Of a stretch of 64,000 nucleotides of DNA, positions 1-64,000 are shown one piece after another. The notes beneath the pieces are model-generated. The model ran no database searches and was not told where the DNA came from. It saw nothing but the letters and a program-made list of their open reading frames with translations. Source of the DNA: Amphibalanus amphitrite (Eukaryota; Arthropoda; Thecostraca; Balanomorpha; Balanidae); NCBI RefSeq assembly GCF_019059575.1, contig NW_024882741.1:62001-126000 (forward strand), in the 5' to 3' direction. Position 1 is the stretch's first letter. Every line of letters begins with the position of its first letter. Made by a program: the position numbers and the translations under genes.

Positions 1-277
1 CAGCGAGATTATTCAGCGTGTTAACATTCAATGATTCAGCATTTTATGAAAAGCCCACATTAGGCAAAAAAACCCTCATTAGGCAGAACATTGTAGCACA
101 CTCCATCTATCCAATATTGCTACACCAATGTCCATATGCAGCTGATGTTGTCTGTGGACTTCCTCCTCTTTCAATGCTGCTGGTGCGCCACATTTTTACA
201 TGTTCACTGTTCACTGAGTGTGAATTGACAATGGTGCCGCTGGGAGCCTGTCATTCCGACATCATCCTGCACGGTCG

Positions 278-335
278 GGTGGGGGTAGGGTGTGTGTGTG
301 TGGGGTGGGGGTGGGGGGTGGGGGGGGGGGTGGCA
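278..335 (+). repeat. G-rich (GT/G) simple repeat, G-quadruplex prone
   Basis: The + strand carries a GTGTGTGTG run followed by several G runs of four to ten bases separated by single T bases. This satisfies the four-G-run pattern for a G-quadruplex. It is a simple repeat with no coding value; a 123-residue reading frame across it is a product of the repeat. Confidence 0.8.
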
Positions 336-552
336 TACACCAGCACCCGGAAGTCCGGAAACCGCAGTTTTCGCCTAGCGTTAGTTTGAAAACGCATACT
401 TTTGCACAACGCTTATTGAAGGAAGGAAGAAGTAAAAATTAACGCTTTTGCAGGCATGGCCGGAGTCTCTGCATTCTAGACACGTACGTACTTATGCTAT
501 ATCCAGAAGTTGGTCAGGATGTATCCAGGACACAATTGATTAATCGAGATGT

Positions 553-668
553 TTTCGGACACACCGGCCGGTCGGAATGTTTCCGGACATATTGACCCAG
601 GTTATATCGGGCACACTAGCCCGGGGTAGATCCGGACACTCCGGCCAGTCGGGGTGTTTCCGGATCCG
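553..668. repeat. Two-unit imperfect tandem repeat
   Basis: Two related blocks begin CGGACACACCGGCCGGTCGG (about 553) and CGGACACTCCGGCCAGTCGG (about 634). Both continue into TGTTTCCGGA. They lie roughly 80 bases apart. No function is visible. Confidence 0.5.
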
Positions 669-967
669 CGCGGCTCACCAATGAAGATGAGTCGTACATC
701 AGCAGAGCCCTGCCTTGATGAGGCGATTCGCTCCGGCGCGCACACCGTCACACTATGAATTATGCAGCGGCGTATATTTGAATTTCGATATCCCCCTCAA
801 TCGGTCATTCCTGGGCCCGCGCCTCCGAGGAAAACAAACTGTGAAATGACGGAGAGTCGAGGTCGGAACGGCACAGGGAGACACACGGACACCGAAATAA
901 TTCCCCACAGCGAGTGATTCCGCCAGTGCCAACACCTTGGCAAGTACTTTTATTTCTAAAGTAGATC

Positions 968-2148
968 TTAACCCGCGCGGGGCTGGGGGGGGGGGTAAAT
1001 TTTACCCCCCCTCGCGAATTTTTGCGATATCTCAAAAACGTCGGCGCGCAGCGCCGCCAAACTTTCAGTACTTTTTCTGACATCAATTTGACACGTTCCC
1101 TGAAAATTTGAGCGAAATCCGTTGGAAATTTTTTGAGAAATTGACGTTTTAGTGACGTCATGTTCGCCATTTTCGCTTCAAAAACGGCAAAAGTTCAAAC
1201 GCCGCTAACATCTTCATTTTTAAAGGAATCAAGACGTAACAAAAAAGGTGATACGTAGTTTTAATTTGTCTATCAAATGGCTATCTCGGTTTTTTGAAAA
1301 TTTTGGATTTTGGCCTAAATTTTTTCAAAAAACTGACTTTTTTGGGAAAATCATTATAAAATCCAAAATTTTGAGTCTATCGAAAAACCGGAATATATGT
1401 CAGAGAAGTGGTCTATGTGCACCTACATACCAAATTTTAGAAGAATCAGTTCAAAAATGTGGGAGTTATTCAAAATTTTATGACGTCACGACACACAAAA
1501 TTTTTGAAAAATGACTTTTTTGGACGTTCTAGACCTCGTACGGAAACAAAAATAGCACCATTCGATTCGCCGTGAAAAACTGCATCAGATAGACACCTTT
1601 TTAGGCCTTAACAACCAACTTCAAAATTTGACCTAACTTGACCTGACCTTGACCTGACCTCGACCTGAAATTCATCCAGAGGTGGTCCATATCACTTATT
1701 GAGTGTGCCTATTGAATTCTATGAGTAAAATGACCCATAAAACATGTGTCGCACATGCCCTTTTCTATATTTTGTTTTTTGGTGACCTGACCTGACCTGA
1801 CCTGACCTTGACCTTGACCTCTGAATGATATTGTATGCAACGAATATTGTCTTGGTAGCCTAAGAACACGTTTTGGGCGATCAGTCTCAGTCCATGACTC
1901 CATTCTTCGGCAACTACGGTGCAAGGCCGATACTGTAGAAACTTGCAATTTGTACCCTTGACCTGACCTTGACCTTGACCTCAAACTTTAAATTAAGTAC
2001 ATGTTTTTAGTAGTTCGTGATGAGAGCTTTCGATTGGCGTTTGAATTTTCCAAATCGGACCATTAGTTCGGGAGATAACAGGGGGGTAAAATTTACCCCC
2101 CCCCAGCCCCGCGCGTTCGGCTGGAGACCCCAGCCCCGCGCGGGTTAA
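968..2148 (+). mobile_element. TTAA-flanked piggyBac-like non-autonomous element, copy A
   Basis: The 1181-bp unit starts and ends with TTAA. The termini form a perfect 17-bp inverted repeat, CCCGCGCGGGGCTGGGG. The left end continues into a G-tract/TAAATTTTA/C-tract hairpin, which recurs at the right end. A second hairpin of GGCGGCGC type lies at 1040-1058. TGACGTCA occurs at 1153 and 1481. TGACC-rich arrays lie at about 1630-1665, 1780-1822 and 1960-1981. TTAA duplication and CCC-starting ends are hallmarks of the piggyBac superfamily. I see no transposase frame, so it is non-autonomous. An 88-residue frame inside it looks like AT-rich spacer. Confidence 0.85.
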
Positions 2149-3859
2149 AACTAAGTACTAGAAAATACGTGGTTAAAAATCTGGCATCGTAAAATAGAGT
2201 CTTGAATGTAACATTTCTATTAAGACGAAAATGTGCAACTAAAAACTTTGGAACAGAAGTTTTGAACTTGTTTACGGTACTTCAAAAACTGTAATCTTGC
2301 GTGTTCCAAATGACTACTAAATTGGATCACTTATGAATTAAAAGCCGTTTGCACTTAAACTGCATTCAACAAACACCACAAATAAAACAGCCCGACTTAG
2401 ATCATCACCATATTATACAGGAAAAGCGGACATGCATGTAAAGCTGTAAATCACTTTTACCTGACGGCACTTTTCCACCAAATCGTCCTCACTGACATGT
2501 TTCAGTCATGGCACTCCCTCGATAATGCCTAATTGACAGCATCGTCTGTGTCGATTTCTGCCCAATCGCTAACCCATTCATATTGCGTCGTAAATTTTAC
2601 TGGCATCAACAAAACATCAAACCGAACTTACCTTCAACAGTCAACACAGTTCTAATTATTCTTGTTGCTAGCTGGGTGGATCGTAGCAGCTTGCATTATA
2701 CTTTTGTGTAATACAATGTTGGTAATTGGTATAGACACTCGGCTAGTATACTATTTTGTGTGCAGAACTACGCATTATTTTGTTCCGTTCAACTCTTGTG
2801 TCTTCAGTGTCTCAAAAGTGATCAGATTTCTTCATATGATGTTATTCATTTTCATCAAAAATATCAGCAATTTATAATGTTGCCCGGGTCGGGGTGCATC
2901 AACTATTCGGCCATTCATGTCTGCAATCTGCATATCATATTGTTGTCTAGAGTTACGTGGAAGAGGGATGCGATTGATTTGTTTCAAATGATGGAGTTTA
3001 ACCTTGCCTTATCGATTTACCAGACTTAGGATAAAGCCGAACCATTGACAGTTACACGTTTTTTAGTTCTTGTTTGAATAGCAAGCAAAATCAACGTAAA
3101 AGTTCACAAAAATTGTTGCGTTCAGGTACTTTGGGCTGCCTAACCACGCGAACCCGGTGGAGTCTGAGGGCTTATCGTGCAAGATCCCTTGCAATGCCTG
3201 TGTATGTGACCAGACAGTTGATAGTGGCTGGAAGGACGTATACGGAGCGCCATGGATACTTGCGATGCATCGCCGCGGAAGCTACATCCCATGGTGTCTT
3301 CGATAACTCATTTCACACACGCCGGGCTGTCGGGCCAACTTTTTCCGGCGCCAGTGTCCGTGCAGCACTTGGCACACGCTGTCCCCATTCATTCAGACGG
3401 TGCTGCTGTCAGCCATTGATTCACGGAGTGCACGAGTCATAAGAAGAACTGGCGCTGGCGACAGGACAACTGGAGCACAGGGGGTGGTCGGAGCCCGGCA
3501 AAAACGGCCCCAGGGTGTTTGGCAAACAGACGTGACGCAGCAGCTCGGGGAGGAGGATTGGCTGTCGGCTGGGATGGGCCTCTCGCCACAGCGGCTGTCG
3601 CGCTCCGTTTAGCGGTTGTCCCAGTCCGCTGCCCGGATTCAGCACGCTCAGCGGCTGTCCCAGTCCCAGCCCGCTGTCCCAGCCCCGCCCGCTCAGCGCG
3701 GGCGCAGACGGCGGGCCATCCATAACTGCGCGGCGGGTCGGCCAGCCTTGTAAATGGCCGCAGAAACAGAGCCTCCCGCTGAGCAGATCCTAGGAGGGGA
3801 GGCGCGCTGTTGGTGGCGCGTGCCGCCCAGCGAGCCACCACCCATCGACCGTCCAGTGT

Positions 3860-3965
3860 CGACGGTCCGCCGTCCACCGCCCATCGGCGTCCACCGTCCA
3901 CCATTCATTGTCCACATCCACCATCTACCGTCCACTGTCCACCGTCCGCTGTCCACACATCCACA
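3860..3965. repeat. Degenerate GTCCAC/CCGTCCACC minisatellite
   Basis: Imperfect units based on CCGTCCACC, CCATC and CCACTGTCC alternate over about 100 bases. On the complementary strand they read as GGTGGACGG, which produces Gly/Trp/Thr-rich pseudo-proteins. No coding role is apparent. Confidence 0.6.
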
Positions 3966-5348
3966 GCAAGCCCTAAAGACTAGAGCTGTAACCTCCGCGT
4001 GCCTCAACAATCAAGGCTTCATCATCGCGCTTTCGACTAGAACGGCAAGCTCCGTACCCAAAGTTGAAGCCGAGTCCTGATCAGCCGAAACCGGTGATAG
4101 CTGTGAACGCCAGTCATCGTTACATAAGCCACTTCACTATCTTTGCCAAGAAGAAAGCGCCTCTATATAGTTATAATCATTATATGTTCCTGGGCTTCAA
4201 ACTGAGGAGTGAGGATCCAAGCTTGGAGCTCTCAACCCGAGCTGAGCAGGGCCGGGTGCTGAGCAGCCAACACTGGCTCACGGCGCGGTTTTCAACATTT
4301 CACGGTACTCGAGGAACGGACCAGGCGACCGCTGCTGCATTAGCATTTGACCTTCGATGGTGGCTGGAGTTCGGGTGGAATTAGGGAAGTGCCACCGGAC
4401 GACCGTGCCACCAACGAAGCCTCCGCACGCGATTGGTCAGCCGATGTGCGAGCTCAGTCGGAAATGGCGACTGTAAAAGAGGTTTGGAAATCGGGCTACA
4501 TTGTGCGCCTAACTAGTCAATAGCAGTATTTTAGCAATTATTGCGACATTCTTACCTTATTACCGATGGGGATGACACTTGTCTTGAAATTTGTGGGTGA
4601 TACCCACAGCTCACATTCAATTGGAAATAGAACGTCGCCTGTCAAATAAAAGACATACCTATATTCGTCAGTTGTTGTATGTAATTGAAAACACGGTAAT
4701 CGATCAAGGGAGCGTTTTGTTGGCCTAGCTTGAGCAGATGAATTGACTGCTGTGATAAGATTCAGCTGTACATATAGGCCTCTATGATGGAAAGAATGAC
4801 AACTTCCACATTGCGCAATGCACGTAACATATGACACAGCATTATATGCGACATAATAGGTACAATTATTGTCGAACATTAAAAAGGTCAAGAAATTGTA
4901 CACATTAAACTTTGCAGACAATATCACTTTTCATGAAAATGTTGCAAATCAATGAGGTGTATTGTATAGTTTGTGAACGTTACATAAGCGGTGAGAAAAC
5001 CTCATTCACAGTGAAAACGTCTTGAAATAACAAATGTTTCCTGTATCACTATCCCTTGTCATTGCCTTTGACATGCTGGTAAAATCGTAAACACTCCTCG
5101 GTTCGATCGCGATTCAAATGCCAAACCAAAAATCCCGACGGAGCAGCCTCACTACAGGAATTAAGATGTACCGAAGATAAGCTCTAACATGGTTTTCTTA
5201 TCGGGCTAGCTGATCGTATTACAAGAAAACGTTCGGCCAAAGCCACTAATCCGATAAGACTGATCGCCAATAGCGAGTTTCCGTTTCCAGTAGCGGAGCG
5301 TACCGTTGCATGTTGGAAGTCTTGTCACCGTGAGCCGCAGCGATAGCG

Positions 5349-5480
5349 GTGATCCCCGGCGCCTCAGGAATCACCCGATCATCACCGGATCATTGCCGGA
5401 TCAACGCCAGATCACCGCCGCAGGAATCACCGAATCATCACCGGATCACTGCCGGATCACTGCCGGATGATTGCCGCATC
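5349..5480. repeat. Tandem repeat based on ATCACCGGATC/ATTGCCGG
   Basis: A short unit of about 10-11 bases (GGATCACTGCCGGATC and variants) is repeated about a dozen times. The phase drifts and units vary, as in an old minisatellite. Confidence 0.65.
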
Positions 5481-5924
5481 ACTGAACGGCAGCTATCAGG
5501 AATCCATCGGCACGTTCCTTCACCTACCGGGCCGGCCACAGCCTGCCTGTCCGTCTTGGAGCCGTCACTCCTGCTCCCCAGTAGTGGCGGGTTCATTACG
5601 AGCATGTCACACCAGTGACACGCGGACTGCGGAGGCGACGGACTGACGGCAGCGCGAGCCGGCACCCGGTCCGCCGCCGCCGCCACCTCCGCGGCGCAAA
5701 ACGATGAATTTTGAACAATGATAATTGGGCCGTCGCTGTCATTCCGTATTACTTCCAGTCACCTCTAGTCAGTCAGAATTAATCGGTGTCCGTGGGACGC
5801 CGGTAGATACGGCCGGCCGCCGGTCTGTGGGCTCGCCGCCGGCGCCGGAACGAGCGTCGAGAGATCGGACCTCATTTACATACACTCTCCCCGACAGACC
5901 GAGGACGGTCACTTCTCCTCCTCT

Positions 5925-6065
5925 CTTCCTTTTCAACATCTCTTCCTCCTTTTTTTCTATTTGTTCCTCTCCATCCTCGTCCTTCATCTCCGCTACCTCT
6001 CCTTTCTATCCCTTCTTTTCTCTTTTTTTCTTCTTGTATTTGTTTGCTCTTCAAACATTTTTTTT
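5925..6065 (+). repeat. Pyrimidine-rich (CT/T) tract
   Basis: About 140 bases are almost entirely C and T on the + strand, mostly TCTTCC and CTTTTTTTC blocks. The complement gives Glu/Lys-rich pseudo-peptides. No acceptor-exon signal was found after it. Confidence 0.65.
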
Positions 6066-7040
6066 CTTACGAAATGTAACAAAAAATATGTTCATTTATG
6101 ACGGAGTTCAACATTTTGAAGAAACTATCCACCGAATGCGTGAACTGGTTTGTCATCACCAAACTGACTGATTAGTGCAAAGAAGTCTCCAGGACCGACC
6201 GAGCCAGTGTTGACTGGTGCGCCGGCGTAAAAACGCACACCTCGCAATCCAATTACGAATCGGCGTGTTGATCTTTCCGCTCGGCCACCTCGGTGTGCGC
6301 CCGTACACAAACACGGCAATAAAAATACCGGCGCGTGTTTACACCCGACCCGATATGCACTGAAATATGTATGAGTGCACAGATTCGCCGACATCAGCCG
6401 CCATCGGAAGGCGCCCGCTTTTTAGTGGCGCCGCGTCGTCAGAAGTTATGTCCGCTCTGCCGATCGTCAGCCGTGCGACTGCAGTAAAGCCGTTACCTGA
6501 TACTACGCTGGCTGGAAACCAGGCTTACGAAGTCGCGAAACTAACGCAGCGCCATCAGAGTGGCATTCAGTCCACGGCTCTGCTTCTCTTAGCTTAGACT
6601 GCACGGTTACCTGCGTAATTTGAATAACGCACACAAAATAAACTTGAAGTAAAGAGACGTTTTTACATATATGTGTCGCATCAACTAAGATCAAAAACTC
6701 ATCAGTTCATACTGTTTATATTTCAAAAAGCACACCTCTGTGTTACAGAACACTCTCTTTGGTTTCCTGGAAACAATCACAAATGTAGCAAAAAGAAAAA
6801 GCAACGAATCTCATTCATCCTGCCTTCCACAAAAAGCCTTCTTCGACCTTTTTTATGGTGTTTGAATGATAGACCTACGCATCTTGAGGTCTATGTTTAC
6901 AGAAGTCCGGTATACAAAGGTCCCGGTATCTGGAGGCCTATGTTTGAGTCTTGTAGGTACATAGGTATCCACAAATGTTGTACACATATTCCCTTGTACT
7001 TTCAGCATCTGTATATCACCAAGTTCATATATGAAAGCTT

Positions 7041-8244
7041 TTAACCCTCGCCCCGTTGGGGGGGGGGCATTTTGGCCCCCCCTGTGGTTTTTCCTGAATA
7101 GCAAGAAAACGGCGGTGCGCAGCGCCGCCAAATTTTCAGTACCTTTCCGGACGTCAATTTGACACCTTCACACCAAATTTCAAGTCTTAGGTCACCTTAG
7201 GTCAGGAGTTATTGAGGTCAAACTGAGGTCATGTTCGAGCAAAAATGAGCAAAAAACATGCAATCTTGAAACGCTCACCAAATCTACAGTTATCAAGCAA
7301 TTTCAAAGTTCTTTATATGGTCTAATAGACAAAGTGCGGCGCTACAAAACTGCTATCTCGGATATTCAAAATTTTGGGTTTTTGACCCAAAAAAAATCAA
7401 AAAATTGATTTTTTTAGAAAAACTAAAAAAAAAATCCAAAACTTTCCCGAATTTCGAAAAAACCGGAATATATGTGATAGTCCCTGCGCTCTCCTATATA
7501 CATACCAAATTTCAGATCGATATCTCGTTTTTTGGCCAAGTTATAGCGAAAAAACTGTTCCAAAATGATGACGTCAAATTTTTGAACTCAATTTTTAGCG
7601 ATTCTAGACCTCGTACGGCAAAACAAAGACCACCATTGAACTCCCCGTGACGAGCTGCATCGATTCGATACCCATTTTATGCAAAAATATCAACTTTGAA
7701 ATTTGACCTAATTTGACCTGACCTTGACCTGACCTTGACCTGACCTTGACCTGACCTTGACCTGACCTTGACCAAAACGTGACCTAAGCTGGCCCCAAAG
7801 GCTGCCTGATCCACATAATCGCATTTGTCATGTAAAATGGACCATAAAACATGTATCACACGACACTTTCATATTGTGACCCCCCAGTGACCTGACCTCT
7901 GTGACCTGACCTAGAATCAATGACCTCAACTAGCAAAATATGTGTTTGAAGAACATTTCCCCATCGATGATTTTCAATGAAATGCATTTTACTCGATTTT
8001 ACAACGCATTTCTTGAAATGCCTGTAAGCGGTGAAAATTGGACCTTTGACCTGACCTGTGACGTCATCGGTTTGACCTAGGTCAATAAAATTGGGTCACA
8101 AGGTAGTTCCCTGATAGGGCTATCCAACACCGTTTGCCGCTTGTCGCTACGTTGCGTGGTTCTCGAGATCTTAGGGGGGGGGGCCAAAATGGCCCCCCCC
8201 AACGGGGCGCGTTGCTCGGCAGAGCCCAACGGGGCGCGGGTTAA
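7041..8244 (+). mobile_element. TTAA-flanked piggyBac-like non-autonomous element, copy B
   Basis: The 1204-bp unit is bounded by TTAA. The left end reads CCCTCGCCCCGTTGGGG and the right end carries CCCAACGGGGCGCGGG, a nearly matching inverted repeat. Both ends carry a G-tract hairpin with a CATTTTGG/CCAAAATGG core. The second GC hairpin is at 7111-7129. TGACGTCA occurs at 7569 and 8059. A perfect 11-bp TGACCTGACCT array lies at 7714-7773. The interior is homologous to copies A, D (reversed) and H. No transposase frame is visible. Confidence 0.85.
7714..7773 (-). repeat. TGACCTGACCT x5 array (AGGTCA half-sites)
   Basis: Five perfect 11-bp units plus TGACC. Each unit junction reads TGACCTTGA, the complement of TCAAGGTCA, the extended half-site known for FTZ-F1/SF-1 and ERR-type monomeric nuclear receptors. 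The motif match is seen in the sequence. Binding is inference, since expansion of a GGTCA-type simple repeat would give the same pattern. Confidence 0.75.
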
Positions 8245-10239
8245 AGCTGAGCTCAGTAGGAAAGATGGCTTGAACGGTTGAGATCTGTGGCAATGTGACA
8301 TTTGGTTTTCTTGTCTTGTATTCACTATTCAGCCAATTAGTAATGACGATGACGTGGCGAATCCATTATTATTATTTTTTGACAATAAAGTGTGACTGAT
8401 GACCTCATGATACGAGGAAGATTATCATGAACTTTTTCAATGATTCTTGCTTACAATGTAGTACAACTCAGTTGAAATTGACTAAAGTAGTCAGCTGATA
8501 TTAAATCATTGTCTTTCAGATATTTAATGTTGATGTCACAGCTCCTGCGGTCTGGTTAGAGCGGCTTTTGAGCTGTGGTTGCACATGGAAACACACCATA
8601 ATTTGCATACACAGCATAGAACAAGGAATACCTACCACATGCAACGGAATTGCAAAAGTCACAACTCAAGAAGACAAGAACGACGTAATTCTGGCTTTTA
8701 TTTTTAACACATAGAAGTAAGTCCCGTAAAATCTATAGTAACTTATCTTTTATCAAATACCATCTTATTTACTGAATTTCTATGAAAACCCTTTTTTTCC
8801 AGAGCATGTAAAAATCGGCCGCCCGTCACTGAACACCGTTTCCTTTCCGTGTATTTGCCGTTTGGAAGGAAGTGTGGCAAGTGGCTCGACTTTGCAAGTT
8901 GGCATTGCAAGGTCTGTGGATTTCCGCCGGCACGTGCCAGGGCCATGCAGTCAGCAGAGCCGAAGGTGTGCGGTAGAGGGGGCGGGATGTTGACCCTTGA
9001 CCGGCTTACAGGGGTGACCGGCGTCCAATGTTGCCTCTCATTCCACAGGGCGGTGAGAAAGGAATAGACCAACGGTGCTTTGTCACCTCGGCCTTGTGCG
9101 ACTGCCCCATGTTGCTATTGAATTCAGTAGGGGAAATTTCCTATAAATTCAACCGAGTGGTGAAGAGCTCAATCGGTACTGCTGGCATGTGACCCATGCA
9201 TCACATACCGGGGTTAAAGCGTTGTCAGCTCAGTCCTGTCAATGCCGTGCGGTGGTGTTTGGTTATACTGCCGGCACTGTTGGCTCGTTTGTTAATGCGC
9301 CGTTCCCTGTCGGCAGTGTCGACTTCCTGCCGCTCTGATCGGTAACGATGGTAGTTCGAACCATTAAATCATCGACAGACATTACCACACCGATGGAGAC
9401 TTAACGATGCCAATGAAATCTGAATCAGAAACACAGCCGAGGAGCGCTCGCCGCGGGCGGGCTCGACTGCTGTTTGTTAACCCACGGCGCCTCGGCACGT
9501 CACACAGTGAGGGGTCGCCGCTGAGTGCCGGTGGATGGGCATTCCCTGCCGCTGCCGCTCTTGGCGGCGATGCTACTAAATGCTGGTATTTTGACTGCCG
9601 GCAGTGTTGCTGTCATTGCAGCTGTCACAGGTAAGTAAAAACGTCGCAAAACGCTAAGTCAACAAAATATTTTACTCAAACTAGAGCCATGGCGTCTTTT
9701 TCGACATTATCATACATCTTCGACACACATATTGTGCAATGTGCATTCAGGCAATGCCATTGAATCTCCAACGTTTAACTGTAACAGGATCGTGCTGATT
9801 TACACAATGCATTTGTTACATTCCTCGTCTCAGGGTCGAGTCATGTGTAAGTGTGACCGGAAGCTGACGGAAAGGGCCAACCTCCGTTTCCTCTCCTCCC
9901 CACCTCCCACCGGGGTGTGTGTTGAGTTGGGGAAGGAGTGTCACCCCCCTCCCCTCCCAGGGTGTCGTAACAGCCACAGCGCGCCGCGGTGTTCGGCGTT
10001 CCCAAGTGCACACCGCGACAAATCCCCGCCTCCCCTGTCGTCCATTGTGTGGCAGGCTATGTAAACAGCGCCTCCTGATGAAGACATCGCACCGTAATAG
10101 GAAGGACGGCGGCGTTTTTGTCGCTGATATCACGTGCCGCCCACACTCCGGTGGGAAGGGTTGGGTTCGGAACCTGGACGGCAGACAGACGCGGAGGGAG
10201 ACAAAACACTCGGCCGCGCTGAGTCACTCCCACGCGCGG

Positions 10240-10330
10240 CGGTGGACAGTCCGGTGAACAGTCTAGTGGACAGTCTAGTGGACAGTCTGGTGGACAGCCT
10301 AGTGGACAGTCTGGTGGACAGTCAGCACTC
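10240..10330. repeat. 12-bp tandem repeat (GTGGACAGTCTA type)
   Basis: Six to seven units of GTGGACAGTCTR run in register. Because the unit is a multiple of three it encodes a Val-Asp-Ser-Leu repeat in one frame. That frame has no other support, so I call a minisatellite and not a gene. Confidence 0.75.
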
Positions 10331-11446
10331 AGTGGACACTAACTCAGCAGTCAGTGGACAACCCACCGCGCCGGCTGACAGGCCGAACTCAGTGAACCAT
10401 TAGCTGCGGTTGACGATAAGATGGGCTGTATTTTCAGTGAATTACATATCCAATTGTTCCGAGAAATGGATCGTATTGCAATGCACTTAAATTTGATAAA
10501 TAAGGGACCCAGCGTTGTACGACTAACAGTTCACATGTTCACAGCCTTCACATTTTACATAAGACACCTTCCAACTCAATTCAGCATTTAACATATCCCC
10601 GAAACAATGTATTTGAAGCATTCCCAACAGTCTCATGTCCGATGACTATATCTCCCTTCTGCTCGTACTGAGCTGTACCCCGCGAAGTTAGCACATTTCC
10701 AGTCGGGTCCGGCGGTGGCCGCAGAGGGACCAGACCGTGTCGGTGGAATCATCTCAGCCCGATATGGGCTCCATTAGCATGCCAGGAGCGTGTAATGCCC
10801 GCTGTTGGCTGGTGGTGGACGGTCAGGCCGCCTTTCGCGGTGTGTCCCGTGTCAGACGGTGGGTCGGAGCGCGCGCCGCGCCGGAGACACGCTGCCTGAA
10901 TGGACGCCGCTGCCGGCCGAGCCGTTCATCTTGTCTGGCCACGGCGCTATTGTGCTATTGTGGCGGCGGGCGCATTAAGCACTGCTCATAGCGAGCTATC
11001 TATCCAGCAGGGAGCTGGGGGCTGGCTGAAGTCAGTGGCGTGACTCTGTTGGTATACGGGTGTTGGCTCTCACCGTCCACAATGGCGCAGGTCAAAATAA
11101 ATCACAAACAGGGTGGCAAACAACGAACTTAAAGTGTGTAAACTCTGCACAAATGCGGTTGTACAAAAATGGCCGTCGGAGAATAGTTTGCCGGGAGAAT
11201 CAGTGCCAGGAAGGGTTAAAAATGCATGCTATCGCTGACATAAATCTAATCGAGTCATAGAGCTAAATAAAATGCAAGATAAACGTGTAAAATGGTGACT
11301 GAATGACTGGGAGATGGCAGACGCCACCTCAGATCCGCTATCGTTGTTCTCAGTTCTATAAGGGTCTCTCTGCTCCATTGACGAAGGTTAGATCTCGGAG
11401 GACCTCATTACCCCCGGTATTAGGTTTCAGAGGTTCTCCCGGTGTC

Positions 11447-11590
11447 AGTGTCGGAGGTCAGAGGATCTCCTTACCCTCCAGTGTCGGAGGTCAGAGGATC
11501 TCCTTACCCTCCAGTGTCGCAGGTCGGAAGATCTCCTTACCTCCAGTGTCGCAGGTCGGAAGATCTCCTTACCTTTCAGTGTCGGAGGTC
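11447..11590. repeat. 33-bp minisatellite, about 4.3 units
   Basis: Units begin with GTGTCGGAGGTC or GTGTCGCAGGTC at 11448, 11481, 11514, 11546 and 11579. They continue through AGGATCTCCTTACC. Spacing is 33, 33, 32 and 33 bases. The open frames across it (122 and 168 residues) are repeat-driven. Confidence 0.8.
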
Positions 11591-13229
11591 GGGTCAGCCG
11601 GTGACCGGCGCGGCCGCCCAGCGCGACTATCTGTCACCCCAACACCGGGCATCGGTCTGCCGCCTGTATAAGGTCGGAGCGATGCGTCGATACGGGCGGC
11701 GCCGACTCCTATCGGTGGCCGCTTCGTCGCACCGCGCCGGTCACGGCTATCACGGACATCGGGACGGTCCGACAACCGGCCGTGATGTTAACAATACCGC
11801 CACTCCCGCGCCGCCGACAGTCCGCCTGCCAGGATGGAGCCGTGCCCGACTGTGGGTTTACTGGAGCCAACTTGGGCAGGGCATGACAAAAAGTGGATTG
11901 GAAGGGTGTTGGGTGGCACCGTTTGAGGCAGAAAACTGTCGGATATGATAGAAAGTTGCGTAAAAACGAAAGGAACGGTCAGCGAACCGCGAAGGTGGCT
12001 GAGGGGAATGTTAATGAGAGGGAGGAAGAGATGTGGGTATTGGGTACGTTCATGCTAACAAAGCGGGCACTTTATGAAGAGGCAAATCAGTTGCAAATTA
12101 GGTGCATGTTTACCATGTTTCACCACGCAATATAGTTACAAAACGCTTAATGATAAAATAGATGAGCTAATGCTAAATAAAAACTACATTTTACATCCAT
12201 GTTAGGCTGCGCTTTTTGTTGTTGAGTTATCGGCCATTTTGTCATGCAGCTTTGGAAAATGCCGTTACAATGTCATGCATGCTTGCATTGAACATTGCAT
12301 GTCCAATAGTTGCCATTTGACAACCCAAAAGAAGCTACTCACGGTTTTCTTCACAAAATGGCGAATTGGCCAACTTAGGAGGGATTTACATTTTTAGTGC
12401 AAGCTGCTGATCTCAAACAAAGCAGTTTAATCGGAACGCCAAACGCGAGGGCCGGCATCTATTGGAACCTCTTACAATTGACTGCACGCATCATCGATTG
12501 ATGCTATCGGCAGTTTTTTCTCTTCAAGGAAAGGCTGGACCAAGATTTGGGTGTTTTTGAAAGAGTAACAGATTGAAAAGATAGTTCCTCATTGCTGATC
12601 GTCATTTCTATCTGCATAATCCAATAAATCTTTCATCATTTCGAACTAAATACGATTACTTCCTTATCTTATATAAATATGTTTTTAAACTTATTGAATG
12701 ATATGTTAGATGTGAGTGTTTTATTATCTTATGGAATTGGGAACCTTTATGACTGCTTTCCCTCACCAAAACTCCGTAAAATATCGTTCAGCCGGCTCCG
12801 ACTCCTGATTCAGTAGCGTATATTGCCATCTCCCTCTCGCTCCCGCTCCACTGTCTAGGACTACTCTGTCCGCCATTCCACCCCGAGACGGCCGCCCGGA
12901 ATGCTCTGTGACTTTACGGCACGTAAAAGCAGATTAGTGCTGTTGGCATGTGCCGCTCGGTATGGGGCCGAACGCCAGATTTGCATATCAAATGAGTTTA
13001 TTATGTCGGCCCTCACTCAGAAAGGCGCGGGGACTCGGTTAGACCTTCTCCTCTCCGATATGAAAATGGATTTTACTGCGGTTTGATAGAAACTGGACAA
13101 AAGCTGGATTGATGTAGATGGATGGTCTCGGATCCATTCACATCCATCAGAAGTGAAGCACTGTTGTGATACGTGAGCCAGCTCTGTATCTCTGGCGAGC
13201 ACCCAGGGAGCGCTGTCAAGAGTGCATTC

Positions 13230-13237
13230 GTGTTTAC
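13230..13237. repeat. Left target-site duplication of hAT-like element
   Basis: GTGTTTAC lies directly left of the inverted repeat and recurs exactly at 16008-16015 on the right. An 8-bp duplication is characteristic of hAT transposition. Confidence 0.85.
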
Positions 13238-14330
13238 TAGGGGTACCCATTTTTCCCGATTTTGGAAATTTGTGGGTGGGGGTGGTTTTTCCCATTATTT
13301 CGCGGCTCCTGATTCCAATGGTGCCAAAAATATTGAAATCAAAGGTGGTTTAGGGGTCGCGAATTGAGATTGAAATTTGCGTATTTACCTAGAAATATGC
13401 TTATTTTACGCTGATAGTAAATCGCAACGAAGGCAAACTTTTTGTTTCGAGAGTCGGGTAGAGGGGTCATTGAACGCTCCCTTTTCATCCAGATCGATGT
13501 GCTCTATCACGTGGTTACGGTTCAATGCTTTACTAGCGATCATTACAATGTCGATATTGTAACATTTGGTGAAAAGCGCCGGGATGTTTTGCTCCTGTTG
13601 CTGGTATCATTCTGGTCAGCGTGCAATCATTTTTGATATTTTCTTTGTGTGCTGCATTAGTGACCTTTGATGACCTTTGAGGTCAAACTAAAATGTGAAG
13701 TTTCAGTTGCCATATCTCAGTTCATGACAGGCTCTTTGTGTCCATTATACAATTCAAGTTTGTGCAAATTAGCTTAGGATACATCTGACAGATCATGGCT
13801 CCGAATGTATTTCAAACCATGTAATTCAAAAACGATCAAACCATTTCGACCGTATACTTCCACAAGAAACGCCGTCCTGTTCACTCACGGCTACGATGTA
13901 ATACACCTTTAGACAGGGTAGGATAAATACCTATGGGTGTTCTATACCAAAAAAAAATCAACTTCTGATCCAAAAACAGAAACTCCAAAGAGTCGATTCT
14001 ATCCATGCCCACCAACCATGTACCATTTCATTTCTTCAGTGGGGACATATACACACCGTTCATGTAAGAGTTTCCGATACACTCCGATCATTTACGAGTT
14101 CATATTAATTATTCGACGCGGGGGACTAGCCATGCGCTGATACGTGCACGGTTGATAGGTATGTGACGAAGAACTTTCACAGCTTCTGGCACAGATCACT
14201 TGTGATCTCAGGTAATTAGCGTCTGAATCTGAAGAACCTATAATGTAGCAGAAGATTTTCATCCTGCATGGGCCGTATGGTGGCACCAGGACGCATCATA
14301 TAAAGGAGTGTGCGTGTAAAGGCTGAACAC

Positions 14331-14651
14331 CTATCCGTGCTTCTATCCTCAGGATACTGAAGTCCTTCTCCTCCACGCCACAACCCCCTTCCGGGCTGGA
14401 CAGGCAACTTTATCTCATGCGGGCTGCTCCCTTGGAGCGGCACCGCTGCTCCCGAGGGAGCGCACCCCGTAGCCGGGTGCAGTGAGTGCCTTGGGGCTGG
14501 GTGGCCTGTCCTCTGGACGGGCTCAGCCCCGGCGACTCACTAGGGTGCCTGCCCAGACCAATGTCACCCCCTAATTCCTATCATCCTTCCGGCTCTGCAA
14601 TGGTCTTGTCGACCGAAAGCGCCTAACCCAACAAAAACAAAACAAACAAAA
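14331..14651 (+). mobile_element. Retroposon-like 3' tail repeat, copy 1 (inside the hAT-like element)
   Basis: About 320 bases are clearly homologous to 36081-36413. Shared blocks include CCTTCTCCTCCACGCC, GGGCTGGACAGGCA, GACGGGCTCAGCCCCGG, CACTAGGGTGCCTG and GACCGAAAG. It ends in CCTAACCCAACAAAAACAAA, an A-rich tail suggesting retrotransposition. It could be a SINE or the truncated 3' end of a LINE; no reverse transcriptase frame is present to decide. Confidence 0.65.
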
Positions 14652-15543
14652 AGGCTGAAGAGGAGGAGAATCAGGTCCGCCACCATAAGGTCCGTGGCCC
14701 ACCCACTGTGTCGGCCCCCAGGCAATGCCAAGAGTCAGTAAACGGTTCTGCCTCAGAGTTGGCTGAGTCGTTTAGACTTGGTACCTTCCTAATTCTCAGC
14801 TTTAGGCAATGCCATTCGACTTCAGTTCAGCACCATCTGAGGGTTTGGACTGGGCCTGTGACTTGTGAGTGCAGCGTAAGATCCGTTACTTTATCTTGCA
14901 AGGATACTTCTGAGTTCTGGCAGCGGCCATCACCAGGCACTAGTTCCATGGCATGGTATCTGCACCCGTCTCATGTCAACAGCTGCTTGTAGTGGCACAT
15001 GCCCAGAACTGGAGCCACGAGCAGTCGTGCACGCGTTCGGCCAGGCCAGTGCTGTCCGTCATCAGCAAGATTGCAAACATATTGTTTTCATAATGGGGTG
15101 AGGATGAAGTTCATTGTTCCTCTCCTCCTGTGATGTTCTCCGCCAGCTGTCTTTCCATATGCACAATCGCATTCTGTGTGTGGTTGTGGGTGTTTGTGGG
15201 GGAGGGGCAAAGCTACACTCAAGCACAGCGGTCACCCAAAGGCGCGGTGGTGTAAAGCTTTCGCCCCTCCCTCTGCCGTCTCTGCAACTCCGGGACTCGG
15301 GGAGGTCGTCTAGCGAATTGGAAAAGGTCATGCATACCGGCATATCTTAGTGCTGTTTTTATGTCTTTGTAGATATATTTGGTGCTCTATTTTACCGCTG
15401 CACGTCAAATATACAACTGAAGTAGTGTTGCACGGTGTCCAACAGTCATCAATACCACGACAAAACATTGGCTTTGCATATTTATAGTCGTTAAAATGAA
15501 GTCATTTTTCCAAGTAAAATTAAAACTTCCAATGCAAGCTCGC

Positions 15544-15960
15544 GACCCCTAAAAGTAGTCTCATATCGTTATTTCTGTCACTGCTAGATCCAGAACGGAG
15601 CAAAAAATGATAACATCAACCCCAAACTGTTGACATGGTAACCTTGTTCCAACATGAAATATTGCGAATTTGGTCGATTTTCCGTTAAAATTAACATTTT
15701 CATTTTGAATTCGTGACCCCTAGAAATCGTTTGGTTTCGTTATTTTTGGCACAGATGGAATAAGAATAGACCAAATAATGGAAAAATTGACTCCAACCTG
15801 TTCGCATGGCAACCTTGTTCCAAAATAAAATAACATTATTTTGGTCAATTTTTCGCTAAAATTGGCATTTTCATTTTGAATTCGCGACCCCTAGAAATCG
15901 TTTGATTTCGCTATTTTTGGCACAGATGGAATCATAATAGACCAAATAATGGGAAAATCC
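15544..15960. repeat. 171-bp subterminal tandem repeat of the hAT-like element
   Basis: Units start at the G of GACCCCTA at 15544, 15715 and 15886, exactly 171 bases apart. Later units share CTAGAAATCGTTTG, TTTTTGGCACAGATGGAAT and AGACCAAATAATGG. The third unit runs into the right inverted repeat. Subterminal repeats in hAT elements are often transposase-binding regions; that role is inference. Confidence 0.8.
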
Positions 15961-16007
15961 ACCCCCACCTAAAATTTGGAAAATTAACCCAAAAATGGGT
16001 ACCCCTA

Positions 16008-16015
16008 GTGTTTAC
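16008..16015. repeat. Right target-site duplication of hAT-like element
   Basis: GTGTTTAC here is the exact copy of 13230-13237. Confidence 0.85.
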
Positions 16016-19000
16016 ACTTCTGTTTATGTCTGGCTGCTTTATTGAGGCGGCAGCCGCGGCCGTCGGCGCGTTTTTACCTCTGAAACCGTTACACTCCATA
16101 TCGAAAGGTGTCCAGGAGGGCTGGTTGAAGGCATTGATTTACTGCTCAGCGGGTCTCTCAGAATCGGTATCGGCGCGTCGATTTATGGGGCTCGTCGTCA
16201 TTAGCACATTATTAGTGAACGGTGGACCACCTTCGTTGTAACTATGCCAAGTTTTTGTGGTGATTTTCAACCACGGAACCAGTGGCAGTGTGCCGATATT
16301 GTCGTGATAACTGCGATGCATGAGGGCTGCTCGGTGGGCTTTCTCGGGCTCGCCAAGTGCTGGTGATAACTGCCGATTCTTCCCGAGACGCTGCACCATC
16401 ATCTCCAGTGGCTGGTAATGCTCAAACAGCACGTACCGATAACGCACGGAAAGAAACTCACAGTAACTCAAAATGTTAGGTAAATGTGCTCAAAAATTCA
16501 AATCGTTCGGATAATCAGTGAAGCCGCAATGTCTGAGGAGGCACGAAGAAGAGAGAGACTTCAGAATCGGTATCAAAGTCAGACCAGTCCTCTGCTGTTC
16601 TATAGCTCAGCCCACAGGAACTGGGAATGGGCCTGTACCGGGTACCCGCTCCCAACATTGATGCCGGCGCGCAGTGTTCGGCTTTGGCGCGGTGCTCCCC
16701 ACTGGTCTTGGACTCTGAGACCGCACGGTCTGGAACGCTAAGGTTCTCGATGATCATGGACACTGGGACCCCGCTGGCCACCCACCTGAGACCCCGCTGG
16801 TCTGACCAGACCCTGGGTCACTCCCCGCAGACCCCAGTGACCGGCCACCGGCGCTCAGACCCGGCCCATCACGCTGCCCCTGTTATAGCTGTGGGTGGGC
16901 CGGCCCAGCCCACCCTACCAGGCCTATCGGAGCGCGCAGTGACCGACCGGGCCCCACAGGTGGCCCGCTCACTTTACAAGCTCCTGCTGGGGTTAATGTC
17001 AAATGACAATTGTTTAACGGCTATCTGGCAGACGCCGGTCGGTTATGGCAAATGCAGCGGTTCGGCTGGGGGAGTCGGTTTATTTGTATGCTGTAATTTA
17101 CGGCGCATTTTTCGGCAGGAATAAAAATGGTCGGAGCTTGACCATTTGAATTCAGTTCTTTTATATCGATGTTTCACCAGTTCGACCTTCGTTGAACCAA
17201 TACACTGACAGTGCCACTGACAGTCCCCAGATAAGCGGCGAACCTGGCACTGCCTTTACATTCCAGTTCCGACTTGCGTCATGGTACAGTAATTAATCAT
17301 ATCGGCGCGACTAATTGCGCCCGATACGGCGTGACTGTCTTCCCACGGTCCGCAAAAGGCAGTGATCGGGAGTGCGTGTCCTGAAACATTTACGATACTC
17401 TGGGGCCGTCAGCCGACGGCCTGCACAATCGAATCAAAACCAGATCAGCTGACACCGGGCCGAGCCATCGGCAGGGCTGCGGCCAATTAGGTACACGCAA
17501 TTAACAGTCTATGAAAGGTAATTACGAAATGAGATAGATGCCGGCGCTAACAGGATAATTGTTTGTACGGCAGAACCGTTTTACATACCTGATCAGGAAG
17601 CACCTCTATTTATAAATTTACGTGTTGGCGTGCATGTAAGGTATGCATATATAAACAAAGCCAGGTTCTCAGATGTAGAGCAGACAGAGAAGCACCTCTG
17701 CTCTCGTGTAATAATGCACTGGTTTTTATATCAGAGCCGGAATATTGAGGCATGATCAATGATCATGCGATCAATAACTTTTCCACATTTCCTTATCAGA
17801 AAATGTGCGCACATTTGTCACACATTGGTCACTGGCCAGCGTCACATTCCAGCAATTTGTGTATTTGTGAAGCCGCAACTACGCTGTTTGATGCTCGAGG
17901 ATTATTGTGTTAACCGTTAAATATTTATAATAACGGTTGCGCATAATCTATATATTTTTGTACTTATGCGTCGTTTATTATTTCTGTTTAGTTTGCTTTA
18001 AAAGGAACTGGAGATGTGCCCGGTGATGATGAAAATAAATATTAAATGAAACGAGTGCAGTATCATCGAATGATCCGCTAACAATGTCTTACCTACTGAC
18101 TGAAACGGAAAACGTCGATAGACACAGTATTGCAGGCTCAAAATACTTACATCGTGTTCCAAACGGTGCACGACATTTATCACAAGGTGAAATCGAACAG
18201 CACACCTGAAAAGCTAAGTAAAAGAACTTAATGGACCTGCTAAATTAATATGACATGACATCATTTAATGACGACTTCAGGAAACTCTTATCAACACAGA
18301 TGTCTTTTCCTCGAGCACCTATGTAATGCACGTGCACACAGGGGTAATCATCGATCAGTGATAGTAAAAAAGACAGGAAAACTGCTTCCAAGCAGGACGT
18401 CCTTAGGTGCCAATCACCAGACGGCAATGATAACGGGTCTTCGTTTCGACGCTTCTCTTCAATGGATGTGAACATAAAGGCGCATTCGCACTCACAATAT
18501 TTGGCACTTACTCGTGCACTCGCCCCACCACATTAGAAAGAACAGTCATTCCACTCCAGTTTATTTCAGTTCAATACCCAACAGAAGTGCATTCCAGTGC
18601 TAATCCCATCGGATTCACCGCAAAGCTACTTACCAAACAAACAGCTTGGAGTAGGTGACCATACAATCTCATTGCTCTGAAATGCGAGATAATGTTCCTT
18701 TCTGTGCATCCGCATTTCACTTTGAGCTCTACTCGTATCTGGATCGCTGCGCTGTCCAGTGGGTACTCAGCGTGTCAGCTTGGTCCCTGACGGCTTATCT
18801 AATCGTACGAGCCATGTTTGGTCTCTGAGTAATTAAATGCGTGCTGCTGGACAATCCGATACTGGAGCGGATACACTTCAGATCGGTATCTCGCAGTTGT
18901 AAACTGGCGCTGGGATAGAGATAAGCGGAAGGTCGGTTGAAATGGGACGAAAATGAAACGGAATGGAATGGGAAGGAATGGGCGAGCGAGGATAAGAGGA

Positions 19001-19232
19001 TGCTTGATACGAGGATAAGAAGAAAGCGGCATAACCCGTGGAGTTTGCAATTAAGACGCTGGATGACCTTTGTTATTATTATTCTGTTTTTTTGGTTTGG
19101 CTGCAGAAATGCAAGTGTGAGACTGTAAGGCACATTTAGGATACTGTTTCTGCTGTATCCAGCTGCTCAGCACAGCTGCTAGAACAATGAAATGAAATCA
19201 AATGTACGTATTGCTGCCTGCTGGAATTGTGG

Positions 19233-19619
19233 CTATGTGAAAAATGTCAAAAATACAAATGATAGGTGTGAGGCACAGCTAGTGCGTAGCACACCAACCC
19301 TGGATGACTTCATTGTTTTGATCTCCGTCTCGCCTGTCCCTCTGTTCTGACAGATGTTGAGTAACGTTGTGCCGCCTCTGCAGAATGTATCGTATCTCCC
19401 CAGCTCACGGGGCGTGTGGAGCCGGGCACCGTAGGTGTTGGACGTCCCGATATTAGACGGATGTAGCAGCTCGGTGATGTCATTTTCAGTGATTGGTCGA
19501 ACCACTACGCAGCTCCGGTCGTCCGAAACCGCGCAGAAAAACCCATCAACACTGATTACAGGGAGCAATAAGCTATTGCCAGTATTATATATGTGCTTGC
19601 AGGTATAGACAATTATCAA
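19233..19619 (-). CDS. Doubtful open frame, possible exon of an unknown gene
   Basis: A 128-residue frame whose middle part (about residues 20-95) has a mixed, protein-like composition with several Cys, Asp, Glu and Arg, unlike the AT-rich frames around it. A possible splice acceptor (a CTCCCTGTAATCAG context) precedes that part on the minus strand. I recognise no domain and see no strong donor at its end. It may be chance. No neighbouring gene gives context. Confidence 0.13.
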   Translation of the reverse strand: MIIVYTCKHIYNTGNSLLLPVISVDGFFCAVSDDRSCVVVRPITENDITELLHPSNIGTSNTYGARLHTPRELGRYDTFCRGGTTLLNICQNRGTGETEIKTMKSSRVGVLRTSCASHLSFVFLTFFT

Positions 19620-22600
19620 ACTTGCTGATATACTCTATCATATTATTATAAAACATTGGCATCTTATCGGTATAGCTTACGTGCCTGAAATACCTAGGCC
19701 ACATTACTTGATTTCAACTTTGGTTTTATTTGAACAATCAACATGGCCATAACTTTTGTGTTCAAATAGCTTTATTCGGATTACAGCGTTTAATTGGGCC
19801 GTCTCATTGTTATATTATTATCGACAATCGATCACGCTAAGTCTGACTGACTTGAGACTGACAACTGTCTTCAAGAGATGATGTCAGTGAATGAAATATG
19901 TTCAAATGTAGACACATGATGAACGTTACCAAGACGCTCACTCGAGGAGTCGAGAAACATCAAAAACATATAGGCAAACGGGTTAACGACTATATGTGCT
20001 TGATTAATTCGCTGCTGCTTGCAAGTGACTCATCGTCAGAAAAGCTAAATTTGATGAAAATTATGCTTAATTGTTCACCCATGGGCATGCAATTGCAAGG
20101 CCCTGAATATATTTGCCAGATTAGCGCGAGTATGCGGACACAGTGTGCAGCTTTAGCAGTAACGGTCAAGTCTTCCTAAAAATACATAGTTGTGATTGGA
20201 GGCGAATGCCGCGCGGTGGGTGCGTGACTTGTGACAAATAGCCGGCTGTAGCTGATAGATAGGGAGTCGGGTCGTCTTCGTTATTGTTCCGGGAAATAAT
20301 GACAGACTGGCTGGACCGGTAGTCACCATTGCAGTTGTTTGTTGATGTGACAGACTCAATAATTCATTTTAGACTATGTTTCACTTATAGCTGAACAATA
20401 GTTGATTGCTAAAATGACTGATTGCAGTTGGTTGAATATGATATATTTAGTGTAAGCAGAGAAAATAAGTTTGTAATTGTAAGTAATATATTTACTAATA
20501 ATAGGTACCAAAAGGTGAAATATATCTTTTAATCCACCGTAAAACTATCTCTTCAAAATTGTATGTGATCACAGCAAAGCTTTCAAATGCAACCGAAGTA
20601 AATAATGCTTCAAATCGCTGATGCTAGCGCGCATGGATCGTTTTCATTTCATGCTCCTTACATTCTCAATCTTACTACCAACTATGTATTATATGCTGCT
20701 ACACAATCAAACTCTTCGTCAAAACAAAAGCACATAATGCTGAATCCTAAACCGATCCATACCGTATGACCTTTATACCGAATGATTCTTCGGAAGACAA
20801 ACAAGGAAACACGAAGGCAAGCAAAACCTGATCGTAAAAAGAGACACTCCGCAAAACATGGCGACCGCAGGAGCAGAAAGAACCTGTAAGAGAACCATTG
20901 GAACCAACGTCGAGTTCTAAGCCCAAGAAGTATAGACAGGCTGATGTTGACAGTATGATGCATGAAAATTCCTCCACGAATTCCGATGCAATCTACTGCT
21001 GAGACCATATGCAATCAACAATCACAGACACACATACACACAGATACGCATCGGAGATATCCGGAGCCGGGAGTACCCGATACCTGTCATCTGCAGACAC
21101 GACTCCGGCAGCGTCCCGTCCGCCCGTCCACAGCCCGCTCGGCAATTGATTATACAATCCATTACGGAGCGACGGGCTGTCGCCAGCGTATGAAGGGCGC
21201 CGGCCAGCCAGGCTGCTTGGAAAACATGAGGGGCGGGCTGACCCGTGCGCCGCGCTGCATGCACTGCTCCACTGAGGGGAGGAGGAAGGGGGTGGGGCGG
21301 GGCAGTGCGCCCCTCCACCCCTGCGCCACCGGGCCTGCTATGAATAGTGAACGAATACCACATCAGGTCAGCTCGCCGGGCGTGGTATTTATGGCTGGAT
21401 GTCCATTCTTTAGCCTGGAATTGGACGGCTGAGGATTTACCGGGTCATTGGACAAATGGCCCGTTTACCACGCGCCGCTATGCATAGCTGCATCTCATAT
21501 GAAAGTGAAGACGGATTTATCTCAGTTTAGGCTTACTCGGTAGTCGGTAGTATGTTGGTGTCTGACATGGCTGCAGATGAAGCTTGTCAGGGCTGGGGAT
21601 ATTTTATCATTCAGCCACCCCCTGGTGAGACAGATTTGAATCTGATCTATGAGTAGCTGGGGTGGCGTGCACCCATTGCTCTAAATATGCATGGGAAAGG
21701 GTTCACCCGTTTCCGGTATCACTGCTTGCGATGGTACTGAAATATATCAGACAAATCGATCTCCATTGCCAAGCAAGAAGCAGTGTCATTTATAACGCAT
21801 TTAGTATATTGATCTGGGTGCAAAATGGGTGCAGTTGCCTTGTAAAAATTCGTACTCACGTGACGTAAGGTTGTAACGCGACCCCCTGACGTCATAGGAG
21901 CAGGGTGTACACTTGCGGTCGTACCATTATCTGCAGATCATCCATGCAACGTTCGAAACTGTCGTTTGTCAATCCGTTCAAGCCATTGTAATCTTGTCGC
22001 TAAGCTGGCACTAACGGAGGGTCATGGGGCTTGCTGCCAAAGCATCCGTCTGAGAATGGGCACGTGCAGCAGCCAAAGCCTTCCGTTTACGTTCAAGCCA
22101 CATTGAATGACACGAAAGTTCAATTTCATTACCTCGGCCACGTGCCGTTTGCCGAGCCTTGGTGCTGTTACGGGGATGACTGACTCAAAACAACATCTTT
22201 ACACCATCAACAGATAACTGTTTCTCCTTTTTAAGAACGTTCATTCGACGGAATTAGTTTTCCTGAGTAGCTTGATGTGTATGGGACTTATGACATCTAT
22301 TAATTTATGCGTCGTGGTTACTTACTTAGAATTTTTATTTATTTATTCTAGCACTGCAAGGATAAACAATGACATGCAGCAAGAAGGATGACGACCACGT
22401 ATTCTCCTTTCCACTTCACACTTGATGTTCTGGGGATGGGGATTGGACTTATTAAGCTGAAGAATAGACATGAAGCTTCGATCGCTTATCAATTCATAGA
22501 TTTGGGTACACGTAGTTAGGATTTCAAATGACCTTTTCCTTCGAGAATTAATTGGAAATGCAATAAAAAGCAAATATTATGATTTGGGTACACCACCTTA

Positions 22601-22857
22601 TCACTAGTACAGCTACAATAGTCACTGGTGACTGCTGGTGCCATCACCAATACAGTGACCAACGACTGGTCGCTAAGGAGGCAAGCTGGCTCACACGACA
22701 TCTGCCAGTCATTACGCCTTCATTCCTGATGAAATCCCCCGCCTCTGCCAGGCTGGAGCGCGCTGAGAGGGGCGACTGGCCTCTGTACCCGCAGGCACTC
22801 GCCGCCGGCAGCCACGACCCAACTCTCGCTCAGTTGCACGCCTGTTAGTCACAGCCG

Positions 22858-23110
22858 TATAAAATGCAAACAGACGCTGACCGCGGAGCGTGTCAGAGCG
22901 TCGGCCGGCGCTCCATCGGCGTCTGAGAACACTCGAAGTCCACCGTCCGGACGGAGTGACCGGCCGCGAGAGCCAGTGGCGGCGCTGAGCACCCTTCAGC
23001 GCGGTGACCGGGCCGGCGCGGTGACTGGCGCCGCTGCACAGCCGCTCCGCCGACCAGGATTACCGCTCGGCGCCGCCGCGGAAGGCCCTTCAGAGGGCGA
23101 TTTTCTCCCC
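22858..23110 (+). promoter_or_regulatory. Possible TATA promoter with GC/CpG-rich downstream block
   Basis: TATAAAA at 22858-22864 is followed by a strongly CpG-rich block of about 220 bases, with a TCAG initiator-like sequence at about 22893. The TATA-to-TCAG spacing of about 37 bases is somewhat long. No coding exon follows before the TTAA element at 23330, so any transcript would need a 5' non-coding exon. Weak call. Confidence 0.25.
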
Positions 23111-23329
23111 TCGACTTCGCACAGTAGCCGGTTTAGGCTCATCGGCTGCTGAATAGGCAGCCCTATTAAGCCGGATCCCCAGCGCTTGATGCACGAAATG
23201 ACAATCAGTGGTTTTCAATGGGTGCCGGTGTTATCAGTAAAAACACGGTGACTTTGATAATGGCATTGCAAGTCATAAACAGCTGAAGTCTTTGAACGTT
23301 GCGACAATGCCAAATTATCATGGAGCAAT

Positions 23330-24526
23330 TTAACCCGCGCCCTGCTGGGGGGGGTGTTTGAACACCCCCCCTTGTGGTTTTTCGCGAATATCTCAAAAAC
23401 GGCGGCGCGGAGCGCCGCCGTTTTTGGTACACCTTATCCTACATCAATTCTACACATGTTGTGAAAATTTCAGACCAAGGTCATTCAAGGTCAGGTCACC
23501 AGGTCACTTGAAGTGACCTCACCTCATAAAAAGTTTCAATGTCTGTCATAGCTACACCGAGTGACCGATCGCTTTGAAACTTTCAGCGATTGCTAAGAGC
23601 AATAGCATGTACAAAATGTATATCTCAGAATTTTGATATCGATGACCTAAGGTCAGGTCAATTTTGCGACCTCCCCATTATAAGTCAATGGGAGAAAATT
23701 GAAATGCGCCTCTTTTGGACGAAAGACATTATAAACACTCCCAAACACTGAATTACAAGTGGTTTAGACACACTGAACATGAAAATGGTGTCCGTGACCC
23801 CTGTTTATGCCCTGAGGTCATCTTAGGTCACGAATGGTATCTAACAGTTTTTCGCAAATAACTTTTGATAGAGGCATGCTAGAGCGATGAAAACGCCTTA
23901 GATGTGTTCAGCTCGACGATACGGATCGACTGATATGCAACATGACCCTTTCCGGTCAGGTCATGACCTTGACCTGAGGTCAAATTTTCAAAATGACCTT
24001 TCAAGGTCAAGTTATAGTTCATTCGATGCGTCTTGACGAGAGGAACACGATACCGGTAAAAGTAAGCTCGTACAAGGCTTGGGTCAAAAGTTATTGCAGA
24101 AAAACTGTTTCCGAAAAAATCGGCTATTTTTGCAGTTTTTGCCCCCTGCAGGCAAAACCGTTGACGTTAGGTCAAATCTGAGAAAATTACTCAGAAAGGG
24201 CGTTAATAGGGCTATCGAATGCGCTTTTCCGCGGCGCTGTAGCTCTATTGGTTCCCGAGTTATGCGTTGGCTTCTTGGAAATTGTCGACATTCGACCTGG
24301 AAATCGGCGAAATTTTGCCTTTAATGACCTCTGGTGACCTGACCTTTGACCTGACCAAAAAATTGACCGAAGTGATTTCGTCATTATTTTTGACGCTCTT
24401 TCGAACGCCGCCTTCCGCGTTTCGCTACGTGGCCCAGGAGCCGAGTTAGAAGGGGGGGTGTTCAAACACCCCCCCCCCCCCCAGCAGGGCGTGGAAATCC
24501 AGGACCCCCAGCCGGGCGCGGGTTAA
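23330..24526 (+). mobile_element. TTAA-flanked piggyBac-like non-autonomous element, copy C (mosaic)
   Basis: The 1197-bp unit is bounded by TTAA. The left end is CCCGCGCCCTGCTGGGG and the right end carries CCCCCAGCCGGGCGCGGG. Both ends carry a G-tract hairpin with a TGTTTGAACA/TGTTCAAACA core. The left 100 bases match A and B, including the GC hairpin at 23401-23419. The interior (TATATCTCAGAATTTTGAT, TAAGTCAATGGGAG, GATATGCAACATGACC) matches copies E and G. AGGTCA and TGACC half-sites are frequent. I found no exact TGACGTCA, unlike the other copies. Confidence 0.85.
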
Positions 24527-24738
24527 TGGGTCAATGAATCAATTGGGAGCCGCTATGTGTGCCTCAGTATTTTTCTTCATTCTAGTATTCGTAGTGAAAA
24601 GGAAAAACAATTACCGACTACGGCATAGCATGTAACGCACATGAATATCTTTGGGTATACATGAAAAAGTTTTATATGCGCTTTGGCAAAAACCGAACAT
24701 GCTGGGCACAAGTTGTTGTGCACTGTCTGTTTTCAATC

Positions 24739-24835
24739 TCCCAACCAACGTATATTGCGGTACAGTCTATCTCCTAGGCAGTCGTGTCCTGCGGTACAGT
24801 CTATATCTCACATGCAGTCGTGTTGTGCGGTAAAG
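24739..24835. repeat. Short tandem copy of a GCGGTACAGTCTA minisatellite
   Basis: About three degenerate units of GCGGTACAGTCTAT followed by GCAGTCGTGT. The same unit type forms a longer array at 55150-55390, inside goliath intron 1, about 30 kb away. Confidence 0.65.
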
Positions 24836-26474
24836 TCAATTCCTTGACAGAATGAAGTTCTGGTTTGCGACCAAGCGCCCATGAAATATGATTTGGGATT
24901 ATGTGTTCCATTTAAGTTTTCATATTATGCTGCGCAATGCACATATCTTCAATCTGCATATTTCAGTACATAATGAGCATGGCGGCGACTCTATTCTATA
25001 TTTTGCATCTTTATTCTGTCTCGGTCGTCAGCAGTTTAACCAGTTTAGACTGCTGCGCCACACAGTGTCTGGCGCATACAGTACCAAAAACCGCACGTCA
25101 TGCAAATCAATAGCGAGCTCTGCACTCACGGAGGTTGCCATTATTCATCTCTGCTCGAGTATTGTAGACCGTAATCGTTCTGCCTTCTAATTAATTTTAG
25201 CGTTGATCACTTGACTGCTTCACAAATGGTCTGCCACGACAACCAGAAGCATTTTGAGTTCAGTGTTTGCTGAGCTGTTGAACAAATACAACAAAAACTA
25301 CTGCCGATTAAAAGCGTTGGTACTATGTGACGACCCTGTAAATGGGGTTGGGAACTCGATTTTTTAAAAATGCATGAAAATGATCAAACTATTTTCGCAG
25401 AATTTATGGTGCATACCATTGCCTCATAAAATCAATATCCTGGGAGAAATGGGGGAAGAAAGATAGGAAACTTGTTTTGAAAAGTTCTTGAAAAAAGATG
25501 CTCTTGATGCTGTTACGTCACATGTCACCTTCTGCGGTTGACAAATAATGGCGCATCTGGCGCACCACAGATTACATGTTATATCAATGGGTGAAAGATG
25601 TTGTTTGTTTCACTCTGCCATTCGCGCTGTTTTTAACTTTAAATTATGCTAAAACATTTACGGATGAAATGTTCAGTTTCAAAAATTGATGTGTCTGCCG
25701 TGTACTATATTCCCACTTAACATGAGCGCGTGATAAACATTTTATGTACCTCGAATTTTCAAATGATAAAGATGATGAATCGGAGGATGCTGAAAAGCAA
25801 AAGCTCATTCCAATATTTGGACTACTTTACGATTAAAATGTTTACATTCCTGTCATCTTATTGATCATTTATTTGTTCTTTTTTATGAAAATAGCTTAAG
25901 GCGTTGAGAGCCGAGGTAATTTCTATCTACCGTGCCTTAACTTACCAGCAACAGCAATCTATCTACGCCCTACGGTGGCAAGGGAGACTGTGAAAGAAGC
26001 GTAAGATGGATTCTAAACAATTCTTTTGTGATATACTGAAGCGCAAAGTACAGAGAAGAGCGTACAAGTCCTGTTTTGTGCCAGGCTGTTGCAGTAGCAC
26101 TTATGAAACTCCGAAAACGATCTTCGTTCATGTCCCGAACAACATTACCCTGAGGAGATGATCGTCTGCAATAGCAGGAAGAGCTGATGCAAGTACTTTG
26201 AAATCCACTATCAAGTCGGTGCTATTGTTGTAATGATCACTGTGAGGTGAGATATTTTGTGTAAGGGCTGAGTGTAATGCCCAGGAGATGACCTCCATTC
26301 GCCCCCTGACCGGTCAGGGTTATAAAATTTGAGTGGATGGCGGTCCGTTTGGGGTTCAGATGTCAATTGTATTTTGTTACTGTCAAACAATACATGTTAT
26401 GCTGGCAGCGAATGTGTGTAACGTCGGTTTTCGAAACAGAAGTTAGAACTGTAACGGCAGAGTACTTGCTGGTC

Positions 26475-26545
26475 TCATCGTAAGTATTGTAAGTGTTGTA
26501 AGCAAAAGCATTGTCAATATTGTAAGTATTGTGAGCATTGATGTA
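26475..26545. repeat. Degenerate ATTGTAAGT tandem repeat
   Basis: Repeated (A/G)(C/T)ATTGTAAGT-like units of about 9-12 bases over 70 bases. Low complexity with no assigned role. Confidence 0.55.
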
Positions 26546-26649
26546 TGATAGATATCACCTCACATGATCTCGGCTCAGATAACCCTCTCCGGTGTCCCTG
26601 TCAGTAAATGGCACCTGGATCATTACAGATAAGATAATTTGTCATAATT

Positions 26650-26940
26650 TTTAAAGAATTGGGTGGTTTTGACTCGTTTACTCGAGGTGCAGGTCGCATT
26701 TCAATACTTTTCCATAGGCTTGCAATGTAAAGGTCACGACTCTGACCTAACCTCAGGTCACAGATCAAAAATTCTGAGATATACAAACGACACATACTGC
26801 AGGTACTGTTTTGAAGACTTGATGAGAGGAAATAACTTCGTGAAAAGCTCAAGCTCTGACGTGTTTGCAAACTTTTCTGAGGTGGGGTCAACAAACCCGC
26901 TCTGGTTACCTGACCTGACCTGACCCGGCATTTTTTTTTT
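26650..26940 (-). mobile_element. Decayed internal fragment of a TTAA element (copy C type), reversed
   Basis: Read on the minus strand, this stretch aligns with the interior of copy C. A GTATATCTCAGAATTTT block is followed by GACCT/AGGTCA sites, then GCGACCT and TTGAAATGCG in the same order. I could not find convincing TTAA ends, so boundaries are approximate. It shows the group has been present long enough to decay. Confidence 0.5.
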
Positions 26941-27553
26941 GCTGAGATGTGCGCAATGAGCATTTAGGAAAAGTCATCAAATATGAGCTGAATGTCTCGC
27001 GGCGTTTGGCAATTGTACAAGAAAATCCTGAAAGGCCTCCCCGTCCGAAATAGGGTTAAGTTAATGTGTATATGAAGAGTTGCAGATGCCAAACATACCC
27101 AGATCTAAGACTGCAGTTCCCAGCGCCGCTGCAACGTTTTTAAAACAAACATACATAGGACATACAAACATGTTTATTTGCATCGTTTTGGATAATAGCA
27201 ACTCATGGCGCCATCACCCGCGATAACTGTTAGGATTTGAGATATATTTTTATTTAGGCCATTAGTTTGGCTGTAATGTTTATTAATATTAGTTGGGCGG
27301 AGTTTGGTAGTTTTTTATTTAACTTGTGGTATGTTGTGCTGATTGCGGGTTGTTCAAACCTTTCAAATGTAAGGACCTTATTGAACTCAACCCTACCCCT
27401 ACACTACCCTACATACGACTGGACGCTTTCCAAGCCCACAAGCATCACGACGCCGAGATGGAATGTAGCCGGGAAATCACCCTCGCCATCTGCTCTAGAG
27501 CTAATCGTGTGGGGCGGCGTGTGGGGCGCCGCTTAGCCTATGGGGGTGCAATT

Positions 27554-28039
27554 CTAGTGGATGGGGGACGGGGGTGCACCTGCACCCCTTTCATATGGAA
27601 AGTTACTTCCCTGATTACAGCTCCCCGTATTGCACCTAATCAGGGAACGGCCAGCAAACGAAGGAACTATTTCTGGATGACAGGCGAATAACCGCTCACG
27701 CAAGGAGCGGAGCTCCGCCCCGTCCAAAGTGGCCAACAAAGCAGAGACAGAGGCAGCATCACATCTTCCATCAAAGAACTGGTTTCTGGCTTGGAAGATG
27801 AGCTCCATCTTTACATCCGAGTCGGTGCTGTCAGGAATCAGCTGGTCTAATGGAGTGAGAGTAGTGAGACGACTAGCTATTGTATCAGAGCTGCCTGGTC
27901 TTCGTAGCATTTGCACCGATTCTTCTCGATCGGACTCTGAATTCTGTCCCTCCTGCGTATTACTTGAGGCATTGCTATGTAGCTGAGTCTTTGGCAGAGT
28001 TTCATTATCCATGCTTTGCAAACAGTGCCATAACAACAC
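27554..28039 (-). CDS. Hypothetical protein or first exon, unrecognised
   Basis: A 161-residue frame starts at 28039, with an alternative Met ten residues in. Residues 10-60 are Ser/Glu/Gln/Asn-rich and probably disordered. Residues 75-125 look helical, with regularly spaced Leu and Arg/Glu, and include FFDGRCDAASVSALLATL. The C-terminus runs into a GGGGTGCA/TGCACCCC palindrome and looks non-coding, so the real frame may end at a splice donor before it. About 345 bases upstream is a promoter-like cluster (28376-28450). I know no family match. It could be a first exon, a transposon product or chance. Confidence 0.28.
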   Translation of the reverse strand: MLLWHCLQSMDNETLPKTQLHSNASSNTQEGQNSESDREESVQMLRRPGSSDTIASRLTTLTPLDQLIPDSTDSDVKMELIFQARNQFFDGRCDAASVSALLATLDGAELRSLRERLFACHPEIVPSFAGRSLIRCNTGSCNQGSNFPYERGAGAPPSPIH

Positions 28040-28375
28040 AGTTAATTAATCACCAAGCTTCTTTGCAAGTTCCAATACAGTTCAGTCGCACGCGATTTGA
28101 GTGCAAAAATCAAGAAAAGTGCCAACTTGTTACCGTAAAATATTTTGAATATTGACCTAAAAAAATGAGTAATTTCCAGATAAAATAACAGCGAAATCAG
28201 TTTTCGCTTGCCAATAAAACTCACAGATATTGAAGCTCCATTATTAAAGGAACATTTTAGTATATACCATTCTTGATAAAACTTCTTAGCCACGCAATAC
28301 CAGCGCAAAATAAAGAGACACTGAAAACACGACCAATCACTCCGATTTACCATAGGAAAATACATAGACAATGTA

Positions 28376-28450
28376 TGTCTCAACTGCGCCAAATATACAG
28401 ACAGTTATATACCTACATGTGACGTCATGATTAGCCCGACCAATCAGAAG
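28376..28450 (-). promoter_or_regulatory. Candidate minus-strand core promoter (inverted CCAAT, CRE, TATA, Inr-like)
   Basis: On the minus strand, ATTGG (about 28440) precedes TGACGTCA (28427-28420), then GTATATAAC (28412-28404). About 26 bases on comes GCAGTTG, near the arthropod initiator consensus TCAKTY. Order and spacing fit a CRE-plus-TATA promoter driving leftward transcription towards the open frame ending at 27554. The motifs are seen in the sequence; promoter function is inference. Confidence 0.4.
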
Positions 28451-29950
28451 CAAGTTGTTTTCAGCCACAAATAATTAATTTCTGAACTAACTAGGCATTT
28501 TTTTAACAAAGTGATTTTAAATTAAATCATTAAAAATTCTGAGCTTTTTTATTTTACCAAAACATACAGAGCGTGCAGATAGGTCCCAACCCTATTGCAA
28601 GAATGCCGTCGTACCTTAGATTCTACTACATACAAGACGTCCAATGGCTACATCAGGAATAGGACCTTTCTCAGACTCCCCTTCATATTATTTTTTGTGT
28701 CAAATTGGTTCGTTTATTGCTCTCAATTCTCAGTTGCACAGATGAACTAAAACATTTAGTGGATCTTTCGAAATCGAGGACGAAATAACTCTTTCTTTTG
28801 CCAATTATAAAAATACTTTAAGTTTATACATATACACGTTAAACTACAGGTGAAGCGGGTTATGTACAGGTCAAGCGGGTATATTATATGGTGTTGTTGC
28901 TACTACTCCATCTCATCCAAAATGACATCCAAATAACATCTAAGATGTACGTCAACATGCATACCTATTTGCCATTGTATGCGTGATGGCCCGGGCCGTA
29001 CCTATGGTGATAACTGTTCTGCTACAACTTGCCTCAGTACATGCACTATCCACACATCTGATGCGTGATGGCATACGTTGTTACAGCCTTTGACACCTCC
29101 GCAGCCCACTTATAGTGACATACCACGCAGTCAGACAGCAAGAGGCCATGTAACTGTTACCGTTACATACAGCTGGACGCCCATTCAGTGATTTAATAGT
29201 TCACGGAAGCGTTATCAAAAACAAGGCGTCTGACATGCGGCCAATAAGCTCAACAGCGCCTGTTACATGTTCAAAAACCAGACGAGATCGACAATCTACA
29301 GTTGCTGGTGACACGCTATTAGAGCAAGCATGTTATACCACATTAAACATGATGCGCCTAGAGGCGTGAAACGTCGATCGCATCGCCAGACTTACCTCCC
29401 TCTAGCCAGTAGCCACCGATAGTTAGATTGACGTATGTCGTATGGTGTACAGTTTTGCTAGTGAAAAGCGTCTGAGTACTTTCAGTGTGAGGCCAAATTC
29501 ATGAGAGCAAATACTTCGGCTAATCGATCAGCTTTTAGTCGGTAAAGCATTGCGTGATGATACTGCCAAGCTGATCAACAATAAAATCAAGTCCTAGGTA
29601 GTGCGAGCAATGCAACGAAACTATTCGGGGAAAAATTTGAGTGCATGAAAAATTGTGGTAACGCTGCTTCCTTGAATCCTAGGATAGGACCCACCAATGG
29701 AAACCCGCTCTGTTGCCTCTTCAAGCGGCAAGGCCCTATCTTCTGATCGCGTGGCCCAACATAATTGTGTTCAGCTGGATGGTTACTATCTTCCTTTCAG
29801 ATGTCGCCACCTGCTTGGCTGTTATCCGAGTAAGTTCTGTCTCGCCGCTAAGGCGCACTACGGTCAAACTACTGGTTCTCTGCTTGACCGCCAGGTAGCA
29901 CGGGAATCGCGGGGAGCAGTCGAAAGCCCCGCACCTACACACAGTACACA

Positions 29951-30904
29951 TAGGGGAGAGTGGGGAGAGTTGTATCATGTCCAAGTTGTATCAGGGCGAA
30001 TTGTGCCAAACTTATCCAATAGATGGAGCTCTTGACACGACCAGCCGACGAGGTTTTCCGGGCGCCATCTTTCCCTGTTCTGTCGTGTGGCTGGGTGGAC
30101 GCGTCTCGAGGTGTGAGCCGATTTTATGTTTTTTTAATGTCATTCTAAAAAATAAGTTGCAAGAAAATGTGTGTTGTGGGCATTTAGATGTGCACGAATT
30201 TGAAAGATCTCCGTAGCGGTGGTGAGGGTAGGTTCTAAGGGTGCGTGAGTGAAAATGGATTTCTCCAGCTGTCCGCTGTTTTTGAGCACGAGGATGTTTT
30301 TTTCCAAGATGGCGGCGAGGTACATGTTGTATCAGAGCCGGGTGGGGTATGTTGTAACATGTATGTATGTATGTATGTATGTATGGGTATGTTGCTTTTG
30401 ATCGCGAAAGCTAAGCCCTGGCTCGCGTTTGTAGGTAGCTAGTCAATACTCGTTCCATTTCGGCACAATGTGTTGGCTTCTTTGCTCTTAACGGGCCACT
30501 TTTGCGTCTAGTCTGTTGATGTTTCGTTCGGATTGCATTGACCTAAGTTTGGTCTAATAAAAGTGAAGCCTTTGAGCATATACATTGTATTAACCCCATT
30601 TAATGTTGTTGTTATGTTCAAAACCAGTAACAAGCACACTCCTTGAAACGTGAAATAGTGATACAAGTTACCCCACCATGTGATACAACTCACCCAAGCC
30701 ATGGGGCAAGTTGTATCAAAAACATTGTTCTATTCGGCAGACCGTAGAAGAAAAACTGGTTGAGGTAGCGGAAAAGTTACTTTGCACAAAAAAGCAGAAG
30801 AATCAAGGAAGGGGATAGTATGGAAATAATGAGTTTATCACGGATAGTTACGAGGTTATGGGTCTCGGAGTAAAAACTGATACAACCCACCCCACTCTCC
30901 CCTA
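29951..30904. mobile_element. TA-flanked inverted-repeat element with TTGTATCA motifs (954 bp)
   Basis: The left end GGGGAGAGTGGGGAGAGTTG and the right end form an imperfect inverted repeat of about 26 bases. The flanking dinucleotide is TA on both sides (29951-29952 and 30903-30904), as for Tc1/mariner-type insertion. TTGTATCA, or its complement, occurs at 29970, 29986, 30327, 30659, 30681, 30711 and 30878. A GTAT microsatellite and an AAGATGGCGGC (YY1/Pho-like) motif at 30306-30316 lie inside. No transposase frame is visible. Confidence 0.65.
30361..30386 (+). repeat. (GTAT)n microsatellite
   Basis: About six GTAT units in perfect tandem inside the TA-flanked element. Confidence 0.9.
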
Positions 30905-31280
30905 CCGTCATCCTCCCAAGTCCCATTCTATCTTCAGGATCATCCAATCCACGTCCTTCCTCACCAGACGTTTTCCAGTCTGACAATCACCCTAGCACAC
31001 AGCCGATGGTGGGGTACCTAAGCTTTTCCTGGGACCGGAGTAGGCATGGCCTCTCCGGGACTGTACCGTTTCAGCGACGCTATGGGGACGGGCTGTCAGA
31101 CGGGAGGGGACATCCCCGTCCCATCGTGACGGTCTGCTTCTGCGACGCACCGTCAGTAGTCCACCACTCAGTCCTGACTTTACCCTTTTCTCTCATCCTC
31201 TGGTTCTGTATTCACTTTGCCAGACTAAAATATTGCATTCTTTTGCTTACAATAAGCCGACCAAAAAATGATGGAACTAT
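30905..31280 (+). repeat. Possible retroposon-like tail, distant relative of the 14331/36081 repeat
   Basis: The first about 60 bases (TTCTATCTTCAGGATCATCC and following) resemble the start of the two tail repeats at 14331 and 36081. The rest, including GACGGGCTGTCAGACGGGAGG, is only loosely similar. The end reads AATAAGCCGACCAAAAAA, short and A-rich. The relationship is uncertain. Confidence 0.3.
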
Positions 31281-31298
31281 GTTTCATGTAATTAGCGA

Positions 31299-31334
31299 AA
31301 GCGAAATCTACGAAAGCGAAATCTACGAAATGCT
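31299..31334 (+). repeat. 16-bp direct duplication
   Basis: GAAAGCGAAATCTACG is repeated twice in perfect tandem. No role is apparent. Confidence 0.7.
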
Positions 31335-31702
31335 GCCTCTGGGCTCTGATGAAAATATCAGTTAAATAGGCTTTAGAGTTTTTTTATGAATAACTGTGGA
31401 CAGGCAAGATGCTAAACTTGGCGTCAAATCTTGGCGTGAATTCGTAACATGACCTTTGCAGGTGACGTCAGCAATAACTTGCAGTGAAAGTGCGTAGTGA
31501 ATGTTGAAAAAGTTGCTCCCATTTTGATGGCATTGCATCATGCTATTTTCAAGCCATCGGAAAAACCTGCAGGGATGGGGTGTCCGTACAAGGGCCAAGG
31601 GGATTCGGTAAAATGGTCTTTTTAGGCGTAACGACAAAATATTTAGTACGTGTGCAACGTATATGTCAAAAAAAGTTGTGTCAGTTCGCTACCTTTTTCA
31701 TA

Positions 31703-31977
31703 TGTTACAGGGAGTATGCGATTTCAGTTAGTTTGCAACGACCCTAGGGTGGTTGTAACCTCCCTGAACGATCAGTTTGTTTGCAACGACCCTAGGGACG
31801 TTACAAAATAACTGCTCGTTCCGGGACGTTGTAACGAAACTAGGGTCGTTGCAACCTCCCTAGTTAGTATGCAACGAACCTAGGGTTGTTACAAAATAAC
31901 TAGGGAGTTTAAGAATTCATCGAGTCTCGTTTCACAGGAGGGCCGTCAACAATCTTGTTCAATGAAAATCTTGTTCA
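31703..31977 (+). repeat. Left 275-bp inverted arm
   Basis: It pairs with 35671-35945 from the TGTTACAGGG terminus to AATCTTGTTCA at its inner edge. Within the arm, CCTAGGG-centred blocks occur several times, each next to GCAACG or GTTACAAAAT. Confidence 0.9.
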
Positions 31978-32465
31978 TAAAACCCTTCGTCTTTTCGCGA
32001 TTATCTCGCGCTAAAAGCGGCCGATCGTGACGAAACTTTGAGTGTCCTCGGACTTATCTACGTTACTGGTTACACATTCCCTATAAAGTTCATGAGCCTG
32101 AAACCAATGACCTTTGACCTTTGATCTGATTTCTGAGACCATGGCAGACCGAAATGATTTGCCGTTTATGTTAGCGCACATAAAATTGCGTTTCCAGAGT
32201 TCTAATGTGATTACATATAAACGTGTCAACATGTGAACTGATGGTTGTCCCATGCATCATGATGGGTTTCAAGTTGACTTGTCAGTTGTCGGCCAGGTCA
32301 AGGTCATTGACGTTTGGTGACTTCGGGTGACTGTTTCAAATTTTACGATTTTAAGGGATTTTTTTAGCTTATTTCGAATCCAGCATTCGTTGAGACATTT
32401 GAGAAGTATATGTATAGTTGTGGTGCCAATGCAACTTGCTACGAAGCTCTCGCTGGTGGTTTAGG

Positions 32466-32680
32466 TATAGTCGACTACAGAATGATGTTCCACTCCTCAG
32501 AAGCTATCAGTTGACCGGAGCGCTAAGTTGTGCCGTTTATCACGCAATTAAGCGGGTCGATTGTGAGCATTGGGACAAAGCTATAATTTGTGAACTCAGC
32601 CCGTGTGATGCGGCACAGCCTACCACCCCAGGCAAATAATTGTCTGTGAAAAGTGGAACATCATTCTGTAGTCGACTATA
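32466..32680. mobile_element. 215-bp TA-flanked MITE
   Basis: The outer 28 bases of each end (32466-32493 and 32653-32680) are a perfect inverted repeat beginning TATAGTCGACTACAGAATGA. If TA is the duplicated target, the inverted repeat starts TAGTCGAC. Size, perfect ends and lack of coding capacity fit a Tc1/mariner-type MITE. It sits in the left interior of the long-inverted-repeat element. Confidence 0.8.
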
Positions 32681-32751
32681 CACCTGCTATAAACAGGTGG
32701 TGCGGGTGGGACGCCTACTACTTGACCCAAACTTACCCAACCCAGCCTAGC

Positions 32752-33950
32752 TTAACCCGGCAGGCGGTGGGCCTACCAGCCACCTTCCGCGCGGTGGGGG
32801 GGGGGCATTTTTTGCCCCCCCCCCCCGTATCTCCGAAACTACTGGACGGATCCGGAAAATTCAAACGGCGTTCGATAGCCCTGTCAAATTTGTTGAGGGG
32901 AAACCAAATTTATTGACCTCGGGGTCACCGATGACGTCACAGATCAGGTCAAAGATAAAATGTTTCACCGTTCACGGGGCTTCTAGGGAAAGCGCTATAA
33001 CACCGAGTAAAACGCATTTTGTCGAAAACCAGCGATAAGGCGTCAGTTGTCTAGTACATATGCTGCTATTAGAGGTCACTGGTCATACCAGGTCAGGTCA
33101 CAGGTCAGGTCACCAAAGGTCACCAAGGGTCACCACATGAGCCCAACTTTACTAAGGTTATGCGATGCATGTTTTATGGCCAGTTTTTCATTTCCAACTC
33201 AATGGTGTTGGTTATAAGACCATCAGGTGCGGTTTAGGTCACTTTCTGGTGGAGGTCAGGTCAAGGTCAGGTCAAAAAAGGTCAAATTTCAAAGTTGATA
33301 TTTTTGCATGAAATGGGTATCGATTCAATGCAGCTCGTCACGGGGAGTCTAATGGTGATCTTTGTTTTGCGCTACGAGGTCTAGAATTGCTAAAAATTGA
33401 GTTTGAAAATTTGACGTCATCAATGTTGAACAGTTTTTTTGCTATAACTTGGCCAAAAAAGAGGTATCGATCTCAAATTTCGTATGTAGATAGAAGTCGG
33501 TAGGGACTATCACATTTATTCCGGTTTTTCCGAAATTCAAAAAACTTTTGGGATTTTTTGGCTATTATAATCAAAAAATCTATTTTTTGATTTTTGGGGG
33601 TCAAAATACAAAAAAATCGAAAAACCGAAATAGTAGTTTTGTAGCCCTTTTGGTTTCACACCTTTAATGTCTGAAACATTTTTTCTGTATCTCTAAAGCT
33701 GTAGGCCTGACAGCTCTTCCCGCGAAACCTTTTTTGGGTCGAAAATGGCAAAAATGACGTCACTCTGACGTCATAAGCGGCCAACCTATCATAGCCTTTG
33801 GAAAAAAAAATTTGGTCACCATGTGCGCTAGCTGCTCCCGGGAGGGCACTGAAAGTTTGGTGACGATCGGCGCAGCGGTTCTCGAGATATATTGAAAAAA
33901 CTAAAGGGGGGGGGGGGCAAAAAAATGTCCCCCACCGCCTGGAAGGTTAA
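32752..33950 (-). mobile_element. TTAA-flanked piggyBac-like non-autonomous element, copy D (reversed)
   Basis: The 1199-bp unit is bounded by TTAA. Its sequence is the reverse of A, B and H: the TGCATGAAATGGGTATCGAT and GTCACGGGGAGT blocks at about 33305-33350 are the complement of those in B. The left end here has two GCGGTGGG modules, the equivalent of the duplicated right-end module in the other copies. G-tract hairpins flank both sides (CATTTTTTG and CAAAAAAATG cores). TGACGTCA occurs at 32932 and 33412. Its right TTAA is shared with copy E. Confidence 0.82.
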
Positions 33951-34942
33951 TCCTCGCCCCCCCCCCTAGTTATTTTTTTCGCGATAGCTCCGAACACGCT
34001 AGCAACAAAGACCTGAAACTAGGCATACCTGACCTTTGATTCAAGCCGGATCTTGTGACACCAACCATATTTTCAGGTCAGGTCAGGGTACTGACCTATG
34101 ACGTCATAAGTGAACGGTCCTCAGATGCAGCAACTTCGCAGCGCCCTCAGTCACATAGGAGCTTTTACAGGGGGATGAAACTTACAGTACGTGCATCTTT
34201 TAGAAGTCTCACAATTTGTACCTCTAGGATTTTTCCTAAAGATCACATGAGGTCAGGTCGGTCACGTGACATCTGACATCACCACTATAAGTCAATTGAG
34301 AAAAATGAAAACTGCTATTCTGGCGCCTGGAACGATCTCAAACTATCTCAAGCACACGGATCGTGATTTCATGCACTCCTTGCAAGGTTAGATGCTTCAA
34401 TTTTGCATTGGTGACGCCATTTATGACGTCACTAAGGTCATACGAGCTTTTCGTCAATACCTCCCGATCAAACTGAGCTAGCGAGTCGGTCAAGCCACCA
34501 ATGGACTGAGGGAGACTTGCCGAATCGAATAATATGCAACATGACCTCTTTTGACCAATTTCGCGACCTAGGGGTCTCTGACCTGACCTTGACCCGAGGT
34601 CAACACCTCAAGTTGACCTCCCCCGAACCAAAAAGTATACCATTCGACTCGCCTGAGCAAGGCGAGCACGTTGATGCTAAAATCGCGCTTTGCGACTGTT
34701 TTTAAAAACAAGTTATCAAAAACCGAACCCGCGTCTTTGGTCACTTGACCTGACTTCAGAGGTCACCGGTTGACCTGAGACCTTAAAATCGGGTACTAGT
34801 TGCTGTGCCTCCTAACGGCACACACGCTCGTTTTTTCCTGCGACGCTCTAACTCCATCAGGGGCGAAAAACGACAAGGGGGTCGTACCAACCCTCCCCCG
34901 GCCGGCGCGGATGTAGAAAACCAACAGGTCCGTCGGGGTTAA
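33947..34942 (+). mobile_element. TTAA-flanked piggyBac-like non-autonomous element, copy E
   Basis: This 996-bp unit shares TTAA 33947-33950 with D and 34939-34942 with F. It is closely homologous to copy G over its length (GCGATAGCTCCGAACACGCT, ATGAAAACTGCTATTCTGGC, GTAGAAAACCAA). The left terminus reads TTAATCCTCGCC followed only by a C tract, so the G arm of the terminal hairpin is missing. TGACGTCA is at 34099. Confidence 0.8.
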
Positions 34943-35060
34943 CTCTCGCCCTTATTGGTGTTTTGCTAACCGCAAACGCACAGGGCGGGGCTAAGTTATT
35001 GGTTGACCTTCCAGGTCAGGTCAGTGACTCAAAAGTCGGGAAAATCGGGACCTGTTAAAA
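34939..35060 (+). mobile_element. Left end of a further TTAA element, copy F (truncated)
   Basis: Directly after copy E, the sequence TTAACTCTCGCCC matches the TTAACCCTCGCC start of B, G and I. It is followed by a GGGCGGGG block and AGGTCAGGTCA. I find no matching right end, so this is a remnant of uncertain length. Confidence 0.45.
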
Positions 35061-35670
35061 CTTTGGAGAGCTAGGTTGTTATGAGTTTTTTTTTTTCGGA
35101 GCGCTGATCACGAATTTCATATTAACTTTGATCATCGATGTCTTGATGTTTTTAGGCCAGATCGGGTCAGGTCAGGTCAGGTCAACCAGTAGGCGTCTTG
35201 CTAGCTGTCATAGTAGGTGTTAAACACCGCTGACAGCTTCGTGACATGGTACGAAGGCTCCAAAATTACTTCGTAAATGTTTAAAAGGATGCTGAATTCG
35301 AAATCAGCTCCAAAAACTAGCCTAAAATATATGAACCCAGAAGAAGTGAACTAAGGTCATCAAAGGTCAATGATCTTGACCTGACCTTCACGTGACCTTA
35401 ATGACACCCACCATAATGCATGGGACCATGCCATCATTTCACATGTTTGAACGTTTACAATCACAAAAAGACTGGAAACGAGCGGATAATAGCCGTTTTT
35501 ACGGAGGGCTTCCTAGCGAATGCTCATCTAATTTGAACAAATCTGCACCAAATGTGCACCTGATCTGCACGAAATGTGTACTAGATGCCTAGATGGCCGT
35601 CGTGAAATACTCCTGAGCTGAATGTTCAAATTGTGTTCTCATTTCCAATTGTTCTCCTTCTGAACTAGGT

Positions 35671-35945
35671 TGAACAAGATTTTCATTGGACAAGATTGTT
35701 GACGGCCCTCCTGTGAAATGAGACTCGATGAGTTCTTAAACTCCCTGGTTATTTTGTAACAACCCTAGGTTCGTTGCATACTAACTAGGGAGGTTGCAAC
35801 GACCCTAGTTTCGTTACAACGTCCCGGAACGAGCAGTTATTTTGTAACGTCCCTAGGGTCGTTGCAAACAAACTGATCGTTCAGGGAGGTTACAACCACC
35901 CTAGGGTCGTTGCAAACTAACTGAAATCGCATACTCCCTGTAACA
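35671..35945 (-). repeat. Right 275-bp inverted arm
   Basis: Reverse complement of 31703-31977 with only scattered mismatches, ending CGCATACTCCCTGTAACA. Confidence 0.9.
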
Positions 35946-36080
35946 CATATAAAGCTGACGTGTTTCGTCTTATGACTTCCTCAATCCTCAGCGCCTTTTG
36001 AAAGTATATCTAAAAAGCGCTAGAGAAGTTATTTGACGAAACCAGTCTACACTATATGTAATTGCTTATTTATAATATAC

Positions 36081-36413
36081 TCATCCCGTCCGTCGTTTCC
36101 ATCTTCAGGACTATCAAATCCTTCTCCTCCACGCCGAAACCATCGGTCCGGGCTGGACAGGCATCTTCGCCTCATGCAGGCTGGACCTTTGGTGCGGCTC
36201 CGCTGCTCCCAAGGGAGCACATCCGTAGCCCGGTGCAGTGAGCACTTGGGGCCTTGGGGGGCTGGTCGGCCTGTTCTTTGGAAGTTGGGACGGGCTCAGC
36301 CCCGGTGACCCACTAGGGTGCCTGTCCAGACCAATGCCTCCCCTAATTTCCCTCATCCTTCAGGCTTTGAAATTGTTTTGTCAGACCGAAAGGGCCTAAC
36401 CCAACAAACAACA
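36081..36413 (+). mobile_element. Retroposon-like 3' tail repeat, copy 2
   Basis: Homologous to 14331-14651 in the same orientation, with many substitutions and small indels. It ends CCTAACCCAACAAACAACA, immediately followed by the TTAA of copy G, which therefore inserted at or near the A-rich tail. No coding frame is present. Confidence 0.65.
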
Positions 36414-37468
36414 TTAACCCTCGCCGGCCGAGGGGGGGGGGGGCGGGTGCCGCCCCCCCCCATAGTTTTTTTGCGATAGCTCCGAACACGCTGGCGATAG
36501 AAAGCTGAAACTTAGCAAACCTGACCTTTAATTCAAGCCGAATCTTTTGACACCAACCGCATTTTTGGGTCAGGTCAGGTCACTGACCTATGACGTCATA
36601 AGTGAACCTCTGCACGGTCTTCAGATGTCGCAACTTCGCAACGCCCTCACTGCCAGAGGAGATGTCACAGGGAAATGAACCTTGCAGTATCTAGTATCCA
36701 TTATGAGTCTCACAGTTTGGATATCTCGGATTTTTCCTAAAGGTCATATGAGGTCAGGTCATTTTCGTGACCTCACCATTATGTATAAGTCAATGGGGAA
36801 AATGAAAACTGCTATTCTGGCGCCGGGAACGATCTCCAACTATCTCAAGCACACAGAATCGTGATTTGATGCACTCCTTGCAAGGTTAGATGCGTCACTT
36901 TTGCAATGTTGTCCTTGCGTGACGTCATTTATGACGTCATCAAGGTCATATTCATTTTTCGTCATTAACTCTTGATCAAATTGAGCTAGCGAGTCGGAAA
37001 AGCCACCAATGGACTCAGGAAGACCTGCCGAATCGAATGATATGCGACATGACCTCTTTCGACCAACTTCGTGACCTGGGGGTGCTGACCTGACCTTGAC
37101 CTGAGGTCAACACCCTAAGTTGACCTGACCCGAACAAAAGTATATCATTCGACGCGCCTGAGCTATGCGAACACGATGCTGCCAAAATCGCGGCTCTGCG
37201 GCCATTTTTTGCGAAGTTATTCACCAAAAACTGAACCGTACATTGGGGCACTTGACCTGACCTCAGACGGCTCAGAGGTCACCGGTTGACCTAGGACCTT
37301 AAAATCGGGTAACAATCTCTGCGTCTCGTAACGGCGCACACGCTCGTTTGTCTCCGCGACGCGCTAGCTCCACCAGGGGCGAAACGGCGAGAGGGGGGGG
37401 GGGGTCGTACCCGCCCCCTCCCTCGGCCGGCGCGTATGTAGAAAACCAATAGGTCCGGCGAGGGTTAA
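36414..37468 (+). mobile_element. TTAA-flanked piggyBac-like non-autonomous element, copy G
   Basis: The 1055-bp unit is bounded by TTAA. The left end is CCCTCGCCGGCCGAGGGGG and the right end contains CCCTCGGCCGGCGCG and then GGTCCGGCGAGGG. A left hairpin has a GGGTGCCGCCC core. The interior is near-identical in order to copy E. TGACGTCA is at 36591, with further ones at about 36920-36942. Many TGACC/AGGTCA sites lie at 37080-37125. No transposase frame. Confidence 0.85.
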
Positions 37469-38164
37469 TATAATATCCCTGCATGCTATATGTACATGCT
37501 CAAGAAATATCTAGGTACTAGTGTCCAAGATATCTGAACCTCAGTATGTCGGTACATGTCCAAATTCTTTATGTCCGCCGGCTAGGAATGTCAAACACGC
37601 ATAATAAACGCTGCTATATAGGTGCGCCTTCTGTGCACTAGAATCTGCAGCCGACCTTTAGTAACCACATGCCGCACTTCTGTCCATCAATATTGACACG
37701 CGGTATCCTATGTCAGGCTGACAATTTCTACGTACCGCAGCCCCGTGGGTACAGGGGCGGTCCTTTCACAGAACAGAATATTACCTTCGTTGGACACTGA
37801 CGCGGGCTTATAAAAAAGGTTATTGGTTGACGCCCTTTGACATTTGTTTGAAGAATGACAGTCTGAACTCCGAGGCAAGGGCTTTGTAGGAACTCTATTC
37901 CATTTGCGATACTGTATCTGATATTCTATATACGGATCTTTTAATTTTACCCTGGCTGCCACGGTGATGGGTGTTTTTACACCGTTCCACGCAGACTTTC
38001 CGGAAATTAAAATGACGTGACCTGGCATTTGATCTAGGTTAAAATGGCTGATGTACTTTCAATGTTTTGTGTGATAATACCAATCCGCTTATCGTTTCTC
38101 GTTACGGGTCAGGAAAAGCAGGAGAACGCCCCTGCCCTACTTCGATCTGCAAGAGCAAACTGCT
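37469..38164. other. Spacer between copies G and H; possible LINE remnant
   Basis: About 700 bases without a clear gene. A minus-strand frame (37708-38028) contains a motif faintly like the end of a LINE reverse transcriptase. Nothing else is visible. Confidence 0.4.
37708..38028 (-). pseudogene. Possible degenerate LINE ORF2 C-terminal remnant
   Basis: The minus-strand frame contains RKWNRVPTK. Many CR1/jockey-type LINE proteins have an R-x-WN-x-LP motif near the C-terminus, followed by a Ser/Phe/Lys-rich stretch. After this motif a neighbouring frame looks more similar to that stretch, which would imply a frameshift. The evidence is one short motif, so this is speculative. Confidence 0.18.
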
Positions 38165-39340
38165 TTAACCCGCGCCCCGTAGGGGGGGGGCCGAAACGGC
38201 CCCCCTGTCCTTTTCGGTCGATATCTCCTAAACGGCTGGAGATATCGCCACCAAACTTTCAGTACCCCTCCGGGCATCAATTTTACACATTGTGACCAAA
38301 AATTTTACCAGAGGCTATGATAGGTTGGCCACAAATGACGTCAGAGTGACGTCATGTTCTGTCATTTTCGACCGAAAAAAGACCTTCGCGAGAAGACCTG
38401 TTAGGACTACAGCTTTGAAGATACAGAAAAATGATCAAGTCATAAAAGGTGTAGAATTGACAGGGCTACAAAACTGCCATCTCAAATTTTTGAAATTTTT
38501 GAGTTTTGACCCCCAAAAATCAAAAAAGCATTTTTTTGGATATATTCGCCGAAAAATCCAAAAAGTTTTTTGAGTTTCAAAAAAACCGGAATATATGTGA
38601 TAGTGCCTACCGTCTTCTATCTACATACCAAATTTCAGATCGATACCTCGTTTTTTGGCCAAGTTATAGCGAAAAAACTGTTCAAAAATGATGACGTCAA
38701 ATTTTCAAACTCAATTTTTGGCAATTCTAGAACTCGTAGAGCAAAACGAAGACCACCATTAATCTCCCCGTGACGAGCTGCATCGAATCGATACCCATTT
38801 TATGCAAAAATATCAACTTTGAAATTTGACCTAATTTGACTTGACCTTGACCTGACCTTCACCAAAAAGTGACCTAGGCTGGCCCCAAAGGCTGCCTAAC
38901 CCACATAATCGCATTTGTCATGTAAAATGGACCATAAAACATGTATCACACGACACATTCATATTGTGACCCCCGGTGACCTGACCTCGCTGTGACCTGA
39001 CCTGGTATCAGTGACCTCAGATAGCAAAGTATGTGTTTGACGAACAATGTACCATCGATGGTTTTCAATAAATTACCAATTTACTCGCTTTCACAGCACA
39101 TTTCTTGAATTGCCTGTGAACGGTGAAAATCTGACCTTTGACCTGACCTGTGACGTCATCGGTTTGACCTAGGTCAATGAAATTTGGTCACAAGATAGTT
39201 CCCGGGTGGGGCTATCGAACGCCGTTTGAATTTTGAAAATCGGCCGGTAACTTTCCGAGATCTTAGGGGGGGGCCGAAACGGCCCCCCCCCCCTCTACGG
39301 GTGGTAGGGTCCGCCGGTAGCCCTACGGGGCGCGGGTTAA
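38165..39340 (+). mobile_element. TTAA-flanked piggyBac-like non-autonomous element, copy H
   Basis: The 1176-bp unit is bounded by TTAA. The left end is CCCGCGCCCCGTAGGGG and the right end CCCTACGGGGCGCGGG is its complement. Both ends carry a G-tract hairpin with a CCGAAACGG core. TGACGTCA is at 38336. The interior matches B nearly base for base over long stretches (GGAATATATGTGATAG, CTCGTTTTTTGGCCAAGTTA, GACGAGCTGCATCGA), suggesting relatively recent divergence. No transposase frame. Confidence 0.87.
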
Positions 39341-41689
39341 CGCCAATTCAACGCGAAAGTATAAAACATGCATTGGTTGAGGATTTAACTCTCTTGAATA
39401 AATTTAGATAATTTTGCATGTACATTAAACTAATTACCGTAGTTAATCAAGTTAGTCGCAACTTATGATGTTAGGCATAATGAATAGATTTTTTTTACTT
39501 TCCTTAAGCCAAGCCACAAGAAGTGTGAGGAGACAATATTTAAACATTCAGAGTATCGCATTGTTATATTTTCGAACTTTTTAATCAGCATTAATGAAAA
39601 AGTAGAGGCCTTATGATTTCACTTCAGTCTGTTTTCTCCACACTAAGAGGTTACATCTACGGACAAATAACCGCGGGCGTGGGTGCAGCGCTGAGTGGAT
39701 CGATCGGTCTGGCTGAGCTCGCCGGCGCGTGGGTGGAGGAGGACGGACGGCAAAGTTACTCTGCAGTGAGCGCCGTCCTCCCACCGACAGTGGGCTCCCC
39801 ATACCGAACAGTGAACCCACAGAGCGCGTGTCGATACTCGGGATAAAGACCAGCTCACTGTGCTGTGCCGCCGCTCAATGGAGCCAATTCCCAGCGCAGT
39901 TAGCGCTCCGCGATTCGAGGAAGTTTGGAAAAAGGTGCCCAGATCGGAGAGGCTGGATAGTTATGCCAAGCTCCTTTTATTACTCGTCTCATTCTCAGAA
40001 AATGAGTTATCAGGATTTTTTTTTATCTGCAGATAGTGTGCTTTAATCACCTTAGCTTATGTAAATTAACTTGACACAAGACACAAAATGTATTTAGCTA
40101 GAAATTTAATTTTGCAGAACGTGACCATTTATTCGTATCCCTCAATAAACTTAATTGAAAGTATGCACACAATCGTTAAAACAAACACTCATTCTATTCG
40201 TATTATGTACAGTGACTCGTTCTATGTAACAATATCCAATCATCTGCATGCTTGCAATTCAGCTGTGCTCTACTTCCATTGGCAATCAGCTCGTTTGTTT
40301 GCAACACCCGACATCTCAGCTGGCCTTCACCACGCTTTCACCACCTCTCTGAAACTCTCCTGTCGCCTGACTCTATGACTCTGGGACTATGACTCACCAG
40401 GTGGACACTGAACACTTCTGGAGCACACCGTGGCGCTCCTTCCACGTCATATCCGTTCCTCCGCAGCCGGATGTCCTACTTCCAGCGCGCTATCTGCAGC
40501 TTCCGGCACACTTCCCTCCGGCGGAGGTATATGCACGCAGGGGCAGAGCCAGCGGCGAACACGAGCTCTTACGGAATGAACTCCATTTTGTAGGCGTAGT
40601 GCAACTCCGAGATGAGGCGAAAAGAGTTGCTTGTTTGACCTTTGATGAAAGGCTAAGAAACAAAATACTATAACAAAATGCTTGTTCAATAAAAGAACAT
40701 GTTTCAGCCAGTTTAAAGACAATCTGTTTTGAGTCGACCCAGCTTTTCAATTACTTGCCCGATGAATTAAATATTTGGTTTTAATTTCTTCACCTTTTTA
40801 ACACAAAACATCGTTTTGTCTTCACCTAGGGGCTAGGAGGCAGCCTGAGGTCAAATATGAGACATTGAAAGAGTTTTAAAGAGGGCCATTAGTTGTTTTC
40901 TATCTTATTTTATTTCTATGCATTCACACGTTAAGTCTTTTTACTAATAAAAACAGAGTCGGGACATTTGGCTTTGGTCGGGACAATTTCGAGTTGGGAC
41001 AATTTGATCTTTGACCTGAAATAAAAAGGACCGCAGTGTTTAATTACCGATGTTTAGCAACCATAAAACGTTACTTACCGCTCACCTGCACCTATACGTT
41101 GATCGGGAGCCAAATTAGTGGTAGGTTTGAAAGTAATCCTTCGCCTTGATGAGTTTACGATAAGACCACCGCGCTATCAACTATCGTGTCTTAGATTAGG
41201 ACATTTAAGACACTTTTTAAATTATCTGACTTCAAATGATTGGATACATTTGCAGGCATCCGATTGAAATTACTTTTTTATTATATCGTCTAATGCCTTC
41301 TGTTCAAGAGTTCGAGGAAAAATTAAGCGTGGATCAGCCAATCGGTCGGCTAGCTGGCGTCAATTAATCGCGCTGATTGTCTAATATCGTGCCGAGCGGT
41401 GATGTACTTACATATAATATCACAGAAAAGGGCCTGAAATGGCGGCCAGTTTAATGCATTTTAGTTGAAGCTCAGAGAAATGTATCATATTTTGAGAAAT
41501 TTGATGATCTCAACATCTCTGGCAGGCTCCTTACCCGGAATTTGGGTAAGTCCAACAGTTTGATTTTTTCAATTTGAATCGTCAACATCACTCGGAGGGG
41601 TATTTCCTGTAGCCATCAGAACCGCTACACGTCATCCTCAGCCCAACCAGCTGTTGATCAATCTGATATCAAATAGACCCCATCTCGAC
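39341..41689. other. Intergenic sequence upstream of goliath; no gene recognised
   Basis: About 2.3 kb, mostly AT-rich. A GC-richer patch at 39660-39900 has overlapping frames on both strands (68-105 residues) that match nothing I know. Two GGGACAATTT-like blocks lie at 40950-41010. An upstream non-coding exon of goliath could lie here but I cannot identify one. Confidence 0.5.
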
Positions 41690-41958
41690 AGGCTACCGCG
41701 GCCCGGGGGTCTGTGTTCCGACCCTCTCCCCGCTGTCCGCGGACATTCCCCGTGTGCGTTGTCGAGCCTGAGGCGCCGCCGGCGGCCGCGCCGACCTTGC
41801 AGTCAGCTGTTCCCGTGCTGACGTCACGGGATCAATGCGGAGCCGGCAGGGCCAGGTAGCCGGCCGGTCGGCCGGCGGGCGACAGACGCTGGCGGCCGGC
41901 CGCCGGGACAACAGTGCCTCGCGGAGCCCGCGCAGTGTGTCAGTGGTCACCGAGCACC
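41690..41958 (+). promoter_or_regulatory. CpG-rich promoter/5' UTR block of the goliath-type gene
   Basis: This block is strongly GC- and CpG-rich compared with the preceding 2 kb. It contains a perfect CRE palindrome TGACGTCA at 41819-41826, about 130 bases before the start codon, and an initiator-like TCAGT at 41940. No TATA box is evident at a suitable distance. CpG richness continues through exon 1. The transcription start cannot be fixed from sequence alone. Confidence 0.5.
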
Positions 41959-42436
41959 ATGGGGAAGTCGGGACGGTCAGTGACGGGCCGCGGGCCGCTC
42001 ACAAGTCACCTCCTGCTGGCGCTGGCGCTGGCATCCAGTGTGCACGCGCAGGCACACCAAATTCGCTCGGACTGGATCACTCAGGACAATGAGTACGTGA
42101 TGACATTCGTGAACGTCACCTACCACAACCCCGTCTCGAGCGAGCTCAACTACCACAGCGGAGAGATCGGCAAGTACTCGAACGGGCTGGTGGCGGTGGC
42201 TGCCGGCCGTCTGGTCCATGTGCGGGCCGCCAACGGGTCGTCTCACGACGGCTGCGACTGGCCCTGGGAGCCGGTGGCCCCGGCGGACGAGCCGTGGGTG
42301 GCCCTGGTCACCTACGGCCGGTGCACGCCCGACGTGAAGCTGGAGAACGCGCTGCGAGCCAACGCCAGCGCGCTGGTCGTGTACGACAACCAGCCGCGGG
42401 GCCTGCTGCAGCGTCTGCACCTCGACAGCGAGCGGC
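41959..42436 (+). CDS. gol: Goliath-type PA-TM-RING E3 ubiquitin ligase, exon 1 (signal peptide and PA domain)
   Basis: First coding exon of a membrane-anchored RING E3 ligase of the Goliath/RNF130/RNF150/RNF128 family, which ubiquitinates membrane cargo on endosomes. The ATG at 41959 sits in CACCATGG, an ideal start context; an in-frame ATG 45 bases upstream lacks a signal peptide directly after it. Residues 14-30 form a hydrophobic signal sequence, with likely cleavage near VHAQA. Residues about 75-159 begin the lumenal protease-associated domain, with Cys99 and Cys122 and the typical WVALVTYGRC and ALVVYDNQ strands. N-glycosylation sequons lie at Asn52, Asn92 and Asn135. The exon ends in phase 1 at donor GTGAGT (42437) and joins exon 2 to make Arg160. 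Paralogue assignment (Goliath versus Godzilla/RNF13-like) rests on overall resemblance. Confidence 0.85.
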
Positions 42437-42437
42437 G

Positions 42438-42612
42438 TGAGTACCCGTATACCGAGTACCGAGTACCGAGTAACCATTACTGAGTGCGGAGTAGCCATTA
42501 CTGAGTGGAGAGTACCCTGTACAGAGTACCCAGTACATAATACCCAGTACAGAGTAACCGTTACCGAGTACCGAGTACCGAGTACCCAGTACAGAGTACC
42601 GAGTACCGAGTT
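42438..42612 (+). repeat. GAGTACC/CCGAGTA minisatellite abutting the exon 1 donor
   Basis: Units of about 7 bases (GAGTACC, with variants GAGTAACCATTACT and CAGTACA) run from the first bases of intron 1 for about 175 bases. The donor GTGAGTACC itself contains the unit, so the array appears to have grown from the donor or to have placed the donor at its edge. Confidence 0.8.
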
Positions 42613-43669
42613 TTGGAATATGTTGTAAAGTAAGAGCGCTGACTAAGGTGCAATCCCGCAAACCGGATATGGTCCCCTGATGGGATGGATGGATCACACA
42701 ACTTTATGGATGGGATGGGAACTCAAACCGCTGGGATCTCACAACTTTATGACCTAACCAGTAACCACTCCACTCTTCATTTGTTAATTCTGAAAAAGTG
42801 GCGAATACGGCGAAAGGCTTGTTAGTTTGTCACGCGGTTCAAGACCATGTTCTGGTTCTGGACTTTCCTTCAGGTCTCGTCCATTTGTCCTGGCTGCTGT
42901 GGTCTGCTTCGGCTGCATCAGCAGCATTCTATAAGTAGAAGACGATAACGTCCTAACGTTGTCTCGTTTTTATTATTGTCTGAGCCCGGACGGTGTTATT
43001 CCTCGCGATATGTCCGGAGGGGCGTTGCCCGCCGGCCCGGTCCCGCCGAGCGGCCCTCCACGCTCCGCCGCGCGGGTCAGCCCACTCCCAGCCGTTGTGC
43101 GCTCGGTCAGGGCCCTGCACGCTGCGGCTCCCCACAGACCGGCCATAGCTCGGCGCTGAGCCGGCCGCGGCCGCACGGCTGGTGGTTAGACTCCCAGGCG
43201 GCGCGCCGGACCGGACGGCCGCCTCCATGGTCCACCGGTCACCGGCTGTGGCCACAGCTGGGACCGACTCGGCCACTGCGGGACCATAATGACGCCGAGC
43301 TGCCCAATATTGCAGTGGCGTATTTGTGTGTTGTCAGTTTCAGACTACGAGATAGGCTGGAGTTTCAAGAAAAGACATGAGGAGCTCAGGGCTCAACTTG
43401 AGATATAGTGCCGTTTTAGATCGTGCTCTGTAAAGGTCAGCCGTACACAATATCAGTTATCACCATTTCAGCCTCATATTGGCTGACTGGCGCACTGTGT
43501 AACTCGTCCTTCAGCCGCGGTTCGGCGGTGTTGCGTTGTCCTCATCAGCACTTGGGCGGCGCGGCGCGGGACGCGTTACATCAGAGGCATTGTTCTCGGA
43601 CGTCGCATGCCGGTCCGGGTGGCAGCCTCATTTCCTCTGTACGTGTACCGTGTAGCGGGCTTGTTTGAC

Positions 43670-43900
43670 CCTGCAGTACCTACTGACCTGGTGACCTGAC
43701 ATGCGTTATCACCGGCTGAGTGACTGTTCACAGTACAAGTAGGGAACGTATCCCACGGCACTCACTGTAAGCCCTGTCCCATTGTTGACCCCCGGTATCC
43801 AGTGACCCGGTGACCTGACCCGCGGTAGCCAATAACCAAGTGACCTGACCTTAGCTAGCCAATGACCTCGTGGCACCGCGGCCACTGACCTCATCACGAG
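43670..43900 (+). repeat. Degenerate repeat of GTGACCTGACC and AGCCAATGACC blocks
   Basis: GGTGACCTGAC recurs at about 43690, 43810 and 43840, with intervening TAGCCAATRACC and CCACTGACCTCATC blocks. The AGGTCA content recalls the TTAA elements, but no element end is visible, so it may be a separate minisatellite. Confidence 0.5.
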
Positions 43901-44929
43901 TGCTAGAATAACAGCCGGCGTTGACACTGGACAGGCCTCTATTTTCTGCAGAGCGGGTAGTGCCTCACACGGTCGCAGTGAACCGTGGCCGTTCCGGATC
44001 AAAGCACGCTTTGGTAGCGGCCGAGAGGTCTGGTCAGACTGGGATTGAAGGGGTCAGACCTGGGGAGGAGAGGTCAGACTGACGGAGAAAGAGCGTCCAA
44101 ATGTCAGTGACTGTCTAAGTCAAACTATCGTAGACACGGAATCTGCCTGAGATGGCTAAAAACACATGCAAAAACAATCGGCGCGGAAACCTGTTCCACT
44201 TCGTTTGAACTGTCCAACCCTGAGTCAATGAAGGTACAGCTTTGGCTTAACTACTGTATTTACAGGTCGATATCCTGTGGCATTCCAGCCGGTCACTTTA
44301 ACCTTGAATTCTACCGCTGTTGGTGATTGAACTCGTCTCGAGGGGGCTTACAGATCCGGTATACAGGCCTCGACCTCGCTCGGTACACGATCGCTGTTGG
44401 GCTGGGCAGCCGCCTCTGGGTGCGTTTTTGCATTTCGCCGGGCCCCCGCTCGGCGCAGTGGTCTGTGGCGTGTCGAGTCTGCTGTTCAGAGCGCCAGATT
44501 GCAGCCGTTGCAGTGCGTTGTTCGCCGTCCTTCCGCATTAAAACCTGTTCTCGGGTATAATGCTGCAGATGCCGGGCGATAATCCACTTTGGTGAGCCAC
44601 TCTCAGACGAGAGTTCGAACTCCAAAAGAATCGTAAAAACAAGGGTGAGCACGGCTTAGCGCTTAATAATTTATTTCTTCTTATCGATAACTCGCTTTGT
44701 CTGACATCCTGATATTATTTTACCTTGTCGTTCTACGGATCCGGTACCTTTTCTGTCAGTGCCTTGCTGACCGTAGTGCGGTATAGTGACCCGTTTCCTC
44801 TCTCGCCTGTGTTACTCACCCGTCGCTGTACCTTATCGAGCCGTGCGCGGTGGGGTCAGTACGGTGCGGCGTGCACGGTGATCCTTTGTGCAGCTGCTGG
44901 GTCAGTCCACTCACAGACGATGACTCACC

Positions 44930-45110
44930 GGAGGGCGCTGGCCCCAGCACAGCACCTGGCCCGGCTCACCCCAGCGTCTGGCTCCACTCGCCCCAATGTT
45001 TGAGCTGATCTGGTCTGTAGCGTCTGGTCCTGCTTGATCTTCAGCACCTGACCCTATATTGCTCCCAGCACCTGGCCCTGCTGGTCAAAGCGTCTGACCT
45101 GGCACCGACG
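44930..45110 (+). repeat. Degenerate AGCACCTGGCCC/AGCGTCTGG repeat
   Basis: Blocks of CAGCACCTGRCCC alternate with AGCGTCTGG over about 180 bases with irregular spacing. Probably an old minisatellite. Confidence 0.5.
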
Positions 45111-47441
45111 GTAAGCCTTGCTGGGCCCTGAATCTGACGCTATTGGTTCCAGCAGCTAGCTTTTCGGGCCTCAGTGGCAGGCCCCGCCGGTCTCTACGCC
45201 AGGCTCTGACGTCCCCATCGCTGGGATCAGAGCCTGGTGTGTGGCAGTGGCCACCCGGCAGCAGTCGGGCCATGAATAGTGCATAGTTAGCCGATCTTAT
45301 ACATGCAAACCTGACGACCAGCTTTGGCGCGGAATATTGCATCAGGCTGACTGAATGTTAATGCATCAGATGTCGCCGAAAATCGCGGTGAACCGCGCTA
45401 CCGGGGCTTCACTCAAGACGGGGCTTCGCTTTGCCTGACGATGGCTTCATAGAGCGCCGACGCCGCTGATGACGTCACAACGCGGTGACGTAGGCGGTTC
45501 GATGACATAACCCGGCGCCATCACCAAGGCCTTTGTCCAGGCGGTCCAGCACGCGGCGCTGGCACGTGCTATTGGAGCCACGTGTCACCTGGCACGTGTG
45601 ATCTGTGGCTGTGAGTAGAGGGTCGAGCCCGGCCTTGGAGCGAACGATTCGCACTGAGATGAATGCGAGGTCGCTGTGCGAAAACGCTGACAGCTGCGTC
45701 CAGGGCAGGCGCCAATTTGGACTGAATGTTCTGCTGGTGGATGAAAGTTCACAAGCAGCTTTGGTATGGTGCAAAGTAAATAGCTTTATATCATGCTTTA
45801 TCGCCAGTATAACTGTTTTATGAGCGTTTTATGTACCCACACGCTGAACGGTGATCGTGATTCGGCACCAGTTATGTAACTGCCGAACCAGTTATCTAAC
45901 CCGTCACGTGAGAGTTGCCGCTTTCCGTCCGCGTAGTACGGTCCCATACCGCCGCTGCTTTTGGTGTACGGTGCTCTTCGCTGGTGTTCACAGACAGCAA
46001 ATAACTGCACCGGATATAGATATATGCACTTACAAACTCACTCCACATGTTGACTGTAGCACACGGTATAGGAGTGGCGCGACTCTGACCAGGATCGCTT
46101 GAAATTCAAACAGGATGACTCACAAGTTAACCGGCCATGACTCGACAAAACCGGTAGCGTTAGCATTAGCTGTTTGCTGCTACCAGTCAGGGTGAAGTCC
46201 CAGTCTCACGGGTCTCGAGGCTTTAATATTGCTAATTGCTTTGGCAGACGAAGACCCATCTCGTACTGGGCTTGAGCATGGCTCAGGATCTTAAGTGAGG
46301 ATCTCCCTAAATGCGAGAGCTTGCTTATGTTAAATAGACTGTCTCTATTCAGCTCATAGTCTTCTTGTTAGTGAGGTTGGCTGCTCGCTGATACGGGTCT
46401 CTAACCCACAGGCCGATTTTTTAACGTTTTTATCTGCCACAGTCTGGACTTCCCTGGTCAGTATTCCATATTGCAAACGGTGGTGTAACCGGCGTCCGTT
46501 GAACGTGGCCTCAGCACAATGGTGCGAACATGTGACACCTCCATTGTCGCCACGGCCTCGGGGGGCTGAGGCCGTTCCATTGCCCTGAACTGGCGGCAGC
46601 AGCAGGTATGCAATTCTGCTAACAATGAGTCGGCTCTGTTACGACCGGAACACCGGCGCGGGTGGGAGGAACTGTCCCACACATAACCACTGGGACGCCA
46701 GGGATTGCCCCCAGGCGGGTTCCCAGCGTGTCGGTTATGTGCAGGCACCGACCGTATAGCTTGTATCACCTCTTCAGCTGTGAACGATGTACCCGATGGC
46801 CGTTGTCAAAGCGACCCGGGTATCCATAAATGGGCAATGGTACCGAGAGGTAACTCCCAGCCGAGCCCGTCTTACGTAATGCACTTGTTGCAAGGGCACA
46901 GGGATGCTTTGATGCTTTCAGTTTAAGGCTTGCCTCAGCTTCATATTATGTAATGTTTGTGGTACGGGTAGAGACTGTGGACTCAGGATGTTGACCTTTA
47001 CCATTTCAAAGTAACTACGCAAAGCACTGCTATACGATGCTTTTCAGAAGCATTAGTCTTTGATGGTAGTCAGTTTTTACCTGTGGCTGCTGGCTTTTCT
47101 CAATCGTGGGCATTATAATACAAGGTTAATTTAGCGCTAGTACTGGATCATTAGTGTGAACTGAGTTATAAGTGATTATGTGGTATTAGTTTCATTTTCT
47201 TTTTCCTTTCACGCGTACCTATGCCCTCATTGTTTCGTCTCTGCTTTTTATTTTCTTCTCTTTTATCACTAGCCTACACTCTCCGTTTTCGAAGCTGTCA
47301 TTGTCTTTATTGTAGGGGGCCTCCCGCTTATGCGAAGTCCATTTCTAACATCTCAAGTAAGTCATTTTGATGTAGACCTCGACTCGGATTATCTATCAAC
47401 GTTGAACGGCTAAGTCGCGTATAACTCCACAGTGTTTTGGC

Positions 47442-47546
47442 GTTGCTAGGCAACGTGATGTTCTCTGTCTGCTGACTGACATCAACAGCCGCGGACCAGG
47501 ACACGGTGGCTTGTTACCATGACAACCCTCAGTTGCGTAGGTAAGC
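47442..47546 (+). promoter_or_regulatory. Two X-box (RFX-type) motifs and a splice donor in intron 1
   Basis: GTTGCTAGGCAAC (47442-47454) is a near-palindromic RFX site. GTTACCATGACAAC (47513-47526) fits the X-box pattern GTHNYYATRRNAAC exactly. The ATG inside the second box starts a short frame that meets a strong donor, TAG/GTAAGC, at 47541. X-boxes typically lie just upstream of cilium genes. This could be an alternative or nested transcript start or an enhancer; the downstream exon is unknown. Confidence 0.35.
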
Positions 47547-49289
47547 ACGGTGACCTGCGGCGTCAGATTTCCAATCCATCAGCAGAGTCCGCAACTCTCG
47601 GCGGGGGCGGGGGCGGGGAGCCACCTTTCGCCTACGACCTTCCAGTCCTAATTAATTTCCTAGGGGAACTCCTCCCCGCTGAAATGACACGCGTCGCCTG
47701 TGACCGTCTGTTAGACGTCGTGGCCGTCGCGGGCGAGCGTTTCTTCGCTACATTAGCTGCCTCCCTGTCCTAGAATGACCGGATCCGTCTCTGTCTTACC
47801 ACGGTCGCCGCTCGGTGGACCGTCGGCGGATCAATAAAACGATCAGCGGATGGCCACACGGGCCGTGGCGGTCATCAGGCGCTGACGACGTCGGCTGCAG
47901 CGAACGGTATTATTTGTCGTTTGCTGTGGATATTGTCCGCCTTTTGAGGCGCGCTGTTTAGTTTATGTGTTGTGAAGTTAATATGGGCGATTCTTGTCGT
48001 ATATTTGATCTCTTTGATTTTCACGACATTGGGTTAATGCATTTGCATTAGAACTTTGACAATACAGCCACGGCTACGAGATAGTAAAATACAGAGTTAC
48101 GAACTACGATAGTGGCACGGATCGTGGCCATCTGTGGAACGGGCAGTCACAGGTGCGACTACTGAACCTCGCCCCACAGCTGTGGCACGCCACGCACAAG
48201 TAAGGGACGCCTTTGTGCAAAGGCAGCGTGTGTGGGGACGGGGAGGGGTCTGTCACGCTGACAGTGCGTCAGACATTGGCTCATATACTCTCCCTGGCTG
48301 GTAGTATCCCGGTATTCTCTGGTACTCGCTCGCCTTGCTCTCTTTATGAGTGGTGCTCCACTTCTATTGCACAATGCTGAGGACATCTGATATATACGCA
48401 GCTCCGTAATCTGGTTATGTAAGCTGGAAACATGTCAGCCCTTCTCGGGAACGCTCTCGAGTCGCTGGCTACACCGAGACGATGTGGTAATGATTGGCAT
48501 TGGCAAAGGCTCCATTACGGTGATTATTTCATTGAGTGGCTAGACCGGCAATCGGCTATATTTTATTATAAAATAAAAATGTACTTCTCCGCTGCAACAC
48601 GCAACTCTGAATCAGATCTGACATAATACCTGGAACAAGACACTGAATTATGAGATTACGCATATCAGAAAGCACAACGTATACCTTATATCTGTGCTTA
48701 GTTTGTCGATGTTTATGATTCAATAGTTTTTTTTTTTGTTTTTAACGGGCGATGCCACGACGTCAGCGCCTCTTGCTCCGTAGTTTGGAAGCCCCGTTGC
48801 TAAACAAAATTCACTGTTATTGCTCACTGTCTCAGCGGCGTAGCATTGAACACATCGCAAAAACTGCAGAGTCCAGCCTGCATATTTCGACACTAGTGTT
48901 TGACCTTCAAGGCAGATGTGACAAGTTTGTGACTGCTCCCTTTCATCACGCGTGAGCTAACTTCTTTCAGGCGAGAGACTGGACGAAATACGCTGTTTTA
49001 GCAGCTTGTATTTTGCCAATAAAAACTAGTCAGCCAAAAAAGGTTTTGTTTGTTCGTAGCTTGTAGGACAGAAACACTGAAAGCAATTTGCTACGTCTGA
49101 GCGTTTCGGTTCAAGGTGCTTCCGATGTATTAAGCCCAGTAAACTTTGTGCATTGAGACTCCACATCCAATGGCGGAGGCAAATGGAGGCTGTACTTGCT
49201 GTTCATTGTGCTCTATACTGGACTTGCCGTGTTGTTTGCCTCCGTTTTAGCTATGCTATCCTTATGTCCTGATGTGCTGTCCCTCTGAG

Positions 49290-49790
49290 GCGCTCCCTCT
49301 GCGACCTGTGTGATCTGTGAGTTGTGAGCCACTGTTGAGCTCCCAGAGCCGCGGGCTGCCTGCCATGTCGGATCTTCTGTGAGCTGTGAGCTCTGAGTCT
49401 CTGTTGAGCCATGAGCCACTGCTACGCTGTGAGCCACTGTGGAGCTGTGAGCTGTGAGCCTCTGTAGCGCTGTGAGCGTCCATGAGCCGTGAGCCACTGC
49501 CAAGCTGTGAGCTGTGAGCCACTGCTGAGCTGTGAGCCATCGTTGAACTGCAGGGCCACTCTTGGGGTGTGAGCTGTGGACCGCTGTTGAGCTCTGAGTC
49601 GCTGTTGAACTCTGAGCCACTGCTAAGCTGTGAGCCGCTGTGTGAGCTGTGAGCCGCTGTGTGAGCTGTGGGCTGTGAGTCTGTTGAGTCGTGAGCCACT
49701 GCTAAGCTGTGAGCCACTGTGGAGCTGTGAGCTGTGAGCCACTGTTTGGCTGTAAGCCTCTGTCGGCTGTCTGAGCCTCAGACTGCCTGC
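49290..49790 (+). repeat. GAGCTGTGAGCCACTG minisatellite, about 500 bp
   Basis: Units of about 15-33 bases built from GAGCTGTGAGC and CACTGCTAAGC or CACTGTTGAGC cover 500 bases. The complementary strand reads as Ala-His-Ser-Ser-Val repeats in long frames, which are repeat artefacts. Confidence 0.85.
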
Positions 49791-50745
49791 CGTCGGCTAG
49801 CTGTTTGGTTGATCGATCGGTGGGCTGGCGGCACCGGATAACGCTTATTGTCGCGGTCGGACGGACGGACGGCCGGACAGCTGTACTGAACGGGACTCCA
49901 CGTACGGGTCGTAAGGTCGTACGGGTGGTCAGATGATTGGTCAGCTGGACGGGTTTTAGGCTCGATTCATAAGTCGCACGGTCATACATACAGTTGCACG
50001 GCTGGTCGAAAGGTCGGTCCAACCCCGTCAGAGACGTAGACCTTCGACCGCAGGAGTCTCTGAGCCCTCGCATGCTACCCGTGCAGTCATGTAGGAATGT
50101 TCAATAATCGACCGACGGTCAGCACAGCGCCAACGGTCGAAGGCGACAGACCAACGGACGGACGGACGGAGGGGTCGCTCTGCTCCGACTGACCCGCCGT
50201 CTGACCGCTGCAGTAGTGTCGAAATCGACACAGCCACTGTGGCGAAACAATGTCGAATTTACACTACAGACGCGTCTTTGTTGTGCATTTGCTAGCGTCT
50301 CGGCATGGTGTCTCGGGTAGTGTTAGATCGAGAACCACGTACGGATGAGCTGGGTGTAGACGAAACACACGCCAACACGGACCCGATTCGGGCCGAATAC
50401 AGACTATGCGTGAATTGCAGAGTACAAAGCGCACCGCCCGCCCGCGCACGAATCACTTGATGTAGCGTGCAAATGCGTGCACTACGCGCAGCGTGCCACT
50501 GTAGATCACCAACCTACTTATTTCGGATTATATAAAGAGCACACTGACATGCTCCAGTCACTGAGCATCATACGGAATAGTAATGTGATTCGGATGTGCC
50601 AGTGATCACATAGCGGTTAACAGTTCGCATTACGTAAACAAATACTATCAGCTGGGCGGGGGAGGGCAGGGATGGTCTGCCTCTTGCCTCAGTGGATTCA
50701 GCTATATCCTAGAATTGGCACCGAGAGGGCTGACGGCAGCATGAT

Positions 50746-50810
50746 TGGTCCGTGACAGAGTCGTGACTGGTTCGTGACTGGTCCGTGACTAGTCCGTGAT
50801 CGGTGCAGTC
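50746..50810 (+). repeat. GTCCGTGACTG tandem repeat
   Basis: Five to six units of about 10-11 bases (GGTCCGTGACT and variants). Confidence 0.7.
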
Positions 50811-52544
50811 AGCTGAACTCAGGCTCTCAGCCGGCCGTGAGGGGTGGAGCTGCAGTGTCGCCCACGCTGGTCCATAAGGAGCGACGGGCAGAGCTCCGTT
50901 TGGAGAGAACCGATGACTTCGCGGTATTTCACACCGTCATCAAACGCTCACATGCATATTGCTAGTTCGTGGATTTATACGGCCCAAATAAGCAGGCGTG
51001 TAGTCTGTGCCCGATTGCATAAGCTACCACTTGATTTGGTGACTGCTTTCTGCAACTGTCTTCATTATGTGAGTTGCGACATAGGTACAGGATACACTAT
51101 GCGCAGTGGTTTTCATGGTCTGGTCCTGAAGTGCGCATAACCTCTCTCCGTCGATTAGGGCCTGAGACGCCGCAAACAGACGCGGTAAGGCGTTCGCTCT
51201 CAGAGCCGTATCTCTGCGCATTCAATCAATTAGCAGTTTCGTCCCAACCGCGCCACATTAGTTGATCTGATGCCCAGGTGGCTCGCCCAGACTCGCCTGT
51301 CAATATTGTGATTGGCTCCGTCACTGTTTGCGTGCTGTCAATCGGCACGGCACACATGTGCTCAGAACAGAGCTGTCCTGCGCTTCGCGACACCATGTCG
51401 TGCCTGAGTTGGTGAGTGTGACGTTGCAAGAATGAACTCATGATGATATCCGGTCCAGCAGCGTAGTATAGGCGTGAAGTTTCGTGGTGCAATGCTATGA
51501 ATGCAGGCTATTGAAATTGTAAATAAACTGTTTCGTGTTTGCATCTTTTGGTAGTCATGAGTTCTGAGGGTTTAGCCGTCGCGCTGTTGGCATGTCGTTG
51601 ATTAGGAAATGATGAATACTTTTCACATTTGCGACGTTTTGAAGCAATGTTGAACCTCATGCTTGAACAAAAACCAAGGCAATAATCAAAGGAGGCTAAA
51701 TCTGTCACATCATTTGTAGAAAGAATTGGTATGGCTAGAAGCACCTGACACTTAAATAACTAATTCAAATATTATTTATTTGCTTCAAAAATTGTTTCTT
51801 CACGAATCTCCAAATCCCAGAAATACTAGAGGCTGTATTGTGAATGACGTGCATCAACTTACCTCGCCTCAATAAGGCGTTCTTGCCAATGTATAGTAAA
51901 AGCATATCCCTGAGATGTTTCCATAACTGGTCCGCTGATTTAAATAACATCTGCATTGGGTTTGCAGTTCGCTGGCGTCCCGCCTCGGTTCCAGAAATTC
52001 AGTAACTGCGATTGAATGCAGCTGGGGTCTGAATGGACTCTTGATTTAATTTAGCTGTGATCGGAATAGTTCGAATACTCGGAATAATGGAGACCGTCTC
52101 GTCAGACTTGAGGAAATGCAGTGCGGGGTTTAGAAGGACTTAATAGTTCGCTAAGTTGGGACGTGTGGCCAGAAGTCATTTCCGCGTATTCAAACCTGCA
52201 AAATGCTTTTCCGGTTCCAAACTGTTCCAGTAGTTTCTGGCTGAACACATCAGCTCAAATGTCTCACGATGATTACTTCTGCTCTGTTCCTTTCGAGCAC
52301 CCTCTCCACTCAAATTCCACCCTCGATTGCGCAACCATCTGGCATAGCTCACCAGTTCCTCACTCACTTCCGTGTCGGAGGCCGCAGTTGGCCCTCACCC
52401 AGCGGACGCCGGTCAAGTTCACGGGCGCCGGAGGTGTGCGCTCGCCGGAGCTGGCGGCGCAGGAGGAATTTGGCAGCTCCGTCCTGCAAACCGGTCTAGG
52501 CAAGCAGCGCCGCGCTGCTGACCAGCGGGAGAGCCCCGCTCGCC

Positions 52545-52605
52545 CTCCCACGGGAGAGCCCCGCTCGCCTCCCACGGGAGAGCCCCGCTCGCCCTCCCAC
52601 GGGGT
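52545..52605 (+). repeat. 24-bp tandem repeat, about 2.6 units
   Basis: CCCACGGGAGAGCCCCGCTC is repeated with 23-24 base spacing. It gives a Pro/Arg/Ser pseudo-repeat in an open frame that I do not call. Confidence 0.7.
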
Positions 52606-55149
52606 GTGACGCAGCGAGGTCCCGCAGCGAACAGAGAATTGCTGACCATCGCGAGACGGGAATGGGCAGCGCTGGGCAGCCCGAAAGGCGCGACAGAGGG
52701 GTTGATTGAGATGCCAGTGAATTTAACGGTGCCTAGTTTCCTGAGCTTTGCATAGTGGTTCAGGCAGTAAGCGATTTGTTATCCTTGACTGATACGATTA
52801 TCCACGTCGTTGGGGATAAATGGTGCCAATCTCATAGTGCCAGTATCTGGGTGAAAATTTCGTCCTTTGCTACCACGGCTGTTGAGCTACACAAAATACA
52901 TCGTTCAAGCCGACTGCACAGATCACTCAGTCAACCTACGGGCCTCCTACACGTTCGCTCCATATGAACTGCAACGTCACCTGCCACCTGGCTGCCCGCA
53001 TTGTACCGTCCCTTCTCGCTCACAACAACACTGGCCGCGGGCGAGCCTTCGGAACGGAGCGAGCGGTGCCGCTGGCCCGACCGAGGGAGCGGCCCGGTAC
53101 TGGGCGGCTCAGGAGCGGCTCCAAGGTCCCGGGCAGTCTGGGAAGTGACACCGGCTCGTTATGCAGCCGGCCGAGCCGCCACCTAGTCGTGCAGAGGCGG
53201 CCGATTAGTGCCGGAGCGGGCCGGGCGAAATGGGACTGGCTGGCAAGGTGGGGCTAGATCGGCGCGAGCTAGGAACTTCGGGTAACAAACGGTCAATGGA
53301 TTGGTTCGTGGAATGGCTGGACTGAGTCACCCTAGATTCTGCAGGTATGAAAAATGAGGAATTGAGACGGCCAGCCCTGGGGCTGACAAAGGCTTGGGGT
53401 GGCCCATTGTGAACAGCTGTGATGCCACGTGGCACCACACAGGGACAGTCAGACCTCTGCGTGGCCCGCATTACTGCAGGAGGGCTTCGCCGGCTCCCGC
53501 GAGGCACACCCCTCCCCTCCCTCCCCGTCCCTCCCACCGCGACACGCGCGACGCGACGACAGCTGGAGGGCCCCACGGCGGGTTTGCTGCCGCCCCCCCC
53601 CCCCCACAGCACGTGCTGCGCCCGGCTCTGTTCCGCCCCAGCCGGTACCAAGGCCGCCGGCGCCGCCCGCAGCCGCTGCGGCCTGCCGCAGAGACCTGCC
53701 GTGAGACCCACTGTGGGCGACTGCAGGGCGGAGACCTCCTGTGGTCTCCACCCCTCCTCTGGCCTCCCACGTGGTCTCTTCTCTGCCTGTTGGGTGATTC
53801 AGTCACCGCAGGGCGGCACCCGACGTCTCTCGGGTCGGGTCGGGTCAGGTCATAGTGCGTTACTTTCACTGCCGGTCGACGATGCCGTCATCGGCGGACA
53901 GGTGGATGAGTGCCGTCATCGCCACCACAGCCACCACCACCGCCAAGACTCGGGCGCCAGATGGTGTGCGGCGGTGTGTAACGCGCCCAGCGCGCTTGCC
54001 TGAGGTTAGGTAACGCGTCCCTTTCCGCCTGGCCGAGCCTGCCGGCGAGCGGTGGTGGCGTTGCGGGGAGGCGTTACCTCAGAAGGCTCTGAGGATATGT
54101 GGGCTGGACTTCAGGTGAATAGTGCGCCTGTCCAGCATTGCTCACGACTTGTTATGGCGGAACATTCGCTTGGTCCACAGTCTGTATTTTGTCCTTATTG
54201 TGCGTGTTGCCAACAGGAAAACAAAATTTAGCTTAGAAAGTTGGCAAGAGCTCTTAGAGATGGCCGGAATGGCTTGCTCCTGCGCACATAACTCAGTAAC
54301 ATGTTTTCTAGCACGACTTATAAATCTGCAGTACGGGCTATGCAATCATGAGCCGTCAGAAATGGGCTAAATTAACAATTACCTTTGACCTTTGCAATGC
54401 CACTTGAAAGCAGACAAACGTAAATGAAAAGGCCATATAATGTTACCTGGAAGTGCATAATCCTGAATTATCTTTACAATATCTAGATCAATGCCTCATA
54501 TGTCTGGCTTCTGAAGCATTCTGCTGACTTTGACGCGAGCCGATTTCCACTGCTCCCGGCTCGAGACTGAAAGACTCCATTGAAGTCTTCAAAGTTCTCT
54601 CTGGCTTCAATTACTTTCTTCTTTGTCTCCTTCAGAAGTACTGGTCTCGTTTGCCCTTCTTGGACTCTGAACCGTCTCTCCATGTTTCCATCGAGCTCTT
54701 TCGATTGATTTTCAGCCCGAGAACGCCACCGATCTCCACAGCCTTTGTCACGGTCAGCCGCTGCTTGGGGGGGGGGGGGGGGCACGCACCGGCGCTCGCC
54801 AATTACTCCGACACTGAGCGGATTGTGCAAGGCACTCATGCACGCATTCACAACAGGGCACTCGAGCGGGGAGAATGCGGCCTCCGAGTGGGAATTCGGA
54901 GGTCTTGCCCACCAGCAGGGCGTCCGAGTCTGTGCTATATGGCCAAGAACCGCGAAACAAGGCGCCGTTTAGGCGTTGCGTCAGTTTGTGAGAGACATCC
55001 GAGATGCATTTACTTTCGTTGGAACCGGGTCGATTAAATTTATGCTAGCCGTGTATTCCCATGTGCTATCTCAGCGTATATTGAAATTAAATGAACTCTG
55101 CAGTGTCTTACGATAGCCCCTCGAGTCCTTGCGCTGAGATAGTCTTCCC

Positions 55150-55390
55150 GGGAACTCATGTCATGCGGTACAGTCTGCCTCACAGGCAGGCGTGTCGTGC
55201 GGTGCAGTTTATCCCCGGGACGCCGTGTCTTGCAGTACAGTCTACCTCACAGGTGCCGTGTCTTGCGGTTCAGTCTAGCTAACAGGTGCCGTGTCTTGCG
55301 GCTCAGTCTACCTCACAGGCGCCGTGCCTTGCGGTACAGTCTACCTCACAGGAGCCGTGTCTTGCGGTATAGTCTATCTCCCGGAAAGTG
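55150..55390 (+). repeat. 33-bp minisatellite (GCGGTACAGTCTACCTCACAG), about seven units
   Basis: Units of about 33 bases carry TTGCGGTACAGTCTACCTCA followed by a CAGGNGCCGTGTC spacer. The unit is a multiple of three, so frames stay open across it on both strands. A short relative lies at 24739-24835. Confidence 0.8.
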
Positions 55391-56686
55391 TCGTTATCCT
55401 GCGATGCAATCGATGTAGTTGAGAGATTATCTGGTGACTCGTAGGCCACAGGAGCCGTGCTAAGCATATTGTAATATGGCTTTAGGGAAAGAAGACACAT
55501 ACCTGTTCTTCGTCTATAAAGTTGCACGTTGTGTTCCATATTTCCCCTAAAACATATGTGTAGTGATCATATTGCAAGTTCTCAGGTGCATTGCTTGGCA
55601 TGAGCACTCTCGACAAGTCCAGCTTAAATGATGTAGCAAACAGGGTTTTAATTATATGCATTTTCTTCTTATTCACAATTAAGTGCCATCAATAAAGAAA
55701 AGACAATCAAGCAATCAAGCGCATTAAAAAGTAAGCCAATATAGAAAAGCCATCCACATTCTCTCGATACATTTACCTCTCAAGCAGAGGCTGCTATCCT
55801 CGCCGTGGCGCCTCCCAAAGACCCGGAGCCTGCTGTGAGCCCTGCTGACCTTGTGAGGTGCCGGCTGCCGGTGACCGGTGCAGGGACAGGGGCTCCGTCT
55901 CAGGCCAGTTCCATGGGCCGAGCCGTGCCCCCCCCCCCCCTCTACTGCAGACTGTATCCGCTCGGACCGACCTTGGTACCGCCTCTGTTGTATTTGGCTG
56001 GCCTCCTGCAGGTATTAGCATATGTATGTTCCTGGTTATGTGAGTGGCCGATCGGACCCAGGCCGTGAACTCGGTTCAGTCTGCTGAGAGAAGCGTGTTA
56101 TACCCAGTCAGCAACTTTTGATACACGGCCATATACATCGACAGTGATTAGAGCTGTTCTGATTGAATTCCGGATTTTGTCATTCTAAGGTAGGCGGATC
56201 GAAGAGCTGTATCCGTTTACACTCTAACACACCGACTAACTCAACTTTTTCATCCAGTGGTAACCGAACCTACATTTTTATACATAACTTGGTGAAGGCT
56301 TACTAGTTAGTAAGCCAATATGCCCGGCGTCTTCGAGAGCGTCACAGTACGAGGCTTGAGGTTTCGTCAGCCCGAGTCAGTTGCTGCGTGGGACTTTCCC
56401 TCGTGGAACCGCTATACATCGTCTCCTCCAGGAGATGCTATATTTGCTCTGCGAATGTCCCCGGCCGGAAATAGTTAGCAGCGCCCTGTAGTGCTCCCGG
56501 ATCTGATCAGACCCAGCTCAGTCAGCAGCTGGTTTGAGTAAGCCCGGCTCGGGATCCACACCACTGTGATTACGGTTGGTATCTGTCGCTGAGGCCCCAG
56601 AGGTGCCACCGCACGCACCGCGCAGCTTCTCTGCTCGGTGCGAGGAGGCGAGGATTATTGATTAGATGTGGGAGCACATTGCAGGG

Positions 56687-56995
56687 CACGGGGCATCCTC
56701 GTGTTGCCAAAGACTGTGACGCACGCGGTGGAAACTGCGAAGATGCTGGAAATGATGATGCTACTCTACACAGTCTTTGCAACACGGGGCATCCTCGTGT
56801 TGCAAATACTGTGACGGTGAGAACTGGGAAGATGCTGAAAATGATGGTGCTACTCTACACAGTCTTTGCAACACGGGGCATCCTCGTGTTGCAAAGACTG
56901 CGACGGTGATCTTCCCAGTCCAGCATCTTCCCAGTTCCCATGCATGGGAACTGGGAAGATGCTGGAAATGATGGTGCTACTCTTCCCCCGGAGTT
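56687..56995 (+). repeat. About 90-96-bp tandem repeat ending in a palindromic unit
   Basis: CACGGGGCATCCTCGTGTTG starts units at 56687, 56783 and 56872. Each continues with a GAAGATGCTG and ATGATGGTGCTACTC section. The third unit is interrupted by an inverted segment that creates a perfect 46-base palindrome at 56920-56965, after which the direct unit resumes. Confidence 0.8.
56920..56965. repeat. Perfect 46-base palindrome
   Basis: The centre is ATGCAT and each arm is 23 bases, beginning CCAGCATCTTCCCAG. There are no mismatches and no spacer. Without a spacer it would extrude as a cruciform and could be unstable. It arose within the tandem repeat, since each arm is part of the repeat unit. 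Confidence 0.9.
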
Positions 56996-57676
56996 GTGTG
57001 TGAATGAGCCACGTGATGTAACGCACCGTGCCGTATCATTCTCCAGTCCCAGTGGAGCACATTTGATGACGCAATAAGCGCGGCGCCGAATGTCACTTTT
57101 TCGCCGCCTTCGTGCGGATCTCAATGTCAGGCGTACCACGCTGTGCCATTCGTGCGCCGTCCGGGCACACGGTGGCACCGCGTGCCAGGAGGCTCCTTCG
57201 TACCACTCGTTAGAACGCGTCATCTCAGTGATCTATGGCCTCCAAAAACTTACCACGTCGCAGGACTATGCGTAAAATTGCATAATTCATGCTGATGATA
57301 TGTACATTTTGCAGCTTCATATTTTAAATGTACCTGCCATTATCTTTATTGTTGCCAGTTCGCATGCGCCTCATCCTTTGTTATTCAAAATATACCGCAG
57401 TTTGAACTGTGTTGACCCTAGTAGGTATGACCTATGTTTTAATGTTATGCACATTGCCTTTTACCGTTATTGTAGCAGATAACATTATTTTTCGCTTATA
57501 TTTTTTTATGCTTGCATGCATTGCATAGCTATGAAGGAAGTGAAAGTACATAATTATAAGCTGAAGTGGTAATTTAACGAAGAAATGCTGCGCCACCTCA
57601 ATGAACGCTTTCAGTTCCGTTTCGAGACGTTCACCCCCACATATCTGACAGTTCCACCTCTCCTCCCGTTCTGCAG

Positions 57677-57812
57677 GCGACTCGCTGGTGACCGTGTTCT
57701 TCAGGAAACAGCAGGGTGAGGACCTGGCCGACCTGGTAGACAGGGGCTTCGACATCTGGATGCAGCTGACGCCCGGCAGACGCGTCACATTCTCAGTCGA
57801 GAAGCTGAACAG
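57677..57812 (+). CDS. gol: Goliath-type E3 ligase, exon 2 (end of PA domain)
   Basis: The acceptor CTGCAG is preceded by a long pyrimidine tract. The first two bases complete Arg160. The exon encodes residues 161-204: SLVTVFFRKQQGEDLADLV and a strand toward the membrane. These correspond to the last part of the protease-associated domain and the juxtamembrane linker in Goliath/RNF130. It ends in phase 2 at AG/GTGGGT and is completed by exon 3 (Arg205). A 166-residue frame on the opposite strand overlaps it and is a shadow. Conservation of the motif and agreement of phases on both sides make the exon secure. Confidence 0.85.
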
Positions 57813-58263
57813 GTGGGTGTTAGTGGATAGAGACGGAGTCGTGGTCTGCGCTGTTTGGGTTTGGGGTTTACAGGGGTTGGGATGCACAAGGTGTAAGCGA
57901 TGAAATAGATATTGGTAGGCATGTTGAGTCAAATTGTAAATCGTCTTATTTATGTCTTAGTTTCATGCTTATCCAAGTAATTTAGCGTGTAATGTTGTCC
58001 ATAGATATCCAATGCAGATTACAAGTAAAATAAATATGTAGTGTAGGTATCTAAAAGCATTTTGATTCATGCCAAGATAATAATCCCCTATATTTCTCCA
58101 TTACCGTCCGTCCGTATTTACGCATAACCCCACCACTCCCCGCCCCGCCAAGAAGCCCTTCGCTCGGGCCGCAGCTGTGTCTGAGTCACGACCAAAGGTC
58201 ACACCACTCACGTGTGTGCTCGGGCCCGCCGGCTGTGACCTCCCCCCCTCCCCCTTCCCGCAG
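57813..58263 (+). other. Intron 2 of goliath-type gene (451 bp)
   Basis: Donor GTGGGT; acceptor CCCGCAG after a C-rich tract. Nothing else is notable. Confidence 0.8.
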
Positions 58264-58381
58264 GACCTCGGTGCTGTTCGTGTCCATGTCGTTCATCCTG
58301 CTGCTGGTCATATCGCTAGCCTGGCTACTCTTCTATTATGTGCAGCGATTCCGATACATGCACGCCAAGGATCGACTCGCG
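58264..58381 (+). CDS. gol: Goliath-type E3 ligase, exon 3 (transmembrane helix)
   Basis: The exon encodes residues 205-244. Residues about 208-231 are the single transmembrane helix ([20 protein letters not shown] and following), flanked on the cytosolic side by the basic QRFRY segment. SVLFVSMSF before the helix and RFRY-x-x-A-x-DR after it are hallmarks of the Goliath/RNF130/RNF150 group. The helix anchors the ligase, with the PA domain in the lumen and the RING in the cytosol. The exon ends in phase 0 at a consensus donor GTAAGT and is preceded by a C/T-rich acceptor. Confidence 0.9.
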
Positions 58382-59144
58382 GTAAGTTGAAGTGTGCTCG
58401 ATGTGCTGTTTAGGGTTTGTTGTGTGTGCGTTTGGGTTAAAAATCGGGTGCAGGCTTGGTATGGGTGGCGAAACAGTTTGTGGCTAGTACACCTGGCTGC
58501 ATTGACGATTTTTTTAACATGACCTACGCTGTATTCAAGGAACGTCTTGATTTTCACCACAAGCAGCTTCTCTCATAATTGGTCATTTATTCCGGCAATG
58601 TTTTATGTAAACGCTTCAATTATTCCGCATAAGCACAGCAGCCTTCATATGCACTGTGCAATCAGTATCAATAAAGCAAACCTAATGACATGGTTCAGCC
58701 AGGGCAATATTCCTCAAAAGATGGCTACATCACGTGCTCGCCTGCTCCTCTATTGATTCGATGCCCTCCTACGCCGGTCACACATTGATTCTGGCTCCTC
58801 CAGCGCGGTTGGCTCATCGGCGGTGCGCACTAAGACGTGCCGTTTTTCCACGCGGCTCCCAGTCTGGGTACTGCTCCTACAGTATTGATCCGTGTCCTTA
58901 CCCTCTCGGGTGACCTTTTCCAGCCGCTACCGGTTTTCTGAGCTTGGCTTACTTGTTATGTCAAGCTTTTACATCGTCACTCATCGGATAATAACACATT
59001 TGGTCGATATGTTCTTTGGCAAATATGAAATGGGTCAGTTAATTCTCATTCCCATTCAGTTGCAATATCTTGATCCTTACGTGACTCGATCCTGACCCGA
59101 CCCTGACCTACCTCTGACCCGACCGTGACCCTCCTCTCTGCCAG
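58382..59144 (+). other. Intron 3 of goliath-type gene (763 bp)
   Basis: Donor GTAAGT; acceptor CTCTCTGCCAG. The 3' end contains the CTGACC-rich repeat described at 59085-59130. Otherwise no feature. Confidence 0.8.
59085..59130 (+). repeat. CTGACCCGACC short tandem repeat at the intron 3 branch region
   Basis: Four CCTGACC/TCTGACC units of about 10-11 bases lie 15-60 bases before the exon 4 acceptor. Each contains CTGAC, close to the branch-point consensus CTRAY, so several alternative branch sites are available. Confidence 0.6.
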
Positions 59145-59296
59145 CGTCACCTGGTGTCGGCCGCGAGGAAGGCGCTCTCTCGCGTGCCGCTGAGGACCCT
59201 GAAGGTGGACGATGAGCAGCTGGGGGACGCCGAGTGTTGTGCCGTCTGCCTGGAGTCCTACCGCGCCGCCGAGTGTGTCAGGATGCTGCCCTGCAG
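59145..59296 (+). CDS. gol: Goliath-type E3 ligase, exon 4 (first half of RING-H2 finger)
   Basis: The exon encodes residues 245-294 plus two bases. It opens with the cytosolic HLVSAARKALSRVPLRTLK linker and then enters the RING finger. Cys276, Cys279 and Cys294 are ligands 1-3, with the family spacing C-x2-C-x14-C (CAVCLESY...MLPC). The donor GTCAGT splits the codon after LPC in phase 2. The remaining His, His, Cys and Cys ligands should follow in the next exon. I searched the rest of the window by eye and did not find it, so the coding sequence is partial here. Catalytic activity cannot be judged from this half. Confidence 0.88.
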
Positions 59297-60710
59297 GTCA
59301 GTTCCCCGCACGAACGGACGCGAAGAGGGGCGGCGGATACCTGCTGCTTGGAGGAAACAAACGGATACGTCTCAGACGCGAGACTGTGCGATAAATTAGC
59401 CAAGAAACGTCTGGTCTGAGGAGGCATTGATTTCAGTTGACTTCAACCGCTGTTTCTCGCTAAGTGCAGTCGTCTGCAGGCCTGAGTAGTAATCAAACAC
59501 AAAAGCAATTCCAAATTTTTTGCATACTGCACACTTCATTTCCAAATGTGCACATTAGTGTACCACTGTCTCGAACTTTTAGTTGGCTGAATGTGTCTGT
59601 GCAAGTTCAGAATCGAATTTGTCCCTGAAATCTTGCTGCAAAACAGTTCTGGTATACAGTCTTCACACCAACATATCGGGCATATCGGGAAGCTGGAGCG
59701 ATAGCTGGCTAGTTTTTGCCGACGACTGGTTGCACGTAACACCGTTACTTTATTGAATTAGCTCGTATAGAACACTCTGAGCAATGGGCAGCAACTTGAA
59801 TGATTTCTAGAAAAAGCCTTGCAAGATGTGTTAGCGCATTTGTCAGCTGAAGTGATAACACTTTTCCATACTTTACACTCATGGTTCACCGTTACGTCGA
59901 ACCGCATTGGAAGCCGTTGTTCTTTGTTGCAGTTCCGGGATGAACATCCGCTTTGTACGGTAGTTCCCAGACCGACGTGGTGGATCCCAGAGCTAATGAG
60001 ATGATCGGCAGCCATGCAGCTCAATGCCGAATAATCTTGATCTCTAATTCCTAGTCATCCGTTTTATCAGTGACGTTTCATTATCGGTCATATCGACTGT
60101 CATAATCATGACTCATAAGTTTGATGATACAATTGAACATAACTACATTGCCAAAATTAAAGGTATTACAACACATTTGCCTTACGCTTCAAATAATTTT
60201 GCTTTCCTTGCACTTTGTATTTCCCATTATATCTTCACTTGGCATCGCAACAAACTGGTTTTCCTTGTATCCCAAAAGTACTGTTATGCTTGGCTAAGCA
60301 CCGGTCTTGCTTGGGTTTAGACTGACAATCTAATCGTCATATTTACATTACATTTGGGCCGATGCTTGCCACAATCCAAAAGTTTGCAAGTCATACCCAT
60401 GCACCATCCACAAACTAGTCGTCCGATGCCGAGGGGCGTTCCCTTCGTGAGATGTCTCGCACGCACACCGTTTGTCGTGTCCAGCCCGTTGCACTCGTGG
60501 TGGCCTTGTGATTGGCACAAAAACACCCGAGGTCAGCTGGACTCGATCTCACAGCGTTCGACAACCTCGCGGATGGAGCAGCGTGAACTAGAGTCGGCAG
60601 AAGGACGCGCGAGTATTTTGTGGCTGGTTTATGAGATGGGGAAGCAAAAGAATCAATGTAATGACAGACACAGGCCCCGTTGAAATAATGGCTAAAACAG
60701 CGTGATGACG
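59297..60710 (+). other. Intron 4 of goliath-type gene, first part; nothing else seen
   Basis: Donor GTCAGT. Short frames on both strands lack domains. The exon with the second half of the RING is not here. Confidence 0.6.
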
Positions 60711-61665
60711 TTAACCCTCGCCCATGTAGGGGGGGGGGGTTGGTGCAACCCCCCCCCCTGAGGATTTTCGGAAATAGTGCAAAAACGGCGGCGCGCAGCG
60801 CCGCCAAATTTTGGGTACCTTATGGGGCAAACCTTGCGCATCTTTTGATAAAAAAAATTTGACCGGGTCATGTCAGGTCACGGAGTTATGACGTCACAAA
60901 GGGAACAGCCTCCGGCCGGATTTTCACAAACTGAGTGCCAACGCCCGAGGTTTCCTGCCGGTGGTACGGTCATCGGTTGATGGATCGTGATGAAACTTCC
61001 CATGCATGTTGGGGCAAGTATTGGCTATCATATGGTATAAGAAACTTGACCGGGTCAGGTCAGGTCACGGAGCTATGACGTCACAAGAGGAACAGCGTCC
61101 GGTACTATTTTTGAAAAGCGCCCGAACCACTATTTTGCTAATTCTTGTCACCTCAATGGGAATATGCTGCAATATTAGCTTCTATAGGGAGCAAATGGAC
61201 CTCCGAAATCCAAAAATACAATCAGATTTCAAAAATTTAAATTTTGATTTTTCGAATTTCTGCCGCCGACTGTGACCTTGCCGATTTCCGGCGCTCCCAA
61301 CGCGCCATTTTTAGAGCTAGGGAAACGAAATACATACCAAACGATAGAGAATTGATCAAGGAACACGATAGTGAAGGTTTCAAGTCGATATCTCCCACCG
61401 TTTTGCCGCAAACGCCGCGGAAAAATGAAAAAAGTCTATTTTTCCGAAAATTTGACCTTTGACCGGTCAAAAGTAGGTCAAATATTGACCTAGGACCAAA
61501 AAATATACCACCAATCGCGAGATCTCGGCGATAGCAATCCGTTGGTCTTTTCCGCTCAGCTCTACAACGCTCCGTTTTCAAACGCCAAGGGGGGGGGTCG
61601 CACCAACCCCCCCCCCCCCCTGCATGGGCGAAGGTGGCAGATCGCCGTTTACGGGCGAGGGTTAA
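60711..61665 (+). mobile_element. TTAA-flanked piggyBac-like non-autonomous element, copy I (in intron 4)
   Basis: The 955-bp unit is bounded by TTAA. The left end is CCCTCGCCCATGTAGGGG, and the right end has CCCTGCATGGGCG and then, after a spacer, ACGGGCGAGGG. Hairpins with a TTGGTGCAA core on the left and a GTCGCACCAA core on the right flank the interior. The GC hairpin at 60787-60805 is shared with A, B and C. The interior is largely its own and contains a direct duplication: GACCGGGTCA to TATGACGTCACAA appears twice, 187 bases apart (TGACGTCA at 60889 and 61076). It is the only full copy inside the gene. Confidence 0.82.
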
Positions 61666-64000
61666 CCGATATTGCTTTCGACTGTTGGTCATTATATAGG
61701 TTGATGCGATGACCATTCGTTTGACGGTGGGCTTACCATCGATGAAAATAGATCAGTGGGCTTAGCTGGCGGGACACTCAGCAGGAAAAGAGCTCACAGT
61801 TCAAGCTACAGTTGGCTTGGCGGCGAAGCGTATAATGCTGATCCACCGGCCCAGAACCAGGAGAGCTGGACCGTGTTCTGCCGTCGATCACCAGCGGCTC
61901 ACAGCGCACTGCGGGGACCGATCGGGGACCGGCCAGTCGCCGAGCTGGAGCTGACTGTTTTCTGATAACACTATGGTAGCTAAGTCATTTTATTGAGCGT
62001 ACGTAATTGTCATTTATGACATAATTTTCATTGTCATTGTCCATTTGATACAACAAAAAAGTGTAATTTTGTCTAAACCCGATAGCGCACACCCACTGCA
62101 CACTGATACGGCTTATAAGTAATAGAATAAAAGGTGACCCAGCCTAGCGGTAACTGGTGGACTTCATTATCTACTTCCAACTTTGTTCTTTAGAAGATGA
62201 CGATGTTAGGAATTAAGTGCGTCGTAACGGTAAAGTTATATGGCGTTTATGCTCAGTAAAATGGATGCGTTCTATTCTTTTAAAACGGTGTTTATGTTGT
62301 TAAAATGTTTTGATATGTAGTTTATAATGCCCTATAGTTGATATTCAGTGGATAAATTTAAGTATACCTTTATTGGGTATAGTAGTATATAAGGAAATTG
62401 CAGCAATACCTTATGATGAATGATTAACATGCTACATCAATGCAGAGCCTAACTATGGCCAAACCAAATAATTGGGCCATATGACTAGCCCTATCTTATG
62501 GGCCGAATAACACGCCTTTCCATTCAGTTATATAAAGCCGCCTCATAATTTCATGGTCGATCCATTTGTTTGTTCTGGAGCGGGCAGCGGATGCTCGGGA
62601 TAGTTTGGCACCGATGTCCGCGAAGTACGCCGTACAGCAGTTGCTGGGTCTCATTCACGCTGTTTGTGCTAGTGTAGCACGTGTGACCGGCTGGATCCAA
62701 ACAAACCACAGCGGACTGCCCCCTCCCTGCTCCCCCTCCCCCGTGGGTCCCCTGCCGGCCGACCCCGCTGGCTCACCGCCCAGGGAATAACATCAATATC
62801 CCTCCCATGGCCGCCCCCGGTCAGCCGCCACTGCTGAGAGGGTACTACAGCCGGCGCAAATCTCATAATGGGATGGATTTATAACGGGCAGTGTTTTACT
62901 GCAAACAGCCTGCCTACTTGCTATTCCATTTACCTACCTATATTACATTGAACAAATATGCTCCCTGCCGCCCTACAAATTCGGTAGGTATGTCGCAATT
63001 TTATTGCATATTATATTTATGTCGAAACGGACGTAGCGGCTGATTTACATGTGTTGTCTTTTTTGGGTTTTCAAAAGTCGTAAAGGAAGCAGTGCAGCAT
63101 CCGTTTTACATATGATATATCCTCCAACAGTTTGACTGTCCTGTTGCATATTTTAACTGGCCTGGCACCTGTCGAGTGACGGTATCGCTGCGTCTGCTCC
63201 GCCCACTCCTGAGCTGTCATCCTGCGCAGTGGTGGTGGTCTGTCAGTCTCACAACTCACCCCTCCCCATTCGCACCTGACAGTCCCCTCCCCCTCCTCCC
63301 GGCACAGACTCCTGCTGCGCAGATGGGCTCTGCCGGCCCCCGAGCCAGTGCCGGCCACTACCATACGATCACAATGCTGCAGTGTTGCGTTTCACTGTTG
63401 TTGATCCGCCCCTAGAGGTGTACGTGATTGCGCCGCCTCTGGGAAGGGCTGTGGTGTCGGGTGGTGGGCGCATGTGGTCTGAATGTCACAACCTCGGTGT
63501 CATTTGACAGAGCGCGCTGGCCAGTGCGACTGACGTTATTATGAAGGACAGATGGTCGCAAACTGCAACGTTATAAAGGACGATGCTCTGCCTGTATAAG
63601 TTATTGTTTGTTGACATTTCGACTAGTCGGTGATGAGCTATGCACTCGGAGTTTATACCTTGCTTCCGTTGAATCATAATGTTTCGTGAACTTTGCCCGC
63701 CATTTATTGCAGACTTTGCTTATATGCAATGACCATTGCGTGGTGCAGAGAAAACAAAGGCTGATCAGAAAAAAAATAACTGCATTTGTGAACGGATTTG
63801 TTTGCGTTTTTGCGGTATCCACTGGACCAATACCGTATACCCGCCCCGTTATTAGTGCTTGCCTTCCGAGCCTTCTGTGTTTTACGTCTTCTTCCGTCTT
63901 TCTTTGTCTTGCCCCTGGCTGGCTCTCTCTCAGTGAGGCAGAACTTTTAGTTTTGCCGCTTCCCGTGATGTCCACTCAATTATCCATAGTCAGCGTCACG
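61666..64000 (+). other. Intron 4, remainder; no exon recognised
   Basis: 2.3 kb of mixed composition without a recognised repeat or exon. I looked for a RING second-half exon (His-x2-His...Cys-Pro-x-Cys) on the + strand and did not see it. Frames at 62566-62790 and 63071-63415 follow GC-rich patches on both strands. Confidence 0.5.

Follow-up and report, generated by a model that had tools for sequence, protein, structure and literature searches.

Eight related elements bounded by TTAA

The window, by which we mean the whole 64-kb stretch of DNA analyzed here, contains eight related elements of 0.95-1.2 kb. Element A (968-2148, plus strand, flanking TTAA counted in) has palindromes at 985-1011 and 2081-2104 with the inward core TAAATTTTA at both, and element C (23330-24526, plus strand) has palindromes at 23347-23371 and 24452-24482, also with a single inward core, TGTTTGAACA. 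The motifs of element B (7041-8244, plus strand), a member of the mosaic set described below, lie at 7058-7082 and 8174-8200, with cores CATTTTGG and CCATTTTGG, respectively; those of element H (38165-39340, plus strand) are palindromes at 38182-38205 and 39266-39293, with the inward cores CCG-AAA-CGG and CCG-TTT-CGG. The cores and outer arms that the original prediction had quoted for these four copies are present as described. The range to which it referred (968-39340) includes three further elements. Element D (32752-33950, minus strand) carries motifs at its simple end (33906-33933, core ACATTTTTTTG) and at its long end (32796-32826, core CATTTTTTG), and adjoins element E (33947-34942, plus strand), of which the right motif is at 34877-34899 (core TTGGTACGA) and the left motif is gone through deletion relative to element F (36414-37468, plus strand; left motif 36432-36461, core CGGGTGCCG; right motif 37393-37418, core CGGGTACGA). 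Element I (60711-61665, plus strand) lies beyond that range, with motifs at 60729-60758 (TTGGTGCAA) and 61589-61620 (TTGGTGCGA).

TTAA is found at both boundaries of all eight elements, a single copy being common to D and E. No empty insertion site was found in the window, so that duplication of the TTAA target itself is inferred. Position 14640 was considered as the empty site of F, given that the repeat preceding F (36089-36413) resembles, by eye, 14334-14639; it was dismissed because the sequence following F does not continue the repeat and both copies have CA-rich tails. The segment 15984-16996 was another candidate, with TTAACCC at either end, but was set aside for want of the motif.

The search for coding capacity covered ten of the 93 stop-to-stop open reading frames of at least 100 amino acids in the window and yielded no transposase gene or autonomous relative; in a Pfam scan of these ten, no family reached its cut-off. 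A match to PF03845 (E 0.041; open reading frame 57435-57956), below the cut-off and outside the elements, was disregarded. Scans of the window for tRNAs and Rfam families were empty. Exact-pattern scans of viral contigs and prokaryotic genome contigs found no copies; given such narrow patterns and the restriction to non-eukaryotic collections, this says little.

Layout of the ends compared with piggyBac

A tip motif (TTAA-CCC...) and, internal to it, a palindrome make up each end. The two are directly adjacent at the simple end, where the G-tract starts at bp 14-15. At the opposite end, an insertion with a second copy of the tip motif comes between them and places the palindrome 27-32 bp further in; there, the G-tract starts at bp 41-47. 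The offset between the ends, in the seven elements with both motifs, is 27 bp in five and 30 and 32 bp in the other two.

One of the closest known systems is piggyBac of Trichoplusia ni, which, as described in excerpts of PMC7351741, shares the TTAA target and a palindromic internal repeat (bp 17-33 of the left end) that at the opposite end is shifted inward by about 28 bp, likewise behind an insertion and a duplicated motif. By subtraction, LE35 and RE63 of piggyBac differ in length by 28 bp, and a comparable asymmetry is present here in 7/7 elements with both motifs. This layout does not define the entire piggyBac superfamily because the right end of piggyBat is described without such a palindrome (excerpts of PMC11707139). 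Unlike in piggyBac, the palindrome here is enclosed between long G- and C-tracts, its core varies among copies and no transposase was found; furthermore, the cores of E, F and I lack the AT-rich center described for the piggyBac and piggyBat palindromes. The tip reads CCC at 14 of the 16 ends, the exceptions being the left ends of D (CCTT) and E (TCCT). CC[C/T]T is given as a piggyBac hallmark in PMC2872659, as excerpted; however, the fourth base is G at many ends, and A, C and H begin with CCCG at both.

It is very unlikely that the elements belong to a different TTAA superfamily, such as Kolobok. Kolobok transposons also duplicate TTAA, but their termini are given as 5'-RR and YY-3' (excerpts of PMC9587614), whereas the termini here are 5'-CC...GG-3' at 15/16 ends, the exception being E on the left, and the arrangement of the two ends is as in piggyBac. 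Kolobok membership was accordingly rejected on the lack of RR...YY termini.

The piggyBac palindrome binds a transposase dimer, and a second domain of this protein contacts bp 7-16 (PMC7351741, in excerpt). By analogy, the end motif is probably the docking site of the mobilizing transposase.

The G-tract/core/C-tract motif

The motif, a G-tract, a core and a C-tract, is present at 15 of the 16 element ends and is mostly palindromic. The pattern of at least five G, 4-22 nt and at least five C has 15 matches in the 64 kb, every one of them at an element end, whereas 100 dinucleotide shuffles contained 0.53 on average and never more than 3; this agrees with the claim that hairpin-type motifs mark the ends of the copies. 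Across all 15 cores, 38 of 48 pairs are complementary (null mean 14.5), and with one hand-picked core per element, 23 of 25 (null mean 7.7); neither value was reached in 20,000 shuffles. Three symmetric core positions each show three or four kinds of complementary pair. In the register of this test, inner pairs fail in the right core of F (2/3), the left core of B (2/3) and the left core of D (3/4). When the first 100 nt were searched for their best palindrome, a different one was picked in the left end of C (longer and deeper) and also in the right end of E.

The original prediction proposed, as one option, copying of the hairpin from one end to the other in the course of replication. Replication via terminal hairpins would fit the folding of the motifs as single-stranded DNA: each of the 12 motifs folded (out of 15; the two of D and that of E were left out) gave a hairpin, of -9.4 to -18 kcal/mol, a result equaled by between 0 and 15 of 200 shuffles. 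The inverted loop of H is also what hairpin flip-flop would produce. Nevertheless, this mode of replication appears highly improbable, and the proposal finds no direct support. The motifs begin 14-47 bp inside the tips in 7/7 elements with both motifs, the TTAA flanks are those of cut-and-paste transposons, and there is no replication gene among the ten open reading frames scanned. The transient hairpin of piggyBac is formed from the TTAA at the extreme tip (excerpts of PMC7351741). A hairpin-ended replicon was rejected given that the motifs do not occupy the extreme ends of the elements. Much of the pattern is ordinary: a core that recurs, inverted, at both ends is the very definition of a terminal inverted repeat (TIR), so that no special replication is needed, and, the piggyBac palindrome being a dimer site, symmetric changes do not require a hairpin either.

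The two ends of an element match each other

Pairing of the ends was assessed in the seven elements with both motifs, E being left out because it lacks the left one. The mean core alignment score is 0.72 within elements and -0.10 between elements; the best fit of a core is its own partner in 7/7 elements, and the true pairing is the top one of 5040. This bears out the claim that the same core recurs at both ends of a copy and differs between copies. A similar result holds for the first 16 nt of the tip, with the true pairing the best of 5040 and the own partner the best in 6/7. In the control, which took the 60 nt immediately internal to the motif, the ends do not match, and 4375 of the 5040 pairings are equally good. 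The sample is small, seven end pairs from a single window, and the elements are related to each other. Matching does not amount to identity: in five of the seven elements (B, D, F, H and I), the two ends differ, and in H, with both ends read inward, the loop is AAA on the left and TTT on the right, that is, inverted.

Related bodies carry different ends

Relatives with 76-84% identical bodies have different, yet internally matched, ends. The interiors of B and H are 82% identical. Base 13 of the tip (T or A) and, in the core, one symmetric pair (A:T or G:C) nevertheless differ between them in step at both ends; the differences confined to one end are tip base 4, one base in the left core of B and the left loop of H. 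For E and F (84% interior identity), the outer arms at the right end differ, E having TTG and F having CGG. The left end of F combines CGG with a compensating inner arm, whereas its right core, CGGGTACGA, joins the outer arm of the left end of F to the inner arm of E. Thus, the suggestion that ends are homogenized within an element holds as a pattern, because related bodies (B and H; F against E) carry different, internally matched ends; the copying by which this might come about belongs to the interpretation below.

The bodies themselves are mosaic. Among A, B, D and H, 26 sites in the first 300 bp of B unite D with H against A with B and 3 unite B with H, and in the remainder the respective numbers are 15 and 37 (Fisher p = 1e-7, for a 300-bp split that was picked post hoc). 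The identity between B and H ranges from 0.46 to 0.98 in 50-bp steps. Element I was also considered as a mosaic, with an A/B/C-like left flank and an E/F-like right flank; on alignment this was weak (sites compared with B, 46 against 34 on the left and 34 against 38 on the right; with A on the left, 42 against 48) and it was not used.

The mosaic structure is what would be expected if the ends were fixed labels of families with long-standing matched ends that trade interiors, through recombination or gap repair, with no copying from end to end. We regard this explanation as rather unlikely. The ends of B and H are alike to the tip except for a few changes, which argues against a wholesale swap of ends, and the half-changed right core of F, next to E-like flanks, resembles a change in progress. 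In B, the left 300 bp do not resemble those of H and D, and yet its two cores are nearly the same, although exchange restricted to the interior would equally yield this likeness.

Coevolution by selection alone, in which transposase specificity drifts and the half-sites are replaced by independent mutations until matching is restored, without any copying, is about equally unlikely in our judgment. A dimer site, as in piggyBac (PMC7351741, in excerpt), would account both for the symmetry within an end and for the identity between ends, and the tip motif, the counterpart of which in piggyBac is contacted by the second domain mentioned above, is matched as well. But four half-sites and up to three tip copies would have to reach the same letters independently, the two-base difference of F from E is identical at both ends of F, and the three-base loop difference of H is an exact inversion.

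Proposed copying between ends and selection

Among the readings considered, the observed within-element matching, symmetry, TTAA boundaries, layout and mosaic bodies are best fitted by the following one, to which we assign a probability of roughly 0.6: the eight copies would be non-autonomous (MITE-like) DNA transposons with piggyBac-type ends that are kept matched by copying between the ends combined with selection. A change in one half-site would be transferred to the opposite arm and to the far end of the element, through template switching between inverted repeats or through gene conversion as excision gaps are repaired. Selection would favor copies whose ends are matched and symmetric, given that a single transposase has to bind every half-site. 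The binding of a transposase, the copying and the selection are what we infer here. The inverted loop of H and the deleted motif of E fit strand switching and slippage at palindromes. In yeast, template switching homogenizes the arms of inverted repeats and inverts their spacers; the repeats sought had spacers of at most 70 nt (excerpts of PMC8604942), so that these data favor copying from arm to arm over copying from end to end, the ends here being about 1 kb apart.

Several observations count against copying with selection. The direction of change is deduced from few copies, and copying over about 1 kb from end to end is not directly visible; the single-ended differences between B and H, the E, F and I cores with their centers that are not AT-rich, and the CCCG tips of A, C and H are likewise to be set against it.

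The matched-end pattern is partly precedented by some coral TTAA MITEs. The CMITEs of Acropora, as described in excerpts of PMC2872659, are TTAA MITEs with family-specific TIRs, matched between the ends in families I-III, and a common body with higher conservation than the TIRs; they differ in being about 100 bp long, with 13-14 bp TIRs and less well matched ends in families IV-VI, and the excerpts mention no subterminal palindrome or end asymmetry. The Pokey MITEs of Daphnia, mPok1 and mPok2 (PMC4912750, in excerpt), belong to the piggyBac family, are of fairly similar size (average 760 bp) and form two types, the TIRs of which follow two different autonomous partners. By contrast with the elements here, these TIRs are imperfect, 12-16 bp long, insertion also occurs in rDNA, and palindromic cores go unmentioned in the excerpts. 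In Galileo of Drosophila, insertions in one TIR end up in both, but this element belongs to the P superfamily and generates 7-bp target duplications (excerpts of PMC4168063). No description of G/C-tract palindromic cores of this type was found in the open-licence literature, as far as excerpts of it go.

What goes beyond ordinary TIRs is the combination of 76-84% identical bodies with different matched ends, the half-changed end of F, the inverted loop of H and the mosaics. Where relatives all share their ends, it is difficult to follow how the two ends of a transposon remain matched as their sequence changes; the 64-kb window analyzed here holds several related bodies whose palindromic ends match within an element but differ between elements, and one possible intermediate. 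Copies from the whole genome could separate copying from selection and show if non-autonomous elements switch transposase.

A tentative extension of copying with selection, possible but less than probable, is that the elements re-key: a half-site mutation would spread by strand switching, first between arms and next between ends, such that a MITE lineage could acquire a new recognition code at every half-site within one or two steps and retain its body. F, with its half-changed end, and H, with its inverted loop, would then be intermediates, and a MITE could keep up with a transposase that diverges or adopt another helper.

Elements and their setting

The window contains eight related MITE-like, piggyBac-like elements, each with TTAA at both boundaries: A (968-2148), B (7041-8244), C (23330-24526), D (32752-33950, reverse), E (33947-34942), F (36414-37468), H (38165-39340) and I (60711-61665). 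The heptamer TTAACCC is itself commoner in the window than expected (24 matches vs 7.8). D and E adjoin with their simple ends, those in which the terminal motif directly follows the tip, and because these ends meet at a single TTAA common to both (33947-33950), one of the two probably used the other's boundary TTAA as its insertion site.

The DNA appears to be eukaryotic and mostly non-coding, with few long open reading frames (14 that have a start codon and span 150 aa or more) and no match in the window to tRNA or, at the gathering score, Rfam models. Of 93 stop-to-stop frames of at least 100 aa, none lies within D, E or F; ten were scanned against Pfam, including one overlapping each of A, B, C, H and I, and none of these ten reached a family cut-off. 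We take the elements, at 0.95-1.2 kb, to be non-autonomous.

Terminal motifs and piggyBac geometry

The terminal motif, a mostly palindromic G-tract/core/C-tract arrangement (G5+/4-22 nt/C5+), has 15 occurrences in the window, all at element ends, whereas 100 dinucleotide shuffles averaged 0.53 and never exceeded 3; the reverse order, C5+...G5+, is absent from the window. E has no left motif, and its alignment with F shows a gap that takes out the G half and the core. When the 12 motifs outside D and E were folded as single-stranded DNA, all yielded a predicted hairpin of 9-13 pairs, with equally good folds in 0 to 15 of 200 shuffles, which indicates a capacity to fold rather than proof of folding. 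The least symmetric cores are the left ones of B and D and the right one of F. By eye, a second GC-rich palindrome of the GGCGGCGCGCAGCGCCGCC type lies inside the simple end of A (1035-1060), B (7110-7130), C (23394-23426; 15 pairs) and I (60780-60806), and seems to be missing from D, E, F and H.

The G-tract starts at bp 14-15 in simple ends but only at bp 41-47 in the opposite, long ends, which contain an insertion plus a second tip motif; the offset is 27 bp in five elements, 30 bp in H and 32 bp in F. A palindrome search placed the centres at bp 24.5-31 (six left ends) and bp 53-60 (seven right ends), and picked a different palindrome at C left and E right. The piggyBac ends LE35 and RE63 are each described as carrying an internal repeat, 19 bp long and palindromic, to which the cysteine-rich domain (CRD) binds as a dimer, at bp 17-33 in the left end (PMC7351741). 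The piggyBat CRD recognizes a palindrome of unrelated sequence, so the site varies between relatives, and the right end of piggyBat is described as lacking such a palindrome (PMC11707139). The elements are close to LE35/RE63 in geometry, though geometry by itself does not fully test membership; a Kolobok identity is ruled out by the element termini, judged by the Kolobok termini described in PMC9587614. The original prediction had also pointed to covarying hairpin arms. Symmetric pairing does hold within the cores (38 of 48 positions complementary; null mean 14.5), but the arms of a dimer site would change together, so that covariation says nothing in favour of hairpins forming in vivo.

Agreement between left and right ends

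The paired cores, written from the tip inward, are TAAATTTTA and TAAATTTTA in A, CATTTTGG and CCATTTTGG in B, TGTTTGAACA and TGTTTGAACA in C, ACATTTTTTTG and CATTTTTTG in D, CGGGTGCCG and CGGGTACGA in F, CCGAAACGG and CCGTTTCGG in H, and TTGGTGCAA and TTGGTGCGA in I. The prediction that cores differ between copies and are alike at both ends of one copy was borne out and extended to eight elements, and its proposed comparison of ends, run on the window elements, found them closer within than between elements (mismatch 0.19 vs 0.65 for A, F, H and I, with 9-nt cores at both ends). When the ends of the seven elements that keep both motifs (all but E) were paired in all 5040 ways, the true pairing ranked best for the cores, for the tip motifs, and for the left tip against the second tip copy at the long end; for the right tip against that copy, 5 of 5040 pairings are as good and five of the seven elements fit their own copy best. 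No pairing signal comes from the 60 nt immediately internal to the motifs (4375 of 5040 as good). The elements are related to each other, and these figures describe pairing, not independent trials. The main part of the observation is simply how inverted-repeat ends look when they carry a palindromic site for a protein.

Related bodies nevertheless carry different ends, which goes beyond ordinary inverted repeats. Identity between B and H is 82% in the interior, 78% at the simple end and 81% at the long end; the values are 81%, 59% and 70% for D and H, and 84% (interior) and 83% (long end) for E and F. B and H differ by the same letters at both ends, at tip base 13, likewise in the repeated tip motif of the long end, and at one symmetric core pair; differences confined to one end affect the left tip (base 4), a single base in the B left core and the H left loop. 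In the inward direction, the loop of H reads AAA at one end but TTT at the opposite one, an exact inversion. Both ends of F have CGG as the outer arm, where I and E (right end only) have TTG; the inner arm is compensated at the left end of F and still that of E at the right.

These matched changes, in step at both ends, are real in this small sample, and we hold with moderate confidence that copying plus selection explains them best. In yeast, template switching between inverted repeats is reported to homogenize the arms and invert the spacers, for spacers of up to 70 nt (PMC8604942); a second study argues that such switching can create stems, and describes its own evidence for stem maintenance as circumstantial (PMC8794818). 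End-to-end copying over 1 kb is for these reasons an extrapolation, and gene conversion would do equally well.

Alternatively, the ends could be labels between which bodies are traded, a reading that the mosaic structure of the bodies supports. In the A/B/D/H alignment, the first 300 bp of B hold 26 sites that unite D with H to the exclusion of A and B, 3 that unite B with H and 7 of the third type, and the remainder holds 15, 37 and 12, respectively (Fisher p = 1e-7 for the first two groupings, at a split chosen after inspecting the data). From ~400 to 700, B, D and H are 85-97% alike; the outlier is B to the left and D to the right. Because groupings and outlier change along the element, the bodies recombine. 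Against a simple trade of bodies, however, the B cores nearly match, yet the left flank of B differs from the H/D type, which would mean either an internal exchange or a later homogenization of the ends. Parallels exist in other elements. The TTAA MITEs of corals (CMITEs) are reported to have bodies more conserved between families than their terminal inverted repeats (TIRs), which agree between left and right in families I-III but less closely in IV-VI (PMC2872659), and hence offer a precedent for matched ends that differ around related bodies. In Galileo, insertions in one TIR are said to become part of both (PMC4168063), and Pokey MITEs are described as having TIRs of two types, each following a different autonomous partner (PMC4912750). 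Palindromic MITE-like elements are mentioned in Anopheles, in a paper that never uses the term TTAA (PMC3212995).

Sequence features in and around the elements

The motif AGGTCA/TGACCT, a nuclear-receptor half-site, occurs 132 times in ~9 kb of element bodies (968-2148, 7041-8244, 23330-24526, 32752-34942, 36414-37468, 38165-39340 and 60711-61665), or 14.7 per kb, vs 68 times (1.24 per kb) outside these bodies. TGACGTCA, the CRE motif, occurs 19 times in the bodies vs 5 elsewhere in the window. The elements could spread both through the genome.

D and E lie inside a 4.26-kb segment (31695-35953) with 283-bp inverted arms, 98% complementary, that contain tandem short palindromes around CCCTAGGG. 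This segment looks like another transposon, given its outer ends, TGTTACAGGG...CCCTGTAACA, with CATA, by eye, at either side. F starts directly after 36089-36413, which together with 14334-14639 forms two copies of one repeat (80% identical, with a CA-rich tail) that by eye appears SINE-like.
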